A stretch of 64,000 nucleotides of DNA from Komagataeibacter intermedius TF2 (GTDB lineage: Bacteria > Pseudomonadota > Alphaproteobacteria > Acetobacterales > Acetobacteraceae). The DNA lies in contig NZ_BANF01000002.1 of the NCBI RefSeq assembly GCF_000964425.1, positions 1 to 64,000 of the forward strand, read 5' to 3'. The position numbers and the translations under genes were made by a program. Shown here piece after piece: positions 1-64,000 of this stretch (positions within the stretch are counted from its first letter, which is position 1; each line of letters begins with the position of its first letter). Below the pieces are notes generated by a model. The model did no database searches and was not told the DNA's origin. It saw only the letters and a list, made by a program, of their open reading frames with translations.

Positions 1-1
1 G

Positions 2-73
2 CTTCCCCTGGAGGGCGCGCTGGTGCCTGAAGGGGGGGGAGGGGAGGAGGTCATGAAGCGGGTATCTGCCTGA
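2..73 (+). CDS. Possible 3' end of an upstream gene (partial)
   Basis: One frame is open from the window edge to a TGA at 71-73 and would encode the last 23 residues of a protein ending in MKRVSA. The stretch is GC-rich like the coding regions and the DNA becomes strongly AT-rich soon after, which fits a gene end. The fragment is too short to assign a family, and another frame is also open over part of it. Confidence 0.25.
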   Translation, partial: LPLEGALVPEGGGGEEVMKRVSA

Positions 74-607
74 CTGGAGTGAGGTCTGGCGTCACGATAG
101 GAATCTCCATCATTCCGGAATAGTGACGGGTGTCATTACCCAGACATGACAAATGTCATATGCATGGCCGCCACAGCATAATTAATGTAAAAAATATTCT
201 GAATATCAGGAAAATACCGTCATAAAGAAAATTTTTATGCTTTATTTTATATAAATTAACATACGAAATGAAAAATAAGTTTCATAAATACATTTTATGA
301 CGGATTTATTTCGATATATATTTGTTTTATTAGATGAATTACAGATTCATATTACGAAAAACGGTATCCGGACATGGCCCTGCGTCCAGATCTGTCCGGG
401 GAGGAAATGACTGAATTGCATATTTATTATTCAGTGAAGTGACTATTTTTTGTGCAATTTATAGTTTCGGTTTTACGGTTTCCGGAGGGTTCAATTTTCC
501 ATTTGCATAAAAAGCAACATCGTGTTGTCTGCATTCCCGATTGGAAACCGCTTACATGCATGGCATATCATTGAACCATCACAACATTCTGGAAAACCGG
601 ATACCCG
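74..607. other. AT-rich spacer without a gene
   Basis: About 530 bases with long A/T runs, especially 180-360, and no convincing reading frame. It precedes the exported nucleoside hydrolase and should contain that gene's promoter. I cannot pick a -35/-10 pair because many hexamers fit in such AT-rich sequence. Confidence 0.5.
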
Positions 608-1729
608 ATGTCTCTGTTTTCGTCACGTGGCTCCCGATATCGTTTCTGCGGCATGCTTATGGCACTGGCCTGTAGCGTGCCCGTCTGTTCCGGGCTTGCG
701 GCCGAAAACCGCAAGGTCATCATTGATGATGACGACAGCCTGTCGTTAGCGGAGGCAACCCTGCTGAAGGCGCCGGGGGTGGATGTTCTGGGGATTACCG
801 TCGCAAGCGGCAACCGCTGGCGCGATGATGAAATCAACCGCATGCTGCGCGGGCTGGAAATCCTGCACCGGACTGACGTGCCGGTGGTGCCGGGGGCGAT
901 TTATCCGCTGATTAATTCGGAAAAGCTGACGGAAAAGTGGGAAGGCCTGTACGGCCGCCTGATCTGGAAAGGGGCGTGGATGAAGCAGTGGGTGGAACCC
1001 ACGAACCAGCCCGACCCGAATTACCATGCGCCCGATTTCGTGCCGACACCGGCGGACGGCAATGCAACGACAAAGCCGGCAAAGGAAATCGCGGCCAACT
1101 TCCTGATCCGCATGGTTCATGCCTATCCGGGGCAGGTCACGATCCTGGCGGCGGGCGCCATGACCAATCTGGCGCTGGCTGAACGGCTGGATCCGGAATT
1201 CGCGTCACTGGCCAAGGAGCTGGTGTACATGGGGGGCAGCCTGAACCCGCACCAGCAGCTTTCTACCGTGGCCGCCGGGCAGTACGCGCGTGAATTTGTC
1301 AACTCCCCACGACGCGAATTCAACCTGCGCTTCGATCCGGAAGCCGCCAGCATTGTCATGCATGCCCCGTGGCACAAGATCACCATGGTGCCATCTGATC
1401 CCGCCACGGCAACGGAACTCAGCGCAGATTTCCTGCATCGCATCGCATCACGCAATGCCGATATCAGCAAACTTGTCGCACACTGGCAGCCCGGTTCCCC
1501 CATGTGGGACGAAATCGCGGCGACCGTCTGGCTCAACCCGCAGATCGTGACGAAGTCCACCCAGTTGTATGTGGATATCAACACGCAGTTTGGCGCAGGA
1601 TATGGGGATACGCTGTCCTGGTCGCCCGGCTATCAGCCGGATCTGGATGAGCAGAAGGAAACTGTTGTGGAAACCATAAACCCGACGACACTGCTGGCGA
1701 CGATGGAACAGGTTCTTGCCCGTCCATAA
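608..1729 (+). CDS. Exported nucleoside hydrolase-like protein with an atypical metal motif
   Basis: A 373-residue member of the inosine/uridine-preferring nucleoside hydrolase superfamily, which cleaves the N-glycosidic bond of ribonucleosides. The N-terminus is a signal peptide (basic start, hydrophobic segment about residues 15-31), so it probably acts in the periplasm. Recognisable family parts are GITVASGN, the EFNLRFDPEAA segment and a late MWDEIAATVWLNP segment. The N-terminal calcium motif, normally DxDxGxDD, reads IIDDDDSLSLAEA, so the paired Asp residues at its end are missing. This looks like a divergent subgroup rather than damage, because the rest is full length. It lies upstream of a TonB receptor, an adenosine deaminase and a second, canonical nucleoside hydrolase. 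Substrate not known. Confidence 0.8.
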   Translation: MSLFSSRGSRYRFCGMLMALACSVPVCSGLAAENRKVIIDDDDSLSLAEATLLKAPGVDVLGITVASGNRWRDDEINRMLRGLEILHRTDVPVVPGAIYPLINSEKLTEKWEGLYGRLIWKGAWMKQWVEPTNQPDPNYHAPDFVPTPADGNATTKPAKEIAANFLIRMVHAYPGQVTILAAGAMTNLALAERLDPEFASLAKELVYMGGSLNPHQQLSTVAAGQYAREFVNSPRREFNLRFDPEAASIVMHAPWHKITMVPSDPATATELSADFLHRIASRNADISKLVAHWQPGSPMWDEIAATVWLNPQIVTKSTQLYVDINTQFGAGYGDTLSWSPGYQPDLDEQKETVVETINPTTLLATMEQVLARP

Positions 1730-1741
1730 ACCATAGCCGCG

Positions 1742-1790
1742 ACGGGAAGCGTGTCAAAAAGATCACAACACACCTCCCGTTTCCTGCTTT
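1742..1790 (+). terminator. Possible terminator after the first nucleoside hydrolase
   Basis: Bases 1742-1754 and 1768-1780 form an imperfect 13-bp stem with two mismatches, followed by a short T-rich stretch. It begins 12 bases after the stop codon. The mismatches and weak T-tract keep the call tentative. Confidence 0.4.
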
Positions 1791-2226
1791 TCATCATTTG
1801 ATACAAATTCCATCCATAACCAGAATATATATACAAAATATATTGTTGTGGATGTGTAATTACAGAAACGATCCATCTGTTTTCGTAATGAATAGAATAT
1901 AGACCGACTGTTTGTTATTCCTTTGCATAGCGAAATCTTTGTGGCTTGCGTTACAAATTTACAACAATAAAGATTTTGATAAAAATTTCCTGCCTTATTC
2001 TAATTTTTCTCTTTATTTTAATAAAACCTGCATTTAATGATCGTAAAAGATGGAAAAGTTCATTTTTTACTTTCCATTTGTGTTTGAACTTGATGGTCTG
2101 GACATCAAGGACGGTTTGCACGAAAATGCAACACATGGTTCACGCGAACGGGCAGGGGGCGTGAATATCCGAATGCTTATCAAGCCAGGGTATCTGGTCG
2201 GTTTTCCGGGGGGAGAAGTTACTTAC
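1791..2226. other. AT-rich spacer upstream of the first TonB receptor
   Basis: Strongly AT-rich DNA with a small A/T inverted repeat (arms 1824-1830 and 1838-1844). The receptor frame can be extended upstream to 2050, but that extension is AT-rich, encodes no plausible signal peptide and would put the real signal sequence about 60 residues in, so I treat it as leader. A good ribosome site (GGGGGGAGAAG, about 2206-2216) sits just before the chosen ATG at 2227. Confidence 0.5.
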
Positions 2227-4626
2227 ATGCGACGTTATATTCATCGGAACAAGGCGCTGTTTACCATGTCGTGCCTGGTCACGACGTTCCTGACGACTGT
2301 CGGGCCCGTTTCCAAATCCATGGCAGCCACGGACAGCACCACGCAGCCCGTGAAGGGACATGTGGCCACCCGTCATGCCGCCAGCCATACGACGGGCAAG
2401 GCCGCTGCGTCCACGCCGGCAAAGCCCCAGGCCGTTGCCGCCCGTGCGACGCCGGAAGTGATCCATGTTGGCACCAGCCGCAGCGCGCGTGACGGCGGCG
2501 GCGGCATGATGCGCCTGGAAACCGCGCCGCATACCGTGCAGAGCATCGGCAAGCAGTTCATTGACATGAAAAGCCCCACCAGCACGGCGCTTGACCTGAT
2601 CAAGACGCTGCCCAGCGTCAGCGTTTCCACGCCCGACACGTCAGGCATGCAGGGCGGCAGCATCATCAGCCGAAGCCTGACCGACGCCGATATGGGCCTG
2701 CTGGTTGATGGCGCGCCCGCCGCCAGCGCCAGCTACATGGCTGAAGACGTGGATTCCGAAGATCTGGAAGCCGTGAACGTCACGCCCGGCAGTTCAGCAA
2801 TCGACATTCCCACCACATCCGCCGCCGCGGGCGTGATGGATGAGCGGACCCATACGCCGGGCCACAAATTCGGCGGCCTGATGGATTTCTCATACGGCAC
2901 GAACAACATGTCGCGTGAATTCATCCGTCTGGAATCCGGTGACATTGGCAAGACCGGCATCCGTTCGTATTTCTCGTTCTCCAACACGCATGCACGTTCG
3001 TGGATGGGTGCCGGCATCAACAGCCGCAAGCACATCGACTTCGGGCTGCAGAAAGACTGGCAGAACGGTTCTTTCGCGAAGTTCTTCATCTCCTGGAACT
3101 ATGAAGATTTCACGATCGACAATTATTCCAATGCTGCCGAATTCTATCAGTACAAGCACACGGGGCAGGGCTTTGGTCGTAGCGCTGATCCATCCAGCAA
3201 CAACTACTGGGGCAATAATATTGACCACTGGAACCAGATCTTCCTGACGGCTCCGGTCCATATTGTCCTGCCTGCCAAGTTCAAGTTCGATATTACCCCG
3301 TACTTCAACTTCGGTCAGGGCTGGGATGGCGAACCCGGCGGGACGGCCACGGATGGTAAGTACACATACGCCAACGGAACAGCCGTTCCCGGCGGCACGA
3401 ACCTGACCAGCTACTTTCTCGAAGATTACGCCATGCAGGTTGGTGTCACGACCAAGCTTGGCTATGACATTGACAGCCATAACCATGCCTATGTCGGCTA
3501 CTGGTACCAAAATCAGGACTACCTGACGCACTTCCCCGTCAGCGCGCAGATGGCCAACGGCTTCAACCCAAGCCCGAACAATGCTGCCTATCAGCTGTAC
3601 GCCAATGGTTCACGCTCATTCTCCGGTAATGACGCCGGGTTTGAAGTCCACTCCATCTTCATTGGCGATAGTGCCAAATACCTGCATGACAGGCTGACGA
3701 TTGATGCCGGCTTCAAGTATGTCATGACCAATTACTGGTACAAGTCATATGGCTCCACCGGGGCGCTGAGCGGCCAGTATGGTGAAAACAGCACGACACC
3801 GCTGCCGCACCTGTCCATTGGCTATACCTTTAACGATCACCACCAGATCTATGTGAATGCCGAGGGCGACTTCCGCCAGCCTTCACCCAGCGCCATCGCC
3901 AATAGCGGGGCTGCAGGCGGTCTGCCCAAGAACCAGTATTCCATCAAGGAAGAACTGGGCTACCGTTACCATGACAAGTACATCATTGTTGACCTGTCCC
4001 TGTTCAACTACAACATCACCAACCGTCTGCTCAGCACCTATATCGGTGGCGGCCAGTCGGGCGTGGTGAACGCAGGTAACCAGACGGCGCGCGGCTTTGA
4101 TGCCATGATCTCGACCCGTCCGTTCCATGGTTTCAGTCCCTATGCTTCGGTTGAGTACCTCAACGCGCGCATGGACTCCAACATTGCGGCCCTGGCAGCA
4201 GATGGCACGACCAAAAGCTACTTCGCCACGGCGGGGCACCAGGCACCGCAGGCGCCGCATGTCATGGCCAATTTCGGCCTGACCTACCAGAAATATGGCT
4301 TCTTCGGTAACGCGACGCTGCACTATACCGGCCCGCAATCCGTAACCCTTGCGGGCGATGAGCGGATCCCCGGCTATGTCACGGATACGCTGTCGCTTGG
4401 CTATCACTTCAAGCCGTTCATGTATGCAAAGTCGCCTACCTTCCGCCTCAACTTCACCAACCTGACGGGGGCCATCGTGCGTACCGGTGTCAGGGGTATC
4501 GGGACCAGCAACGGCCAGGTCCGCCTGATGAACGGCATGTTGTCCTCTACCTCCGCCGCCGGTGGGGCAAGCTTCTATGTCGAACCCCGCTTCAGCATGA
4601 CGGGAACAGTTTCCACGTCGTTCTGA
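2227..4626 (+). CDS. TonB-dependent outer-membrane receptor, purine-nucleoside locus
   Basis: A 799-residue TonB-dependent receptor: signal peptide ending near SKSMA, an Ala/Thr/Lys-rich linker, a plug domain (about residues 95-230) and a long beta-barrel with many aromatic, alternating strands ending in a terminal Phe (VSTSF). Such proteins import scarce substrates across the outer membrane using TonB energy. The start at 2227 has a strong ribosome site and a proper signal peptide. It sits between an exported nucleoside hydrolase and a secreted adenosine deaminase, so a nucleoside, nucleobase or nucleotide-derived ligand is a reasonable inference, but nothing in the barrel proves it. A siderophore ligand cannot be excluded. 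A clear hairpin terminator follows. Confidence 0.88.
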   Translation: MRRYIHRNKALFTMSCLVTTFLTTVGPVSKSMAATDSTTQPVKGHVATRHAASHTTGKAAASTPAKPQAVAARATPEVIHVGTSRSARDGGGGMMRLETAPHTVQSIGKQFIDMKSPTSTALDLIKTLPSVSVSTPDTSGMQGGSIISRSLTDADMGLLVDGAPAASASYMAEDVDSEDLEAVNVTPGSSAIDIPTTSAAAGVMDERTHTPGHKFGGLMDFSYGTNNMSREFIRLESGDIGKTGIRSYFSFSNTHARSWMGAGINSRKHIDFGLQKDWQNGSFAKFFISWNYEDFTIDNYSNAAEFYQYKHTGQGFGRSADPSSNNYWGNNIDHWNQIFLTAPVHIVLPAKFKFDITPYFNFGQGWDGEPGGTATDGKYTYANGTAVPGGTNLTSYFLEDYAMQVGVTTKLGYDIDSHNHAYVGYWYQNQDYLTHFPVSAQMANGFNPSPNNAAYQLYANGSRSFSGNDAGFEVHSIFIGDSAKYLHDRLTIDAGFKYVMTNYWYKSYGSTGALSGQYGENSTTPLPHLSIGYTFNDHHQIYVNAEGDFRQPSPSAIANSGAAGGLPKNQYSIKEELGYRYHDKYIIVDLSLFNYNITNRLLSTYIGGGQSGVVNAGNQTARGFDAMISTRPFHGFSPYASVEYLNARMDSNIAALAADGTTKSYFATAGHQAPQAPHVMANFGLTYQKYGFFGNATLHYTGPQSVTLAGDERIPGYVTDTLSLGYHFKPFMYAKSPTFRLNFTNLTGAIVRTGVRGIGTSNGQVRLMNGMLSSTSAAGGASFYVEPRFSMTGTVSTSF

Positions 4627-4653
4627 TCAACAGAATATAGCGTTTAATATGAA

Positions 4654-4687
4654 TACGACCCTCTGTTCAGGAGGGTCGTATTTTTTT
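4654..4687 (+). terminator. Rho-independent terminator after the receptor
   Basis: A perfect 10-bp stem (4654-4663 with 4671-4680), 7-base loop and seven T residues immediately after. It is 28 bases downstream of the receptor stop, so the adenosine deaminase probably has its own promoter or depends on readthrough. Confidence 0.9.
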
Positions 4688-4746
4688 GTGAAATACAATC
4701 TGGCTTCTACTGTGCCAATATTCCTGATGGCTGGAGATTGAAAAAC

Positions 4747-6309
4747 ATGGCAAGATTATCAGTAGTATCCTCTTTTCTGGTGGCATCCTCGCTATTTGTC
4801 GCATGTCATCCGGCTGCTGCGTCTTCTTCCGAAGACAGGACAGCGCGTATTTTCACACAGGTACAGCACAATCATTCCATGCTTGAAGTATTCATGCATG
4901 ACTTCCCGAAGGGGGCCGACCTGCATAATCATCTGGTCGGTGCGATCTATGCCGAAAATACCATGCGCTGGGCGGCACAGGACGGTCTGTGCGTAGATAT
5001 GGATCATAAGGCCATAAAGCCCGCCCACTGCGCGCAGGACAGGGGCCAGATGCGCAATGCCGCCACGGTGGAAGCAGACAGTTCTACGGAAAACAGCATG
5101 GTTGACTCCCTGTCCATGCGGAATTTCCATCCGTCCCAGAACGTCACATCGGGCCATGACCAGTTCTTCAGCACCTTTTCCCGGTTCATCGCGGGCATGG
5201 GGGTAACGCATGAGGGCGCGATGCTGGCTGAAGCGGTCACACGGGCAGCGGACGACCATACGACCTATCTGGAACTCATGATTTCACCCGACATTGAGGC
5301 GCTGATCCGCCGTGGCCTGAAGCACCCGCTGCAGGGCGAGGATTTCGCGGCGGCGCAGGCGTCCTATTCGCCCGCGGAAACGCAGGACTTCATTACGCAG
5401 GCCCGGCAGGATACCGACCGCATGGAAGCCGACATGCGCACCCTGCTGCGCTGCGATACGCTGCAGGCGGCACCGGGCTGCCGGGTGCGGGTACGTTATT
5501 TGTACGCAACATTACGCACGTTTACCCCGGCCGCCGTCTTTTCACAGATTTCGGGTGCCTATGCACTGGTCAAGGCTGATCCGCGCTTTGTCGGGATCAA
5601 TATCGTCGCGCCGGAAGATGACCGGGTGGCCATGCGCGATTATGACCTGCATATGCGCATGTTCCATTACATGTCGGGACTTGATCCGCAGGTCAACCTG
5701 AGCCTCCATGCGGGCGAACTGGCTGAGGGGCTGGTGCCACCGGAAGGACTGTGGAACCACATAACGAACGCGGTGAACATTGCCGGCGCGCGCCGTATCG
5801 GTCATGGCGTGGACATGGCCTATGAACAGAATGCCAGTGCGACACTGGCCGAAATGGCGCGGCGGCATGTCATGGTTGAAATCAACCAGACCAGTAATGA
5901 CCAGATCCTTGGGGTGCGGGGGAATGCACATCCGTTCCAGCTTTATCGGGCAGCGGGCGTTCCCGTCGCATTTTCCACCGATGACGAAGGGGTGGAACGG
6001 ATCAACCTGACGCATGAATACGTGCGCGCGGCGGAGACATGGCCGCTGACCTATGGTGAATTCAAGGATCTTTCACGTACTGGTCTGGAATATTCCTTCC
6101 TGCCCGGCACCAGCCTGTGGGCGCAGACTGCGCCGTTCCGTCCGGTTCACGCCTGTGCCCATGCCGACATGAAGTCGAAGCAGGTCACGGCATCCTGCTC
6201 CACCTTCCTGCAGAACAGTGAAAAGGCGCAGGCACAGTGGGCGCTGGAGAAGAATTTTGTGGAATTTGAAGAAAACGTAAATAAAAATACCCTGTTCAGG
6301 AAGAAATGA
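4747..6309 (+). CDS. Secreted adenosine deaminase family protein
   Basis: A 520-residue metal-dependent deaminase of the adenosine deaminase/ADGF type, converting adenosine to inosine and ammonia. Zinc-site and catalytic motifs are all present: HNH in KGADLHNHLVG (H60, H62), SLHAGE (H321, E324), RIGHGVD (H353) and STDD (D412, D413). The N-terminus is a signal peptide; Cys20 in LFVAC could be a lipid attachment site, although the -3 residue is Phe rather than Leu. I chose ATG 4747 because GGAG at 4733-4736 is well spaced from it; a TTG at 4738 is too close to that site. It is longer than cytosolic deaminases, as expected for exported ADGF-like forms. Together with the exported nucleoside hydrolases it would turn adenosine into hypoxanthine plus ribose outside the cytoplasm. 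Confidence 0.9.
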   Translation: MARLSVVSSFLVASSLFVACHPAAASSSEDRTARIFTQVQHNHSMLEVFMHDFPKGADLHNHLVGAIYAENTMRWAAQDGLCVDMDHKAIKPAHCAQDRGQMRNAATVEADSSTENSMVDSLSMRNFHPSQNVTSGHDQFFSTFSRFIAGMGVTHEGAMLAEAVTRAADDHTTYLELMISPDIEALIRRGLKHPLQGEDFAAAQASYSPAETQDFITQARQDTDRMEADMRTLLRCDTLQAAPGCRVRVRYLYATLRTFTPAAVFSQISGAYALVKADPRFVGINIVAPEDDRVAMRDYDLHMRMFHYMSGLDPQVNLSLHAGELAEGLVPPEGLWNHITNAVNIAGARRIGHGVDMAYEQNASATLAEMARRHVMVEINQTSNDQILGVRGNAHPFQLYRAAGVPVAFSTDDEGVERINLTHEYVRAAETWPLTYGEFKDLSRTGLEYSFLPGTSLWAQTAPFRPVHACAHADMKSKQVTASCSTFLQNSEKAQAQWALEKNFVEFEENVNKNTLFRKK

Positions 6310-6482
6310 TCCATTCATAATTCCTGAGTGGATACTGATCCATTTCCACATGGCGCCCTGATCCGCATGGATACGTATCGGGACGGGGTGCCCCCCTTAT
6401 TTCTACATCAATACGGGCGGCAGGGCAGGGTGGTTGTCACCTGTTCCCCGCTCAAAAGATGACTGTCAGGCAGGATAACATC

Positions 6483-7544
6483 ATGACGGATCTGTTTTCG
6501 CGGCGTCATTTCCTGGCAGCGACAGGTGGAATGCTGGCGGCCGGTGCCATCCGGCCTGCGCCCCTTCTGGCGGCATCCGCTTCCGCCCCGCGCAAGGTCA
6601 TTGTGGATGCCGATATTGGCGTAGATGATACCATGGCCCTGCTGCTGGTGCATTTTGCCCCGGAAGTGGACATTGTTGGCATCACGACGGTCAACGGGAA
6701 TGGCACGCTGGACAATACAACGCGCAATGCCCTGCTCCTGTCGGAAAAGTTCGGGATACAGGCGCCTGTCGCAAAAGGTGCCGGGGTTTCACTCGACAAT
6801 CGCACCGATACGGCACCAGCCTTCATCCACGGCGATAACGCCATGGGCAATATCGTGCTGCCCAGCCACATCAACCGCACGGTGGACGCACGCCCTGCGT
6901 GGCAGATGATCGTGGATATGGTTCATGCCCACCCACATGAAATCACGATCCTTGGACTGGGCAGGCTGACCAACCTTGCGCTGGCCCTGCGGCATGATCC
7001 GACCATTGCTACCCTGACGAGGGAAGTGATCGTGATGGGCGGTGGCTTTGGCCTGCATGGTGATCTGGGAAATGTCACGCCTGCGGCGGAAGCCAATTTC
7101 AAGGGCGATCCCATGGCTGCGGACATGGTATGCGGCGCATCATGGCCCATGACGATCGTGGGCGTGGATGTCACGTTCCAGACCACCATGACGGACGCCT
7201 ACCTGCAGGATATCCGCGATCAGGGCGGTCCGGCCAGCAGGTTGATATGGGACGTTACGCGTTTTTACATGGCATTCCACAGGCAGCGGCTTGGGCTGGA
7301 TGCCATGTATGTCAATGATGCCTCGGCCAGTGCCTATCTGCTCAGGCCGGACCTGTTCAAAACCCGCAGGGGGGCGGTCCGCGTCGTATGCGGCGGGGTG
7401 GCGGATGGAGAGTCCATCCAGAAACCCGCAGGCAAACGCTTCCCACCCGGTGCATGGGATAACCGCCCGGAACAGGTCATCTGTACCGATGTAGATTCAG
7501 ATGGCGTGCGCAACCTGTTTGCCCGGGTCCTGCGCGGGCATTAG
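6483..7544 (+). CDS. Tat-exported nucleoside hydrolase
   Basis: A 353-residue nucleoside hydrolase with a twin-arginine signal (SRRHFLAATGG, residues 6-16), so it is exported folded, presumably with calcium bound. The metal motif is intact: VDADIGVDD with D42, D44, D48 and D49. A GITTVNGNG segment follows, as in the family. It hydrolyses a nucleoside to base and ribose; the adenosine deaminase just upstream suggests inosine as a physiological substrate. The start at 6483 has the ribosome site GGCAGGA (6469-6475) and puts the Tat motif close to the N-terminus; an upstream start at 6459 would add eight residues. It complements the divergent hydrolase at 608. Confidence 0.9.
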   Translation: MTDLFSRRHFLAATGGMLAAGAIRPAPLLAASASAPRKVIVDADIGVDDTMALLLVHFAPEVDIVGITTVNGNGTLDNTTRNALLLSEKFGIQAPVAKGAGVSLDNRTDTAPAFIHGDNAMGNIVLPSHINRTVDARPAWQMIVDMVHAHPHEITILGLGRLTNLALALRHDPTIATLTREVIVMGGGFGLHGDLGNVTPAAEANFKGDPMAADMVCGASWPMTIVGVDVTFQTTMTDAYLQDIRDQGGPASRLIWDVTRFYMAFHRQRLGLDAMYVNDASASAYLLRPDLFKTRRGAVRVVCGGVADGESIQKPAGKRFPPGAWDNRPEQVICTDVDSDGVRNLFARVLRGH

Positions 7545-7552
7545 GATGCTGT

Positions 7553-7580
7553 CTGAAAAAAGCTTCACCAAAAACTTTCA
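7553..7580. repeat. Half copy of a dispersed hairpin repeat
   Basis: Reads, on the minus strand, TGAAAGTTTTTGGTGAAGCT followed by a T-run. The same unit, without a second stem arm, recurs at 36874-36899, and the GTTTTTGG block also starts the full hairpin at 8321. I recognise this layout as a common intergenic repeat of Komagataeibacter-type genomes (from memory; not searched). Confidence 0.55.
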
Positions 7581-7703
7581 GTCGATTTGATTGCATAATC
7601 GTTACGATGTGCAATGCTGGCCATTCCGGCACCATCCGGTCAGTCATGGCCGGAAACCTGTCTGAACCCATAATTCCATGCATGGCGGGAGAATAGAACA
7701 CAC

Positions 7704-8210
7704 ATGACCGGCATTAATGGCGAACGTCTGTCCAAGACTGTCATGGTTGCGGCCTTTGGCTGCTTTGGCCTGATCGTTATGTTCAATAACGTTACCGATT
7801 ATGATTCCAACTACCAGTTCGTGCGTCATGTCCTCAGCATGGACACGACATTTCCCCATAATCAGCTTATGTGGCGCGCCATCACCATACCGGTCATCTG
7901 GCACCTTGGTTACGGCATGATCATTGCGTGCGAGGGGATAACAGGCATGCTGTTCATGCTGGCGGCCGCCAGCATGGCACGTGCGTTACGCAGCGATCCA
8001 GCCACCTTCCGTACCGCTACGCGCCTGGTACCGTGGGGGACGATGGTGGGCTTTCTGGTCTGGTTTTTCGGGTTTACCGTCGTGGGGGGTGAATGGTTTG
8101 CCATGTGGCAATCCCATTTATGGAATGGACAGCAACCCGCCTTCCAGTTCATCAGCATGATGATCCTTATGTGCATCTATGTGCGCAAGAAAGAAGACGT
8201 GCCGAACTGA
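7704..8210 (+). CDS. DUF2165 family small integral membrane protein
   Basis: A 168-residue protein with four hydrophobic segments (about residues 12-28, 65-90, 110-130 and 145-160), matching the DUF2165 family of predicted small inner-membrane proteins. Family features include the early N(N/V)xxDYxxNxxFVxHVLSMD stretch and the GGEWFAMWQS segment before the last helix. Function unknown. It follows the nucleoside hydrolase by 159 bases, with a repeat half-element between, so co-transcription is uncertain. No catalytic or binding motif is visible. Confidence 0.8.
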   Translation: MTGINGERLSKTVMVAAFGCFGLIVMFNNVTDYDSNYQFVRHVLSMDTTFPHNQLMWRAITIPVIWHLGYGMIIACEGITGMLFMLAAASMARALRSDPATFRTATRLVPWGTMVGFLVWFFGFTVVGGEWFAMWQSHLWNGQQPAFQFISMMILMCIYVRKKEDVPN

Positions 8211-8320
8211 CCGCCCTGATAACAGTCCATGATACTGGAAACATACCAATATCCCCAGACACGTAAGATCAAGGCAAATCCCTGAGAAACCATATGAAAA
8301 CAACCCGTTAAAAAATAGAA

Positions 8321-8353
8321 GTTTTTGGGTGTCGCCTTTCTTCAAAAGGCGAC
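8321..8353. repeat. Dispersed hairpin repeat, copy A
   Basis: GTTTTTGG block followed by a hairpin: stem 8331-8339 with 8345-8353 (GTCGCCTTT/AAAGGCGAC). A second full copy with the same stem is at 43818-43851. It lies in the spacer after the DUF2165 gene. It may also act as a weak terminator, but no T-run follows. Confidence 0.7.
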
Positions 8354-8506
8354 GTCTTCCAAAGCGTTCTGAATGATTGCCGGATATTTTTTGGACAGGC
8401 TTTTCAATCAGCCTTTAAAGCAGATCCCGACCTGATCCTGTCGCGCGGGGCATTGGGCACTGCAGCCCAGCAGGCCCCAGGCAAAGCGACACGACCATCG
8501 CCCTAC
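8354..8506. other. Spacer between convergent genes
   Basis: Between the hairpin repeat and the terminator of the leftward receptor I see no open frame of interest and no structured element. Confidence 0.5.
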
Positions 8507-8543
8507 AAAAAAGATCGGCAGGTCAATGAATGACCTGCCGATC
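8507..8543 (-). terminator. Rho-independent terminator of the second TonB receptor
   Basis: A perfect 13-bp stem (8513-8525 with 8531-8543) with a 5-base loop. On the minus strand the stem is followed by six T residues (A-run 8507-8512 on the plus strand). It is 60 bases past the receptor stop. Confidence 0.92.
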
Positions 8544-8602
8544 CTGTATATCCGGCCCGCTTGCGGACCGTCTGACTGGTCCGCACGGAACGAGACAGTC
8601 GA

Positions 8603-11143
8603 TCAGAAACCGCTGCTCATTGAGAAAATGGCCGAGAAGGGGGATGCGATGGTATAGGTTGGCGCATAACCCTTGACGCTCTGCCCATTCATTGCAGTTG
8701 CATAATTTGCATTGCTTTCTACACCCGAAGCATAGTTCAGGTAATGGTTGTTCGTAATGTTTGACAGGTTGAGCTTGATGGTCGGGCTTTTGAACAGGCC
8801 CCAGCTTTTGAATCGGTACCCAACCCCGATATTCATCCGGACATAAGCCGGCACGGCCTGATCATCCATGAATGTGGAATACTGCTTGGCCACGTATTTC
8901 AGGCTGAAATTACCGAATATACCGCCGTTGTCATAATCAAGGCCAAATCCAAACTGGTAACGCGGGGTCTGGGGCGCGAACTTGCCCTTTGTCGGCAGAA
9001 GCGCATCGACACCGCTGGCCGAAGCAGCAAGGTTACTGTCCGTCCGTGCATCGATATATTCGGCCGAGAAATATGGACGGATGTTATAAATCGGTCGCGT
9101 GCCAATTTCGAAATCAACACCGTTGGTCGTCTCGCCACCGCCGTTGATGCTGGTCGAATAATAGTCGCTCGGGTTATTTGGATCGGTAATGGTCTGTGAA
9201 AACAGTCGGTTGGTGAAATTATAATGGAAATACGTCACTGACGTATTGATCAGCTTGCCCTGATACCGCCAGCCGAATTCTTCTGAAATGGATATTTCGG
9301 GATTAAGGCCCGTCGCAGCATGGTTGCTATAACCGCTGCCAGCGTAATACGCACCAGAATCATAAAGAGACGAGTTCATGGGCACACGGTAATTGGTCGC
9401 CACCGAGAAGAAGAGCTGGTTCTTGTTATCGACCTTGTAACGGAACGCCATCGTGGGCAGTGCTTCACGATATGTCTGGTTAATAATCGGCCCCGTTGAC
9501 GTATCGGGCAGGTAATTGCGACCATCACGCGTAATGATGGAATATTTCAGCCCGGCGTCAATGGTCAGGCGGTTATGGAACAGGGAAATGCTGTCACCAA
9601 TAAAGGGCGTGTTGATAATCGTGCGCGTCAGCGTGTCACGGTACTGCGCGACCTGCCCGTTTGCAAGGATCAGGTTCTCCCCCGTACCCCATTCGCTTTC
9701 GGGCGAACCATCGGCACCGACCAGGCTGTACGGTGCCGTCTGGCGCTGATAGGAATATTCAAACCAGTAGCCGATCATCAGGCGGTTGATGCCCGATGTC
9801 CAGGTCCACTTCGTAACCGCGCCGGGACGGTACGTGCGGGTAATGGAAGGGTTATACAGCAGCGTATTGCCGTAATTCTTGCCACCGATCGTGCCCGACA
9901 TGGTCTGGGAACCATACGACATGGCGTTCATGTTTTCCCAGTAGGCCCCACCGCCATTGCCGAAACCATACCAGAAATACGGGGTTTCGGTCAGTGTCAT
10001 GTGATGCCCCAGATTGAACCGGGACGGGGCGCTGATATAAATATTGGTAAAGGGATTTGGATGCAGCTTGTAGTAATTTGTATTTGCCTTGGTATTACCC
10101 GTATAGATCGAGTCATACACGGTGTTGGGCGTGCTGCCGGATACGGGCCCCCCCATCGTCCCGATGCCATACTGGTTCCACGACGCCATGGTGGTGGTGG
10201 GCGTGCCATAGTTGTTCAGCTGGTTGCCAACAACCACGAACGAAACACGGTTGTCCTTGCCCCATTCCTTGACGACCTTCATTTCGCCATGGATCTTGCT
10301 TTCATTCCCCGGGCCACGCCATTCGTCTTCATGCGTATCCGAGAACGAGAAATAGGCACGCGTTCCCGAATTCCCCATAAGACCCGTATCGAACCGCGCA
10401 AACCCGCGGACCGTATTGAATGAACCATAGGTGAAATCCGCACGACCACCCATTTTTTCTTTCGGGTCGATCATGTACATGTTGACCACGCCGCCTGATG
10501 CGCTGACGGTGGGACTGTCGAGGTCAGCCGAACCCTGCGCCACCTGGATGGAGGACAGGTTTTCGGAATCAACGATTTCCTGCGGATAGACGGCATAACT
10601 GCCGATATCGTTCAGCGGGAACCCTTCGAGGGTGTATCCCATCGAACTTTCGTTCATGCCACGAACCGATGTATGGCCACCCGTCAGGCCCATCGGGTCG
10701 GAATCCGTGGCGTTGACACCCGGCAGCAGCGCGATCAGCTGCATGGGATTGAGGCCCGGCGTCTGTTTTTCAATATAATCGCGCGTGACGGTCGATTTGG
10801 ACTTGGGCGCATCTTCCTTGACCATCAGACCACCGCCAATGGCCCTGCGGGTGACGCCATCCGTATAGTGATGTCCCAGCACCACCATTTTTTCGTCAGT
10901 TGGTGCGGTCTGTCCAATCATGGAGGGGCGATTGCCAACATTCACATCAGCAGTATTACTGCTGTCTGTGTTTACTGCTGTTTTCTGTGTACCATTCTTT
11001 TCGGAAACCCTGGACGAGGACACGACATCACTCTGGGCGAATGCACTTGATATCCACAAGGTCGAACAGACCAGTGCCAGCTTGATATTGCATTTCGCCA
11101 GAGATGGCCGATGCGTTCTGTTACGTAGAAAAAGTTTCGACAT
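8603..11143 (-). CDS. TonB-dependent outer-membrane receptor
   Basis: About 846 residues: signal peptide ending ISSAFA, variable linker, plug domain (about residues 105-240, including SVRGMNESSMGYTLEGFPL) and a barrel ending in Phe (FSMSSGF). The chosen ATG near 11143 gives a normal signal peptide; a TTG 13 codons upstream is an alternative, and both have weak ribosome sites. It is a stand-alone transcription unit with its own strong terminator and about 1 kb of non-coding DNA upstream, so its neighbours do not indicate a ligand. The plug resembles that of the receptor at 37.1-39.7 kb (both have an MGGGLM/IGGGLM-type segment and an AQM/PMQL-type plug helix), suggesting paralogy. Substrate unknown. 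Confidence 0.88.
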   Translation of the reverse strand: MSKLFLRNRTHRPSLAKCNIKLALVCSTLWISSAFAQSDVVSSSRVSEKNGTQKTAVNTDSSNTADVNVGNRPSMIGQTAPTDEKMVVLGHHYTDGVTRRAIGGGLMVKEDAPKSKSTVTRDYIEKQTPGLNPMQLIALLPGVNATDSDPMGLTGGHTSVRGMNESSMGYTLEGFPLNDIGSYAVYPQEIVDSENLSSIQVAQGSADLDSPTVSASGGVVNMYMIDPKEKMGGRADFTYGSFNTVRGFARFDTGLMGNSGTRAYFSFSDTHEDEWRGPGNESKIHGEMKVVKEWGKDNRVSFVVVGNQLNNYGTPTTTMASWNQYGIGTMGGPVSGSTPNTVYDSIYTGNTKANTNYYKLHPNPFTNIYISAPSRFNLGHHMTLTETPYFWYGFGNGGGAYWENMNAMSYGSQTMSGTIGGKNYGNTLLYNPSITRTYRPGAVTKWTWTSGINRLMIGYWFEYSYQRQTAPYSLVGADGSPESEWGTGENLILANGQVAQYRDTLTRTIINTPFIGDSISLFHNRLTIDAGLKYSIITRDGRNYLPDTSTGPIINQTYREALPTMAFRYKVDNKNQLFFSVATNYRVPMNSSLYDSGAYYAGSGYSNHAATGLNPEISISEEFGWRYQGKLINTSVTYFHYNFTNRLFSQTITDPNNPSDYYSTSINGGGETTNGVDFEIGTRPIYNIRPYFSAEYIDARTDSNLAASASGVDALLPTKGKFAPQTPRYQFGFGLDYDNGGIFGNFSLKYVAKQYSTFMDDQAVPAYVRMNIGVGYRFKSWGLFKSPTIKLNLSNITNNHYLNYASGVESNANYATAMNGQSVKGYAPTYTIASPFSAIFSMSSGF

Positions 11144-12204
11144 TATTCCACACCAGCATTTTGTGTTTACCGCAAAATTCAATCGCCAACGTTGTGTATT
11201 ACGAAAGCCAGAAAAGTTTTGTGAATGTATCTTTAAGATTCATTCTGAACTCGATACGTCTTGCGCACAAAGTCAGCAGAAACCGGCTTTCCTGAAGAAT
11301 ATCATGACAATGATTACGAACAGATCTGACAATCTTTACCCGTTCTCATGTTATGACAGGGTATTGCACTCCCGGCCCGATCTCAAGAAAAATGTGTCGG
11401 AATTTTAACCCCCTCCGAAACATTCCTTTATGTATATGGAAATTTCCGAAAGGATATGCCGTAAAGCACTCTATTCATTGACCTTAAATCCAATGATTCA
11501 CGGCACATGAAATTAATGCGCGTTACAGAAAACATTTTTTTTCATTCTTTCTTTCCATCTGACACAGAATTTTGACTACGGTGATGAGTGTTTACTATTT
11601 ATCAACACTGCGTTTCCTAACCTGCACGACAGGTATGGACTGCCTGTATCCACACCATCATGACATGCCGAAGCAGGAAAGTCGGCCACCAGTCCGTCTT
11701 TCACACTACGTTCCTTTTAAGAAACAAATATGGATTCATACCGCGCAATCCATATGACGATAATATTACGTTCCATATTGCATGTAATAATCATTTCCAT
11801 AACCGGACCGACGCTGTGCGCATCCGTTCAGGAATGACTGTAGATCATGTGCGGGACATGGACATGTCCGGCACGTAAGTGCGGGCGACCAGCCCCATCC
11901 CGCATTGCGGTTATCTGGCGCCATACGCTGCCGGGTGCGCCTGTCGGGCTGCATGATCAGTCAGCGGGGCCCGACCGGGGCCGCTATATAATAATACGTA
12001 CCGTCACACCCGCCGCACACCGGAATATCGGCCGGTCCGCCATGGCATGTCGTATATCGTCGGACGGGCAGGGGCGTGCGGCATCCTGCCGTAACAATCC
12101 GGGGAAGGGGGCGTTCCGCTGCATGACCGCACCCCTTCTGACATCGATCTGCGGCCCATGGGCCTGTATGATGCGGAGGGTATGGATACCGGAGAAACTG
12201 GTTC
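11144..12204. other. About 1 kb without a supported gene
   Basis: Spacer between a leftward receptor and a rightward LysR gene. The first 500 bases are AT-rich, the rest more balanced. Short frames exist (for example 11660-11878 and 11847-12278), but none has a good ribosome site or a recognisable product, and several overlap each other on both strands. The promoters of both flanking genes must lie here. A small RNA is possible, but I see no clear promoter-terminator pair. Confidence 0.5.
11854..11869. promoter_or_regulatory. Short inverted repeat upstream of the LysR gene
   Basis: GGACATG and CATGTCC arms separated by two bases, about 335 bases before the LysR start. Perfect 7-bp arms make it a candidate protein-binding site, but the distance is large and the regulator is unknown. 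Confidence 0.25.
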
Positions 12205-13134
12205 ATGGACTATTTTACCGCCCTGCGCGTTTTCCTGCGCGCAAGTCAGGTCAGGAGCTTTTCCGGCGTTGCGGCTGAACTGGGCATGGAAGTCTCCACG
12301 GTGTCCCGCCATATCAGCCGCCTTGAAGCCGATCTGGCCGTTGCACTGTTCAACCGGACGACACGCGGGCTGCATCTGACCGAGGCCGGTGGCCTGCTAC
12401 AGGCACGGGCCAGCCGGATCATGGCTGACCTTGACCACGCCAGGGAGGAGGTGACGCTGCATAATGCCTCCCCCCGGGGGCTGCTGCGCATCAATGTTCC
12501 CGGCTGCTTCGGACGTCGCCATGTCATGCCCCACATGGCAGCATTCCTGGCGGATTTTCCGGATATTCGCGCCGATGTGACACTGACGGACGCGACGGTT
12601 GACCTGATCGAAAGCGGCACGGATGTCGCCATCCGTATTGGCGCGCTGCCTGATTCCACCCTTGTCGCGCGCCGTCTGGCCACGCAGTCGCACATGGTCG
12701 TGGGCACGCCGGCATATATCGCACGCGCGGGCCAGCCGGAAACACCGGATGACCTGCGCGCGCATGGCTGCCTGCTGTTTACCCTTCATGGCGGCAGCAC
12801 GTGGTATTACCGACCCGGCGACGGAACAGATGCGCCATTTGAAAAACTGCCTGTCACGGGCCTGCTGAAGGCCAATGACTCCGAAGCCCTGCTTGACGCG
12901 ACGCTGCAGGGCATCGGCCTTGCCCTGCTTCCCGACTGGCTGACCGGGCCGTACCTGCGGCAGGGGCGGCTGGTGCGCGTGCTGGCCGATTTCGAATGGG
13001 CCCTTGCCCCGGGCACGGAGCGGGCGATATGGGCGGTCTACCCACCAAAGAAAGTCGTAGCCCCGAAAGTAAGAAGCTTCATCAACTTCATGGGCCGACG
13101 CTTCAGGGACCTACTGTATCGGGACCAGTCGTGA
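12205..13134 (+). CDS. LysR family transcriptional regulator
   Basis: A 309-residue LysR-type regulator. The N-terminal winged helix-turn-helix (about residues 1-60) includes FSGVAAELGMEVSTVSRHIS and the usual LF.RTTRGLHLTEAG wing. The remaining two-thirds is the periplasmic-binding-protein-like effector domain, with GTDVAIRIGALPDSTLVARRL typical of the subgroup that often controls small catabolic or efflux genes. GGAG lies about ten bases before the ATG. The next gene, a bicupin, is on the same strand about 130 bases downstream and may be its target, although LysR regulators more often control a divergent gene. Effector unknown. Confidence 0.9.
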   Translation: MDYFTALRVFLRASQVRSFSGVAAELGMEVSTVSRHISRLEADLAVALFNRTTRGLHLTEAGGLLQARASRIMADLDHAREEVTLHNASPRGLLRINVPGCFGRRHVMPHMAAFLADFPDIRADVTLTDATVDLIESGTDVAIRIGALPDSTLVARRLATQSHMVVGTPAYIARAGQPETPDDLRAHGCLLFTLHGGSTWYYRPGDGTDAPFEKLPVTGLLKANDSEALLDATLQGIGLALLPDWLTGPYLRQGRLVRVLADFEWALAPGTERAIWAVYPPKKVVAPKVRSFINFMGRRFRDLLYRDQS

Positions 13135-13264
13135 CGGGGCGGACTGCGCATGGCAATTGCCGCAAAAGTCCTTTGCCGCCACGCACGTAGCGCGATCGGC
13201 AACAGCCGGGCTATGGAAACGTCATATCACCCTGTTCGACTTTTCCGAAAACATGGAGATCAAG

Positions 13265-14200
13265 ATGGACACGCTGGTTATTGACCGGACCGAAAAGACC
13301 GACGTTGCCGCTTCGGGACATTTCTATGAATACAGCAAGGCTGCCAATCCCATCCGTCCCAGCCTGACGCCGCGCGTCCCGTATCATTTCTTTCCGCCGT
13401 CACTCTATGCGCAGGGCAGTAGCCGGGTCGTGCCGCTCGACCTCAGCGCGGAACTGAAATGCCCCGGCCCGGCCACCGGCCCCGGGCTGTGCGCCAGCTT
13501 TGTCCGCATCAATGCCGGCGACCGGATCACGATGGACCCGAACGCGACGTCAATCGTGTTCTACGCCATACGCGGTCACGGCAGCGCACGTTGTGGGTCG
13601 GTGGCGTTCGACTGGGCGCAGGGCGACTTCTTCGCCATTCCGGCGCTTGACGGCATCACGCTCGACGCCTCGGCTGATGCTGCACTTTACGCCGTGCATG
13701 ACGCACCGCTGCTGACCTATCTCGGGGTGCGCGTCGATACGGCACGGTTCCGTCCCGTCGTGTTCCGGGCGAAGGATGCGGACCATGAACTGGACCAGGT
13801 CAGGCGTTCGCCCGCCGCCGCTGAACGGAGCCGTGTCAGCGTCCTGCTGGCCGCGGATGAATTCCCGCTGACGCGTACCGTCACCCATACGCTGTGGGCA
13901 ATGTACGGGACCATTGCCGCGGGCACCGAACAGAAACCGCACCGCCATCAGTCCATCGCCCTGGACTATATCGTGGACTGCGCGCCGGGCTGTTATTCAC
14001 TGCTGGGCACGGACCTTGACGCGGATGGCCGGATCATCGATCCGGTACGGGTCGATTGGGAAGCAGGCTGCGCGTTCGTGACACCGCCGGGTTACTGGCA
14101 TGCCCATTTCAATGAATCACAGGCCGAAGCGCGCCTGATCCCGATACAGGATGCAGGTCTGCAGACCTATCTGCGGACGCTGGACATCCGCTTCGCCTGA
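13265..14200 (+). CDS. Bicupin, gentisate-dioxygenase-like
   Basis: A 311-residue protein with two cupin barrels. The first has RINAGDRITMD followed by GDFFAIPA; the second has EQKPHRHQSIALDYIV and CAFVTPPGYWHAH, with His residues in positions expected for an iron or manganese ligand set. The arrangement resembles gentisate 1,2-dioxygenase relatives, but the first cupin lacks an obvious full ligand set, so only the C-terminal one looks metal-binding. I start at ATG 13265 because GGAG ends six bases before it; the frame is open back to 13157. It follows a LysR gene, which may regulate it. The substrate cannot be told from sequence; ring cleavage of an aromatic acid is only one possibility. Confidence 0.65.
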   Translation: MDTLVIDRTEKTDVAASGHFYEYSKAANPIRPSLTPRVPYHFFPPSLYAQGSSRVVPLDLSAELKCPGPATGPGLCASFVRINAGDRITMDPNATSIVFYAIRGHGSARCGSVAFDWAQGDFFAIPALDGITLDASADAALYAVHDAPLLTYLGVRVDTARFRPVVFRAKDADHELDQVRRSPAAAERSRVSVLLAADEFPLTRTVTHTLWAMYGTIAAGTEQKPHRHQSIALDYIVDCAPGCYSLLGTDLDADGRIIDPVRVDWEAGCAFVTPPGYWHAHFNESQAEARLIPIQDAGLQTYLRTLDIRFA

Positions 14201-14215
14201 CGACGGCCGGACGCC

Positions 14216-14242
14216 GCGCGGTGGCGTACCCTGCCACCGCGC
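14216..14242. terminator. GC-rich hairpin between convergent genes
   Basis: A 10-bp perfect stem (14216-14225 with 14233-14242) and 7-base loop just after the bicupin stop, facing the leftward acetyltransferase gene. No T-run follows on either strand, so it may be a weak or Rho-assisted terminator. Confidence 0.45.
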
Positions 14243-14355
14243 CCGGCTCGCGTTCACCGGGCCGGGCAGGGGCATGCCGTCATTGCGTCCTCCCGGTCGT
14301 AACCGCGACGTGGCAGGAAAAATGGGCCTGACTGCAATGGGTACCGAAAAACGAT

Positions 14356-14907
14356 CTATCTGCGCGACATCCCGGCATGCAGGGGACGTGCCGGATTGCC
14401 CGCCACCGTGTCACCCGGCGCCACGTCATGCGTGACAACGCTGCCTGCCCCGATAATGGCATGATCCCCAACCGTGATACCCGGCAGGATAATGGCGCCC
14501 CCGCCAATCCAGACATGTTTGCCTATGGTCACGGGGCGACCTGATTCCAGCATTTTCTGGCGCAATGCAGGATCACGCGGATGGTCGGCGGCCAGGATCT
14601 GGACACCGGGGCCGACCTGCGTGCCGTCCCCGATCCTGACCGGAACCACATCAAGCACGATGCAGCCGAAGTTCAGGAACACGCTATCCCCCAGAAAGAT
14701 GTTATAACCGTAATCGCAGTAGAAGGGCGCGCGTATGGTTGCGTTCGTTCCGGCATGTCCAAGCCGTTCGTGCAACGTCCCGTCATGACGATTGTACCGG
14801 GCAAGCCATTCGGCGCACTGCGCCATGTCCCGCTGCAATTCGGGGTCGCTGGCGACATACAGGTCGCCAGACAGCATTTTCTGCTTCTCGCTCCGTCGGG
14901 ATGTCAT
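14356..14907 (-). CDS. Maltose/galactoside O-acetyltransferase family protein
   Basis: A 183-residue left-handed beta-helix acetyltransferase of the LacA/Maa/NodL group, which moves acetyl groups from acetyl-CoA to sugars. Visible: N-terminal SEKQKMLSGDLY helix motif, FLNFGCIVLD, the catalytic-His region AADHPRDPALR, and hexapeptide repeats through IGGGAIILPGITVGDHAIIGAGSVV. Length fits the family. Its start overlaps by four bases (ATGA) the stop of a DUF1349 fragment upstream, so the two were probably translationally coupled. The physiological acceptor is unknown; detoxification of excess sugars is the usual suggestion for the family. Confidence 0.9.
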   Translation of the reverse strand: MTSRRSEKQKMLSGDLYVASDPELQRDMAQCAEWLARYNRHDGTLHERLGHAGTNATIRAPFYCDYGYNIFLGDSVFLNFGCIVLDVVPVRIGDGTQVGPGVQILAADHPRDPALRQKMLESGRPVTIGKHVWIGGGAIILPGITVGDHAIIGAGSVVTHDVAPGDTVAGNPARPLHAGMSRR

Positions 14908-15257
14908 GTCAGGTCATGCGGCGTCTTGCCCAACGGCGCGCCCGGCGTCCAGTCCGAAAAACGCACCTTCAGGCCCTGACGTTCCGGCGTGCGGCACATC
15001 GGCCCGATCAGGCAGAAGTCCGCCAGCGGAAAGGGGGGCAGACGCACAGGCGGCCAGATCTTCCCATCGGTCGAGACCTGAAGCCGCGATACCCCGTCCA
15101 TAATGCTCGCCCGCATCCAGAAATCCGATCCCTTATCAGTGGCCATGTCCAGCATGCCGACTGCAATGGCGCTGTGACGCGGCCTGTTCACCCAGGCGTC
15201 GCCATGCCACGGGCTGCTGGTGCGGGCCTGCGCGCCCAAAGCCATGCCGCCCGCCAT
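14904..15257 (-). pseudogene. DUF1349 protein remnant lacking its N-terminal half
   Basis: The C-terminal 60-70 residues match the concanavalin-like DUF1349 family: LQVSTDGKIWPPVRLPPF, then a GPMCRTPERQGLKVRFSDW stretch. Family members are about 190 residues with an N-terminal half containing a conserved DFW region, which is absent here in all three frames upstream. The first 45 residues of this frame do not look like the family. I read it as a truncated remnant, although a short expressed protein is possible because its stop is coupled (ATGA) to the acetyltransferase start. Confidence 0.5.
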
Positions 15258-15587
15258 CGGTGACAGGGATGGCCCGCCCTGTCATGTCCGGATGCTGCAT
15301 GTTCCTTGCGCCTGCGTTGCTCACTGCCAGACTTTCCATATCCGTCACGCTTCACCATTCATGTACATCCGTCCACGTAGCGCAAGGCTAAACCCGTTCC
15401 CACATGGCCGGTAACCAGACTTCTTCCCGCCGTTTTGATCCCGATCGCAGGCAGCGCATCCATGCTTCAGGGGATCATTCACCGTTGGGTCGCCGGGACA
15501 TCGCCAATATCGTTCACCGGATATACCGACAGGACTGACGGTCGTGTCAGAAACGGCCAGTGATCCCTGACAACAGGATACCGTATG
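15258..15587. other. Spacer without a supported gene
   Basis: Only short overlapping frames with no ribosome sites. I searched the minus strand here for the missing half of the DUF1349 gene and did not find it. Confidence 0.45.
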
Positions 15588-16322
15588 TCAGACACCCTGT
15601 CTGGCCAGTACGTCCATCAGTTCAAACGCATTCTGCGTGGCGGCGCCATAAACGGTATTGTCGTAAATTGTCCAGACATCGATGCCCTGCATGGCAAGTG
15701 TGGCGACAACGCCCGCATGGGCGGCTATGGCGTCCTGCCTATAAGCTGATTCATACATGACGGGGGAGCCATGCAACCGGAAATAGGCACGCCTATGCCA
15801 GCCGCCCGGTTGCGCCGCAGGCAGCGGGCGGGCGGGATCAGCTGCGACACGGGCAACTTTCTGTCGTTCCAGCATATGCTCGACGTCAGGCCTGAACCAG
15901 CTGGCATGCCGTGGTTCCAGCACAATATCGTCCGTAACCGTGGTTTTCAGATCACTAAGGAACCGTTCGGCGCTATCACCGGGATAGGCGAAGCTGGGGG
16001 GAAGCTGGACCAGGACAGGCCCGCGTTTACTGCCCAGACCGTCCGTTTCCCCGGCAAAGCGGTCGAGTAGCGCCTGACAGTCCACAAAACGACGTTCATG
16101 CGTAATCGCCTTGGGCAGCTTGACGGAAAAACGGAACCCCGGCGGCACGCTGGCCGCCCAGCGTTCATAGGTCGTACGCCGATGGGGCCGGTAGAAGCTG
16201 CTGTTGATCTCGACAGCGGAAAAACGTGCGCCATAGCGTTCCAGATGCGTGCCGGATGCAGGAAACCGATCAGCAAGCGCAGATGGGATTGACCAGCCAG
16301 CAACGCCAATATGGATGGACAT
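15588..16322 (-). CDS. DUF72 family protein
   Basis: A 244-residue TIM-barrel-like protein of the widespread DUF72 family. The N-terminal IGVAGWS and the VEINSSFYRPHRRTTYERW segment are hallmarks, as are PPGFRFSVKLPKAITHER and the late DVWTIYDNT stretch. No biochemical function is established for the family. The start at 16322 has GGAGGA about ten bases upstream on the minus strand; the frame is open 21 codons further but without a ribosome site. The neighbouring genes (acetyltransferase, secreted hydrolase) give no functional link. Confidence 0.88.
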   Translation of the reverse strand: MSIHIGVAGWSIPSALADRFPASGTHLERYGARFSAVEINSSFYRPHRRTTYERWAASVPPGFRFSVKLPKAITHERRFVDCQALLDRFAGETDGLGSKRGPVLVQLPPSFAYPGDSAERFLSDLKTTVTDDIVLEPRHASWFRPDVEHMLERQKVARVAADPARPLPAAQPGGWHRRAYFRLHGSPVMYESAYRQDAIAAHAGVVATLAMQGIDVWTIYDNTVYGAATQNAFELMDVLARQGV

Positions 16323-16453
16323 GGCCTGTTTTTCCTCCGTTCGGGACAGCAGGCGGTGAACCGTTCCCCGGACCAGCGGCATCATATTCCCGGAAAATGG
16401 TGCGGCAGGGGATAAAAAATGGACAATTCACCGTATCCGCAGGACTGCCCGCG

Positions 16454-17305
16454 TCAGGCATGGGCATCCAGCCAGTTGCAGATTGCATTGATCACCTGAT
16501 CTTCAATGCCGAAATAACCATGCGGGGTGAGGGAACCACACTCCCTTTTCGACCGGGTGGCGCCCCCCGCCACCATCAGCACATGCACATCCCTGCTGGC
16601 CGTCATGGCGGCTGCGATCTGCCGGGCCGCCGTGGGTGGCGCCACATTGCACCGATCATCGCGATTGGCGACCACAAGGACAGACACGCCTATGTCCTGC
16701 GGGCTGGCACTGAATACCGTCTCCCGGCTGCCGCCCATGACAGATACGGATTCCGTCAGCACGACACCGGCAATGCTGCTGGCTGGCGCATGCGCCGCAC
16801 CATTTACGGCAGCGACTGTTCCCTGACTTGTACCCAGCAGGAAAACAGGGCCCGGTCCCTGCTGGTGCGCAAGGGCGACAAGACCACCCACAACACGCGC
16901 ATAAGCCGACGATGCGCGATGTCCCCTGAGGTTGGCATGATCGGGTGTATCGGGAATGAGGACGGCGTAGCCGCGCCTGTTCCATAATTCCAGCGTCCGT
17001 ACGACAAAATTGTCGCCATGGCGGATGCGTCCATCGTGCTCAAGGCCGATGTCACCCGCCCCGCCGGGCAACATGACAATGGTCCCCCGCGGGCTGGTGG
17101 GCGCGGCAAAAAGCACACTCAGCCGGTCACCACCATTCAGGGACAGATGGAGAACCCGCCCGTTCCGGCCATGGTCCGCGGCAATGGCGGGCGTGGCCTG
17201 ACCATTATGGTCCTGCGCGAAAGCCATTGATGGCAGGGCTGCAAGACACAGCAGGATCGCAACCATGGCGCGCGGGGAGACGGAAGAAGGGCGAGCAAAA
17301 ATCAC
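16454..17305 (-). CDS. Secreted alpha/beta hydrolase
   Basis: A 283-residue alpha/beta-hydrolase-fold protein with a cleavable signal peptide (ILLCLAALPSMAFA then QDHNG), so it acts in the periplasm or outside. The nucleophile elbow is GTSQG, preceded by TIVMLPGGAGD as the oxyanion-hole strand; VVANRDDRC offers the acid residue and TPHGYFGIE the catalytic His, giving a complete triad. Two extra Cys pairs could form disulphides. The substrate (ester, lactone or amide) is not predictable. It is a single gene, 311 bases upstream of and divergent from the nitrate transporter. Confidence 0.8.
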   Translation of the reverse strand: MIFARPSSVSPRAMVAILLCLAALPSMAFAQDHNGQATPAIAADHGRNGRVLHLSLNGGDRLSVLFAAPTSPRGTIVMLPGGAGDIGLEHDGRIRHGDNFVVRTLELWNRRGYAVLIPDTPDHANLRGHRASSAYARVVGGLVALAHQQGPGPVFLLGTSQGTVAAVNGAAHAPASSIAGVVLTESVSVMGGSRETVFSASPQDIGVSVLVVANRDDRCNVAPPTAARQIAAAMTASRDVHVLMVAGGATRSKRECGSLTPHGYFGIEDQVINAICNWLDAHA

Positions 17306-17615
17306 ACCGGACGTCCCCCTGCGTTGCCATCGCGATAGCGCATGTCACATGGTAGCGGGGTATCCGGGCAATGCCCAGCCCCGTCGGGGACACTCGAACC
17401 ATGGCGCTGCGCCAGGCCCGACCAGATGGATGACATGGCAAAATGTTTTGACATCGCATTGTTCCGCGTGCCAATAAAAGAAACAGCACAGCTTTCCCAT
17501 CAGTTCGTTCATCAACGGCGGTGAGCGGCAGGAAAACTGCAGAATCGGTCACGACGACACCCGGACGGCCAACGATGGTCCCCGTGCCTGAAGAAGGCGT
17601 CTCCATCCATATCGC
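17306..17615. other. Divergent spacer, candidate leader of the nitrate operon
   Basis: Contains several small hairpins, for example 17402-17414 (TGGCG-CTG-CGCCA) and a CCCCGTCGGGG hairpin around 17379-17390. NasT regulators with ANTAR domains usually bind paired hairpins in the leader of their nitrate operon, so this region is the natural place for such a target, but I could not identify the consensus hexaloops with confidence. Confidence 0.35.
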
Positions 17616-18860
17616 ATGATGGGGACAGGATGCGATGACGTGGACAAAGGATTTCTAAAGGCTGGAAACCCGCGCACCCTGCTCGCGGCATTCCTTTATT
17701 TCGATGTCTCCTTCATGGTGTGGGTCCTGCTTGGCCCGCTGGGCATTTCCATTGCCCATGACCTGCATCTGAACGCAGGCCAGAAGGGACTGCTGGTGGC
17801 CACGCCCGTTCTGGCGGGTGCGCTGCTGCGTGTGCTTGCTGGCGCGCTGGTCGATCACTTCGGGCCGCGCCGGGTCGCGATTGGCGCCCAGATTCTTGTT
17901 ATTGCCGGGCTGTTCCTGACATGGCTGATCGCGCCACACAGCTATGGCGCACTGTTTGGGGTCGCACTTGTGCTGGGCGTCGCCGGGGCGTCGTTCGCGA
18001 TTGCGCTGCCGCTCGCCTCCGCATGGTATCCGCCGCAATATCAGGGCACGGCGCTGGGCATTGCCGGGGCTGGCAATTCCGGCACGGCGCTTGCATCGCT
18101 GTTCGCGCCCGGCCTGGCCGTGCTTTATGGCTGGGTCAACGTGCTGGGTCTGGCAACGCTGCCGCTGACCGCCGTGCTGGTCGCCTTTATATTTCTGGCC
18201 AGTGAACCGCCGCAGCGTCGCTCCAGTGGCGGCCTGGTGACGTGGCTGCCCGTCCTGCGCAGCGGCGACTGCTGGCTGCTGATGTTCTTTTATGGTGTGA
18301 CATTCGGCGGTTTTGTTGGGCTTGCCTCGTTCCTGACCATCTATTTCAACGACCAGTACGGCCTGCCGCCCGCCATTGCCGGAAGCTGCACGGCGCTGGT
18401 CGTGTTTGTTGGCTTCTTCGTGCGTCCACTGGGGGGCGCCATGGCCGACCGGATCGGGGGCGAACGCGCCCTGAGCATCCTGTTCGCGCTTGCTGTCGCC
18501 ATCTTTGCCGTGATCGGCTTTGGCCTGCCCACGATCTGGCTGGCTTTCCCGGCCTTTTTCCTGGGCATGCTGGTGCTGGGTCTGGGCAATGGCGCGGTCT
18601 TCCAGCTTGTGCCCACGCGTTTCCCCAGCCGGGTCGGTATCCTGACCGGACTGGTGGGCATGAGCGGCGGCGTAGGCGGGTTCTACCTGGCGTCATCGCT
18701 AGGGGCCGCGCGACAGGCCACGGGGTCTTACGGCCCCGGCTTCATGGGCTTTGCCGCGGTTGCGCTGGTGGCGTTTGCATGTGTTGGCGTGTGCCGTCGC
18801 CGCTGGGCGGCTGAACGCCCACGGATGTCGGCTGAAGCCGATGCGACCGCCTCTTCATAA
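17616..18860 (+). CDS. nasA: NarK/NasA-type nitrate/nitrite transporter (MFS)
   Basis: A 414-residue major facilitator protein with 12 hydrophobic segments. Nitrate-porter signatures are present: GIAGAGNSGTALA in the first half and GLVGMSGGVGGFYL in the second, both glycine-rich nitrate-signature helices, plus two substrate-binding Arg positions (LLRVLAG and FFVRPLGG). It imports nitrate into the cytoplasm for assimilation. It is the first gene of an operon continuing through the outer-membrane barrel, nitrite and nitrate reductases and NasT/NasS. The start is uncertain: ATG 17616 or a GTG at 17640. Confidence 0.92.
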   Translation: MMGTGCDDVDKGFLKAGNPRTLLAAFLYFDVSFMVWVLLGPLGISIAHDLHLNAGQKGLLVATPVLAGALLRVLAGALVDHFGPRRVAIGAQILVIAGLFLTWLIAPHSYGALFGVALVLGVAGASFAIALPLASAWYPPQYQGTALGIAGAGNSGTALASLFAPGLAVLYGWVNVLGLATLPLTAVLVAFIFLASEPPQRRSSGGLVTWLPVLRSGDCWLLMFFYGVTFGGFVGLASFLTIYFNDQYGLPPAIAGSCTALVVFVGFFVRPLGGAMADRIGGERALSILFALAVAIFAVIGFGLPTIWLAFPAFFLGMLVLGLGNGAVFQLVPTRFPSRVGILTGLVGMSGGVGGFYLASSLGAARQATGSYGPGFMGFAAVALVAFACVGVCRRRWAAERPRMSAEADATASS

Positions 18861-18882
18861 TATCAGATCAGGAACGCATCCC

Positions 18883-20523
18883 GTGACCTGTATTTCCGAC
18901 GTGCTCCGGCCCGCTTCGCTTACGGTCGGCTTCACCACCGTTCTTGCCAGCCTGTGTACCGGCCAGGCGGCTCATGCCGACACCGCGCCCGCCGCAGGCG
19001 TCATGGCAACCAGCATCCGCCCGACCTCGTCCCATCCGCCTGAAAAGGCGGCCGTCCACCACGTGACACTGCCACACAGCCCCGACTGGGGAGTATTCAA
19101 TGCCGGAAAGGGGGCCGCGGCCGGTTTCGGGACCGTTGGTGGCTTCGGTCAGGCGCGCTGGGCCGAGGACTGGAGCGACATTGTCAATACGCCGCCTGAA
19201 CAGCGCCGGAATGACTGGTTCAACCGCCTGAAATACATTCCCCTGACGGACAGGGGTGATATCTGGCTATCCATCAATGGGGAGGAACGGCTGCGCTACG
19301 CCTTTGAAAACCAGCCGCAGATGGGAACCGCCGGCAAGACCAACGCCAGCCGCGTGCTGCTGCGCAGCCAGTATGGCGCCGACCTGCACCTGGGCGAACA
19401 TGTCCGCGCCTATGCCGAGTTCCTGTGGGGCGAAGCCGGGGGATCGAACTATTATGGCTACCAGACCGGGGTACAGCGCGAGCGGCTGGATCTCCAGCAG
19501 GGCATTCTGGAGGTGAAAGGCAGAATGCTGGGCGCGCGGATGGGCGTGATCGGCGGTCGCCAGATCTTTCTTGATGCCCCCGTCACCATGCAGTCCGCGC
19601 GCGACCTGACCAATGCACAGCAGTCATGGGATGGATTCCGTGGCTATGCGGTGTGGAAATCCTTCCGGCTGGACCTGTTCGATTTCATGCAGACCAACAA
19701 GCTGCCGCGCAATGTCTTTGCCGACGGCACGAACTACAACGCCCGGATGTATGGGATCTATACATCCACGGCGCTGCCGAAATTTTCGGTCATGGGGCAG
19801 AAAAGCCAGATTTTCGCCGATGTGTTCTTCATTGGCTACCTGTTCAACGGTGCATCGGCGGCGCTGGCCACCACAACGGGCACGCAGGCCGGGTCAACCC
19901 GGCGCGACAATATCGGCGCACGTGTGTGGGGGAATGTCGGTCCCTTCGATATCAGCCTGACGGGCGTGTTTCAGGGCGGCGAATTCCGTCCCGCCGGTGG
20001 CGGGGCGACACGCCCGGTGCGGGCCTATGCCGTCAACGGGACGCTGGGGTGGACGGCAAAAAACCTGAAGGCGAAGCCATCCATCGCACTACAGGGCGAC
20101 CTGTTTTCAGGCGGGTCGTATCACAGCAGCGATGGCGCGGTCGGCACATTCGCCACTCCCTATTTCCCGCTGCCGTATTATAATGACGTGACGCTGGCCC
20201 TGACATCACAGAACCTGGTCGGTATCGGGCCGGTCATTACGGCAGCGCCACTGGCGAACCTGCACCTCAAACTGCATATACCCGTTTTCTGGCGCGAAAG
20301 CACGCAGGACGCGGTATATGGCACCGGCAAGATCTATGGCTGGCGCAACGGCCTGTCTGGCGGGTTCATCGGCACCACGCCCCAGACGCAGCTTGCATGG
20401 AACTTCGCGCCCCACTGGACATGGACGCACGATATTGCAGGCTTCGTCGCATCGCAGGGGATGCACCGCGCGGGGGCGAAGGACGGGGCGTTTTACATGC
20501 AGACCATGGAATTCAAATTCTGA
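18883..20523 (+). CDS. Alginate-export-family outer-membrane beta-barrel
   Basis: About 546 residues with a signal peptide (FTTVLASLCTGQAAHA) and an amphipathic barrel of the alginate_exp family. Typical parts are WLSINGEERLRYAFEN at the barrel start, LLRSQYGADLHLGEHVRAY, and a C-terminus ending in Phe (MQTMEFKF). I choose GTG 18883, which has AGGA at suitable spacing and exposes the signal peptide; ATG 18841 overlaps the transporter. Its position between the nitrate transporter and nitrite reductase suggests an anion-selective channel letting nitrate or nitrite through the outer membrane, not alginate export. That role is inferred from context only. Confidence 0.8.
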   Translation: MTCISDVLRPASLTVGFTTVLASLCTGQAAHADTAPAAGVMATSIRPTSSHPPEKAAVHHVTLPHSPDWGVFNAGKGAAAGFGTVGGFGQARWAEDWSDIVNTPPEQRRNDWFNRLKYIPLTDRGDIWLSINGEERLRYAFENQPQMGTAGKTNASRVLLRSQYGADLHLGEHVRAYAEFLWGEAGGSNYYGYQTGVQRERLDLQQGILEVKGRMLGARMGVIGGRQIFLDAPVTMQSARDLTNAQQSWDGFRGYAVWKSFRLDLFDFMQTNKLPRNVFADGTNYNARMYGIYTSTALPKFSVMGQKSQIFADVFFIGYLFNGASAALATTTGTQAGSTRRDNIGARVWGNVGPFDISLTGVFQGGEFRPAGGGATRPVRAYAVNGTLGWTAKNLKAKPSIALQGDLFSGGSYHSSDGAVGTFATPYFPLPYYNDVTLALTSQNLVGIGPVITAAPLANLHLKLHIPVFWRESTQDAVYGTGKIYGWRNGLSGGFIGTTPQTQLAWNFAPHWTWTHDIAGFVASQGMHRAGAKDGAFYMQTMEFKF

Positions 20524-20552
20524 CAGCCGATCGTATGACAGGAGAAACGAAC

Positions 20553-23456
20553 ATGACCGGAACGGGAAACATCGTCATCATCGGCAACGGCATGGTTGGC
20601 CATTACTGTGCCGAGCAGCTTGTGGCGCATGGACTGCATGAAGACTGCGCGATTCACATTTTTGGCGACGAACCACACCACGCCTATGACCGCGTGCACC
20701 TGACCGATTACATGAGCGGACGCGACGCGCTGGCGCTGCGCCTGCATGTGGATGATTTCCACACCTATCACGACCTGACCCTGCACCGTGGCGTCAGGGT
20801 GACACGCATCGACCGCGCGGCGCGGATGGTGGAAAGTGCCGAAGGGCTGCTGCCATACGATACGCTGATCCTTGCCACCGGTTCCACGCCCTTCGTGCCG
20901 CCGGTTCCGGGCAATACCGGCACGGCGGGGCTGGTCTACCGCACGCTGGATGACCTTGACATGATCCGGGCAGCGGCAGAAGGCGCGTCGCATGGCGTGG
21001 TCATTGGCGGCGGACTGCTGGGGCTGGAGGCCGCCAACGCGCTGTCGGGGCTGGGGCTGTCCACGGCCGTTGTCGAATTCGCGCCGCGCCTCATGCCGGT
21101 GCAGCTTGATGACGACGGCGGCCAGGCCCTGAAGCAGCGGATCGAGGCACTGGGGATCGAGGTGCTGACATCCCATACCACGCAGCGGATCACCACGGGC
21201 GAGACACACCGCCACCGGCTTGTCTTTGCCGACGGCACGTTCCTTGAAACCGATCTGGTCGTGTTTTCCGCAGGCATCCGCCCGCAGGACAGGCTGGCGC
21301 GTGACTGCGGGCTGGCCATCGGACCACGCGGCGGCGTCGTGATCGACGGGCAGTGCCGTACGTCCGACCCGGCAATCTACGCAATCGGGGAATGCGCATG
21401 CTGGAACGGGCAGGTGTTCGGGCTGGTGGCGCCGGGCTACACCATGGCGCGCACGGTCGCGTCCACCCTGGCGGGGGAAGACGCCGCGTTTACCGGGGCG
21501 GACATGTCCACCAAGCTCAAGCTGCTGGGGGTGGATGTCGGCTCGATTGGCGATGCGCATGGCGCGACACCCGGCAGCCGGAGCTACCGCTTCATCGGGG
21601 AAGTGGACGGGTCCTACCGCCGCCTCGTACTCTCGGCGGATGGCAGCCATGTACTCGGCGCCGTGCTGGTGGGGGACAACGCCTATTACGACACGATCGT
21701 GCAATATGTACAGAACGCCATCAGACCCCCGCCGGACCCGGCGGCCCTGATCCTGCCGCGCGGGGAGGGGGCCGATCTGCTGGGGGCGGACGCGCTGCCG
21801 GATACGGCCATGATCTGTTCGTGCCACAACGTGACAAAGGGGGCGATCTGCGCCGCCATCGAGGGGGGCTGCACGGATCTTGCCGGCCTGAAGCAGACCA
21901 CGAAGGCCAGCACGGGCTGTGGTGGCTGTTCGACCCTGCTCAAGAACGTGTTCGAGACCGAACTCGAAGCGCGCGGCATTACGGTCGACCATAGCCTGTG
22001 CGAACATTTTTCCTATACGCGGCAGGAACTGTATTCCCTTGTCCGCGTGCATGGCATCCAGACGTTTGAAGACCTGATGGCGCAGTACGGCAATGGCGGC
22101 CTGGGCTGTGACACCTGCAAGCCCGCTGTCGGTTCGATCCTGGCATCGGCCTGGAACAGGCCGATTACGGACCCGCTCTATATCCCGCTGCAGGACACGA
22201 ACGACACGTTCATGGCCAACATGCAGAAAAACGGCACCTATTCGGTCGTACCCCGCATCGCGGGCGGCGAGATCACGCCGGAGAAGCTGATCGTACTTGG
22301 TCAGGTGGCAAAGAAATACGGCCTGTATACCAAGATCACCGGCGGCCAGCGCATCGACCTGTTCGGCGCGCGGCTGGAACAGTTGCCCGATATCTGGGGT
22401 GAACTGCTGGAAGCAGGATTCGAGACCGGACAGGCATATGGCAAATCCACCCGGACCGTAAAATCCTGCGTGGGCAGCACATGGTGCCGCTATGGCGTGC
22501 AGGACAGCGTGGGCAAGGCGCTGGATCTGGAAAACCGCTACAAGGGCCTGCGTTCACCGCACAAGCTCAAATTCGCCGTGTCCGGCTGCACCCGCGAATG
22601 CGCGGAGGCGCAGGGCAAGGATGTAGGCGTGATCGCCACCGAAAATGGCTGGAACCTGTATGTCTGCGGCAATGGCGGCATGCGCCCGCGCCATGCGGAA
22701 CTGTTCGCGACCGACCTGGATGCCGAAACGCTGGTGAAATATATCGACCGTTTCCTGATGTTCTATATCCGGACGGCGGACAAGCTTCAGCGTACCTCGG
22801 TCTGGCGCGAAAACCTTGAAGGCGGGCTGGATTACCTCAAGGACGTCATCATCAACGACAGCCTTGGCATCTGTGCGGAACTGGAACGACAGATGCAGAT
22901 GGTGGTGGACCGTTACCACTGCGAATGGCGCGATGCGCTGACGGACCGTGAAAAACTCAAGCGGTTCCGTACCTTCGTCAATGACAGCCGTCCCGATCCG
23001 AACATCCGCACCATACCCGAACGCGATCAGGTCCGCCCGGCAGATAACCTGCCGGAAACCACGCCATCGGCCGGGCCGGCAGACTGGACCGAACTGTGCG
23101 GACACGATGATCTGGTGGCCATGTCCGGGGTCGTGGCGTGGCATGATGGCGACCAGATCGCCCTGTTCTACCTGCCCGCGACGGAGGGGGAGGGCGCGCC
23201 CGCCCGGGTCTATGCGATCGACAATCACGACCCGTTTTCGAACGCCAACGTGCTCGGGCGCGGCATCATGGGCGATCTGAAGGGACAGGTGGTGGTGGCC
23301 TCGCCGCTGTACAAGCAGCATTTCCGCCTGGAGGACGGGCAGTGCCTGGAGGACCCCGCCGTACGGCTGCGGACATGGGACGCCCGCGTGGAAAACGGAA
23401 AGGTGGAGATCCGCGCCAAAACGGTTGCAGCGCCGCCGGAACCCGTATCGGCCTGA
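20553..23456 (+). CDS. nirB: Assimilatory NAD(P)H nitrite reductase, NirB-NirD fusion
   Basis: A 967-residue cytoplasmic enzyme reducing nitrite to ammonium with NAD(P)H. Domains in order: FAD/NAD(P)H oxidoreductase (about 1-330), BFD [2Fe-2S] domain with C422, C424, C456 and C459, ferredoxin-like half-domains, and the siroheme/[4Fe-4S] site with C639-x5-C645 and C679-x3-C683. The C-terminal 110 residues (from about 845) form a NirD-like Rieske-fold domain without Rieske cysteines, as in true NirD. So large and small subunits are fused in one chain. AGGAGA precedes ATG 20553; the frame is open upstream but overlaps the barrel gene. The next gene starts five bases after the stop. Confidence 0.95.
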   Translation: MTGTGNIVIIGNGMVGHYCAEQLVAHGLHEDCAIHIFGDEPHHAYDRVHLTDYMSGRDALALRLHVDDFHTYHDLTLHRGVRVTRIDRAARMVESAEGLLPYDTLILATGSTPFVPPVPGNTGTAGLVYRTLDDLDMIRAAAEGASHGVVIGGGLLGLEAANALSGLGLSTAVVEFAPRLMPVQLDDDGGQALKQRIEALGIEVLTSHTTQRITTGETHRHRLVFADGTFLETDLVVFSAGIRPQDRLARDCGLAIGPRGGVVIDGQCRTSDPAIYAIGECACWNGQVFGLVAPGYTMARTVASTLAGEDAAFTGADMSTKLKLLGVDVGSIGDAHGATPGSRSYRFIGEVDGSYRRLVLSADGSHVLGAVLVGDNAYYDTIVQYVQNAIRPPPDPAALILPRGEGADLLGADALPDTAMICSCHNVTKGAICAAIEGGCTDLAGLKQTTKASTGCGGCSTLLKNVFETELEARGITVDHSLCEHFSYTRQELYSLVRVHGIQTFEDLMAQYGNGGLGCDTCKPAVGSILASAWNRPITDPLYIPLQDTNDTFMANMQKNGTYSVVPRIAGGEITPEKLIVLGQVAKKYGLYTKITGGQRIDLFGARLEQLPDIWGELLEAGFETGQAYGKSTRTVKSCVGSTWCRYGVQDSVGKALDLENRYKGLRSPHKLKFAVSGCTRECAEAQGKDVGVIATENGWNLYVCGNGGMRPRHAELFATDLDAETLVKYIDRFLMFYIRTADKLQRTSVWRENLEGGLDYLKDVIINDSLGICAELERQMQMVVDRYHCEWRDALTDREKLKRFRTFVNDSRPDPNIRTIPERDQVRPADNLPETTPSAGPADWTELCGHDDLVAMSGVVAWHDGDQIALFYLPATEGEGAPARVYAIDNHDPFSNANVLGRGIMGDLKGQVVVASPLYKQHFRLEDGQCLEDPAVRLRTWDARVENGKVEIRAKTVAAPPEPVSA

Positions 23457-23460
23457 CCCC

Positions 23461-26400
23461 ATGGCGCGGGAGGACATCCGCACTGTCTGCCCCTATTGCG
23501 GGGTGGGCTGTGGGGTCATACTGGAAGTGGAAAACGACCGCATTGCAAAGGTGCGGGGCGATGGCGCGCACCCTGCGAATGGCGGCCGCCTGTGCACCAA
23601 GGGCAGTTCGTGCGACCGGCCGCTCCTGTCCGACCAGCGCCTGCGCCACGCCGCCATCCGCCCCCGGCGCGGGGAACAGGCCGCGCCTGCGGGCGTGCAG
23701 CAGGCCATCGACGCTACGGCCGCACGGCTGCGCGCCATCCTTGACGAACATGGGCCCGACGCCATCGCCTTTTACGTATCGGGGCAGATGTCGCTGGAGG
23801 CGCAGTACCTGATCAACAAACTGGCCAAGGGGTTTGTCCGCAGCCAGCATATTGAATCCAATTCCCGCCTGTGCATGGCCGCGGCAGGCACAGGCTACAA
23901 GCTGTCCCTTGGCGCCGACGCCCCGCCGGGCAGTTATGAGGATTTCGACCGCACCGACCTGTTTTTCGTCATTGGCGCCAACATGGCCGACTGCCATCCG
24001 ATCCTGTTCCTGCGGCTGATGGACCGCAAACGGGCAGGTGCGCGGCTGATCGTGGTTGACCCGCGCCGGACGGCCACGGCGGAAAAGGCCGACCTGTACC
24101 TGCCGATCCGCCCCGGCACGGATCTGGCGCTGCTCAATGGCCTGCTCCACCTTCTGGTCAAAAACGATGCGATCGACAGGGACTTCATCGCCCGGGCCAC
24201 GACAGGGTGGGAGGCGATGGAACCCTTTCTGGATGAATACGCCCCCCAGGCCGTGGCCGAAATCACCGGCCTGCCGGTTGAGGACATCCTGACCGCCGCG
24301 CGCTGGATTGCGGAGGCCGGGGAGTGGATGAGCCTGTGGACCATGGGCCTGAACCAGAGCATTGCCGGCACATGGAACACCAACGCACTGTGTAACCTCC
24401 ATCTCGCTACCGGGGCCATCTGCCGACCCGGTAGCGGGCCGTTTTCGCTGACCGGGCAGCCCAATGCCATGGGCGGGCGCGAGATGGGCTACATGGGGCC
24501 GGGCCTGCCGGGGCAGCGCAGCGCATTGGTGCCAGCGGACCGCGCCTTTACGGAAGAACAGTGGTCGCTGCCCCCCGGCACCCTGCGCGACACCGGAGGC
24601 AATGGCGTGATTGCCATGTTCGAGGCGATGGAACGCGGTGACATCCGGGCATGCTGGGTCATCTGCACCAACCCCGTCGCCACCGTTGCCAACCGCCGGC
24701 ATGTGGTCCGGGCGCTGGAAGCGGCAGACTGCGTGATCGTGCAGGACGCATTCGCGGATGGCGAGACGACGCGCTTTGCCGATATCGTGCTGCCCGCCGC
24801 CCTGTGGGCCGAAGGGGATGGCGTGCAGGTCAATTCCGATCGTACCATGACCCTTGCGCGCAGGGCAGTGCCACCACCGGGCGAGGCGCTGCCGGACTGG
24901 GACATCATCGCCCGCGTGGCGCGGGCCATGGGGTTTGCGCAGGATTTCGCCTTCACCTCCGCCGCCGAGGTGTTTGCCGAAGCCAGCCGGTTCAGCAACC
25001 CGAAAACCGGCTATGACATTGCAGGCGTCAGCCACGCGCGGCTGCGCAACGGCCCGGTGCAGTGGCCCGCGCCCGCAGGCGACACGCAGGCCCGGCATCC
25101 GATCCGGTACCTGTCCCCCGACGGGACCGGCCCCGTCTTCGCCACGCCGGATGGAAAGGGGGTCTTTTTCGCCCGGCCGTGGATGCGGCCGGATGAATGG
25201 CCGGATGATGAATTTCCCTTCGTGCTGAACAGTGGCAGGCTACAGCACCAGTGGCATACGCTGACCAAGACCGGGCGCGTGGACAGCCTGAACCGCCTGA
25301 ACCCCGGTCCCTTTGTGGAAATCGCCCCGCCCGACGCCCATGCGCTTGGCCTGACGCAGGATGATCGCGTAAGGATCACGTCGCGACGGGGACAGATCGT
25401 CCTGCCGGTCCAGATTTCCGCGCGGGTACGGCCCGGCACCTGCTTTGCCCCGTTTCACTGGAATGACCGTTTCGGGCCGGACCTGACGGTCAATTCCGTC
25501 ACACCGGACACCGTGGACCCGATTTCGCTACAACCCGGCTTCAAGCTCTGCGCGGTGGCGCTGGAACGTGTGGAACAGGCCGCAGGCCCGGCCGCCGATG
25601 ATGTGAAACCAGTCAGGAAAGGAGAGTCCGCCATGATGCTGCGCGCCCTTACCAGCCATCTTGGCCTGGCGCGGCCGGACCAGTCCGTCGCCGCAACCCT
25701 GCCAGATGAGGGACGGGCATGGCTGTCCGGATTCCTCGACGGGCTGGAAATGGCCCCGCCGGGCGCAGGGGAAGTACCTGTTCTGCCCGCATCGGCGCCA
25801 CTGCCGGCACAGGCGCGCGCACGGATCAGCGGCATCCTCGCGGGCCTGTACAGTCGCATGCAGCCGGCTGGCGGGACCGTGCCGGAAACGCCTGCGGCCG
25901 CCGCGCCGGGTATCAGCGTATGGTGGGCATCCCAGACCGGGCGCGCGGAAGGGCTGGCCGCCACGATCGTTGGCTGGCTGCGCGAGGCCGGCCACATGGC
26001 GGAAGGAAAATGCCTTGATGCATTCGATGCGGACACCCTGCCTGCGGGTCCGGCGCTGTTCGTGGTGTCCACCTTCGGTGACGGGGACCCGCCGGACTGC
26101 GCCGCTCCGTTCTGGGACATGTTGCGCGAACGGCAGGCCCCCATGCCCGACCTGACATTCGCCGTGCTGGCACTGGGGGATTCCTCCTATGCCAGTTTCT
26201 GCGGCTTCGGCCGGGCGCTGGACGGACGCCTGCGGGAACTGGGGGCGACGCCATTCGTGGAACGCGTGGACTGCGAACCTGATTTCGAGGATACGGTCGA
26301 AACATGGCGGGCGACCATGCTCACGGCCCTTGCGCAGGCAAGAACCGGCGGACAGACTGCCATGCCCGCCACACCCGCGCTGGCGGACGCGCCATCCCCC

Positions 26401-27444
26401 CCGGCGTCCGGCACGCGGGAAGCCCCCGTCATGGCCCGGCTGTCCATCAACGAACGCCTGTGCGCCGCAGGCTGCGACAGGGACACGCGGCGCATCGGCC
26501 TGGATGTAAGCGGAACGGAACTGAACTGGGCCCCGGGGGATGCGCTGGGCATATGGCCCAGCAACCCGGCAGCCCATGTGGAAACGGCCCTGCGCGCGCT
26601 GCGCCTGCCGGAAGATACGCCCGTCGTGCTGCGTGGCTGTGGAACGGTGGGGCTGCACGAAGCCCTCACGCGCCATTTTGACCTGAGCCGTCCCAACCCG
26701 GCCATGCTGGCGGCACTGGGTGGCCGTGCGCCGGGTTTCCTGCCCCATCTGCTGAACGACGCATCGCTGTCGGTCACGGCGCAGGACATACCGGGCCTGT
26801 TCCGGCGCATGCAGCCGCGGCTTTACTCGATTGCCTCCTCGCCACACGCATCCGGGCGGGTGGTGGAACTGACGATGGGGGTCAGCCTTACGCCATGGCC
26901 GGGCGTATGCTCGAACTGGCTGGCGGGGCTGGACGATGGGGCGGACGTGCCGGTTTTCATTCAGCCCACCACGCATTTCCGGCTGCCAGCGGATGATGGC
27001 GCCGCCATGATCATGATCGGCCCCGGCACCGGCATCGCACCATTCCGGGGGTTCCTGCAGGAACGCGCGGCGCGGCGGTCTGCAGGCCGGAACTGGCTGT
27101 TCTTCGGGGAACGCCACGCGGCGGAAGGCTTCTACTATCATGATGAACTGGACGCCTTCGTGTCGGGTGGGGTGCTGACGCGCCTGGATACCGCCTTTTC
27201 ACGCGATCAGCCCGAACGGGTGTACGTGCAGGACCGGATGGAGGCCGCAGGCGGCGAACTGTGGGACTGGCTGCGGGATGGAGCCTATGTCTATGTCTGC
27301 GGTGACGCGACCCGCATGGCGCGGGATGTTGATGCGGCACTGCGCCGGATCGTGGCCCGTCACGGCGACCTGTCATCCGGCGATGCGGATGCATTCGTAA
27401 GCAACCTGACGCGCGAAGGCCGCTATCTGCGTGATGTGTACTGA
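23461..27444 (+). CDS. nasC: Assimilatory nitrate reductase fused to a CysJ-like diflavin reductase
   Basis: A 1327-residue bifunctional protein. The first about 720 residues are a molybdopterin nitrate reductase: N-terminal [4Fe-4S] ligands C10, C13, C17 and C45, the likely Mo ligand C138 (SNSRLCMAAAG), and the molybdopterin-dinucleotide-binding domain (from about 590). After a linker a flavodoxin domain begins near residue 818 (WWASQTGRAEGLA), then an FAD/NADP-binding FNR module (RLYSIASSPH, IGPGTGIAPFRGFLQ) to the end RYLRDVY, like sulfite reductase flavoprotein CysJ. It would pass electrons from NADPH through FMN/FAD to the molybdenum site, so no separate electron-transfer subunit is needed. 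This fusion is known from other proteobacteria. The symbol is by analogy. Confidence 0.93.
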   Translation: MAREDIRTVCPYCGVGCGVILEVENDRIAKVRGDGAHPANGGRLCTKGSSCDRPLLSDQRLRHAAIRPRRGEQAAPAGVQQAIDATAARLRAILDEHGPDAIAFYVSGQMSLEAQYLINKLAKGFVRSQHIESNSRLCMAAAGTGYKLSLGADAPPGSYEDFDRTDLFFVIGANMADCHPILFLRLMDRKRAGARLIVVDPRRTATAEKADLYLPIRPGTDLALLNGLLHLLVKNDAIDRDFIARATTGWEAMEPFLDEYAPQAVAEITGLPVEDILTAARWIAEAGEWMSLWTMGLNQSIAGTWNTNALCNLHLATGAICRPGSGPFSLTGQPNAMGGREMGYMGPGLPGQRSALVPADRAFTEEQWSLPPGTLRDTGGNGVIAMFEAMERGDIRACWVICTNPVATVANRRHVVRALEAADCVIVQDAFADGETTRFADIVLPAALWAEGDGVQVNSDRTMTLARRAVPPPGEALPDWDIIARVARAMGFAQDFAFTSAAEVFAEASRFSNPKTGYDIAGVSHARLRNGPVQWPAPAGDTQARHPIRYLSPDGTGPVFATPDGKGVFFARPWMRPDEWPDDEFPFVLNSGRLQHQWHTLTKTGRVDSLNRLNPGPFVEIAPPDAHALGLTQDDRVRITSRRGQIVLPVQISARVRPGTCFAPFHWNDRFGPDLTVNSVTPDTVDPISLQPGFKLCAVALERVEQAAGPAADDVKPVRKGESAMMLRALTSHLGLARPDQSVAATLPDEGRAWLSGFLDGLEMAPPGAGEVPVLPASAPLPAQARARISGILAGLYSRMQPAGGTVPETPAAAAPGISVWWASQTGRAEGLAATIVGWLREAGHMAEGKCLDAFDADTLPAGPALFVVSTFGDGDPPDCAAPFWDMLRERQAPMPDLTFAVLALGDSSYASFCGFGRALDGRLRELGATPFVERVDCEPDFEDTVETWRATMLTALAQARTGGQTAMPATPALADAPSPPASGTREAPVMARLSINERLCAAGCDRDTRRIGLDVSGTELNWAPGDALGIWPSNPAAHVETALRALRLPEDTPVVLRGCGTVGLHEALTRHFDLSRPNPAMLAALGGRAPGFLPHLLNDASLSVTAQDIPGLFRRMQPRLYSIASSPHASGRVVELTMGVSLTPWPGVCSNWLAGLDDGADVPVFIQPTTHFRLPADDGAAMIMIGPGTGIAPFRGFLQERAARRSAGRNWLFFGERHAAEGFYYHDELDAFVSGGVLTRLDTAFSRDQPERVYVQDRMEAAGGELWDWLRDGAYVYVCGDATRMARDVDAALRRIVARHGDLSSGDADAFVSNLTREGRYLRDVY

Positions 27445-28055
27445 TGCGTGAGGACATGTCACCCGGTACGCGCCTGAAGGTGCTGGTCGCGGACGAAAAT
27501 CCCCGCAGGGGCCATGCCCTGTCGGAGGCGCTGCACGCCGATGCGTCACTGGATGTCCTGACCGTTCCCCCCGGTACGGCGCTGGTCGATGCGGTGCGGG
27601 CCTGTCGGCCCGATGTCGTGCTGGTCGACATGAACAGGGCCGACCGTGACGCGCTGGACAGCATTCGCGCCCTGTCCTGTTCAGCACTGGAACGCCCGGT
27701 CGCCCTGTTCGTGGATGAGGACGATGTGGAACTGATGGAGACAGCCTTCGATACGGGCATATGTTCCTACAATGTGCTTGAAGCACTGCCCCGTGATGTA
27801 AAGCCGCTGCTACGTGCCGCCATCGCGCTGTATGCCCGCTTCCGCCGCACGCGCGACGAACTGACCGAAGCGCAGCGTGTCCTTGCCGAGCGCAGGATCA
27901 TCGAACAGGCGAAGAGATGTTTCATGAAAAACGAAAAAACCAGCGAAGCGCAGGCCTATCGATGGCTCCAGCGCCAGGCCATGCAGACATCACGTCGCAT
28001 TGCGACCGTCGCAGGGGAGTATCTGGCATCGCACAAAAAGGATGAGGCATCATGA
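27444..28055 (+). CDS. nasT: ANTAR-domain response regulator NasT
   Basis: A 203-residue protein with an N-terminal receiver-like domain (LKVLVADENPRRG, VVLVDMNRADRD) and a C-terminal ANTAR RNA-binding domain (about residues 135-195, with AERRIIEQAKRCFM and EAQAYRWLQRQAMQ). NasT acts by antitermination on the nitrate operon leader when released by NasS. Its ATG overlaps the last base of the nitrate reductase stop, and its own stop overlaps the NasS start, so the pair is translationally coupled. A leader target is expected around 17.3-17.6 kb. Confidence 0.92.
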   Translation: MREDMSPGTRLKVLVADENPRRGHALSEALHADASLDVLTVPPGTALVDAVRACRPDVVLVDMNRADRDALDSIRALSCSALERPVALFVDEDDVELMETAFDTGICSYNVLEALPRDVKPLLRAAIALYARFRRTRDELTEAQRVLAERRIIEQAKRCFMKNEKTSEAQAYRWLQRQAMQTSRRIATVAGEYLASHKKDEAS

Positions 28056-29047
28056 ACACATCGTTACGGATCGGCGTGCTGAAGCTGGCTGACAGCGCAC
28101 CGGTGATCATGGGGCGGCAGCAGGGCATTTTTGCCCATCATGGTCTGGAGACCGAAATCGTCGTCTCCCCATCCTGGGCCAACATCGCCGATGGCCTGGC
28201 ATGGAACCGGCTGGATGCCGCCGTCATTTTCGCGCCGCTGGCCATGATGACCGCGCTCGGGCGGCGCGGGCATGATACGGGGCTGCGCCCGCTGGGCCGG
28301 ATCAGCCGTGGCGGCAACACGATCATGCTGCGCGGCGTCAACCCGGTGGAAGGGGCATGGAATGCCGGCCGCCAGGGACGGCAGGCCTTTGACCTGTGGT
28401 CCGCGACCATCGGGCGGAAGCCACGTATTGCCGTCGTGCACATGTATTCCACCCATCTTCTCATCCTCCGGCGTTTCCTGAATATGATTGATGTCAGCAT
28501 GGAGGATGAGATCGACCTGTCGGTCATGCCCCCGACCGACATGATCCATGCCCTTGCGGAAAACGCGATTGATGGCGGCTGTGTCGGTCCGCCATGGGGC
28601 ACCGAGGCGGAACAGCTCGGGCTTGCCTTTCGCGTGGGCGGATCAGCCACCGTCCTGCCCGGCCATGTTGAAAAGATCATTGTCGCATCGGGAAAACTGC
28701 TGTCTTGCGATGCAACGGCCCGCCGCATGTCGCATGCCCTGCGGGACGCGATTGCGTTCTGCCAGCAGCCGGACCACCACGCGGACATCGCGCGCGCACT
28801 GGCAGCCCCCGTCGCGGCGGGCGGGCTGACCTTGCCGCTGGCGGCCACGGACGCCATTCTGCCCGGTGGGGACGCGCGCGAATGCGTTACCTTCGCCGGG
28901 GGCAGCCTGCTGCCGTCCGACCTTGACTGGATCATAAGCGATATGACGGCGCTGGGATGGGTGGACGATGCCGAGCATCAGATGCTCATGCGCTGGATCG
29001 GTCCCATACCCGCCGATCCCCCCCATGCCTGCGCACGGTCACTGTGA
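28052..29047 (+). CDS. nasS: NasS nitrate/nitrite sensor (NrtA-like, cytoplasmic)
   Basis: A 331-residue NrtA/CmpA-type solute-binding-fold protein without a signal peptide, which marks it as the cytoplasmic sensor NasS rather than a transporter component. Recognisable stretches are LRIGVLKLADSAPVIMGRQQ, SWANIADGLAWNRLDAA and GPPWGTEAEQ. NasS binds NasT and frees it when nitrate or nitrite is present. A four-base ATGA overlap links it to nasT. The gene order nasT-nasS after the reductases fits known systems. Confidence 0.9.
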   Translation: MNTSLRIGVLKLADSAPVIMGRQQGIFAHHGLETEIVVSPSWANIADGLAWNRLDAAVIFAPLAMMTALGRRGHDTGLRPLGRISRGGNTIMLRGVNPVEGAWNAGRQGRQAFDLWSATIGRKPRIAVVHMYSTHLLILRRFLNMIDVSMEDEIDLSVMPPTDMIHALAENAIDGGCVGPPWGTEAEQLGLAFRVGGSATVLPGHVEKIIVASGKLLSCDATARRMSHALRDAIAFCQQPDHHADIARALAAPVAAGGLTLPLAATDAILPGGDARECVTFAGGSLLPSDLDWIISDMTALGWVDDAEHQMLMRWIGPIPADPPHACARSL

Positions 29048-29068
29048 ACCACGCGGGGGAGGGAAACC

Positions 29069-29524
29069 GTGCTGTTCAATTTCGAAATGGACTTTGCCCT
29101 GTCGTTACGCTGCGTTCCCATGATCGTACGCATGAAGCTGGACCTGTGCGGGGTAAAACTCAGCCTGCGTCAGTGGAGCCGCTTCACCCGGCAGGACAGG
29201 CAGGCACTGGTGGACCGTCCCGCCGCCACGCCGCCAGAATGGACCGCGTACCGGTCGTTCCTCGTGCACCTGATCAGGACCCGGGCAGGGGAAGAGCCAA
29301 AACTGCTTCCACCCGCCCGGACCGAAACATGGCAGCTGGCTGATGGCGTGCCCGATGCGATCAGGCTGAAAGCGCAATCCAGCGGGTTGCGGGCACCTAC
29401 GCCCGAACAGTGGAGGCACCTGTCCTGCCTGCAGCGTTTCGCGCTGGTCAAGCTGACGCGGCCGGGCCATGAAAACCAGAATTTTGGACCGGCATTACGG
29501 GAATTTCTTGATACGGATGCATGA
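29069..29524 (+). CDS. Nitrate reductase-associated protein
   Basis: A 151-residue protein of the nitrate-reductase-associated family (PF09655 type), recognised from FNFEMDFALSLRCVPMIVRM and LDLCGVKLSLRQWSRF. Its biochemical role is not established; it accompanies assimilatory nitrate reductases in cyanobacteria and proteobacteria. It ends the nitrate operon, 21 bases after nasS. Confidence 0.85.
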   Translation: MLFNFEMDFALSLRCVPMIVRMKLDLCGVKLSLRQWSRFTRQDRQALVDRPAATPPEWTAYRSFLVHLIRTRAGEEPKLLPPARTETWQLADGVPDAIRLKAQSSGLRAPTPEQWRHLSCLQRFALVKLTRPGHENQNFGPALREFLDTDA

Positions 29525-29556
29525 CGGATGCCACCCGTTTCAGACAGGCGGCTTAT

Positions 29557-29586
29557 GAAACATCCCGTAAACCTGCTGGATGTTTC
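29557..29586. terminator. Possible terminator between convergent operons
   Basis: A 9-bp perfect stem (29557-29565 with 29578-29586) and 12-base loop, 32 bases after the nitrate operon. No T-run follows, so its strength as a terminator is doubtful. Confidence 0.35.
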
Positions 29587-29695
29587 TGGTAAAGCCTGTT
29601 TCACGTCCCCCCGGAAAACATCGCCTTCGTGGAAAACGGCGACACCCGGAAACGTTCCATGTTCCAGAAAGCCTGCCTGTCACGTCAGAAGCTGG

Positions 29696-30478
29696 TCATG
29701 CCTGTTCATCAAAACCATCGGCAAGCATGTTTGTCAGTGTATCCGCCATGAAATGAAACTGCTCCGTGCGCATGATCGTGGCGTCGCGTGGCCGGGGGAA
29801 GGGGACGTCAACCTCGTGGGCGATGCGGCCGGGGCGGGGCCTGAGCACGATGATACGATCCGCAAGGAACAGGGCCTCCGCGACATCATGCGTGATCAGC
29901 AGGGTGGTGATCTGCTGCGTGCTCCACAGCCGCATGAGCTCAAGGTTCATGCTGCGGCGCGTGACGGCATCCAGCGCGCCAAAGGGTTCATCCAGCAGCA
30001 GGACTTCTGGCGAAAGCACCAGCGCACGCGCAATGGCCGCGCGCTGGCGCATGCCGCCGGAAAGCTGGCCGGGTCGTGCATGGGCAAAATCCGCCAGCCC
30101 GACCCGCCGGATCAGGTCGTCCACCCGTGCCTGATCGACCGGATGCCCGGCCAGGCGGAAGGGCAGGCTGATGTTCGCCGCGATCGACAGCCACGGCAGC
30201 AGGGCCGCATCCTGAAAAGCGACACCCAGACGATGCGCGCGCGACAGTTCGGCAGGCGCCACACCTTCCACCCGGATCTGTCCCGCGCCGGGCGTGTCCA
30301 GTGCCGCGATCAGGCGCAGGATCGTGCTTTTCCCGCAACCGCTCGGCCCCAGCAGCGCGACGAATTCACCTTCCCGGATGGCAAGGGAAATGTCGTCCAG
30401 CGCCAGAATGCTCCGGCCGTCATTCAGCTGGAACGTCTTGGAGACATGGCTCAGCTCGATTGCCGGGACGCGCTGCAT
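29696..30478 (-). CDS. ABC transporter ATPase (TauB/SsuB/NrtD type)
   Basis: A 260-residue nucleotide-binding subunit: Walker A GPSGCGKST, signature LSGGMRQR, Walker B VLLLDEPFG, D-loop ALDA and switch LITHDV. It belongs to the nitrate/sulfonate/taurine class and powers uptake with the binding protein at 31.9-32.9 kb and the two permeases at 33.3-34.7 kb on the opposite strand. Its start overlaps by one base the stop of the amidohydrolase, placing it last in a three-gene leftward operon. Substrate unknown; a nitrogen heterocycle is plausible from the amidohydrolase. Confidence 0.9.
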   Translation of the reverse strand: MQRVPAIELSHVSKTFQLNDGRSILALDDISLAIREGEFVALLGPSGCGKSTILRLIAALDTPGAGQIRVEGVAPAELSRAHRLGVAFQDAALLPWLSIAANISLPFRLAGHPVDQARVDDLIRRVGLADFAHARPGQLSGGMRQRAAIARALVLSPEVLLLDEPFGALDAVTRRSMNLELMRLWSTQQITTLLITHDVAEALFLADRIIVLRPRPGRIAHEVDVPFPRPRDATIMRTEQFHFMADTLTNMLADGFDEQA

Positions 30479-31869
30479 CAGCTCTGGACCATCGCGTCAA
30501 ACCTTTCCATGATCCTTGCCCTGCGTTCATTCACCCTTGCGCGCAGGGCCTCGATATCGATGTTGAGCAGCCTGCGGTCACGCATCACCACCGCGCCGTC
30601 GATAATGACATCGCGCACATCCCGCCCGACCACGCAATGCGCCGCAAGGAAAAGCGGGTCCATCGACCCCATGTGATCAAGGTCGGATGTCTCCACCAGG
30701 ATCAAGTCCGCACGGCGCCCGACCTCCAGACAGCCCAGTTCGTCCCCCATTCCCACGGCGCGCGCGCCGCCACGTGTCGCGATCCTGAGCAGGTCTTCCC
30801 CGGACATGGGAACACGCTGGTGATAGGCATGGCCAATGGCCGCGGCCTGACCGACCCGTGCGGCATGGGCGACCTGAAAGAGGTCGAGCGTAAAGGCCGA
30901 GGCCGCGCCATCGGTTCCCATTCCGATATCCACCCCGCGCCGCCACATTTCCTGCAGGCGGGGCACGCCGATCCCGTAATTGCCAAAGGCGCAGTGGCAG
31001 GCAGACATCCGGTGCGTGGCGTAAAGGTCAACTTCCTCGGCAGACAGGATGACCGAATGGGCGCAGTGCAGGTGTGGCCCAAGCGCGCCAAGGTCGTTCA
31101 GGTATTCGGTGGGGCGCTTGCCGTGCTGTTCCAGCGCGTAATCCACCTCATACGTGCCTTCAGCCAGATGGGTATGGATTTTTACGCCGTGGGCGCGTGC
31201 CGCATCCGCCATGCCTGCGATCAGCGTGGGACTGCACACGATGATCTGGCGCAGCGACATCCATGCCCTGACCCGGGCGTGATCGCGCCACCGTTCAACC
31301 AGGGCGATGTTCCTGGCCAGGGCCTCGTCCGTCGTCATCATCATTGATGGCGGCATGTCCCTTCCTGCAAAACTGGTGTTCAGGTCCGATGTCGTCAGGG
31401 CGACAAAACCGCGAATGCCGGTTTCAACCGCCGCCCGGGCCATTTCATCAGGGTGGGGGCCACCGGCTTCGGCAAAACAGGTCGTGCCGCACATGATCAT
31501 GTTGGCATAGGCCAGCAGGCCGCTCAGATAGATGTCTTCGGGATCGAGAAGGGCCTCGAACGGAACATAATAGTTTTTCCATGGCGGGTTGCGCAGCGGG
31601 CCGAGGCGGCTCATCTCAGCCAGCTTGCCGCGCAACAGCTGCTGCGCGGTATGGACATGCGCATCGATCATGCCGGGCATGGCGATCCGGCCCCGTCCGT
31701 CAATCACGGTCGTGGCGGCAATGTCGCCAATATCGGTCCGGGAACCGACATGCGCCAGCCGGCCGTTGCTTATGACGATGACGCCATCACGAATGACGTC
31801 CCCGGCATCGTTCATTGTTACGATATCGCATCCATGGATGACGATATCCGCCTGAGAGGGAAGCGCCAT
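30478..31869 (-). CDS. Amidohydrolase/aminohydrolase (TrzA/AtzB/SAH-deaminase group)
   Basis: A 463-residue metal-dependent hydrolase with the HxH motif in DAHVHTAQQLLRG, a metal His in HTHLAEG, the CHCAFGNYGIG stretch and catalytic Asp in MGTDGAAS. This subgroup deaminates or dechlorinates purines, S-adenosylhomocysteine-like compounds, 5'-deoxyadenosine and s-triazines. ATG 31869 is preceded by AAAGGA that lies inside the last codons of the upstream binding-protein gene. Position between an ABC binding protein and its ATPase suggests it acts on the imported compound. Exact substrate unknown. Confidence 0.85.
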   Translation of the reverse strand: MALPSQADIVIHGCDIVTMNDAGDVIRDGVIVISNGRLAHVGSRTDIGDIAATTVIDGRGRIAMPGMIDAHVHTAQQLLRGKLAEMSRLGPLRNPPWKNYYVPFEALLDPEDIYLSGLLAYANMIMCGTTCFAEAGGPHPDEMARAAVETGIRGFVALTTSDLNTSFAGRDMPPSMMMTTDEALARNIALVERWRDHARVRAWMSLRQIIVCSPTLIAGMADAARAHGVKIHTHLAEGTYEVDYALEQHGKRPTEYLNDLGALGPHLHCAHSVILSAEEVDLYATHRMSACHCAFGNYGIGVPRLQEMWRRGVDIGMGTDGAASAFTLDLFQVAHAARVGQAAAIGHAYHQRVPMSGEDLLRIATRGGARAVGMGDELGCLEVGRRADLILVETSDLDHMGSMDPLFLAAHCVVGRDVRDVIIDGAVVMRDRRLLNIDIEALRARVNERRARIMERFDAMVQS

Positions 31870-31870
31870 G

Positions 31871-32893
31871 TCAAATTCCTTTAAAGGCTTCGGGAACAAC
31901 CGTGAAATCGGCAATCCGGTCGATATCGGGCAGGGCCGTGCGCCCCGCCGCGCGGGCGGCGGCATACATCGGCCCGGCCATCATGTCCCGATCGAGGGAG
32001 AGAAGCGGGCGCGACGGCATGCCGCGATAATGGGTGAAGGGGATCTGGCTCCTGTTCTGCAGGATCTGCTGGTCAAGGTCGAAGCCGTAATCCTCGCCAT
32101 ATTTTTCAACCACCAGACGGGCAGCGACCGCGGGATCGGTTTCGTTGAAGGTCCACCCCTGTATCAACGCACGCAGGAAGGCCACGACGCGGGGCCGGTT
32201 CTGCGTAAGGTAGGCGCGGGTCGTCACCAGAAGGGCGGCAGGGGTGACGAATCCCAGATCGGCGAAATTCGTGAAAATGAAGTCCCTGTCCTGTTTCAGG
32301 CCCATCATTTCAAGCGTGAGCTTCTGGTTGGTATCGAACCCCACGAACGCGTCGCCCTGCCCGTCAAGCAGCGGATCGGGGGCAAAACCGGCCGGGACGA
32401 AGGTCCATTGCCGGGGCAGGCCCGCAATGGCGAGCACGGCATTGATTGATGTCGTCTCGTTAACGCCCTGTGCAAGGATGCGCAGGCCAAGCAGGTCGCG
32501 CGGCACACGCACGGGGTGGGCGGGCAGTGAAATGACCCCGAGCGGATTGCGGGGCATTTCGGTGCCGAGTATCACAAGGTCATTGCCACGTGCGACCGCA
32601 TCCAGAAACGGCAGCCATGACATGTAGGACAGGTCGGCCCGTCCCGCCGCCAGCATGACGGCCGGGTCTGGCGCATTGGGGCCGCCCGCTGTCCATGTGA
32701 CATCCAGCCCCTGATCACGGAAAAACCCGCGATCAAGGGCAATCCATTCGCCTGCGTACTGGACATTGGCAATCCAGCCGAGCTTCAGCCTGACAACTGG
32801 CAGGGACGGGGTTTCGGCTGCCCGTGTGGAACCGGGTGCCGCAGCACAGCACAGGGCAAGGCTGGCGAGGAACGATCTTCGATGCCATTTCAT
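31871..32893 (-). CDS. ABC transporter binding protein, NMT1/THI5-like
   Basis: A 340-residue periplasmic binding protein with a signal peptide (RRSFLASLALCCAAAPGSTRA). The mature start LKLGWIANVQYAGEWIALD and GFFRDQGLDV are typical of the NMT1/THI5/SsuA class that carries pyrimidines, sulfonates or nitriles. It is clearly related to the binding protein at 62606 (shared AGE-[WY]-I-A, GFFR-[DE]-QGLDVT and AGGP segments), so the window has two paralogous systems. It is first in the leftward operon and diverges from the permease genes. Confidence 0.88.
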   Translation of the reverse strand: MKWHRRSFLASLALCCAAAPGSTRAAETPSLPVVRLKLGWIANVQYAGEWIALDRGFFRDQGLDVTWTAGGPNAPDPAVMLAAGRADLSYMSWLPFLDAVARGNDLVILGTEMPRNPLGVISLPAHPVRVPRDLLGLRILAQGVNETTSINAVLAIAGLPRQWTFVPAGFAPDPLLDGQGDAFVGFDTNQKLTLEMMGLKQDRDFIFTNFADLGFVTPAALLVTTRAYLTQNRPRVVAFLRALIQGWTFNETDPAVAARLVVEKYGEDYGFDLDQQILQNRSQIPFTHYRGMPSRPLLSLDRDMMAGPMYAAARAAGRTALPDIDRIADFTVVPEAFKGI

Positions 32894-33252
32894 GCCATGA
32901 CCTCCGTATGCTGTCCCGGCCTGCCCCGAAACATGTCACGCAATTTTTTTCCTGATGAAAAAATGTTACTTTATTTTCCAAATGAGCGTCAACGTGTAAA
33001 TTATGTTACTGACATGATGGATGCAGGTCGCTATCATCGTTTCTTGCAAGTTATGATTCCAATGCAGGCCACGCCACGCATTGCCACGTTTTCCCGCCGA
33101 CTGTTCATATCCTGAGAGGGAGGGTGCGACATGCCCGTCCAGTATTCACGGAAGCGTAGCACGGGAACGAAACACAGGGGTGATGGCGCAGGCCACACGA
33201 TCCTGCGATCCCGCCACGGACACGCCCCGATACATCGCCGCGGTGCGACAGC
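32894..33252. promoter_or_regulatory. Divergent control region of the ABC/aminohydrolase cluster
   Basis: Separates the binding-protein operon from the permease operon. The octamer ATGTTACT occurs twice in direct orientation (32963-32970 and 33003-33010), 40 bases apart (about four helical turns), in AT-rich DNA. These are candidate operators, possibly for the RpiR regulator at 35.9 kb. No gene is supported inside. Confidence 0.35.
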
Positions 33253-34008
33253 ATGAAATACGTCACCCACTTCCGCGCAGCCATCACTGCGGCCGTCGGG
33301 TTCGCGGTTATCCTGGTCCTGTGGCAGGTTATCGGGAGTGCAAAACTGCTTGGCCCGACCTTTCCGCCACTGAGCAGTGTCATCGCCAGCCTTACGGTGC
33401 CATACCGCCGGCATCTCTATATCCGTGCAGGTCTGGCAACGCTTTCGACAGCGGCATGGGGATATGGCATCGGGCAGGCAGGGGGGCTAGCAGCCGCGCT
33501 GTTCGGGCATCTCCTGCCTTTTTCCCGGGCCGGGCTGGACCGGCTGGCAAGCGTTATCCATGCCATACCCATGATCGCGCTGGGGCCGCTGTTCATGGCC
33601 GTGCTGTCCCCTGTCTGGGCCGGGACGGCCATCGCCGCGATCGGGGTCTTTTTCGTCTCCTACATCGCAGGCTGTACTGCGATTGAGTCGGCCGCGCCAA
33701 CGCATAGGGACCTGTTCCAGATATTCGGCGCGTCCCCCCTGCGCAGGCTGTGGCTGCTTGATGTCCCGTCCGCCCTGCCGGCACTGGTAACCGGATTGCG
33801 ACAGGCCGTGCCAGTGGCTTTCCTGGGCACCATACTGGGCGAATGGTTCGGCTCCGCCCATGGTCTTGGGCTGCTGATCCTCAGCGCGATGGAAAACTTC
33901 CAGATCGCCCTGCTGTGGAGCACGGTCATCCTGTGCTGTGGGCTGTCACTCATCATTTTTGTCCTGCTTGGCTATGTCGAACGTATCGTGGGACGGCATT
34001 ACCGATGA
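33253..34008 (+). CDS. ABC transporter permease 1
   Basis: A 251-residue inner-membrane permease of the binding-protein-dependent type with about six helices and the EAA-like cytoplasmic loop (FQIFGASPLRRLWLLDVPSALP). It belongs with the ATPase and binding protein encoded leftward across the divergent region. Its stop overlaps the start of the second permease by four bases (ATGA), so the transporter has a heteromeric membrane part. Confidence 0.88.
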   Translation: MKYVTHFRAAITAAVGFAVILVLWQVIGSAKLLGPTFPPLSSVIASLTVPYRRHLYIRAGLATLSTAAWGYGIGQAGGLAAALFGHLLPFSRAGLDRLASVIHAIPMIALGPLFMAVLSPVWAGTAIAAIGVFFVSYIAGCTAIESAAPTHRDLFQIFGASPLRRLWLLDVPSALPALVTGLRQAVPVAFLGTILGEWFGSAHGLGLLILSAMENFQIALLWSTVILCCGLSLIIFVLLGYVERIVGRHYR

Positions 34009-34742
34009 AACGTTTCCTTGCGCGCTGGTGGGGGCCGTGCCTGCTGCTGCTGGTCTGGCAGGTCGGGGTGCAGGCCAGCGGGGTCAACCAGATCGTCATG
34101 CCGCACCCCATGGCTGTCCTCATGGATATGGCGTCCAACCCGCTGGTTTATGGCCGCGCCGCGGCAGGGACGCTGCTGGTCGCCGTTCCGGGCCTTACGG
34201 CGGGACTGGCGATGGGGGGCATGCTGGCGCTGCTGTGCCAGTTTTCCGCAGTCATGGAATATCTGCTGACGCCACTTGCAATGATGCTGTCTTCCATCCC
34301 GGTTGTGGCCATCATTCCTGTTCTGTCGCGCCTGTTCGGGTATCACATGACAACGCTGATCATCATCGTGGCCATCATCTGTTTTCTGCCTGCCTTCGTA
34401 TACATGCACGCGGGACTGCGGTCGGTTCCGGCGGGCAGTCTGGATGTCTTCAGCGTATTCGGGGCTGGCGCGCGGGCACGGCTGCTGCTGCTTCGACTGC
34501 CAGCATCCGTGCCATCCTGTATGACAGCCCTGCGTATCGCGGCCCCGACCGCGATCCTGGCGAGCCTGACCGCCGAATATCTTATGCAGACAGGGGGGCT
34601 GGGTGCGCTGTTCCGTATTACAACAGCCGAATTCCGGTCCGAACGCGCCTTCGGGTGCAGCCTTGTGGCGATGGTGCTGTCGGTCTGCTGTTTCTTTCTG
34701 GCCCTGCATGCCGAACGGGCCGTAACCCGGCGCTGGCGATAG
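34005..34742 (+). CDS. ABC transporter permease 2
   Basis: A 245-residue second permease with the EAA loop (DVFSVFGAGARARLLLLRLPASVP) and about six membrane helices. The ATG at 34005 overlaps the first permease's stop; the reading frame extends further upstream but only within the first permease. Two different permeases in one system are less common in the nitrate/sulfonate class, where homodimers are usual, but are known for pyrimidine-type importers. Confidence 0.88.
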   Translation: MKRFLARWWGPCLLLLVWQVGVQASGVNQIVMPHPMAVLMDMASNPLVYGRAAAGTLLVAVPGLTAGLAMGGMLALLCQFSAVMEYLLTPLAMMLSSIPVVAIIPVLSRLFGYHMTTLIIIVAIICFLPAFVYMHAGLRSVPAGSLDVFSVFGAGARARLLLLRLPASVPSCMTALRIAAPTAILASLTAEYLMQTGGLGALFRITTAEFRSERAFGCSLVAMVLSVCCFFLALHAERAVTRRWR

Positions 34743-34755
34743 GAAAGGGGACGTG

Positions 34756-35634
34756 ATGCACATCACGGTTGTGGCTGACCTGAAAACAACGCTGGGCGAA
34801 AATCCGTTATGGGATGCCGATACGCAGCGCATCTTCTGGGTGGACAGCCTTGGCAGGCGCCTGTTTCGCGCGACAGCCGATGGACAGGAAATCCGGGCAT
34901 GGGATTTTCCCGCCAGCATCGGTTCAATGGCGTTACGTCATGGGGGCGGGGCGGTTGTCGCATTGCGCACGGGGGTCTTCATGCTGGATTTCCACACCGG
35001 CGCCCTGACCCGCGTGGTGGATCCCGGACATGACCGGGCACACCTGACGCTGAATGACGGCAAGGTTGACCGGCAGGGCCGGTTTATCTTCGGCTCCATG
35101 GTTGTCGATGCGGCGGAAAATCGTTTTGCCGCACTGTACCGCCTTGATACCGACCTGTCATTACACCGGCTGCGTGGCGGGATTGGTGTCAGTAACGGGC
35201 CATGCTGGAGCCCCGATGGGTGCCGTTTCTATTTCTCCGACAGCCATTCGAACGAAATGATGGTGTACGATTACGACACGGCTGAAGGCGCCCTGTCGCG
35301 CGGGCTGCCTTTTGTCACCCTGCCGTGCGACGGGACCGGCAGGCTTGATGGTGCCTGCGTCGATGCCGAAGGCTGTGTCTGGAGCGCGCATTGTGGCGCG
35401 GGGCAGATCGTGCGTTACCAGCCCGACGGCACCATTGACCGGGTCATCCAGATGCCAGTGCGGCGTGTGACCAGCGTTGCCTTTGGCGGGGCAGGACTGG
35501 GCATCCTGTTTGTCACATCCATGGCGCATGGCCTGCAGCCCGACGCGGTGGCCGACCACCCTCTGCGGGGGGCCCTGTTTGCCGTGCATGGCCTTGGCGT
35601 GACGGGCATGGCCGAACCCCGTTTTGCCGGTTGA
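34756..35634 (+). CDS. SMP-30/gluconolactonase-like protein
   Basis: A 292-residue six-bladed propeller of the SMP-30/gluconolaconase/LRE family, which hydrolyses lactones using a divalent metal. Metal ligands typical of the family are seen: E in TLGENPLWD, N in SNGPCWSPDG, and D in CDGTGRLDGACVD. AGGAAAGGGG lies just upstream of GTG 34753/ATG 34756. It follows the permeases by 13 bases, so it is the third gene of the operon and may hydrolyse a lactone-like intermediate of the imported compound. Confidence 0.85.
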   Translation: MHITVVADLKTTLGENPLWDADTQRIFWVDSLGRRLFRATADGQEIRAWDFPASIGSMALRHGGGAVVALRTGVFMLDFHTGALTRVVDPGHDRAHLTLNDGKVDRQGRFIFGSMVVDAAENRFAALYRLDTDLSLHRLRGGIGVSNGPCWSPDGCRFYFSDSHSNEMMVYDYDTAEGALSRGLPFVTLPCDGTGRLDGACVDAEGCVWSAHCGAGQIVRYQPDGTIDRVIQMPVRRVTSVAFGGAGLGILFVTSMAHGLQPDAVADHPLRGALFAVHGLGVTGMAEPRFAG

Positions 35635-35863
35635 GCCTGTTTCCCCATGATTTTGCAAGTCGCGCGGAAAAAACGACTACAGTGCGGAAACCGGGTTTCA
35701 TGAAGAAGGAGAGTTGCCACGACGCGCAATGCGCTGCAGAAAACATCCCCTAGGCGCGTATTCACCGTCTGTATGCGTCCGCCCTGCCTGCCATGTCCCA
35801 TCCATTGCGGGAGGGAATGGGGCTGGATGAAATGATGATAAGGCCAAGTCAGGATACTGCCGA

Positions 35864-36793
35864 ATGCAGCCACCCACATCCCTGCCACCACACAGCCCCA
35901 TGGCGGAACGGATTGCCCGCGTCTATCCGGATCTTACGCAGGCGCTCAGGGATCTTGCCGATTTCGTGGTGGATGAGCCCATCAACGCCGCACGCCTGAG
36001 CATTCATGACATTGCAGCCCATGTCGGCGTTTCGACCGCAACCGCCAACCGGCTGGCGCGTGCGCTGGGATTTTCCGGCTATGCGGCATTCCGGGCGGAA
36101 CTGATCCGCAGTTTTGAATCTGCTTTCGTGCCGGTTGACCGCCTGATCAGGAACCTGAATGGGCGTTCGAACGCGCTGGAAGTCATGGCCGCCTCCCTGC
36201 AAGAAGACGTACGCAATATCGAGGCGACAATACGCGGACTGTCCGCAGAGGGCTGCAGTCATGCCGTCCAGGCCATCCTTACGGCACACCGCATTTATGT
36301 GGTTGGCATGGAGAATGGCAGTCATCTTGCGGCCATGCTGTCCAATGGCCTTGATATCTACCGTGGCAATATTGATTCCGTTGGCATTACGGGCGGCGGG
36401 GCTACTGCTGCGCGCAGGGTGCGCCGGTATGGCAGCCGGGATCTGGTCATTGCGGTGGCCTTTCCCCGTTATATGGCTGACACGATCACGGTCGCACGGG
36501 ATGCGCGGGCACAGGGCGCGCGTGTCATGGCGATTACCGACAGCCCGGCTTCACCACTGGCGGCCCTGACCGATCTTGTCCTGTATGTCACGGCAGAGCG
36601 CCAGTTCGCCGCCAATTCGGATGCAAGCGTCCTGGCAATGATGGAGGCACTTTGCGCGGCAGTTGCCCACAGCACGCGCGGCGCGGTGGATTCCGCCAAC
36701 AAGTACACACGCACGATCCTGCGTTGGCTCGATATGGATTCACGTCCCGGCAATTCCGGCAACCCCAGGCGGACGACCACGACACGGAAATAA
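35864..36793 (+). CDS. RpiR/MurR family regulator
   Basis: A 309-residue regulator with an N-terminal HTH domain (about residues 12-85; DIAAHVGVSTATANRLARALGF) and a C-terminal SIS sugar-isomerase-type ligand domain (VVGMENGSHLAAML, VIAVAFPRYMADTI, ITDSPASPLAA). RpiR proteins sense phosphosugars or metabolites and often repress catabolic genes next to them. It lies 229 bases beyond the SMP-30 gene on the same strand and probably controls the ABC/aminohydrolase cluster. The start could also be the Met at codon 13. Confidence 0.88.
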   Translation: MQPPTSLPPHSPMAERIARVYPDLTQALRDLADFVVDEPINAARLSIHDIAAHVGVSTATANRLARALGFSGYAAFRAELIRSFESAFVPVDRLIRNLNGRSNALEVMAASLQEDVRNIEATIRGLSAEGCSHAVQAILTAHRIYVVGMENGSHLAAMLSNGLDIYRGNIDSVGITGGGATAARRVRRYGSRDLVIAVAFPRYMADTITVARDARAQGARVMAITDSPASPLAALTDLVLYVTAERQFAANSDASVLAMMEALCAAVAHSTRGAVDSANKYTRTILRWLDMDSRPGNSGNPRRTTTTRK

Positions 36794-37083
36794 ACGAACG
36801 ATTACATCACAATACAATATTCATATCCGTGGAAGCTGCTTTTTCAGAACAGAATTCTGTCCTGACGCTTTGTGAAAACAGCTGTACCAAAAACTTTCAT
36901 AAAGTTTTCAGGACATTTCACAGACAGACGCCCCGGAAGGGTCTGCCTGTGAATCTGGTGAAGTCAAAATATAAACGACAACCTATTTTCCTGTTGTCGG
37001 TCCTGCGTGTTCTTATGCCCGGAAGCAATGTCTTCCTGATCCATGCGCATAAATATCAATCGAACCAAATATATTCCTGTGCC
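36794..37083. other. AT-rich spacer with a repeat half-element
   Basis: No supported gene between the RpiR gene and the convergent receptor. It contains the repeat fragment at 36874-36899. Confidence 0.5.
36874..36899. repeat. Half copy of the dispersed hairpin repeat
   Basis: On the minus strand TGAAAGTTTTTGGTACAGCT followed by GTTTTC, matching the half copy at 7553-7580 over about 20 of 26 bases. As there, the second stem arm is missing. Confidence 0.5.
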
Positions 37084-37119
37084 GGACGGAAAGCCTGATC
37101 CTGTTCAGGCTTTCCGTCC
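37084..37119. terminator. Long hairpin between convergent genes
   Basis: A perfect 15-bp stem (37084-37098 with 37105-37119) and 6-base loop, seven bases beyond the receptor stop. No T-run on either strand. Its stability and position suggest a bidirectional terminator for the receptor and the RpiR gene. Confidence 0.65.
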
Positions 37120-37126
37120 TCTGGCT

Positions 37127-39652
37127 TCAGAAACCTGTCGACACCGTCACCATCGCGGCAAAGGTACTGGCGACGTAATAGGCTGGCGAGTTCTGCGCGA
37201 CTGTCTGACCATTGGCCGCCGTCGTCTGATAGGCGTTGGTGGTTACGGCTTCCACGCCTGACAGATAATGGAAATCACCAAGGTTGTAGATGTTCAGCTG
37301 GATCTGGGGATGCTTGAGATACCAGACGTTTTTCAGGCGATACCCAAGCGTCAGGTCAAGCTGGCCATGGGCGGGCAATGCCTCCGTATTCATTTCGTCG
37401 GCCCACTGTTTGCCAGTCCAATGGTAACGCAGGCTGCCGAAGATATGGCCATCATCATAGTTCAGTGCCGCGTTGACCATCCATTCGGGGGCCAGAACGG
37501 ATGTTTTACCCTTCGTATGGATTGTCGATATGGCCCCGTTTTCGGTTACGGCCGTCACATCATTATCTTCTGACGCATGCAGGTAAGATGCGGAAACGTA
37601 AGGCGAGAAGTGGTGCCATGGGCGCGTGCTGAATTCCATGTCCGCACCGCGCAGCGTATTGCCGCCACCGTTCAGGGTGGTCTGGTAGGCGACGGTATTC
37701 GAACCGCTACCCATATTGATCACCGAGTTGAGGTTACGGTTCGTAATATTGATATTATACAGCGATACGGCAAAATTCAGCAGCGAACCGTAATGGCGGA
37801 AGCCCAGTTCTTCCGTAATGGCATATTCGTTCTTGGTATTATACCCGCCCGGATAACCCGTTCCATCCCACGGGTTGTTATAGAACCCCGTAAAGTAGGT
37901 GGAAGCCGACGGCATCTTGAAGTTTGTCGTGCCGGAAAGATAGACCTGATCATGCTGGTTGATCTTGAAACTGGCCGATACGCGCGGTTCCGGCACGGCG
38001 GTATTCATGCCGACGCGATAGGGGAAGTCGGAACTGGACCCCGCGCCAGGCAGGTTGTTGGTGCCGCCACGGTTGACAATGACTTCACGGAAACCGGCAC
38101 TCAGTTTCAGCCTGTCATGAAGATATGATGCCGAATCACCGAAGTAGATGCCGTTTGTCTGCGTGATCAGGTGGTAGTTCACCCCATACAGGATGTTCCC
38201 GCCCGATGTACGCAGCTTGCCGCTGCCCCACACGCTGTTGGGCGATCCGTCCGTTCCGTACTGGGAATATGTCTCGCTTTCATAGTCATCGTTATAATCA
38301 TACCACCAGCCAAGGGTCAGCTTGTTGTGGCGATCGGCCTTGAAGTCCACCGATGCATTGATGCCGGGATGGAATTCGATTTCCGTATAATACGCCTGTC
38401 CATTGAAATAACCGTCAGACGTCTGGCCCGGATAGGGAAGGGCGATGGACTGCCCCGGATAGGCCTGCGACACGGTTTCCGACCCGGTATAGAATGTCGA
38501 TGCCGTCCCGGGGAAGGACGAACCATAGCCGCCGCCGCCCGCACCATAATAGAAGTACGGCGATACATGCAGTTTCCAGCGATCCGACAGCTTGAAATGC
38601 ATGGGCATGACAAGGATCAGGTTGCTCCATCCCCCTTCCGAACTTTTCCAGTAGGAAGATGGGTCGGATTTGTCACCTGTATACTCGCTCAGGCCCTTGA
38701 TGCCGCCCTGTTGCCAATCCGCCATACTGGGGTTGGTATAACCGGGCGTGTTGTTTTCGTTATAGGCCTCGACAAAGCTGACCGAGTTTCCATCACCCCA
38801 TTCCTTGACGAATTTGGAATCGATATGACGGCGCTGGCCCGACCCGTACCCACGCCATACATCCCATGTCGCGTTGGAATAGGAGATATAGCCACGCAGG
38901 CCGGTATTGCCGATGTCGCCTGTTTCCAGGCGGATGAATTCACGGTTCGTGCGGTGCGAACCATATGAATAATCCACCAGGCCGCCATAATGGTGGGAGG
39001 GGTTGATCGTCTTCACGTTCATCGTGCCGGCCGTGGCGTTCGCCAGCGGCGCATTGATGTCCGACTGCCCCTGTGAAAGCTGCACTTCCTGATAGTTTTC
39101 GGTATCGCCCCATTCCGTTGTATACGGGGTATAGGTGTCAACGTCCGCGATCGGCGCGCCTTCATACAGGTACCCGATTTCAGACTGCTGCATGCCACGG
39201 ACATTGATCGATGTGGCATCGGACAGCCCGAACGGATCGGACGACGCAATATTGGCACCCGGTGCAAACTGCAGCATCTGCGCCGCCGATGTGGCAGGCG
39301 CCAGCTTCGAAATGAAATCACGGCTGACCGTGGTCTGGGACTTGGCCTCGGTCTCACGGTGCATCAGGCCACCGCCCATCGCCCGGCCGGTCACGCCGTC
39401 GGCGCTGACGCCGCTGCTGGTGACACGGATATGTTCCGCCGCAGGCGCAGCCTGAACGCCGTTTACGGGCGTCGCGTCAGTCGCCGGTTTTGCTTTCGCG
39501 GCGGCCGTGGACGCATGGGGCGCGCGACCAGTGGCGCGCGCATGTGAAGCCACGGTTGCCGTCTGGGCGCTGGAGGGTGCGCTCTCCACCATTCCGACCG
39601 TGGACAGGGCGGTACTGGCCGCCAGAATTTTTGTAATACGCCAGCTGATCAA
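37127..39652 (-). CDS. TonB-dependent receptor, candidate pyrimidine/thiamine-product importer
   Basis: An 841-residue outer-membrane receptor: signal peptide (ILAASTALSTVGMVESAPSSA), Ala-rich linker, plug domain (about 75-225; SINVRGMQQSEIGYLYEG) and barrel ending in Phe (VTVSTGF). It starts at a TTG with AAGGG eight bases upstream. The control region it shares with the rightward redoxin-2OG/NCS1/CodA operon carries a TTGTATACAA palindrome like those in front of the alcohol dehydrogenase and the thiaminase/TenA operons. I therefore infer that it belongs to the same regulon and imports the corresponding substrate. The family call is firm, the ligand is not. Confidence 0.88.
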   Translation of the reverse strand: MISWRITKILAASTALSTVGMVESAPSSAQTATVASHARATGRAPHASTAAAKAKPATDATPVNGVQAAPAAEHIRVTSSGVSADGVTGRAMGGGLMHRETEAKSQTTVSRDFISKLAPATSAAQMLQFAPGANIASSDPFGLSDATSINVRGMQQSEIGYLYEGAPIADVDTYTPYTTEWGDTENYQEVQLSQGQSDINAPLANATAGTMNVKTINPSHHYGGLVDYSYGSHRTNREFIRLETGDIGNTGLRGYISYSNATWDVWRGYGSGQRRHIDSKFVKEWGDGNSVSFVEAYNENNTPGYTNPSMADWQQGGIKGLSEYTGDKSDPSSYWKSSEGGWSNLILVMPMHFKLSDRWKLHVSPYFYYGAGGGGYGSSFPGTASTFYTGSETVSQAYPGQSIALPYPGQTSDGYFNGQAYYTEIEFHPGINASVDFKADRHNKLTLGWWYDYNDDYESETYSQYGTDGSPNSVWGSGKLRTSGGNILYGVNYHLITQTNGIYFGDSASYLHDRLKLSAGFREVIVNRGGTNNLPGAGSSSDFPYRVGMNTAVPEPRVSASFKINQHDQVYLSGTTNFKMPSASTYFTGFYNNPWDGTGYPGGYNTKNEYAITEELGFRHYGSLLNFAVSLYNINITNRNLNSVINMGSGSNTVAYQTTLNGGGNTLRGADMEFSTRPWHHFSPYVSASYLHASEDNDVTAVTENGAISTIHTKGKTSVLAPEWMVNAALNYDDGHIFGSLRYHWTGKQWADEMNTEALPAHGQLDLTLGYRLKNVWYLKHPQIQLNIYNLGDFHYLSGVEAVTTNAYQTTAANGQTVAQNSPAYYVASTFAAMVTVSTGF

Positions 39653-39771
39653 TGGTTTTACCCTTCGCTGATAACGGCCACTTGATTATGATTTCGTAAC
39701 ATATCAGTCAGGTTCGGTTTACTTAAGGCAAAAGTTGACCATCCGTACGACATTTTTGGGTATGATGCATT

Positions 39772-39796
39772 TATACAACATGTTTTGTATACAACA
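39772..39796. promoter_or_regulatory. Candidate GntR operator between receptor and 2OG-oxygenase operon
   Basis: Palindrome TTGTATACAA at 39785-39794. The nine bases TATACAACA occur twice in direct orientation (39772-39780 and 39788-39796), 16 bases apart. The palindrome fits the TnGTnnACnA pattern of FCD-type GntR regulators, and an FCD GntR gene lies at 57.5 kb. Confidence 0.5.
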
Positions 39797-39883
39797 CGAT
39801 CTGGACCTAGCCTGTTTGCGCCCCGGAATCCATGCTAACTGCATCATGCGATACGAACCCGACAGAAAAGTAGAGCAAGCGCC

Positions 39884-40972
39884 ATGTCTGTGAATCCATC
39901 CATCCTGGTAGGGGACCCCGCCCCATGGTTTGTGCAGCAGGGGTCCGACGCACATGGCGACTATCATTTCGACAAGGCTGCCGGACGTTACAGTGTCCTT
40001 TTCTTCTTTCATTCCGGAATGGAATCGGATGTTACGTCCAGCCTTGAACGCCTGGCCGCCCACGGTTCGCGTATTGACGGCGTCCATACCCTTTTCTTTG
40101 GCGTTACGAACGACCCGCAGGACAGGGAACGGCTGCAGGCGCTGTCATCCAACCCCGCCATAAGGTTTTTCTGGGATACGGACCGCAAGGTCAGCACCCT
40201 GTACGGCTTTGGCGCCGATACGCGCCCGTTCTGGCTGCTGGTTGATCCCATGCTGCGGGTTCGGGCGGTCTTTCCCCACGGCCCGCATGTCATTGATGAG
40301 ATCCTGCCCATCCTCGCCGCCATTCCATCCATGATGATGCGCGAGACATCCGGACCTGTTCCCGCGCTGATCCTGTCTGATGTATTCGAACCCGATTTCT
40401 GTGATCGGCTGATCCGTCATTATATGGAAAAGGGCGCGCGGCCATCGGGCATATTCATGGAAAACACGCCCGGACGTTCGGTGCCCGTGCTGGATTCCAT
40501 GTTCAAGCGACGCCGTGACTGCCCGATTGAGGACACGCACCTGGTCAATCAGGTGCAGTTACGCATCACACGGCGGATCGTTCCCGAAATACGCAAGGTT
40601 TTCCAGTTCAACGCAACACGGCTGGAACGCCTGATCATTGCCTGTTACGCGGCACGTGAACGCGGGCGGTTTGGTCCCCACCGTGATGATACCCTGACAG
40701 CCGCCGCCCACCGACGTTTTGCGGTGTCCATCAACCTCAATGACGCCTTTGCCGGCGGGCAGGTCACATTTCCCGAATTCAGTCCGCACGGGCTGGCCCC
40801 CCCGGCTGGCGGCGCACTCGTGTTCTCCTGTGGTCTCATGCACAAGGTCGAGCCCATTACACAGGGGGAACGTTTTGCATGCCTGACCTTCCTTTATGAT
40901 GAGGAAGCCGCACGCATACGCGAAGCCAACTGGCAGGCCGCGCGCGCGTCACGGCGCAACACGGCGGGCTGA
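39884..40972 (+). CDS. Redoxin-like domain fused to a 2OG-Fe(II) oxygenase
   Basis: A 362-residue two-domain protein. Residues about 5-160 have a peroxiredoxin-like thioredoxin fold (DPAPWFV, YSVLFFFHSGM, FWLLVDPMLRVRAVFP), but the position of the peroxidatic Cys carries no Cys, so peroxidase activity is unlikely. Residues about 165-350 are a prolyl-4-hydroxylase-type 2-oxoglutarate oxygenase with H266 and D268 (GPHRDD), distal H320 (GLMHKVEP) and R330 for 2-oxoglutarate. It would hydroxylate a substrate using Fe(II), O2 and 2-oxoglutarate. It begins an operon with an NCS1 permease and a CodA-like deaminase, behind a candidate GntR operator. Whether the substrate is a small molecule or a protein is unknown. 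Confidence 0.82.
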   Translation: MSVNPSILVGDPAPWFVQQGSDAHGDYHFDKAAGRYSVLFFFHSGMESDVTSSLERLAAHGSRIDGVHTLFFGVTNDPQDRERLQALSSNPAIRFFWDTDRKVSTLYGFGADTRPFWLLVDPMLRVRAVFPHGPHVIDEILPILAAIPSMMMRETSGPVPALILSDVFEPDFCDRLIRHYMEKGARPSGIFMENTPGRSVPVLDSMFKRRRDCPIEDTHLVNQVQLRITRRIVPEIRKVFQFNATRLERLIIACYAARERGRFGPHRDDTLTAAAHRRFAVSINLNDAFAGGQVTFPEFSPHGLAPPAGGALVFSCGLMHKVEPITQGERFACLTFLYDEEAARIREANWQAARASRRNTAG

Positions 40973-41104
40973 CCGATGCGCATGGCGCAGGCCATATCGA
41001 CATGCGGCATGTCACGCTGTCCTGCGTACCCGTACAGTTGCCATGCCCGGTTTCCATTCATACGGTGATGAAACGATGATCATGACACAAGCGAATCGAA
41101 TCCC

Positions 41105-42478
41105 GTGGCAAAGATAGAAGGCGCCGGTCCGGAAACCGTCGAACGCCCCGTACCGCCAGAATTGCAGACCATGTCTGCCGACCGGATATTCTGGAGCCAT
41201 TTTTCCCCCAACCTTGCGCCGGCGGCATGGGTGATCGGCGTACTGGTGGTCAGCCTTGGGCTGAGTGGCTGGTCCGCCTTCGTGGTCCTGCTGATCGGCA
41301 ACATGCTGGGGGCCCTGCCGGTCGCCGCCTGCGCGGTCATGGGGCCGGATACCGGACTGCCGCAGATGGAGGCATCGCGGTTTTCCTTCGGCAGCAGGGG
41401 CAAACGCCTGCCTGCCCTGATCAACTGGGTGAACTGCATTGGCTGGGATGCCGTCAATAACGTCCCGTCTGCCATAGCACTCATCCTGCTGGTACAGACA
41501 TGGGGCATGACCGTGCCATTCTGGCTGGCGATGGCGATTCTGGCGCTGGCCCAGCTTCTGGCCAGTGCCGCCGGGCACGATACCGTGCAGACCATTGAAA
41601 AATATCTTGGCTGGATTCTTCTGGCGGCCTTTGCGTTCAGTGGCTGGATGGCCGTTACGCATCGACCCGATGGCGCATTGACGACCGCCGCCCGTCACGC
41701 GCCGGACGCCGCGCATATCCTGCTGGCACTGGGCGCGGTCAGCAGTTTCACGCTGGCATGGACGGCCTATGCATCGGATTACACGCGTTATGTCTCGCGT
41801 CGCACCGGGCGGGGCAAGGTCTTTGCGCTGACTTTTGGCGGCATATTCAGTTCCGCCATGCTCATGGAACTGTTCGGGCTGCTGACGGGCGCCATGATTG
41901 CCAGCCCTTCACCGGAATCCGTCATTCTTGCCCTGCAGTCCTGGATGGGGCCGCTGGCGCCCGTTGCCCTCGCGGCCATCGCGCTGTCATCCATCGCCAT
42001 CAACGCAGCCAACGACAATACGGCCGCCTATGCCCTGATTTCGGCCGGGTCACGGCTGCCCCGTCCGCTCAGCGCCGTGCTGACGGCCGGACTGGCCTAT
42101 GTGCTGGCCGTCATGGGGGAAGGGCGTTTTACGACCCTGTATGAAAATGCCCTGCTGCTGGCGCTGTACTGGATTGCCCCATGGTGCGGGATCGTCCTGA
42201 CGGACTGGTACGCCCGTCCACCCGCCCTGAAAGCGCGCCGCATGGTAACCCCGCCGGGCTGGAGCCCGTCAGCCATCCTGTTTGTCGCCGTGACGGGGGT
42301 CACGATCATCCTGTTTTCATCCACGCCGCTGTATGTCAGCCCTGTCGCCCGCCTGCTGCGCGGGGCTGACATCGGCTATTTCGTTGGCTTTGCAATGGCC
42401 GCGACCGGCCAGTATCTTCTTCTACGCCAGCAGGCGCGAAAGTACCGCCTGACCGGCATCAAGGTGACCCAGGCATGA
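41105..42478 (+). CDS. NCS1 permease, CodB-like
   Basis: A 457-residue nucleobase:cation symporter-1 transporter with about 12 helices. Family features are SPNLAPAAWVIGVL in helix 1, the SRFSFGSRGKRLPALINWVNCIGWDAVN stretch in two parts (around residues 95-120), and TAYASDYTRYVSR. NCS1 proteins import cytosine, purines, hydantoins or thiamine precursors. It starts at GTG 41105 without a clear ribosome site, 132 bases after the 2OG-oxygenase gene, and its stop overlaps the deaminase start (ATGA). The coupling points to import of the deaminase's substrate: cytosine, or a 5-substituted aminopyrimidine as argued below. Confidence 0.87.
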   Translation: MAKIEGAGPETVERPVPPELQTMSADRIFWSHFSPNLAPAAWVIGVLVVSLGLSGWSAFVVLLIGNMLGALPVAACAVMGPDTGLPQMEASRFSFGSRGKRLPALINWVNCIGWDAVNNVPSAIALILLVQTWGMTVPFWLAMAILALAQLLASAAGHDTVQTIEKYLGWILLAAFAFSGWMAVTHRPDGALTTAARHAPDAAHILLALGAVSSFTLAWTAYASDYTRYVSRRTGRGKVFALTFGGIFSSAMLMELFGLLTGAMIASPSPESVILALQSWMGPLAPVALAAIALSSIAINAANDNTAAYALISAGSRLPRPLSAVLTAGLAYVLAVMGEGRFTTLYENALLLALYWIAPWCGIVLTDWYARPPALKARRMVTPPGWSPSAILFVAVTGVTIILFSSTPLYVSPVARLLRGADIGYFVGFAMAATGQYLLLRQQARKYRLTGIKVTQA

Positions 42479-43755
42479 TGGATCTCGTTCTTACCAATGC
42501 AACGTTACCCGACGGCACGCGCGCCGATATTGCAATCCGCGATGGCCTGATCGCCGACATCGCGCCCCGGTTCACTGGTGAGGCCAGGCGCACAATAGAC
42601 GTGGGCGGCCACCTTGTTTCCCCCCCGTTCGTGGATTCGCATTTCCATCTGGATTCCACGCTGACAGCCGGGATCATACGGCACAACACCAGCGGTACGC
42701 TGGCGGAAGGCATTGCGATCTGGAAGGAACTGAAACCGACCCTGACCGAGGAAGACATCTACAACCGGGCAAAACGCCTGTGTGAAATGGCGATTGCCAA
42801 AGGAAACCTGGCCATTCGCAGCCATGTCGATACCAGCCCGGAGGAGCCGCGCGCCGTGCGCGCGCTGCTGGCGTTGCAGAAGGACATGAAGCCGTGGATC
42901 GACATCCAGCTGGTCGCGTTTCCGCAGGATGGATTTTTCCGCATGCCAGGGGCGGCCGCACGTCTGGAACACGCGCTGGACATGGGGGTGAATCTGGTCG
43001 GCGGCATACCGCATTTCGAACGGACCACCAACGAAGGCACGCAGTCGATTGAAGCCCTGTTCCGCATTGCGGCGGATCGGGGGCTGAGTATCGACATGCA
43101 CTGCGACGAAACGGATGACGCGTCTTCCCGCCATGCCGAAACAATGGCGGCCTGCACGATCCGCTACGGCCTGCAGGGCAGGGTGGCCGGGTCCCATCTT
43201 GCATCGATGCATTCGATTGACAATGCCTATGCTGGCAAGCTGATCGGGATGCTGGCGGACGCCGGAATGTGCGTTATCGCGAATCCGCTGATCAACATCA
43301 CGTTGCAGGGACGCTATGATACCTATCCCAAGCGACGGGGCCTTGCGCGTATCCGTGAACTGGTGCAGGCGGGCGTGCCGGTCGGCTTCGGCCATGACTG
43401 CGTCATGGACCCGTGGTACCGCCTTGGCAGCCATGACATGCTGGAAGTGGCGTCAATGGGCGCGCATGTCGGGCATATGACCGGTGAGGGCGAACTGCTG
43501 GACTGCTACCGGGCGGTGACGGAAAATGCAGCGCGCATCATGGAACTTGACGGATACGGCCTGACGGTTGGCAAGCGGGCGGATATGGTGGTGCTGCAGG
43601 CGGCTTCCCCGATCGAGGCACTGCGGCTGCGTCCCACCCGCCTGTATGTAATCCGGGCGGGAAAGGTCATTGCACAAAGCCCCGCGCAGACGACCACCCT
43701 GCATCTCGATACCCCGCCTGGGGAACAGCCCGCGCGGGTTTCAGGGCAGAACTGA
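42475..43755 (+). CDS. codA: CodA-like cytosine/aminopyrimidine deaminase
   Basis: A 426-residue amidohydrolase-fold deaminase that closely follows E. coli CodA: H56 and H58 (DSHFHLD), FPQDG, H209 and E212 (DMHCDETDD) and catalytic D308 (GHDCVMDPWYRLG). CodA removes the 4-amino group of cytosine. The residue after the catalytic Asp, Asp314 in E. coli, is Cys309 here. In E. coli that residue lies near ring carbon 5 and its substitution favours 5-fluorocytosine, so this enzyme may prefer a 5-substituted aminopyrimidine. It is coupled to the NCS1 permease. Plain cytosine deaminase remains the default reading. Confidence 0.88.
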   Translation: MMDLVLTNATLPDGTRADIAIRDGLIADIAPRFTGEARRTIDVGGHLVSPPFVDSHFHLDSTLTAGIIRHNTSGTLAEGIAIWKELKPTLTEEDIYNRAKRLCEMAIAKGNLAIRSHVDTSPEEPRAVRALLALQKDMKPWIDIQLVAFPQDGFFRMPGAAARLEHALDMGVNLVGGIPHFERTTNEGTQSIEALFRIAADRGLSIDMHCDETDDASSRHAETMAACTIRYGLQGRVAGSHLASMHSIDNAYAGKLIGMLADAGMCVIANPLINITLQGRYDTYPKRRGLARIRELVQAGVPVGFGHDCVMDPWYRLGSHDMLEVASMGAHVGHMTGEGELLDCYRAVTENAARIMELDGYGLTVGKRADMVVLQAASPIEALRLRPTRLYVIRAGKVIAQSPAQTTTLHLDTPPGEQPARVSGQN

Positions 43756-43817
43756 CCGACCGGTACCATCCTGCCGGGCGGCTGTACAGAAATCACCGCA
43801 TAATAGAAATCATAACC

Positions 43818-43851
43818 GTTTCCGGGTGTCGCCTTTTCCCGAAAAGGCGAC
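43818..43851. repeat. Dispersed hairpin repeat, copy B
   Basis: GTTTCCGGGT followed by a perfect 10-bp stem (43828-43837 with 43842-43851; GTCGCCTTTT/AAAAGGCGAC). Same stem as copy A at 8331-8353, whose leader reads GTTTTTGGGT. It follows the deaminase gene by about 60 bases. Confidence 0.7.
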
Positions 43852-44195
43852 GTTCCCCGACATATGTCCAGAAAGCCCGGACAGAAACGTCCATGGAACT
43901 TTCAGGCAGTTTCACTGATTGCCCGTTAAAGCAACCTACCAGAACCTTTCCCGGATTCCGTAACGCGGTGGCGTGTCATGGCTGTCGCGACGGAACGCCA
44001 CGCCCCGATCCGGGGCGCATACCGCGCGTGACGTAATGGCATGGGCAGGCGGGTACGTTCATCCCCCAACTGCCTCGCGCAAAACCAAGAACAGGTTATG
44101 GTAATTAGAAAATATTACATAGAAGAATATGTAATATTACATTTAAAAATACCAACAATACAATATATATGTTGCCAATTCGGAATGATTAAGAT

Positions 44196-44205
44196 ATGTA
44201 TACAT
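44196..44205. promoter_or_regulatory. Candidate GntR operator before the alcohol dehydrogenase
   Basis: Perfect 10-bp palindrome ATGTATACAT, 50 bases before the start codon, sharing its TGTATACA core with the sites at 39786, 52106 and 52264. Confidence 0.5.
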
Positions 44206-44255
44206 GTGTTGTTTTATCCTTGTTCATGATCATTTAGGAAATGGGAGAACTGCCT

Positions 44256-45290
44256 ATGTCTGAAACCGATACCATGCGCGTTGTCCGTTTTATGGAACCC
44301 AGGCGCCCGTTTGCCCTGCGCGCGGTATCCGTGCCGTCCCCCGGCCCGGATCAGGTGCGCGTGCGCATTGCCGCATGCGGTGTCTGCCGGACCGACCTGC
44401 ACCTGCGTGACGGACTGCTTGACCTGGGGAAAAGGGATTTCACCGTAGGGCACGAAATCTCCGGCACCATTGAAGCCTGTGGCGATAACGTACCCGCGCA
44501 GTGGCAGGGCAAGCGCGTGGTGATCTATTATTATATCGGCTGCGGCCTGTGCCGCTACTGCCGCAATGGCGAGGAATATCTGTGCCCCGCGCCCAAGGCG
44601 CAGCCCGGCTTTTCGAGCGACGGGGGGTATGCCGAAAATATCGTGGTGCCCCTGCGCAACTGCGTGCCGCTGCCGGACAATGTCGACATGGCGGAAGCTG
44701 CCCCCATGGGCTGTGCCGGTTCGACTGCGGTGCATGCAGGAAAGATGGCTGAAATCCGCCCCGGTGAATGGGTGGTGATCAATGGCGCGGGCGGCGTTGG
44801 CATGGCCGTGGTGCAATATGCACGTTATGCCGGTGGCCGGGTCATTGCGGTGGGCATGGGGGCCGAACGGATGGCGCTGGCCCGGCAGCTTGGCGCGGAA
44901 TACACGATCGACGCGGCGGAGGTGCCCGATGTCGCGGCCCGCGTAGCGGAAATTACCGGCGAGGGGGCGGACGTCGTTTTCGAACTGGTCGGCACAAGCG
45001 CCACGATGAAAGCCTCCATCACCATGCTGCGTCGACGCGGGCGAATGGTCATGATCGGGTATACCGCCGAGGACTTCCATGTTCATCCCGTTGAACTGAT
45101 CGTGCGTGAAATTACCGTGCGCGGGTCGGTCGGTTCATCTCTTGAAGACCTGTATGAAGCCATCGACCTGCTGGCGCGCGGGGTCATCCAGTCGCCCGTA
45201 GCGCGGCGTCACAGTCTTGAAGAATTCGAAACCGCACTGTCCGAAGTGCAGGACGGCGAACTACCCGGCCGTGTCGTGCTGCTTCCATGA
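44256..45290 (+). CDS. Zinc-dependent alcohol dehydrogenase (MDR family)
   Basis: A 344-residue medium-chain dehydrogenase. Catalytic zinc site: CGVCRTDLH, GHEISG. Structural zinc cysteines: CGLCRYCRNGEEYLC. NAD(P)-binding GAGGVGMAVV follows. It oxidises an alcohol to an aldehyde or the reverse. ATG 44256 is preceded by GGGAG; 44241 is an in-frame alternative. The candidate GntR operator just upstream and the aldehyde dehydrogenase in the TenA operon suggest stepwise oxidation of an alcohol group, for example the hydroxymethyl of the thiamine pyrimidine or the hydroxyethyl of the thiazole. Substrate is inference. Confidence 0.88.
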   Translation: MSETDTMRVVRFMEPRRPFALRAVSVPSPGPDQVRVRIAACGVCRTDLHLRDGLLDLGKRDFTVGHEISGTIEACGDNVPAQWQGKRVVIYYYIGCGLCRYCRNGEEYLCPAPKAQPGFSSDGGYAENIVVPLRNCVPLPDNVDMAEAAPMGCAGSTAVHAGKMAEIRPGEWVVINGAGGVGMAVVQYARYAGGRVIAVGMGAERMALARQLGAEYTIDAAEVPDVAARVAEITGEGADVVFELVGTSATMKASITMLRRRGRMVMIGYTAEDFHVHPVELIVREITVRGSVGSSLEDLYEAIDLLARGVIQSPVARRHSLEEFETALSEVQDGELPGRVVLLP

Positions 45291-45295
45291 TCATG

Positions 45296-45325
45296 ACAGG
45301 CAGGGAAAATCGTTTCCCTGCCTGT
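45296..45325. terminator. Bidirectional hairpin between convergent genes
   Basis: A perfect 13-bp stem (45296-45308 with 45313-45325) and 4-base loop between the dehydrogenase stop (45290) and the leftward hydrolase stop (45332). The A/T ends of the stem give a short T-run on both strands. Confidence 0.7.
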
Positions 45326-45331
45326 AACACT

Positions 45332-46168
45332 TTACGCCGCGCTGGCCACAAGGCGCTGCAGGAGGGGAACGACAACCGCATCGAATGCTTCGGGCTGTTC
45401 AAGGTACGGCACGTGGTTCGACTTATCGATAAACACCAGTTCCGGGTTGCCCAGCGCCGTGCGGCAGGCTTCACCCACTTCGGGCGGGACTGCCTTGTCC
45501 TGCTGGCCCCATACCAGAAGCATTTTCTCTGGCGGATAGAGCGCGGACAGCCGCTCCGCCACATAATCGGCAGAAATGCCGTTGACCAGATAATCCCCCA
45601 GCCGCCCGAACGCGGCGCCGGCACCGGGGAATGTATTGATCCGCCATTCCTCCTCGATCATGGCCGGCGTAATGCCCGACGTATCGTACAGGACAAATTT
45701 CAGCTTGTTTCCAAACAGGTTCCTGTCCTGTACCCGGACGTTCCGGCTGATGGTCTCGGCCACGTCCTGGCTGATCGGCACAACACCCAGCGCGCCGACC
45801 AGAACAAGTCCTGGCACACGCCCGGGGGCAGTACATGCCGCATAGGCCGCGATATGCGCCCCCAGCGATGTCCCGACAAGCGGCGCGGACGGGATATCCA
45901 GCGTATCCATGACCTGCAGGATGAAATCGGCAATGGCGGGAACGGTCGAAGGCGCCGTTTCTTCCTTGCTGGCAAACCCGTGTCCGGGCAGGTCACACGC
46001 AATCGCGCGAAAACCCAGCGCGCCAATGCGTTCAACGGTCGTGCGCCAGCGGTCGGCGCGCGCGCCCAGACCATGAATGAACAGGACGGCAGGACCGGTC
46101 CCGGCCTCGATAATACGGGTAAAGCCGTTGCCAACAGCCAGCGGGTAGCAGATGGAGGGAATGGTCAT
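45332..46168 (-). CDS. Alpha/beta hydrolase (C-C bond or ester hydrolase type)
   Basis: A 278-residue cytoplasmic alpha/beta hydrolase: oxyanion strand VLFIHGLGARADRW, nucleophile GTSLGAH, acid in VWGQQDKAVP and catalytic His in DKSNHVPYLEQPEAF. The pattern resembles hydrolases acting after ring cleavage in aromatic pathways. Its ATG overlaps the RidA stop (ATGA) and it is last in the eight-gene leftward operon starting at 52106. Following Rieske oxygenase genes, it may hydrolyse a ring-opened intermediate. Confidence 0.85.
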   Translation of the reverse strand: MTIPSICYPLAVGNGFTRIIEAGTGPAVLFIHGLGARADRWRTTVERIGALGFRAIACDLPGHGFASKEETAPSTVPAIADFILQVMDTLDIPSAPLVGTSLGAHIAAYAACTAPGRVPGLVLVGALGVVPISQDVAETISRNVRVQDRNLFGNKLKFVLYDTSGITPAMIEEEWRINTFPGAGAAFGRLGDYLVNGISADYVAERLSALYPPEKMLLVWGQQDKAVPPEVGEACRTALGNPELVFIDKSNHVPYLEQPEAFDAVVVPLLQRLVASAA

Positions 46169-46566
46169 GAAACTGGGCTTTCAGCTAGGGTTGCGATGGC
46201 TTCGATTTCCATCAGGGTGCCATCACCAATCAGTCCGGCAACCTGCACCAGCGTGCTGGCGGGACGCCATTCGCCAAAGATTTCGGACCGCACCTGATTA
46301 AGCGCGAAACGGTCCTGCAGGTCCGTCAGGAAAAAGGTGAGTTTCACCACATGGCGCAGGTCAGACCCGACACCTTCGAGAATGCGCGACAGAAGGGCGA
46401 AAATGTGCCGGGCCTGCGCCTCGGCATCATTCGCGCCCACCAGGCTGCCATCCTCGGCCAGTGCAAGCAGGCCGGATACATGGATCTGTTCCCCCCCCAG
46501 CACGGCATGCGAATACGGCCCCACCGGCGCGGACAGGCCGGTGGGGCAGAGGGCGCGCGGCATCAT
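46165..46566 (-). CDS. RidA family protein
   Basis: A 133-residue RidA/YjgF protein: PVGPYSHAV near the N-terminus, VKLTFFLTD, and the late VAGLIGDGTLMEIEAIA. RidA enzymes speed up hydrolysis of reactive enamines/imines to ketones and ammonia. The canonical Arg that holds the carboxylate (usually in an R-P-A-R/S-T segment) is replaced: the segment here reads WRPAST. In pyrimidine catabolism (Rut pathway) a RidA-type protein also assists, so its presence fits breakdown of an aminopyrimidine. Four-base overlaps link it to both neighbours. Confidence 0.88.
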   Translation of the reverse strand: MMPRALCPTGLSAPVGPYSHAVLGGEQIHVSGLLALAEDGSLVGANDAEAQARHIFALLSRILEGVGSDLRHVVKLTFFLTDLQDRFALNQVRSEIFGEWRPASTLVQVAGLIGDGTLMEIEAIATLAESPVS

Positions 46567-47048
46567 ATCGGCGTGGCCAGCAGTGTCAGGATCGCGCCGG
46601 TATCGACCAGAACCCGCATCTTCGCAATCCGCAGCACGCCGTCCACGCGCTTCAGTTCGGCATGATAGCGCCCGACGCTGAACAGCCGTGTCTCACCTGC
46701 CTGAATGGACTGGAACAGGGAATACGCGGCCGTGGCGGTCCATGCACCGTCCTGCGCCGTGACACGCACCGGGCCGATGATGTGGCAGTCGTAATGAATG
46801 TTGAAAACGTTCGCTTCACGCAGGGAATAGACGCGGTCGTCAAGCATGTCGCGGCTGTCACACAGCATGAGCGAGAGCGGCAGGTTCTGTTCCACGTTTT
46901 CCCGGCTGATGATTTCATAGAGGCAGTCGGGCATGAACAGGGCTGTCCAGTCTTCCAGCCTGTCTTCATCCAGAAGACGGCCATATTCCTCGAACAACAT
47001 CGTGACTTCCAGATGCATCTCGGGTGAGATGCCACATATGGCGTTCAT
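46563..47048 (-). CDS. Rieske dioxygenase beta subunit
   Basis: A 161-residue small subunit of a ring-hydroxylating oxygenase (NTF2-like fold): FEEYGRLLDEDRLEDWTALF, CLYEIISREN and the late ELKRVDGVLRIAKMRVLVDTG. The beta subunit is structural in alpha3beta3 oxygenases. Its start overlaps the alpha subunit stop by one base (TAATG). No ferredoxin or reductase gene accompanies it in the window. Confidence 0.88.
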   Translation of the reverse strand: MNAICGISPEMHLEVTMLFEEYGRLLDEDRLEDWTALFMPDCLYEIISRENVEQNLPLSLMLCDSRDMLDDRVYSLREANVFNIHYDCHIIGPVRVTAQDGAWTATAAYSLFQSIQAGETRLFSVGRYHAELKRVDGVLRIAKMRVLVDTGAILTLLATPI

Positions 47049-48328
47049 TATGCCGTCTCTCCCGCCCTGATGCCCATAAGCTTGCAGTAATAGATCCAGA
47101 ACCCGCGCATCGGCACGTCACTGATCAGGTTCTCCTGATCCGTTACCGGGCCACGCCCACCGAATTCGACAATGGAATGCTTGTCCATGTCCCGCACGAT
47201 GGCACGGTGCACCAGCTCAACCGCTTCGCCATCTTCCATCGAGACCAGACCCGCGGGACCCGCCAGGTTCGCCTTGCGCAGGCGGTGACGCGTCATGGCT
47301 TCGTCATCATCTTCGTAGCCGAAAAAGGTCGAGACGATTTCAAACTCATCGGCTGAACGCGGGCGCAACTGGCGCACGGCCAGCGTATTGCCGATCTGCT
47401 GCAACGCCGCATTGGCGAACAGCGATGTCACCGCCAGCGTCAGGTTGTCGGGGAATTCCTTGTGGTAACGCAGAAGGGAGGGATCCTTCAGCTTGATGTT
47501 CATGTCCCCACGATCGGTCCCGGCATAGCCGCCATCGCTGGCGCCGTCCTGATCCGTGCGCCCCCCCTGTGCGGCCCAGGACAGGTTATGCTTGCCATCG
47601 GCATCCACGCGCGCGCCGCCGGTGCCGCTCAGGCGCGCAATGCCGAAGGTGATCTGGAACATGTGCAGCAGACCGCCATGGTTGGGGTCGCGCAGGTTAT
47701 CCGTATACAGCTTCCAGTTGCCGAAAATCCTCTGGCGCTGGTAGCCCAGTACCTTGACGGGCTTATGGAACAGCCGTTTGACCTGATGGGTGAACACCGG
47801 ACCCAGATATTCCTCCAGCGGCGGCGTCTCCTCGCAGAAGGTGCCGAAAATGGCACCGTTCATCGTCTCCACCCGCAGGCGCTGCAGGTTGTGGCAGGCC
47901 TTGTCAAAATCGGCAGGCAGGCCACCCACCCCCTTGATCCCCTTCTGGAACGGCACGCCAATCAGCTTGCCGGTCAGGTCAAAGGACCACTGGTGATAGC
48001 AGCATGTATGCACCTTGGTATTGCCATGCAGGTTGCGCTGCACTTCCGCCCCACGGTGGCTGCACCGGTTGACAAGGGCATGCAGGCTGCCATCGCGCGC
48101 ACGGTTGACGATGACCGGCGTATCGCCCACCTCGATCAGGCGATAGTCGCCCGGATTGGGAATCTCCGCTTCCAGCGCAAGGTAATTCCATATCGGGCCG
48201 CGAAAGATACGTTCCTGTTCCAGTTCGAATACATCAGGATCGCGGTACATGCCATATGGTATGCGGCTACAGTCAGCCGCGGGGAAAGTATAGCGTGACA
48301 GGGCATCAGCCCCGGCAGGTGCGGTCAT
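47048..48328 (-). CDS. Rieske non-heme iron oxygenase alpha subunit
   Basis: A 426-residue catalytic subunit. The Rieske cluster ligands are C89 and H91 (NRCSHRG) and C109 and H112 (CCYHQW). The mononuclear iron site has D214-P-N-H217 and H222 (DNLRDPNHGGLLH). It would dihydroxylate or mono-oxygenate an aromatic or heteroaromatic ring. ATG 48328 has GGAG eight bases upstream; the frame is open far upstream on the minus strand but overlaps the amidohydrolase in another frame. The operon also carries a pyrimidine-type importer and hydrolases, so a pyrimidine, thiazole or related ring is the likely substrate. This is inference. Confidence 0.9.
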   Translation of the reverse strand: MTAPAGADALSRYTFPAADCSRIPYGMYRDPDVFELEQERIFRGPIWNYLALEAEIPNPGDYRLIEVGDTPVIVNRARDGSLHALVNRCSHRGAEVQRNLHGNTKVHTCCYHQWSFDLTGKLIGVPFQKGIKGVGGLPADFDKACHNLQRLRVETMNGAIFGTFCEETPPLEEYLGPVFTHQVKRLFHKPVKVLGYQRQRIFGNWKLYTDNLRDPNHGGLLHMFQITFGIARLSGTGGARVDADGKHNLSWAAQGGRTDQDGASDGGYAGTDRGDMNIKLKDPSLLRYHKEFPDNLTLAVTSLFANAALQQIGNTLAVRQLRPRSADEFEIVSTFFGYEDDDEAMTRHRLRKANLAGPAGLVSMEDGEAVELVHRAIVRDMDKHSIVEFGGRGPVTDQENLISDVPMRGFWIYYCKLMGIRAGETA

Positions 48329-48371
48329 GAAGGATACTCCGTATGGGTCGGTCCGGAATGGGGGAAGGGCA

Positions 48372-49718
48372 CTATGGCAACTGCATCGGCGTGTGGCCGG
48401 TGGACGCGCGGGTGTACATCCGCGTCCAGTACCCTTGTGCATTTTCACAGGGGTGGCGCGGTATATCCATCGGCATGTCCGGCAGCACGACACGCGCACC
48501 GCCAAGCCAGACGTCCGTAATGCGTTCCCTGTCTTCAAGCTGCGTGATATCGGCCAGCGGGTCGCCGTCAAACACCAGCAGGTCAGCCAGTTTCCCCGGT
48601 GCGATACTGTCAAACTCCTGGCCACCACGCAGCAGGCTGCGGTTGCGGTGCGTTGCCGTACGCAGCACTTCGTCGGCTGGCATGCCAAGGAACCTGACCA
48701 GGATCGACAGTTCCCGGGTTGCCCATTCGCCATAGGGCGTCATGGAAAAGCCGGTTTCGGATCCACTCAGGATCGGCACGCCCGCGTCATACGCACGGCG
48801 CAGGTTGTCAGTCGCTTCCGCCAGTTCCTGACGCTGCACGTTGGGCCACCAGTCATAGGACGGGTCATCGGGCTGGGCATACTGGATGTTGTTGACCAGC
48901 ATGAGCAGGGAAGGGCAGATCGTGCAGCCTTCCCCCGCGGCGGCGCGCACGCCTTCGTCATCAATGCGGGAAGCATGATAGAGAATGTCCGCCCCGGCGC
49001 GCGCGGCATACAGCACGCCTTCGCGCCCGCGGGCATGTATGGCAACCCGGCGGCCAAGACGGTGGGCTTCCCGGATCATGGCCGTCGTCTCATCCTGCGT
49101 GAACGTTGCATACAGGCCGCCCGAATTGCCGCCCTGTATCCCGTCCATCGCGATCTTGATGATATCGACGCCATCCTTCGTCTGCTGGCGGATGGCCTCT
49201 ATCGCTTCGGGCAGGGATGTGACCAGCCGGCCGGTCGAACATGGCGGACAGCCGATCCATGACGGATAATAGTCATAAAGCCCCTGGCGGGCCGTCAGGG
49301 CCTGTCCGGCTGCGGTGATGCGCGGCCCCTGGAACATCCCGACATACAGCGCATTGCGCAGCGACGGCGTGACCAGACCCGCGCAGGCAGGGTCCAGCAG
49401 GCTGGTAAAGCCCGCGGCCAGCATGCGCTGGGCCGCCGCCAGGGCACGGATCGCGCGGTATTCCAGGTTGGGGTAAAGGTCGACTTCCTCTTCCGAACGG
49501 GCATTGCCGTACGACAGGTGGGTGTGCAGATCGCTCAGTCCCGGCATGACCAGCTGGCGGCTGTAATCAACCACCACGTCATCAGGACCGGAAGCGGGAA
49601 GGGAGGCTGCGGGATAAAGGCCCACGATACGGCCATCTTCGATCACCAGTGCGTGATCATGGCGGTAGGTGGACTCCGTGCCGGTAAAGACACGCCCGCA
49701 TTTCAGAATGGTTCTCAT
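48372..49718 (-). CDS. Amidohydrolase family protein
   Basis: A 448-residue metal-dependent hydrolase: HxH in LSDLHTHLSYGN, a Lys-type segment IIKIAMDG, His-containing AIHARGREG and LYHASRIDD, and late GSETGFS. The pattern matches the Xaa-Pro dipeptidase/molinate hydrolase-like branch, which cleaves amides and carbamates. It could deformylate or open an amide formed by the oxygenase. Start at ATG 49718 overlaps the previous hydrolase stop by four bases; longer starts lie inside that gene. Substrate unknown. Confidence 0.85.
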   Translation of the reverse strand: MRTILKCGRVFTGTESTYRHDHALVIEDGRIVGLYPAASLPASGPDDVVVDYSRQLVMPGLSDLHTHLSYGNARSEEEVDLYPNLEYRAIRALAAAQRMLAAGFTSLLDPACAGLVTPSLRNALYVGMFQGPRITAAGQALTARQGLYDYYPSWIGCPPCSTGRLVTSLPEAIEAIRQQTKDGVDIIKIAMDGIQGGNSGGLYATFTQDETTAMIREAHRLGRRVAIHARGREGVLYAARAGADILYHASRIDDEGVRAAAGEGCTICPSLLMLVNNIQYAQPDDPSYDWWPNVQRQELAEATDNLRRAYDAGVPILSGSETGFSMTPYGEWATRELSILVRFLGMPADEVLRTATHRNRSLLRGGQEFDSIAPGKLADLLVFDGDPLADITQLEDRERITDVWLGGARVVLPDMPMDIPRHPCENAQGYWTRMYTRASTGHTPMQLP

Positions 49719-50575
49719 GCGGAATATCCGGTGGCTAGAAGCAGAAGGGAAAGCGCTGCATCCACGTCCGCTGCCCGTTCGGACATGATGGCATGGCCGC
49801 AGTCGCCCAGAAGGGTCAGATCGGCATGGGGCATATGGTCCAGCACCAGCCGGGCCATGGGGCCAGGCGGACATGCCCGGTCCTGCAGGCCGTGCAGGAT
49901 ACGGACCGGCATGCATATGGCGGATGCCTCCCGTACCGGAAGGGACGCCGCATGCAGGCAGGCATCGGGATCGGCCAGCATGGCGGCGAAGGCGGCGCGA
50001 CGCGCGCTGTCGCCCGCGGCCTGCCAGCGTGCTTCCACCACGGCGGATGGCGGGGGCGCGCAATCCGCCGTCATCGGGCGCATGGCCGCTGCCAGCGCTG
50101 CACGGTCGGCCGGGGCGGACCAGAAATCACGCAGCGCGGGCGTTGCCTGCCGCTGCCCGGCAGGCGCGCCGATAACCAGCACCCCACGCAGGGACGGACG
50201 CCGTGCCGCCACGCGCAGCGACAGCGCACCCCCGACCGAATTGCCAATCAGATGGGCATCTGGCCCGGCATGGTCCAGCACCCGGCCAACCTGTTCGATC
50301 CACAGCGGCACATCAAAGGCACATGTCCTGCCGGGCGGCACGGCGTCGCCAAAACCGATCAGGTCGATGACGTGCACGTCATGACCAGCGGGCAGCCGGG
50401 CCAGCAGGGGGGCGAAATTAATCAGGCCAGTCGTGCCCGGACCGATGCCATGCACCAGCACCAGCGGCGGCGCCCCGCCCGTGCCACGGCGGATACGCCA
50501 TGAAAAGTTGATGTCGTCCACCCTGTCATGCGCCTCGACCCACTGCGGGGCCGCGCCCTGTGCCGGGGCGTTCAT
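49715..50575 (-). CDS. Alpha/beta hydrolase
   Basis: A 286-residue alpha/beta hydrolase: oxyanion strand LVLVHGIGPGTTG, nucleophile GNSVGGALSL, acid in HGLQDRACPPG and catalytic His in GDCGHAIMSERAADV. Substrate unknown. Its ATG overlaps the permease stop (ATGA), linking transport and hydrolysis in one transcript. It is only weakly similar to the second hydrolase of the same operon. Confidence 0.85.
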   Translation of the reverse strand: MNAPAQGAAPQWVEAHDRVDDINFSWRIRRGTGGAPPLVLVHGIGPGTTGLINFAPLLARLPAGHDVHVIDLIGFGDAVPPGRTCAFDVPLWIEQVGRVLDHAGPDAHLIGNSVGGALSLRVAARRPSLRGVLVIGAPAGQRQATPALRDFWSAPADRAALAAAMRPMTADCAPPPSAVVEARWQAAGDSARRAAFAAMLADPDACLHAASLPVREASAICMPVRILHGLQDRACPPGPMARLVLDHMPHADLTLLGDCGHAIMSERAADVDAALSLLLLATGYSA

Positions 50576-51333
50576 CGGGCTGCCCCGCCATTGCCGGGCG
50601 CCCAGTACAGGATGCGGCGCAGGACCCGATCCACTACCGTCCAGATCAGGACCGTCATGACCGCCAGCACGAACAGGGCCGCAAACATGACATCGGTCTG
50701 TATGCGGGCATTGGCGTTCAGCATGACATAGCCCAGCCCGGCGGACGCGCCGACCCATTCACCCACGATCGCACCGATGGGCGCGATGGCCGTGGCGACA
50801 CGCAGCCCGGACCCGAAGGCCGGCATGGCGGCAGGAAGCCGCACATGGCGCAGGATGGCGCCCTGTTTCGCCCCCATTGTGTGGGCCAGGTCCAGCCAGC
50901 CGGGATCGGTATGGCGCAATCCATCGGAAAATGCGGCGGCGACGGGAAAGAAAATGACAATCGTGGCCATGACCACCTTGGACGTCATGCCGAACCCGAA
51001 CCACAGCACCAGAAGCGGCGCCATGGCGAAGGCCGGAATGGCCTGGCTCAGCAGCAGCAGCGGCATGATCCAGCGCTGCAGGCGTGGGGAAAAGGCCATT
51101 GCCAGCGCACACAGGCTACCCAGAAGCGTGCCGATGACCAGCCCGAGCGCCATTTCGGAAAATGTGGTGAATGTGGCCGACGCCAGCAGCATGCGCTGCT
51201 GCCACAGTGCATGCAGCACGGCGGGCGGTTGCGGCAGCAGATAGAACGGAATGCCGCCCAGGCGTGTCACGGCCCACCATGCGCCGATCAGCACGACAAA
51301 CGTGACAACAGGCCGGACCAGTGTCGGGATCAT
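50572..51333 (-). CDS. ABC transporter permease (ThiX/SsuC type)
   Basis: A 253-residue permease with about six helices and the EAA loop (LAHTMGAKQGAILRHVRLPAAMP). With the ATPase upstream and the THI5-like binding protein encoded on the other side of the control region it makes a complete importer, arranged like ThiXYZ, which carries formylaminopyrimidine in Bacillus. Starts at ATG 51333, overlapping the ATPase stop by four bases. Confidence 0.88.
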   Translation of the reverse strand: MIPTLVRPVVTFVVLIGAWWAVTRLGGIPFYLLPQPPAVLHALWQQRMLLASATFTTFSEMALGLVIGTLLGSLCALAMAFSPRLQRWIMPLLLLSQAIPAFAMAPLLVLWFGFGMTSKVVMATIVIFFPVAAAFSDGLRHTDPGWLDLAHTMGAKQGAILRHVRLPAAMPAFGSGLRVATAIAPIGAIVGEWVGASAGLGYVMLNANARIQTDVMFAALFVLAVMTVLIWTVVDRVLRRILYWAPGNGGAAR

Positions 51334-52106
51334 GCGCCATGTCCTTCCATGAGAATACGCATGAGGTGCCCCTGTATATGGAGCAGCGCCTCATCATCCG
51401 GTGCACGGGGGGTCGGTCCCGGCACTTCTATCGGGGGGCCCAGTCGCGCGGGGTGGCCGGTCAGCACCACCAGCCGGTGCCCGATGCGACAGGCTTCAAG
51501 CGGGTCGTGGGTGATGAGCAGGACGGTATGGTCCTGCAGCAGTTCGGCGGTCAGATCCTGCACCTGCGCGCGCGTGAAGGTATCCAGTGCTGAAAAAGGT
51601 TCATCCATCAGGACAAAGGGATGACGTTCATACAGCGTGCGCGCGATGGCGACGCGCTGGCGCATGCCACCGGACAGTTCGGAAGGCAGCGCCTTTGCCC
51701 GGTCCTGCAGCGAGACGCGTTCCAGCAGGTGCCGCGCGCGATCGGGGTCCTGTCGTTCGCCACGCAGGCGCGCGCCCAGCATGACATTCTCGATCACGGT
51801 CAGCCAGGGGTAAAGCAGGTCCTGCTGGCCCATATAGGCAATGCGCCCGGCCAGGGGCAGCCCGTCCGTCGCCGTGACCGTGCCCGCGCTGGCGCGCGTC
51901 AGGCCGGCGACGATCTTGAGCAGGCTGCTCTTGCCCACGCCGCTCGTGCCCAGCAGGACGACGAATTCACCACCCTGAACAGTCAGGTCCAGATCGGTAA
52001 AGATGGCACGTGTGCCGTATTGCAGACCCAGCCCGGAAATGCGCAGTCCCGGCAGGTCGACCGGCTGGTGCGTGGGCGGGCGGGGAGAGGCATCGTTATC
52101 GGTCAT
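51330..52106 (-). CDS. ABC transporter ATPase (ThiZ/SsuB type)
   Basis: A 258-residue nucleotide-binding subunit: Walker A GTSGVGKSS, signature LSGGMRQR, Walker B VLMDEPF and switch LITHDP. The first Walker A Gly-x-Ser-Gly is GTSG, a normal variant. It is first in the leftward operon. The annotated ATG at 52106 overlaps a TTGTATAC palindrome half and has no visible ribosome site, so either the mRNA is leaderless or the true start is later. Repression at this operator would directly block the start region. Confidence 0.88.
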   Translation of the reverse strand: MTDNDASPRPPTHQPVDLPGLRISGLGLQYGTRAIFTDLDLTVQGGEFVVLLGTSGVGKSSLLKIVAGLTRASAGTVTATDGLPLAGRIAYMGQQDLLYPWLTVIENVMLGARLRGERQDPDRARHLLERVSLQDRAKALPSELSGGMRQRVAIARTLYERHPFVLMDEPFSALDTFTRAQVQDLTAELLQDHTVLLITHDPLEACRIGHRLVVLTGHPARLGPPIEVPGPTPRAPDDEALLHIQGHLMRILMEGHGA

Positions 52107-52114
52107 GTATACAA
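52105..52114. promoter_or_regulatory. Candidate GntR operator overlapping the ATPase start
   Basis: ATGTATACAA (plus strand) shares two bases with the start codon of the leftward operon's first gene. Same core as the sites at 39786, 44197 and 52264. Confidence 0.55.
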
Positions 52115-52262
52115 ATTGCCAACGTCGAAACGATAACGCAACATGATTCGATGCTGATTCGAAAAAATTAATCTGTCATGCCCTGCTGTTTTCTTTGTTT
52201 TACAAATAATTCCCAATCAGGACGTCGCGCATCGGTTTTCTTGTTGCGAACCCGAAATGCCT

Positions 52263-52272
52263 ATGTATACAT
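52263..52272. promoter_or_regulatory. Candidate GntR operator before the THI5-like gene
   Basis: Perfect palindrome ATGTATACAT, 55 bases upstream of the binding-protein start codon. Together with the site at 52105, it brackets the 220-base region between the two divergent operons. Confidence 0.55.
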
Positions 52273-52326
52273 TTTGGTGAATGTTCTTTTTTGGCGACAT
52301 GTCCGGATGAACAGAAAAGGCAGCAC

Positions 52327-53379
52327 ATGAAACAGCAATCAGGGAATGGCGCCGCACAGCGGACCATAGGGGCGGCGCCGCAGGCGCCCCGTCCGGCAGG
52401 CAGGGGAATGATCCCCCTGTCCCGGCGCGGCTTCATAGGTGGCGCACTGGCCGTGGGCGCGCTGGGAACGCCACTGGCCCCGGCACGTGCCGCGGGAGGT
52501 GAGAAATTCACGGTCATTCTGGACTGGCTGCTCAATGTCAATCACGCGGTCCTGTTTGCCGCACAGGAATGCGGGGCGTTCACGCGCGCAGGGCTGGATG
52601 TCGAGCTGATTTCCCCCTCCGATCCCGATTCCCCATCCCGGCTGGTCATGGCGGGTCAGGCGGACGTGGCGCTGGGTTACGGCACGCAGATCAACCTGCT
52701 GGTGGATCGCGGGCTGCAGCTCCTGCGCTTTGGCACGCTGATTGACCGGCCAATCAATGTCGTCGCGGCGATGGGAAACGGCTCCATCCGCAATCTGGCC
52801 GACCTGAAGGGCAAGCGTGTCGGCATTTCGGTCAGCGGGGTGGAGGAAAGCCTGCTGGCGGCAATGCTGCATTCCGTCGGGCTGTCGATTTCCGACGTGA
52901 CGGTCACCAAGGTCAATTACCAGATGGTGACGGCGCTGCTGACCAACCGGATTGACGCGGCCATCGGGGCCTACCGCAATGCCGAGGTGCTGGAGATCGA
53001 GCAGACATCAGGCGTGGCCCCCATCATTTTCGCACCGGAAGACCACGGCGTGCCCATGTATGACGAACTGATCGTCCTGACGCGGCAGGACCTGCGCAAC
53101 GATCCCCGCATGGCACGCTTCATTGCAGCGATTGCACAGGGGCGCGAAGCACTGGTCGCGCATCCCGATGACATGCGTCGTGCCTTTGTCGCCAGACACC
53201 CTGAACAGGATACGCCAGTCCTTGAAAAGGCATGGGCCATGACAATCGGATGGATACCCGAAGCCCCTGGTCACCTGGACACGGCACGGTACGAAGCATT
53301 TGAAAAGTTCTGCCTGTCTTACGGCGTCATTTCAAAACTGGCGCCCCTGGACAGTTTTGCGATGGAAACAGCCGCATGA
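52327..53379 (+). CDS. THI5/ThiY-like pyrimidine-binding protein of an ABC importer
   Basis: A 350-residue NMT1/THI5-class binding protein with a Tat-like signal (SRRGFIGGALAVGALG). The mature N-terminus reads FTVILDWLLNVNHAVLFAAQ, very close to hydroxymethylpyrimidine/formylaminopyrimidine-binding ThiY proteins, and GYGTQINLLVDRG follows. It should deliver an aminopyrimidine to the permease and ATPase encoded leftward. Start at 52327 with AAGG upstream; an earlier ATG at 52291 lacks a ribosome site. First gene of the rightward operon, coupled by ATGA to the next gene. Confidence 0.88.
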   Translation: MKQQSGNGAAQRTIGAAPQAPRPAGRGMIPLSRRGFIGGALAVGALGTPLAPARAAGGEKFTVILDWLLNVNHAVLFAAQECGAFTRAGLDVELISPSDPDSPSRLVMAGQADVALGYGTQINLLVDRGLQLLRFGTLIDRPINVVAAMGNGSIRNLADLKGKRVGISVSGVEESLLAAMLHSVGLSISDVTVTKVNYQMVTALLTNRIDAAIGAYRNAEVLEIEQTSGVAPIIFAPEDHGVPMYDELIVLTRQDLRNDPRMARFIAAIAQGREALVAHPDDMRRAFVARHPEQDTPVLEKAWAMTIGWIPEAPGHLDTARYEAFEKFCLSYGVISKLAPLDSFAMETAA

Positions 53380-53744
53380 GAGCCAACGCCCCCCGGATCG
53401 ATCCGGCCGACCTTGACCCGGTGCGTGAATTCCGGGCCTGTCCCATTGGTTTGCACAGCCCCGCGCTGGAAGCGGTGCTGAATATCCTGCGCGCGGGAAC
53501 AATGGGTGGGAAATACTGCATCATCTGCCTGGAACCCCACAGGAAATGGGCGCTGGGCCGCCTGTCGGGCATACGCGGCGTACCACCCGACGTCGTGCCG
53601 GGCGTGGAATATGACGACCTTGAGGAAGCGGAATGGGATGTCTTCCGCCGACGGTGGGAGGCGGAAACCGGCACGCGCCTGCCCCCCGAATTCGACGGCC
53701 CCCTGCACGCACCCTCCACGAACACGGCGGGAGAAAGCCGATGA
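53376..53744 (+). CDS. N,N-dimethylformamidase-like small subunit
   Basis: A 122-residue protein that matches the small subunit of N,N-dimethylformamidase in size and pattern: EFRACPIGLHSPALEAVLN, CIICLEPHRKWALG and EEAEWDVFRRRWE. It sits directly before the large-subunit gene with ATGA overlaps on both sides, as in the known dmfA1A2 arrangement. The small subunit is needed for the alpha2beta2 enzyme. It is not catalytic itself. Confidence 0.8.
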   Translation: MRANAPRIDPADLDPVREFRACPIGLHSPALEAVLNILRAGTMGGKYCIICLEPHRKWALGRLSGIRGVPPDVVPGVEYDDLEEAEWDVFRRRWEAETGTRLPPEFDGPLHAPSTNTAGESR

Positions 53745-55969
53745 AAACCCTGCTTGGCTATGCCGACCAGATCAGCGTGACGGCGGGAGACGAAATTGCG
53801 TTCCGTGTCAGCAGCGAAACGGCTGAAACGTATGACGCCACGATCGTGCGGATTGTAAATGGTGACCTGAATCCCGCTGGTTCCGGCTACCGTGAGGAAG
53901 ACGTGCCCGGCACTGCATGGCACATTCAGGGGCGGCCACAGAAGATCCATGCGGGTTCGTGCATCGTGGTTGACACGGCGGTGCCGCTGGAACGCCTGGC
54001 CGCTGGCTGGCGCGTTACGCTGCTGGCGCGCCCAACCCTGCCGGACAGCAGCGGGCAGGACGGGACAGGACAGGTCATGTTCAGCCTGCGCGATCGCGTG
54101 TCGGGCGGCGGAATGGAAATTGGCATAAAGGGGGAGGAAGGCGCTTACGTCACGGTGCAGGGCAGTCAGGCACGCGTGACCTGTGCCGCGGGCGTGCCAA
54201 TGCGCCGCCATGAATGGTACCGGGTGCGCGTCGCATTTGACGCGGCAAAGGGCGAACTGACCCTGTCGCAGGCCGCGCTGGAAAGCTGCGCCGGCATAGC
54301 CGACAGCGCGGACGTCACGGTTGCCTGCGCCGTTGAACCGGCATGGACATCCGCCGCGCGCATCATCATCGCGGCCCGCGCCACCGCCGAAGGCGAAAAC
54401 ATTTTCGGTGGTTTCTATAATGGCAAGCTCGAAGCGCCCTGCCTGCTGGACCACGCGGGCGCCGTGATCGGGCAGTGGGATTTTTCCATCGGGATCGATG
54501 GACAGGACATCTGCGATCAGGGTCCATTCCACCTGCATGGCCATACATGGCAGATGCCCGGGCGCGCCATGACCGGCCATAACTGGAACGGCAGCATACG
54601 CGCATGGCAGGATGCGCCGGAACAGTATGGCGCCATTCATTTCCATGAAGACGATATTATTGACGCCGGATGGGCCACGGATTTTGCGTGGCAGGTTCCC
54701 TCGGGGCTGAAAAGCGGGCTTTATGCCGCCCGCCTGCGCAGTGCGACGGATGAGGATTATATCCCCTTTGTCATCCGTCGCGCAGCAGGCACGGGGCATG
54801 CACCGCTGGTTTTTGTCCTGCCGACCGCAAGCTACCTGGCATACGCCAACGAACATCTTGCCATTGATGCCGCCCTGGCGGAGCGGGTGCACGACCACGT
54901 GCCCGTATTTGGCGCATCGGACGTGTTCCTGGCGGAACGGCGCGAATTCGGCGCATCGCTGTATGACCGGCACAGCGACGGGTCGGGCATCATGATATCC
55001 TCGCGCCTGCGCCCGGTGCTGAACATGCGCCCCAAATACCAGTCATGGCTGGGGGGAACCGGGTCGGGCCTGTGGCAGATGAACGCCGACACGCATATCA
55101 TCGACTGGCTGGAACACGAAGGTTTTGACTACGACATCATTACCGACGAGGACCTGGACCGCGAAGGAGTAAAGGCGCTTTCCCCCTACAGGTGCGTCAT
55201 GCTGGCCAGCCACCCTGAATATGTCTCGACCCGGATGCTCGATGCGCTGGCGGCGCACCGCGCGGATGGCGGGCGACTGGTGTCGCTGGGGGGCAACGCG
55301 CTGTACTGGCGCGTGGTCTATCATCCCACCATGCCCGGCGTGATGGAACTGCGCCGCTGCGAGGTCGGCAATGGCTGGATTACCGACCCGGGTGAAAGCT
55401 GCCATGCCTTTGGCGGTGAATATGGTGGCCTGTGGGAACGCATCGGCCGGCCGCCGCATGAAACCCTGGGGTCCGGCTTTATCGGACAGGGTTTTGACAA
55501 ATGCACCTATTTCCGTCGGCAGGCGGACAGTTACAACCCGCGCGCGGCCTTCATATTCGACGGGATAGAGGGCGACATCATCGGGGATTTCGGGCTGATT
55601 GGCGGGGGGGCCGCGGGCATAGAACTGGACCGCGCCAACAGCGCGAAGGGCACGCCGCTGAACACGCTGGTGCTGGCGCGCTCGGAAGGACATACCAACA
55701 CCTACCTTCCGTCAACCTGTGCGCTGCTGATCAATTACGCCGGGCAGGGGGCAGCCCAGTCCGATCTTGTCCGCGCCGAAATCGTATTTTTCGAGACAGC
55801 CGAAGGCGGCGCGGTCTTTTCCACCGGGTCGATCGCGTGGAGCGGCAGCCTGTCCCATGCGGATTACGACAATTCCGTCTCGCGCATGACGGGCAATGTC
55901 GTGCGGCGCTTTATCGATCCGGCACCCTTTGAACTGCCTGCATCGGCAGCCAGACCCGTCTCTTTCTGA
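53741..55969 (+). CDS. N,N-dimethylformamidase-like large subunit
   Basis: A 742-residue protein of the N,N-dimethylformamidase beta-subunit family, which hydrolyses formamides using a mononuclear iron. An N-terminal lectin-like region (about 1-200) is followed by the catalytic core with SYLAYAN, LYDRHSDGSG, and HPEY (H491, E493), matching the His/Glu iron ligands of the Paracoccus enzyme; Tyr408 in LYDRHSDG is a candidate for the third ligand. In this operon the natural substrate could be N-formylaminopyrimidine, with the enzyme replacing the deformylase of the known thiamine-salvage route. Dimethylformamide or another formamide is possible too. Confidence 0.87.
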   Translation: MKTLLGYADQISVTAGDEIAFRVSSETAETYDATIVRIVNGDLNPAGSGYREEDVPGTAWHIQGRPQKIHAGSCIVVDTAVPLERLAAGWRVTLLARPTLPDSSGQDGTGQVMFSLRDRVSGGGMEIGIKGEEGAYVTVQGSQARVTCAAGVPMRRHEWYRVRVAFDAAKGELTLSQAALESCAGIADSADVTVACAVEPAWTSAARIIIAARATAEGENIFGGFYNGKLEAPCLLDHAGAVIGQWDFSIGIDGQDICDQGPFHLHGHTWQMPGRAMTGHNWNGSIRAWQDAPEQYGAIHFHEDDIIDAGWATDFAWQVPSGLKSGLYAARLRSATDEDYIPFVIRRAAGTGHAPLVFVLPTASYLAYANEHLAIDAALAERVHDHVPVFGASDVFLAERREFGASLYDRHSDGSGIMISSRLRPVLNMRPKYQSWLGGTGSGLWQMNADTHIIDWLEHEGFDYDIITDEDLDREGVKALSPYRCVMLASHPEYVSTRMLDALAAHRADGGRLVSLGGNALYWRVVYHPTMPGVMELRRCEVGNGWITDPGESCHAFGGEYGGLWERIGRPPHETLGSGFIGQGFDKCTYFRRQADSYNPRAAFIFDGIEGDIIGDFGLIGGGAAGIELDRANSAKGTPLNTLVLARSEGHTNTYLPSTCALLINYAGQGAAQSDLVRAEIVFFETAEGGAVFSTGSIAWSGSLSHADYDNSVSRMTGNVVRRFIDPAPFELPASAARPVSF

Positions 55970-56003
55970 AAAGATGAAGATTCATGATAAAAAGGATTTC
56001 GCG

Positions 56004-57515
56004 ATGACGGCGTCCCGCATGGAACCCGACCTTGCAACCCTGCTGGGGCCGGATGCGTCCGCCATCCTGTCAGCGCCGCATCGTAATTTCATTGATGGCC
56101 AGTGGCGTGACAGCCTGTCGGGGGAAACCTTTCCCGTAACCGACCCGGCAACCGGGCAGGAGATCGCACGCATTCCCCTTTCGGGCAGCGCGGATGTCGA
56201 CCTTGCCGTGGCCAGCGCGCGCCATGCGCTGGAGGACGGGCCATGGGCGCGCATGAACGGCGCGGAGCGCGGCCGGCTACTGTGGCGACTGGCCGACCTG
56301 CTCCATCAGCAGGCGGACGTGTTCGCCCGCCTGGAGGCGCTTGATACCGGGCGGCCGGTTTTTGAAACCCGCCTTGTGGACCTGCCCGGCTCGATCGGCA
56401 TGCTGGAATACATGGCGGGCTGGTCAACCAAGATAAACGGGGAAAGCGTGCCCGTATCCGCCCCCGGCACGTTCCATGCCTATACCGAGCGTGAACCGGT
56501 TGGCGTGGTGGCGGTCATCGTGCCATGGAATTACCCGCTGGAACTGGCAATATGGCGCATGGCCCCGGCACTGGCGGCCGGGTGTACCGTTGTCCTCAAG
56601 CCTGCGGAACAGACGGCGCTGACCACGCTGCATCTGGGCCGCCTGATCGCAGAAGCAGGCTTTCCCCCCGGCGTGGTCAATATCGTGTCGGGGGAAGGCG
56701 AAACCGCCGGGGCGGCGCTTGCCGAACACGGGGATGTCAATGCGATCTCCTTTACCGGCTCCACGCAGGTCGGGCGCGAAATCATCCGCGCGGCAGCGGG
56801 AAACATGAAACGGGTCTTTCTGGAACTTGGCGGCAAATCACCCATGATCGTGCTGGACGATGCCGATCTGGAACAGGCGGTACCGGGTATTGCATCCGCC
56901 ATTTTCTTCAGCGCGGGACAGGTCTGCACGGCGGGGTCGCGCGTGTTCGTGCATGAACGCATCTATGACCGCCTGCTTGATGGCATTGTCGCCTTTGCCC
57001 GGAACCTGGAAATCGGGCACGGGCTGAATGACGCCACCCGTCTTGGCCCGCTGGTTTCAGCCGGGCAGCGTGACAGGGTGGCCGGGTACCTGGCGGAAGC
57101 GGCCCGCACCGGCACACGCTTCGCAACGGGTGGCGCACCCGTTGATGGCCCGGGCTATTTCATGCAGCCCACCATTGCGGTTGATGTCGATCCGCAGGCG
57201 GCACTGTACCGCGAGGAAATCTTCGGTCCGGTCCTGTGTGTCCGCCGGTTTGGCGATGACCAGATCGATGATGTCGTGCGCATGGCCAATGATACGGTCT
57301 ACGGCCTGCATGCCAGTATCTGGACAACAGGCCTGTCACGCGCCCACACCCTGGCGCGACGCATCAAGGCGGGCAATGTATGCATCAACACGCATAATTT
57401 CTTTGATCCCGCGTTTCCCATGGGCGGGTTCAAGCAGTCGGGCTGGGGACGCGCGGCCGGTTTCCCTGCTATAGAACATTATACGGAACTGAAGGGAATT
57501 GTTGCGCGCCTATGA
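56004..57515 (+). CDS. Aldehyde dehydrogenase
   Basis: A 503-residue NAD(P)-dependent aldehyde dehydrogenase: VPWNYPLELA, KPAEQTAL, FTGSTQVG, catalytic E274 (LELGGKSP) and C308 (GQVCTAGSR), EEIFGPVL and the C-terminal MGGFKQSGWGR. AAGGA precedes ATG 56004; an earlier ATG at 55974 is poor. The enzyme resembles betaine-aldehyde/aminoaldehyde dehydrogenases. It probably oxidises the aldehyde made by the alcohol dehydrogenase at 44.3 kb or released by another enzyme of the system. ATGA coupling to the GntR gene. Confidence 0.9.
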   Translation: MTASRMEPDLATLLGPDASAILSAPHRNFIDGQWRDSLSGETFPVTDPATGQEIARIPLSGSADVDLAVASARHALEDGPWARMNGAERGRLLWRLADLLHQQADVFARLEALDTGRPVFETRLVDLPGSIGMLEYMAGWSTKINGESVPVSAPGTFHAYTEREPVGVVAVIVPWNYPLELAIWRMAPALAAGCTVVLKPAEQTALTTLHLGRLIAEAGFPPGVVNIVSGEGETAGAALAEHGDVNAISFTGSTQVGREIIRAAAGNMKRVFLELGGKSPMIVLDDADLEQAVPGIASAIFFSAGQVCTAGSRVFVHERIYDRLLDGIVAFARNLEIGHGLNDATRLGPLVSAGQRDRVAGYLAEAARTGTRFATGGAPVDGPGYFMQPTIAVDVDPQAALYREEIFGPVLCVRRFGDDQIDDVVRMANDTVYGLHASIWTTGLSRAHTLARRIKAGNVCINTHNFFDPAFPMGGFKQSGWGRAAGFPAIEHYTELKGIVARL

Positions 57516-58249
57516 CCGATGAAGATGCACTGACAGGGAACGTCACACCGGCAACAGCCCGGGCGCGAAGCCGCCGCACCGCCCGCAAGGGGACGACGCG
57601 TGCGCCCACGCTGGCCAGTATCGTGCAGGAGCGTATCCAGAAGGCGATCGTATCCGGGGTCTTTACACCCGGCATGTGGCTGGAGGAAGAAAGCCTGGGA
57701 CAGATGTTCAGTGTATCGCGCACGCCCGTGCGCGAGGCACTACGCCGCCTTGCCGCGCAGGGAACGGTTGAAATCCGCCCCCGACAGGGCGTGATCGTCA
57801 CCAAGATGAACGATACCCGCGTAGTGCAGACGCTGGAGGTCATAGCCGAACTTGAAGCCGCAACCGCAAGGCTTGCGGCAGAGCGCATGAGCGACGCGGA
57901 ACGCGACAACCTGCATGCGATCAACGAAGAACTGTCAGACATCATACGCAACGGAAGCCGTGCCGGTTTCGACCGGCATAACGAACGCCTGCATGCCGCG
58001 ATCAGGCAGGGCGCCCATAACGAGATCATGGCCGATTCCGTAACGCAGATGCGTCAGCGCGTGCTGCCCTATACACGCGTCGAGCGAATGGAATCAGTCG
58101 AACAGATGACCGTATCCCACGGACAGCACCAGACGATTGTCTTTGCCATTCTGGAAGGACACGGCGAACTGGCCTACCAGACAATGCGCGTGCACGTCAT
58201 GCAGACAGGCCAGCTGGCCGAGGACGGGGATCCTGACCACGGGGACTGA
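57512..58249 (+). CDS. GntR/FCD family regulator, presumed local repressor
   Basis: A 245-residue regulator: winged HTH at about residues 35-100 (GMWLEEESLGQMFSVSRTPV, EALRRLAAQGTVEIRPRQG) and an all-helical FCD ligand domain (about 110-235) with a metal/effector His set (D-RHNERLHAAI, H-GQHQTI). The basic N-terminus is unusual (TARARSRRTARKGTTR). FCD GntR proteins bind palindromes of the TnGTnnACnA type; TGTATACA palindromes lie before at least four operons here. It is co-transcribed with the genes it probably controls. Confidence 0.88.
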   Translation: MTDEDALTGNVTPATARARSRRTARKGTTRAPTLASIVQERIQKAIVSGVFTPGMWLEEESLGQMFSVSRTPVREALRRLAAQGTVEIRPRQGVIVTKMNDTRVVQTLEVIAELEAATARLAAERMSDAERDNLHAINEELSDIIRNGSRAGFDRHNERLHAAIRQGAHNEIMADSVTQMRQRVLPYTRVERMESVEQMTVSHGQHQTIVFAILEGHGELAYQTMRVHVMQTGQLAEDGDPDHGD

Positions 58250-58307
58250 GCCATCCGGTCAGCACTCCACCACAGCAGAGCACGCCAGATAGAGAAAGCA
58301 TGCAGAC

Positions 58308-59018
58308 ATGAATATCCAGACAGGACCGGATACGACCCCCGAATGCATCAAGGGGACGTTTTTTGCACGACTGCGCAACGCCGCGCCAGCCGCGTGGCAG
58401 GGTTACGTAGGGCACCCGTTCGTGCGCGGCATGGCGGATGGCACGCTGGATCCCGCGCGGTTCCGGGCGTTTCTCATGCAGGATTACCTGTACCTGCTCA
58501 ATTACGCCCGGGCGTATGCGCTGGCAGTCTATAAAAGCGACAGTTTTGAGGAAATGCGGGAATCCGCCGATATCGTGGCGGGTATCCTGAATACGGAAAT
58601 GGCCATGCATTTTTCGTATTGCGAAGGCTGGGGCCTGAGCCGCGCGGAAATGGAAGCCCATCCCCCCGCGCAGGAGCTGCGTGCCTATGCTGGCTTCATC
58701 CTGGACCGTGCACAGGCGGGCGACCTGCTTGACCTGCTGGTGGCTTTGTCGGCCTGCCTGGTGGGATATGGCGAAATCGGGCTGGCGCTGGCGAATGACC
58801 CCGCAACCGTGCGCGAAGGCAATCCCTATTTCTCCTGGGTCAGCGTATATGCCGATGAACCCTATCAGGACCTGATGCGCAGGGGCCTTGCCCGTCTTGA
58901 TATCGTGGCGGCCCGGCGCGGGGGCGTGGCGCGCCTGCCGGAACTGACACGCCTGTTCACAACGGCCGTATCGCTGGAAACCGCATTCTGGACTGCGGGA
59001 CAGGCGGAAATGACATAA
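58308..59018 (+). CDS. tenA: TenA/thiaminase II family aminopyrimidine hydrolase
   Basis: A 236-residue all-helical TenA protein. Active-site candidates: D59 (MQDYLYLLNYARAY), C150 and Y154 (LSACLVGYGE) and a Glu near 225 (SLETAFW). TenA hydrolyses 4-amino-5-aminomethyl-2-methylpyrimidine to HMP and ammonia in salvage of degraded thiamine, and can cleave thiamine. It lies in one operon with a pyrimidine importer, a formamidase and a thiaminase I-like gene. Catalytic Cys is present, so the classical (TenA_C) reaction is expected. Confidence 0.9.
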   Translation: MNIQTGPDTTPECIKGTFFARLRNAAPAAWQGYVGHPFVRGMADGTLDPARFRAFLMQDYLYLLNYARAYALAVYKSDSFEEMRESADIVAGILNTEMAMHFSYCEGWGLSRAEMEAHPPAQELRAYAGFILDRAQAGDLLDLLVALSACLVGYGEIGLALANDPATVREGNPYFSWVSVYADEPYQDLMRRGLARLDIVAARRGGVARLPELTRLFTTAVSLETAFWTAGQAEMT

Positions 59019-59081
59019 ATATACAGCGCCATCATGGCAGCATGACCGCACATGGTTACAGTATAACGACAGGATACCGGC

Positions 59082-60593
59082 ATGTCTTCAACAAGTAATC
59101 GTCAGCATGTCATGCGGCCACATGGTACGCTGGCGCGAAAGGGGGCGGGGCTGTGCGCCGTCATGGGGATGCTGGCGCTGCCGCATGCGGCGCTGTGTGG
59201 TGATCTGGTTGTCCGCAATACGGGCGCGGCGGATGCACAATGCCACGTCGTGGACAGTGGCAGAGCCGATGCCGTCTTTACCGTAAAGGCGCAGGACACG
59301 GCGCATGTCGGCGTCCCGACGGGCGGCATGATCAACAGCGTTGAATGCAACGGCCTGAAAACCCGTGAAATGCACATAACCCCGAAGGGAATGGATGGTT
59401 ACGTCGTGCTGAATGGCAGACAGAAGCGCGTGCTGAACGTCTCGCTCTATCCATTCATTCCCAGCCTGCCAAACGGCAATTTCCAGACACTGGTCCAGCA
59501 CGTCATCGCTACCTATCAGGACCGTAACCCGGACGTGCTGCTGAACGCCGTGATGAGCGAGGACGTGGATATCTATAATCCGGCCCGCCTGCTGCAGCTC
59601 CTGTCCGGCAGGGGGTATGATGTCGTCGAACTGGATACATTATACATCGAATTCCTTGCCGCCCATAAACGCATCGCGCCGGTACGCATAAGTGGGGACG
59701 CGCCATGGCAGTCGGGCCACGATGCCGTACTGTACCACGGCGTGACCTATGCCGTGCCAAGCTGGCTGTGTCTTGATTTCCTCTATTCCTATTCCCCGGA
59801 TATCAAGGACATACATGGGCTGGATCAGTTCATGTCCTACCTCAATCGCGAACCGGCGGAAAAACGCCGTATTTCCGCCGATTTTTCAGGCACGACCCGC
59901 CTGCCATCCCTTTATATAGACGGCTATGTGCAGCGTTACGGCCATGACCATATCCGCGATGCCTTTCGCATGCCGCCCGACCCGCAGGTCGTGAACAGCC
60001 TTATGCGCCTTGCCATCACCTGCACGGATGGGAAGGAAAATCATTGCGTTGACGGGACGCTCAGCCGCGCTGCGGATGGTGATGTGGACAGGATCTTCGC
60101 CGAAGGAAAAAGCGGCTTTGATATCGGTTTTTCCGAGCAGAGCTTCTATATCAACCTGTTCAACCCCACCCATGCCGCGTCCCTTGCCATGATCCCCGTG
60201 CCATGGGGCGAAAATGGCCAGTCCATGCTGTACAGCGATGCGTTTGTCACGAACAGGACATCATGTTCCAGTACGTCATGCCAAACCGACAGTACCGCGT
60301 TCACGACCATGATGACGGGGAAGGAAATGAAGACATATATCGCCTTTTCCCAGGACCTGCCGCAGGGAACGCCCGCACGCCACCTTCTGGTCGGCACCCG
60401 CCCGTTCTGGGATCAGCAGCAGGTTCGTGACGATCCCATTTACAGCCAGGTCAGGACTGTTATCGAAACAGGCCAGGCATTTCCGCATGACCTGAATGAA
60501 TCCCTGCGTGACCGGATGGCGCGGGATGTGTGCCTCATGCTCAGAAAAGACATTCCCCAGTATGACTGCGACATGACGAAGGGGCCGATGTAG
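59082..60593 (+). CDS. Secreted thiaminase I-like protein (thiamine pyridinylase)
   Basis: A 503-residue protein with a signal peptide (residues about 22-39) and an extra 75-residue domain before a thiaminase I domain (about 117-500). I recognise it from LYPFIP, YDVVELDTLYIEFLAAHK, the active-site Cys230 in VPSWLCLDFLY, the catalytic Glu352 in GFDIGFSEQ, and LYSDAFVTNR, all in the order seen in characterised thiaminase I. That enzyme swaps the thiazole of thiamine for another nucleophile, releasing thiazole and a pyrimidine adduct. Export fits its role outside the cell. It is 63 bases after tenA and probably the last gene of the operon. The fold is shared with binding proteins, but both catalytic residues argue for an enzyme. 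Confidence 0.78.
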   Translation: MSSTSNRQHVMRPHGTLARKGAGLCAVMGMLALPHAALCGDLVVRNTGAADAQCHVVDSGRADAVFTVKAQDTAHVGVPTGGMINSVECNGLKTREMHITPKGMDGYVVLNGRQKRVLNVSLYPFIPSLPNGNFQTLVQHVIATYQDRNPDVLLNAVMSEDVDIYNPARLLQLLSGRGYDVVELDTLYIEFLAAHKRIAPVRISGDAPWQSGHDAVLYHGVTYAVPSWLCLDFLYSYSPDIKDIHGLDQFMSYLNREPAEKRRISADFSGTTRLPSLYIDGYVQRYGHDHIRDAFRMPPDPQVVNSLMRLAITCTDGKENHCVDGTLSRAADGDVDRIFAEGKSGFDIGFSEQSFYINLFNPTHAASLAMIPVPWGENGQSMLYSDAFVTNRTSCSSTSCQTDSTAFTTMMTGKEMKTYIAFSQDLPQGTPARHLLVGTRPFWDQQQVRDDPIYSQVRTVIETGQAFPHDLNESLRDRMARDVCLMLRKDIPQYDCDMTKGPM

Positions 60594-60615
60594 GAGACGG
60601 GCCGGACACCATCAT

Positions 60616-61545
60616 TCATGACACGGGCAGAACGTCCTGTTCGTGCTGCAGCAGGCTGCTGGCAAGGGCTTTGACTTCATCTGCCTCCCGGCCGGTCAGG
60701 CTTGCGAAAAACGGTCCCATGACGCCCGTGTCGGCAATCCCGGCCAGACGCACGCCATCATGCAGGACCGGGATGGGGGATATCCGGGCGCGCAGGGATT
60801 CAAACGGCGCGAACAGCGATGCAATGCGCTCCGCTTCCATCATCTCACCAACGTGGATCGCGGCATGAAGCTGCGTTGACAGCCGTGGCGCGATGACACC
60901 GGACCCGGATGTATAGTTCCGGACGCCATACCTGGCCGTGGCGATGATGCTTTTTTCCCCGGCGCCATCAATGATACGCTCGGGACTGCCCAGTACGTCG
61001 ACCAGCTGCGCAAGATAGGGATGGGTCCCGTCGTCGTCCGCCGCTATGCCGTATTCGATCATGCACAGCACACCATCGCGGATGAGGGCCGCGGCATCCG
61101 TCACGCACAGATATGCCGGGTCCTTGAAGAACACCATCAGCGGCTTTCCCAGCCGGTCCGCCAGGCGGCGCAGGCCAGTTGCGACACCGTTGCCATTGAC
61201 CGGAGCGAACGGCAGGAGGATGGCGGTGGGAAAATCCCGTTCCCGCAGGATCGCGACCTGATCCCATGCCTTGCCGAAATCAGCGCCGATGGAGGGAATG
61301 ACCCACTCATCCGGCTGCGCCATGTCCTCGATCAGGTCGAGCAGCGCCCCATAGGTGCTGAGCGGCTGGTTGAACAGGTTGGCCACGCCGCCATACATGA
61401 ATGACCGGATGCCGCCATCGCGCAGCCACGCGTTCAGGCGTCGGTTTTCCGTCAGGTCGAACGACCCGTCCCCATGACGCGCGACCGGGGGCAGGGCCAT
61501 GATGGCGGCGTTGATGTCATGGGGACTGATCTCGGTGGTTTTCAT
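60616..61545 (-). CDS. Dihydrodipicolinate synthase/N-acetylneuraminate lyase family protein
   Basis: A 309-residue class I aldolase-type TIM barrel of the DapA/NanA family. Recognisable: GIRSFMYGGVANLFNQP near the N-terminus, AILLPFAPVNGNG and the likely Schiff-base region LMVFFKDPAYL. Family members cleave or form carbon-carbon bonds of 2-oxo acids. It is probably not biosynthetic DapA, which has a different N-terminal signature. Start at ATG 61545 with GGAAA upstream. It diverges from the creatininase-like gene, with a long inverted repeat between. Confidence 0.8.
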   Translation of the reverse strand: MKTTEISPHDINAAIMALPPVARHGDGSFDLTENRRLNAWLRDGGIRSFMYGGVANLFNQPLSTYGALLDLIEDMAQPDEWVIPSIGADFGKAWDQVAILRERDFPTAILLPFAPVNGNGVATGLRRLADRLGKPLMVFFKDPAYLCVTDAAALIRDGVLCMIEYGIAADDDGTHPYLAQLVDVLGSPERIIDGAGEKSIIATARYGVRNYTSGSGVIAPRLSTQLHAAIHVGEMMEAERIASLFAPFESLRARISPIPVLHDGVRLAGIADTGVMGPFFASLTGREADEVKALASSLLQHEQDVLPVS

Positions 61546-61617
61546 CGCGTTTCCAGGGCTCCATGCAGAATGTCGGTATCGCCACGTCTCCATTGAGCGT
61601 GCGCCCGGTATGTCAGG

Positions 61618-61661
61618 CAAACATCAATTTGATGTCGTTTCGGCATCAAATTGATTGTTTG
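61618..61661. promoter_or_regulatory. Large inverted repeat between divergent genes
   Basis: CATCAATTTGATG (61622-61634) and CATCAAATTGATT (61644-61656) are inverted copies with 12 of 13 matches, separated by nine bases; flanking CAAA and GTTTG extend the symmetry. Each arm is itself nearly palindromic. The position midway between the DapA-like and creatininase-like genes marks it as a strong operator candidate. The regulator is not in the window as far as I can tell. Confidence 0.6.
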
Positions 61662-61729
61662 ATACGCATTGCAGTGCGCTATCGTGTTCCCGAACCCAGT
61701 GCCACCCTTACCCGCAGGGACATGCCGTG

Positions 61730-62584
61730 ATGCCCATTCCGTCTTCGGATGACATTCTGTACGAGGTCCGTGGCCCCAAATCGTGGGAATGCATGACATC
61801 GACCGAACTGGCGGGACAGCTTGCCATAACGGACTGCGCCATCGTGCCCGTGGGCGCGGTGGAACAGCACGCCGGGCATCTGCCACTGGGTCAGGACAAC
61901 TTCCAGATCAGCGAAATTGTCCGGCGCAGCGTCCTGCAGCTTGCGCAAGAAAACCGGCATGTCATTTTCGGTCCGACAATTCCGTTCGGTCCCGTATCAA
62001 ATGTCCGGTTTGCGGGCTGTATCAACATCCGTCCCTCGACACTTGCTGTCCTGACCAGGGAAGTCTGCCTGAACCTGCACCGCGATGGCGTAAATACCAT
62101 CGTGCTGGCCATGGGCCATGACCTGTCCCTTGGCGCACTGATGGTCGCGGCGCGTGAACTGGCCGAGGAAACCGGCGACCGGCTGCGTGTCATCGTCGCA
62201 AACTGGCTGCCCTATGTTGTCTCCCTCCTGCCGCAGGTCTTTACCGACCTGCCGCCCGGCGCGCGTGACGGGCATGGCGGCGCGGGGGAAACCGCCCGGA
62301 TGCTGGCACAGCATCCGGCACTGGTCCGCATGGATCTTGCGCGCGATTACCATGTCGCCGCCACGCGATCAGCCACGCCATTCGCCCATCCGGTCACGGC
62401 CGGGGGAGGGGTTTACATACCGCGGGCCACCACGATCAGGGATGAAGCGTTCCAGGGCATTCTGGGCTGTCCGTCGCTGGGAACGCCGGAAATCGGTGAG
62501 ACGCTCTATAACGCGCTGAGCGGCTGGCTGAGCGATATCGTGCGCGAATACTGTTTTGGCGCATCGGAATCCTATAATTACTGA
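61730..62584 (+). CDS. Creatininase family amidohydrolase
   Basis: A 284-residue creatininase-fold protein. The metal motif VGAVEQHAGHLPLGQD (E, H, H, D ligands) and ARDGHGGAGETARML with the second metal Glu are clear. The usual GNGGN segment is replaced by AMGHDLSLG, so the substrate site differs from true creatininase. The family cleaves cyclic amides such as creatinine and formamide-like intermediates in cofactor pathways. It starts at ATG 61730 (GTG 61727 also possible) with GCAGGGA upstream. It is followed by a binding protein 21 bases later. Confidence 0.85.
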   Translation: MPIPSSDDILYEVRGPKSWECMTSTELAGQLAITDCAIVPVGAVEQHAGHLPLGQDNFQISEIVRRSVLQLAQENRHVIFGPTIPFGPVSNVRFAGCINIRPSTLAVLTREVCLNLHRDGVNTIVLAMGHDLSLGALMVAARELAEETGDRLRVIVANWLPYVVSLLPQVFTDLPPGARDGHGGAGETARMLAQHPALVRMDLARDYHVAATRSATPFAHPVTAGGGVYIPRATTIRDEAFQGILGCPSLGTPEIGETLYNALSGWLSDIVREYCFGASESYNY

Positions 62585-62605
62585 AACGGGGGAAGTGGTC
62601 GGATC

Positions 62606-63607
62606 ATGAATCGTCGCGGCTTCATCTCGTCATGTATCGCAGGCTCGCTCGCCATGGGCACGCGCGCCTTTGCCGACACGCAGTTGCGGCCCTGCAGTTA
62701 CCAGCTCAGCTGGATCAAGAACTTTCAGGGCGCGGGTGAATATATCGCGAAGGCAAAGGGATTTTTCCGCGAGCAGGGGCTGGATGTCACACTGCTTGCC
62801 GGTGGGCCGACCATGCCGCATGAGCCGGTCGTCATGTCCGGCAAGGCGCTTGTGGCCCAGACCATGCCCGATAACACCGTCATGGCGAACATGCACGGCG
62901 CCACGCTGAAAGTCATCGGGGCGGGATACCAGAAAAGCCCGTTCTGCATCGCATCCCTGCTGTCCGGCCACCCGATGCGCACGCCACAGGACATGATCGG
63001 CCGCAGGATCGGCGTCCAGAGCGTCAACCTTGTCGTGTGGCGGACTTTCCTGCGCCTCAACCATATCGAGCCTGCGTCCATTACGGTCGTGCCGGTCCAG
63101 TTCGACATGGCGCCCCTCATCGCGGGCGACGTGGACGGGTTCTTTGGCTACCTGAATGACAATGTCGTGCACCTTGAGGTCGCGGGACACCAGACGGCGG
63201 TCGTGCCCTTTGCCCGGTTCGGCTACACCGTGATGGGCGCGACACTGGTGGTCCGGGCGGACAGCCTGCAGGACCCGGCCCGACGCGCCATGCTGGTGTC
63301 ATTCATGCGCGCGGACATTCAGGGGTGGCAGGCCGCGATTGCCGACCCCGCGCTGGGGGCGGACCTGACCGTCAACACGTTCGGGAAGGGCAATGGCCTG
63401 GACCTGAAGGCGGAAGAACAGTCCTGCCGGGCCAGCAATGACCTGATGATGAACGCGGATACGCACAGCAAGGGCCTGTTCTGGATGAGCGACGCCAGCA
63501 TAGCGGATACGGTGCGTATCCTGCGCCTGGGCGGTCTGGCCGCAAGCCCGGACATGTTCACCAACGAAATCCTTGTCGAAGCGCGTCAGGATGCTGCGAC
63601 ACGCTGA
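62606..63607 (+). CDS. ABC transporter binding protein, NMT1/THI5-like (second paralogue)
   Basis: A 333-residue binding protein with a Tat-like signal (NRRGFISSCIAGSLAMGTRA). The mature N-terminus YQLSWIKNFQGAGEYIAKAK and GFFREQGLDVTLLAGGP match the binding protein at 31.9-32.9 kb. Its permease and ATPase are not in the window and may lie beyond 64 kb. With the creatininase-like gene it forms a short operon, suggesting that the imported compound is a cyclic amide or related heterocycle. Confidence 0.88.
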   Translation: MNRRGFISSCIAGSLAMGTRAFADTQLRPCSYQLSWIKNFQGAGEYIAKAKGFFREQGLDVTLLAGGPTMPHEPVVMSGKALVAQTMPDNTVMANMHGATLKVIGAGYQKSPFCIASLLSGHPMRTPQDMIGRRIGVQSVNLVVWRTFLRLNHIEPASITVVPVQFDMAPLIAGDVDGFFGYLNDNVVHLEVAGHQTAVVPFARFGYTVMGATLVVRADSLQDPARRAMLVSFMRADIQGWQAAIADPALGADLTVNTFGKGNGLDLKAEEQSCRASNDLMMNADTHSKGLFWMSDASIADTVRILRLGGLAASPDMFTNEILVEARQDAATR

Positions 63608-63627
63608 TTGTCCCGAAAGGAATGTCA

Positions 63628-64000
63628 ATGGCCGAAAATTACCAGAGTCAGGATTTATGGAGCCGCACGGCCACCCGCAACGGCTATGCCGCCGATGAAC
63701 TGCGCTCGGTGCTGCAGAAATCAATCCGGCGCGGAATGGTGGAGGAAGCCATTCTGGCCGGATGCGAACTGTTTTTCGACAGCACGGAAACCGAGGAGAT
63801 GCTCTGGCGGCGTCTGGAAATCATCACGACGGAAGACGTCGGCATGGGCTTCCCCGATGGACCGGCGGTGATCGAGGCGCTGTACCAGCAGGCGAAGCGG
63901 ATGGCTGATCCCGGTGATCGCTGGATGTATGGCGCCCATGCCATACGGATACTGGCCACCGCGCGGAAGGACCGGCTGAGCATGGAACTCGCCTGCTGGG
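63628..64000 (+). CDS. Partial gene: MgsA/RarA C-terminal-like helical protein
   Basis: An open frame of 124 codons that runs off the window end. It starts at ATG 63628 after AAAGGA and follows the binding-protein stop by 20 bases. The residues ELRSVLQKSIRRGMVEEAIL, MLWRRLEIITTEDVGMG and WMYGAHAIRILATARK resemble the helical C-terminal domain found in MgsA/RarA ATPases, but here at the N-terminus and without an ATPase domain in view. Its presence in a transporter operon is odd. A different frame (63608-63871) is a shadow. Confidence 0.6.
   Translation, partial: MAENYQSQDLWSRTATRNGYAADELRSVLQKSIRRGMVEEAILAGCELFFDSTETEEMLWRRLEIITTEDVGMGFPDGPAVIEALYQQAKRMADPGDRWMYGAHAIRILATARKDRLSMELACW

What the first reader, a model, noticed from the sequence alone, without database searches (positions are those of the whole stretch)
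44196..60593. Candidate thiamine-degradation and pyrimidine-salvage/catabolism system in two divergent operons
Seen: thiaminase I-like, TenA, THI5/ThiY-like importer, two-subunit dimethylformamidase-like enzyme, Rieske oxygenase, RidA, amidohydrolase, two alpha/beta hydrolases, alcohol and aldehyde dehydrogenases and a GntR regulator in adjacent units, many with 4-base overlaps. Known: thiaminase I splits thiamine; in base-degraded thiamine salvage (ThiXYZ, YlmB, TenA) a formylaminopyrimidine is imported, deformylated and hydrolysed. Inference: the bacterium degrades thiamine outside the cell, imports the pyrimidine, deformylates it with the formamidase, and either salvages it through TenA or oxidises and opens the ring. 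I know of no described system with this combination.
Basis: partly seen in the sequence, partly recalled or inferred. Interest (0 to 1): 0.9.

Follow-up and report, generated by a model that had tools for sequence, protein, structure and literature searches.

The report
Candidate vitamin B1 pyrimidine degradation cluster
A vinegar-bacterium gene cluster, partly conserved in other acetic-acid bacteria and in two Pseudomonas, looks like a pathway that cuts vitamin B1 (thiamine), imports its pyrimidine half and breaks that ring down, a kind of pathway for which I found no described genes.

Summary
Every named gene is at the stated place, and the thiaminase I-like protein belongs to its family: a five-sequence profile hits solved thiaminase I at E 4e-28, and both catalytic residues are invariant in six sequences. 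A core recurs in eight genomes: ThiXYZ-like importer, GntR, ADH, ALDH, anthranilate-dioxygenase-like Rieske pair, amidohydrolase, RidA, two alpha/beta hydrolases (gaps in one MAG). These are three Komagataeibacter, two other Acetobacteraceae, Tanticharoenia and two Pseudomonas. DMFase and TenA occur together in five of eight, thiaminase I in five of eight. In 397 Acetobacteraceae genomes thiaminase I (5) and the Rieske gene (6) overlap in 4.

TGTATACA sits in a core promoter region of all eight and before three units of the window. Best reading: thiaminase I, DMFase and TenA feed HMP to the core, which oxidises it to 4-amino-2-methylpyrimidine-5-carboxylate, an aza-analogue of anthranilate; the Rieske enzyme dearomatises it, and amidohydrolase, hydrolases and RidA finish. 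Substrate and chemistry are inferred. In three relatives ThiM, an FMN monooxygenase and a rhodanese stand beside the core or thiaminase I, suggesting a thiazole branch not seen in Komagataeibacter's cluster. My searches found no described thiamine catabolic gene cluster.

The parts
37127..39652 (-). TonB-dependent receptor, possible outer-membrane uptake part (linked)
   Evidence: Pfam TonB barrel+plug; 55% identical to the Tanticharoenia receptor next to its thiaminase I, 32-35% to the two other window receptors compared; TTGTATACAA site at 39787 upstream
39884..40972 (+). AhpC/TSA plus Fe-dioxygenase-like protein, possible part
   Evidence: matches under the curated cut-offs; 45% homologue on the bog_908 cluster contig, L103:7078-8109
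41105..42478 (+). NCS1 nucleobase-type permease, possible part
   Evidence: PF02133; TIGR02358 CytX (putative HMP transporter) 5.5e-23 but under cut-off; syntenic in K. oboediens and K. rhaeticus
42475..43755 (+). cytosine-deaminase-like amidohydrolase, possible part
   Evidence: NF005748 652 bits over cut-off 438; next to the core only in Komagataeibacter among the loci
44196..44205 (.). operator-like ATGTATACAT, 35 bases between it and the ADH start
44241..45290 (+). zinc alcohol dehydrogenase (proposed HMP to aldehyde)
   Evidence: PF00107/PF08240; in all eight cluster holders
45332..46168 (-). alpha/beta hydrolase ABH1
   Evidence: PF00561; in all eight; alignment of six
46165..46566 (-). 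RidA enamine/imine deaminase
   Evidence: PF01042; RutC model 75 bits, under cut-off 169; in seven of eight, not in bog_908
46563..47048 (-). Rieske oxygenase small subunit, AndAd-like
   Evidence: NF041685 144 bits (2e-42), under cut-off 230
47048..48328 (-). Rieske oxygenase large subunit, AndAc-like
   Evidence: NF041684 447 bits, under cut-off 750; own clade with five orthologues, support 100/99.7; ATG at 48328
48372..49718 (-). metal-dependent amidohydrolase (proposed ring opener)
   Evidence: PF01979; relatives among solved amide hydrolases and Xaa-Pro dipeptidase; ATG at 49718; in all eight
49715..50575 (-). alpha/beta hydrolase ABH2
   Evidence: PF12697; in seven of eight, not in bog_908
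50572..51333 (-). ABC permease (ThiX-like)
   Evidence: PF00528; 63% to the permease of a Rhizobium tenA locus
51330..52106 (-). ABC ATPase (ThiZ-like)
   Evidence: PF00005; 68% to the ATPase of the same Rhizobium locus
52105..52114 (.). operator-like ATGTATACAA in the divergent promoter
52263..52272 (.). operator-like ATGTATACAT in the divergent promoter
52327..53379 (+). substrate-binding protein SBP1 (ThiY/THI5 family) with an SRRGF motif near its N-terminus
   Evidence: PF09084 7e-51; best PDB hit FAMP-binding protein 3ix1, 3.4e-30; three of five plasmid homologue loci fetched have TenA beside it, the other two carry no annotation
53376..53744 (+). DMFase small subunit-like
   Evidence: no Pfam/PDB hit; homologues directly before the DMFase large subunit in 8 of 20 other Acetobacteraceae loci
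53741..55969 (+). DMFase large subunit-like amidase (proposed FAMP deformylase)
   Evidence: PF20254 1.7e-91; Y399, Y440, E521, H519 of 6lvb align with the same residues (roles from PMC7686228)
55974..57515 (+). aldehyde dehydrogenase (proposed aldehyde to pyrimidine carboxylate)
   Evidence: PF00171 2.6e-167; start possible at 55974 or 56004
57512..58249 (+). GntR/FCD regulator (proposed reader of the TGTATACA motif)
   Evidence: PF00392, PF07729; in all eight
58308..59018 (+). TenA, aminopyrimidine aminohydrolase
   Evidence: TIGR04306 132.3 bits over cut-off 130; PF03070
59082..60593 (+). thiaminase I-like protein, probably exported; Cys230 and Glu352 align with Cys113/Glu241 of 2thi
   Evidence: hydrophobic N-terminus

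Best explanation
A thiamine-pyrimidine catabolic cluster under one GntR regulator. (1) Exported thiaminase I cleaves thiamine outside the cytoplasm; thiamine that decays chemically gives FAMP. (2) SBP1/ATPase/permease, a ThiYZX-type importer, takes up the pyrimidine. (3) The DMFase-like enzyme removes the formyl group of FAMP, and TenA turns the aminomethyl compound into HMP (4-amino-5-hydroxymethyl-2-methylpyrimidine). (4) ADH and ALDH oxidise HMP to 4-amino-2-methylpyrimidine-5-carboxylate, which has the ortho amino-carboxylate layout of anthranilate. (5) The AndAc-like Rieske enzyme dihydroxylates it, with loss of ammonia and CO2 as for anthranilate to catechol, giving 4,5-dihydroxy-2-methylpyrimidine. 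(6) The amidohydrolase opens the ring, the hydrolases remove the acetamidine/acetyl part and RidA hydrolyses the last enamine, leaving small acids, acetate and ammonia. Shown here: gene identities, family residues, conserved neighbourhood, shared promoter motif. Inferred: substrate, order and chemistry of steps 1-6, and that GntR binds the motif.
For: Thiaminase I profile match and catalytic pair. SBP1 closest in the PDB to FAMP-binding 3ix1 and similar to SBPs inside tenA and FAMP-deformylase loci. TenA over the curated cut-off. DMFase keeps the iron ligands; parDMFase hydrolyses formamides but not acetamide (PMC7686228 passages). Core in eight genomes of two classes. DMFase (55% or more) and TenA are present together in 5 of 8 and absent together in 3 of 8; the PF03070 main hits in those three are PqqC. 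Thiaminase I and Rieske gene overlap in 4 genomes where 0.08 are expected, among 397. Bog_908 holds a 22-26% identical thiaminase I inside the same cluster. Rieske core clade distinct from AndAc. TGTATACA in a core promoter region of all eight; 3 of 6 genomic RTGTATACAW places lie in the cluster. Cluster-type ThiM beside the core in bog_908 and G787, beside thiaminase I in Tanticharoenia, and about 9-10 kb from the core in one Pseudomonas.
Against: No activity or expression data. Two Pseudomonas with the core have neither TenA, a DMFase above 39% identity nor thiaminase I, so the core substrate is inferred from the Acetobacteraceae members and the importer. G787 has the core without thiaminase I; G866 has thiaminase I with only an ADH relative beside it. 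Bog_908 lacks RidA and ABH2 and shows only an ALDH fragment at the locus, and its TenA is under the TIGR04306 cut-off (116.8 vs 130). No ferredoxin or reductase for the Rieske enzyme in the window cluster (a reductase gene is beside ADH in both Pseudomonas). The motif precedes neither TenA nor thiaminase I, is missing before ADH in K. rhaeticus and both Pseudomonas, also occurs inside genes of bog_908, and is not enriched genome-wide against the reversed control pattern. No Rfam hit, hence no TPP riboswitch, at the gathering threshold. In the SBP tree the branch uniting core and TenA-linked SBPs has no strong support.
Confidence: 0.66

Rival explanations
1. Salvage only: thiaminase I, importer, DMFase and TenA recover HMP for thiamine synthesis, and the Rieske/ADH/ALDH genes beside them do an unrelated job.
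For: Importer plus TenA is the known salvage set; thiaminase I sits with thiamine salvage genes in Paenibacillus (PMC5627462 passages).
Against: The oxidative genes are the more widely conserved part and share promoter regions and motif with the importer; two Pseudomonas and Tanticharoenia keep importer plus oxidative core without TenA. ThiC is present in 6 of the 8 genomes searched (OFTM385 there instead of G787; missing in the MAGs bog_908 and OFTM385), the window's included, so salvage is not forced by auxotrophy there.
Confidence: 0.13
2. The core degrades another ortho-amino-carboxylated aromatic or pyrimidine (anthranilate, a plant or microbial antivitamin), and the thiamine-related genes were added later.
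For: Large subunit is of the AndAc type; core occurs without TenA/thiaminase in Pseudomonas; related but different clusters exist in Thioclava, Rhizobium Q54 and OFTM385.
Against: Core enzymes form their own clade apart from AndAc; no catechol dioxygenase is among the cluster genes, while three of four annotated relative loci have one within the fetched stretch and the fourth has 3-oxoadipate genes; importer is ThiY-like.
Confidence: 0.16
3. Antivitamin (bacimethrin-type) gene cluster with thiaminase I as a weapon.
For: Thiaminase I lies in bacimethrin operons of Paenibacillus (PMC5627462 passages).
Against: None of the thymidylate synthase, glycosyltransferase, deoxyribosyltransferase or methyltransferase genes named in that paper is among the cluster genes.
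Confidence: 0.03

Closest known systems
Base-degraded thiamine salvage (ThiXYZ, YlmB, TenA)
   Same: ThiY-type importer and TenA; an enzyme family that hydrolyses formamides encoded beside them
   Different: Deformylase would be a DMFase-type iron enzyme instead of the YlmB type; product HMP would go on to oxidation and ring opening
Anthranilate 1,2-dioxygenase AndAc/AndAd
   Same: Large and small subunits homologous (447 and 144 bits to the curated models)
   Different: Both under the curated cut-offs, separate clade, no ferredoxin/reductase or catechol genes among the cluster genes
Thiaminase I (2thi, 4kys; source species Paenibacillus and Clostridium recalled)
   Same: Profile match over the catalytic part, Cys and Glu conserved
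   Different: Extra N-terminal stretch of about 75 residues in the Komagataeibacter and Tanticharoenia C80 proteins; catabolic instead of bacimethrin gene context
Rut uracil pathway (RutC, RutD) and vitamin B6/B2 catabolic clusters
   Same: RidA plus alpha/beta hydrolase ending (Rut, recalled); vitamin N-heterocycle opened by oxygenase and hydrolase; a Rieske enzyme is used in riboflavin catabolism (PMC12746152 passages)
   Different: Different vitamin and gene set; RutC/RutD models far under cut-off and no RutA among the cluster genes

Membership tests
Thiaminase I | sequence homology over the catalytic domain | tested here: met
   profile of 5 sequences vs 2thi E 4.2e-28; bog_908 homologue alone 3.8e-16; window sequence alone gave none
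Thiaminase I | catalytic Cys113 and Glu241 (2thi numbering, roles recalled) | tested here: met
   align to Cys230/Glu352, invariant in 6 of 6 sequences
Thiaminase I | cleaves thiamine with a nucleophile | not testable with these tools
   needs enzyme assay
TenA | family model above curated cut-off | tested here: met
   window TIGR04306 132.3 vs 130; the bog_908 relative has 116.8
TenA | conserved Cys in the C..GY.E region (role recalled) | tested here: met
   alignment of 6 TenA
DMFase | iron ligands Tyr399, Tyr440, Glu521 | tested here: met
   alignment to 6lvb, residues from PMC7686228
DMFase | small subunit encoded upstream | tested here: inconclusive
   122-aa gene upstream with homologues in the same place in 8 of 20 other loci, but no match to solved structures
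Base-degraded thiamine salvage system | ThiXYZ importer and TenA together | tested here: met
Base-degraded thiamine salvage system | YlmB-type deformylase | not tested
   none among the cluster genes; the rest of the genome was not searched
Anthranilate 1,2-dioxygenase AndA | AndAc/AndAd models at curated cut-off | tested here: not met
   447 vs 750 and 144 vs 230 bits
Anthranilate 1,2-dioxygenase AndA | ferredoxin and reductase genes alongside | tested here: not met
   none among cluster genes
Bacimethrin/thiaminase I operon | thymidylate synthase, glycosyltransferase and methyltransferase genes | tested here: not met
   against the list in PMC5627462
Rut pathway | RutA oxygenase and RutC/RutD at cut-off | tested here: not met
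   RutC 75 vs 169 (RidA), RutD 41 vs 238 bits (ABH1); no RutA among cluster genes

The most novel reading that the evidence does not exclude
Acetobacteraceae hold a thiamine catabolic system for both halves of the vitamin: extracellular thiaminase I, pyrimidine dearomatised as an aza-anthranilate, and thiazole taken through ThiM, an NtaA/DmoA-family FMN monooxygenase, an amidase and a mercaptopyruvate-sulfurtransferase-like rhodanese. Bog_908 carries thiaminase I, most of the core and all of the thiazole genes on one contig; Tanticharoenia and G787 carry most. Komagataeibacter would keep the pyrimidine half only. It would give thiaminase I a nutritional role and supply a DMFase-type FAMP deformylase where YlmB is missing.
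Probability: 0.35. Interest if true: 0.92.

Novelty: new variant of a known kind. Interest (0 to 1): 0.8.

Why it matters
A 2025 paper states that only the catabolic pathways of vitamin B6, NAD and riboflavin have been well characterised (PMC12746152, passage seen), and a 2017 paper says the biological function of thiaminase I remains a mystery (PMC5627462, passages seen). This cluster gives genes and named strains (Komagataeibacter oboediens LMG 18849, Tanticharoenia sakaeratensis NBRC 103193, Pseudomonas sp. MWU16-30317) for testing both questions. It also offers a candidate FAMP deformylase for organisms without clear YlmB, a gap noted in PMC10470507 (passages seen). If true it could bear on vitamin B1 loss in vinegar-type fermentations and soils (inference).

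Tried and rejected
Rejected or failed: (a) AlphaFold of the thiaminase I-like protein with three close sequences gave mean pLDDT 37; not used, and no fold search was made. (b) The DMFase gene as marker of the cluster: 59 of 250 order genomes have a DMFase relative at E<=1e-60; 20 places in 18 genomes that I fetched lack the cluster. (c) The plasmid hit of the thiaminase I-like protein in Bradyrhizobium (25% over half the protein) has no thiamine or core gene among its 23 annotated neighbours. (d) TPP riboswitch: no Rfam hit in the window at the gathering threshold. (e) Consensus promoters (7 vs 6.7 expected) and terminators (8 vs 12.3) were not above shuffles. (f) Bacimethrin-type cluster: no such genes. 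(g) Thiazole module in the window genome: no relative of the Tanticharoenia FMN monooxygenase at E<=1e-80; ThiM is on another contig. (h) The strong PF03070 hits in Tanticharoenia and both Pseudomonas are PqqC; each Pseudomonas also has a weak second hit (E 2e-8 and 3e-9) that I did not follow. (i) Paper searches for thiamine/HMP catabolic genes (listings seen) showed no such cluster; most subscription-journal papers are not in that library.

Full report
Check of the observation. Families: zinc ADH, two alpha/beta hydrolases, RidA, Rieske small and large subunits closest to the AndAd/AndAc models, amidohydrolase, ABC permease and ATPase, NMT1/THI5-like binding protein, DMFase large subunit, ALDH, GntR/FCD regulator, TenA. 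Two units diverge from 52107-52326, with ADH as a third unit; eight neighbouring pairs overlap by 4 bases and one by 1.

Thiaminase I. The 503-residue protein alone matched nothing in Pfam, NCBIfam or the PDB. Homologues were found in K. oboediens and K. rhaeticus (96% and 80%), Tanticharoenia (49% and 24%), the Acetobacteraceae MAG bog_908 (22-26%) and G866 (54-57%). A profile of five of these sequences hits thiaminase I 2thi (E 4.2e-28), 4kys (1e-18) and 4hcw (2.5e-9), and the bog_908 protein alone hits 2thi at 3.8e-16. Cys113 and Glu241 of 2thi, which I recall as the catalytic pair, fall on Cys230 and Glu352, invariant in all six sequences compared. The N-terminus looks like a signal sequence. 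The protein is rare: 3 of 100 relatives, all in the genus, which had 19 genomes in that set; 1 of 398 genomes drawn from the phylum, the window's own; 5 of 397 family genomes; one weak match in the plasmid collection.

Conserved core. A scan of the species genome collection with the Rieske large subunit gave 14 loci. Six of the 14 carry the core: K. oboediens, K. rhaeticus, bog_908, Tanticharoenia, Pseudomonas typographi and Pseudomonas sp. MWU16-30317. Two more, Rhizobium Q54 and OFTM385, carry parts with a more distant binding protein, and six do not carry it. A search of 397 family genomes added G787, with the set in order: ATPase, permease, ABH2, amidohydrolase, Rieske pair, RidA, ABH1, ADH, ALDH, GntR, SBP1, DMFs, DMFl, TenA. 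With the window that makes eight genomes. Gaps: bog_908 shows no RidA or ABH2 and only an ALDH fragment; the K. rhaeticus cluster is split over two contigs. The six core Rieske large subunits in the tree (window, K. rhaeticus, Tanticharoenia, bog_908, both Pseudomonas; K. oboediens and G787 were not put in) form one clade (support 100/99.7) apart from the AndAc clade.

Feeder modules. TenA and this type of DMFase (55% or more) occur together in the three Komagataeibacter, bog_908 and G787. Both are missing in Tanticharoenia and the two Pseudomonas: there the strong PF03070 hits are PqqC, Tanticharoenia has no DMFase relative at E<=1e-40, and the Pseudomonas have relatives of 37-39% elsewhere. 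That is 5 and 3 of 8 genomes; the three Komagataeibacter are not independent. In G787 DMFs, DMFl and TenA are consecutive. The DMFase keeps Tyr399, Tyr440, Glu521 and His519 of the Paracoccus enzyme, which hydrolyses formamides but not acetamide (PMC7686228, passages seen). FAMP is an N-substituted formamide, so deformylation is a reasonable role; another member of the fold family is an N-acetyl-beta-phenylalanine acylase, so an N-acyl substrate is not excluded. The importer proteins resemble tenA-linked thiXYZ sets: 68% ATPase, 63% permease and 43% SBP identity to a Rhizobium plasmid locus with TenA; a Paracoccaceae plasmid locus with a 45% SBP carries TenA and an annotated FAMP deformylase. 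Of five such plasmid loci fetched, three have TenA and two carry no annotation. In the SBP tree of 16 rows the five nearest rows to window SBP1 are core or TenA-linked proteins at path lengths 1.2-1.7, while the two other window NMT1 proteins sit on long separate branches; the uniting branch has no strong support.

Association of thiaminase I with the core. In the same draw of 397 family genomes thiaminase I (E<=1e-6) is found in 5 and the Rieske gene (E<=1e-135) in 6, with 4 in common; hypergeometric 7e-8 by genome, and 2.3e-4 by genus (3 shared of 4 and 5 among 102). Counter-cases: G787 and G760 have the Rieske gene only (G760 is 53% identical and lacks the rest on its 10.8-kb contig), and G866 has thiaminase I only, followed by a 64% identical ADH. 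In bog_908 the diverged thiaminase I lies inside the cluster, between GntR and a second SBP1. In Tanticharoenia it lies on another contig beside a TonB receptor that is 55% identical to the window receptor at 37127-39652.

Regulation. TGTATAC or its reverse complement occurs twice in the divergent promoter of the window and once before ADH: 3 sites in 705 intergenic bases where 0.08 are expected, and 6 others in the remaining 63,295 bases. RTGTATACAW is found at 6 places in the 3.88-Mb genome, 3 of them here; genome-wide it is not enriched (6 and 3 strand matches against 4 and 4 for the reversed control), so the point is its place, not its number. At least one exact TGTATACA lies in the promoter region of the ATPase-led or ALDH-led unit of all eight genomes. 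In Pseudomonas this is the GntR-ALDH gap, and in bog_908 one of the two sites lies within a possible longer frame of the neighbouring monooxygenase gene. The motif is missing before ADH in K. rhaeticus and Pseudomonas and before TenA and thiaminase I in the window; bog_908 also has copies inside genes. A GntR gene is in the cluster of all eight. That GntR binds this motif is inference.

Thiazole side. Next to the core in bog_908 and G787, and next to thiaminase I in Tanticharoenia, stand ThiM (hydroxyethylthiazole kinase), an FMN monooxygenase of the NtaA/DmoA family (the other two are 65-66% identical to the Tanticharoenia protein) and a rhodanese/mercaptopyruvate-sulfurtransferase-like protein; an amidase joins them in bog_908 and G787. 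A second FMN monooxygenase sits in the pyrimidine part of the same three (67% and 70% to the Tanticharoenia one). A ThiM 66% identical to that of Tanticharoenia lies about 9-10 kb from the core in Pseudomonas MWU16-30317. In Komagataeibacter ThiM (52%) is on another contig, and the window genome has no relative of the FMN monooxygenase at E<=1e-80.

Mechanism. From family knowledge (recalled): thiamine decay or thiaminase yields pyrimidine compounds; TenA makes HMP from the aminomethyl form; HMP is a primary alcohol, so ADH plus ALDH would make 4-amino-2-methylpyrimidine-5-carboxylate, long known as a thiamine breakdown product in animals (recalled). It carries amino and carboxylate on neighbouring ring carbons like anthranilate, and AndAc-type dioxygenases convert anthranilate to catechol with loss of ammonia and CO2 (recalled). 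The same reaction here would give 4,5-dihydroxy-2-methylpyrimidine, a cyclic amide in its keto form, suited to a metal amidohydrolase; the resulting amidine/enamide would need hydrolases and an enamine deaminase, which are the remaining core genes. The window amidohydrolase and four of five aligned relatives have Glu at a place where OFTM385 has Asp. No reductase for the Rieske enzyme is encoded in the window cluster, while both Pseudomonas have one beside ADH.

Known context and novelty. Thiaminase I is known from bacimethrin/thiamine operons, and its biological function is called a mystery in PMC5627462 (passages seen). PMC12746152 (passages seen) lists only B6, NAD and riboflavin catabolism as well characterised. 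PMC10470507 (passages seen) notes organisms without clear YlmB. My searches of the held library showed no thiamine or HMP catabolic gene cluster (listings). I therefore rate this a new variant of a known kind (vitamin catabolic clusters), with high interest because two open questions become testable with named genes, and moderate confidence because no activity has been shown.

Noticed in passing
window 60616-63607 and L009:1-3614: Downstream unit with a DHDPS-like protein, a creatininase-family protein, a second NMT1-type binding protein, a 197-aa protein with a weak MgsA_C match and ABC transporter genes; syntenic in K. oboediens.
   Followed up: partly
window 30478-34742: Another NMT1-type binding protein with an amidohydrolase (Pfam) and reading frames that look like permeases.
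   Followed up: no
window 20397-28055: Large proteins that look like nitrite and nitrate reductases of nitrate assimilation (read by eye, no family search made).
   Followed up: no
L065 (Thioclava sp. GXIMD2076 plasmid) 8885-17480: A different cluster with an AndAc-like Rieske pair, RidA, RraA, ferredoxin, GntR and an ABC importer, possibly a related N-heteroaromatic pathway.
   Followed up: no
L073 and L072: OFTM385 and Rhizobium Q54 MAGs carry a sister cluster (Rieske pair, ABC importer, RidA; OFTM385 also ABH1 and amidohydrolase) with a quite different binding protein, so perhaps another substrate.
   Followed up: partly
L075:16970-17641: A [2Fe-2S] protein of the molybdenum-hydroxylase type (Fer2/Fer2_2) close to the Tanticharoenia core.
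   Followed up: no
window 48372-49718: Amidohydrolase has Glu (GSETG) where the OFTM385 relative has Asp (GTDSG); Glu in 5 of 6 aligned sequences.
   Followed up: no
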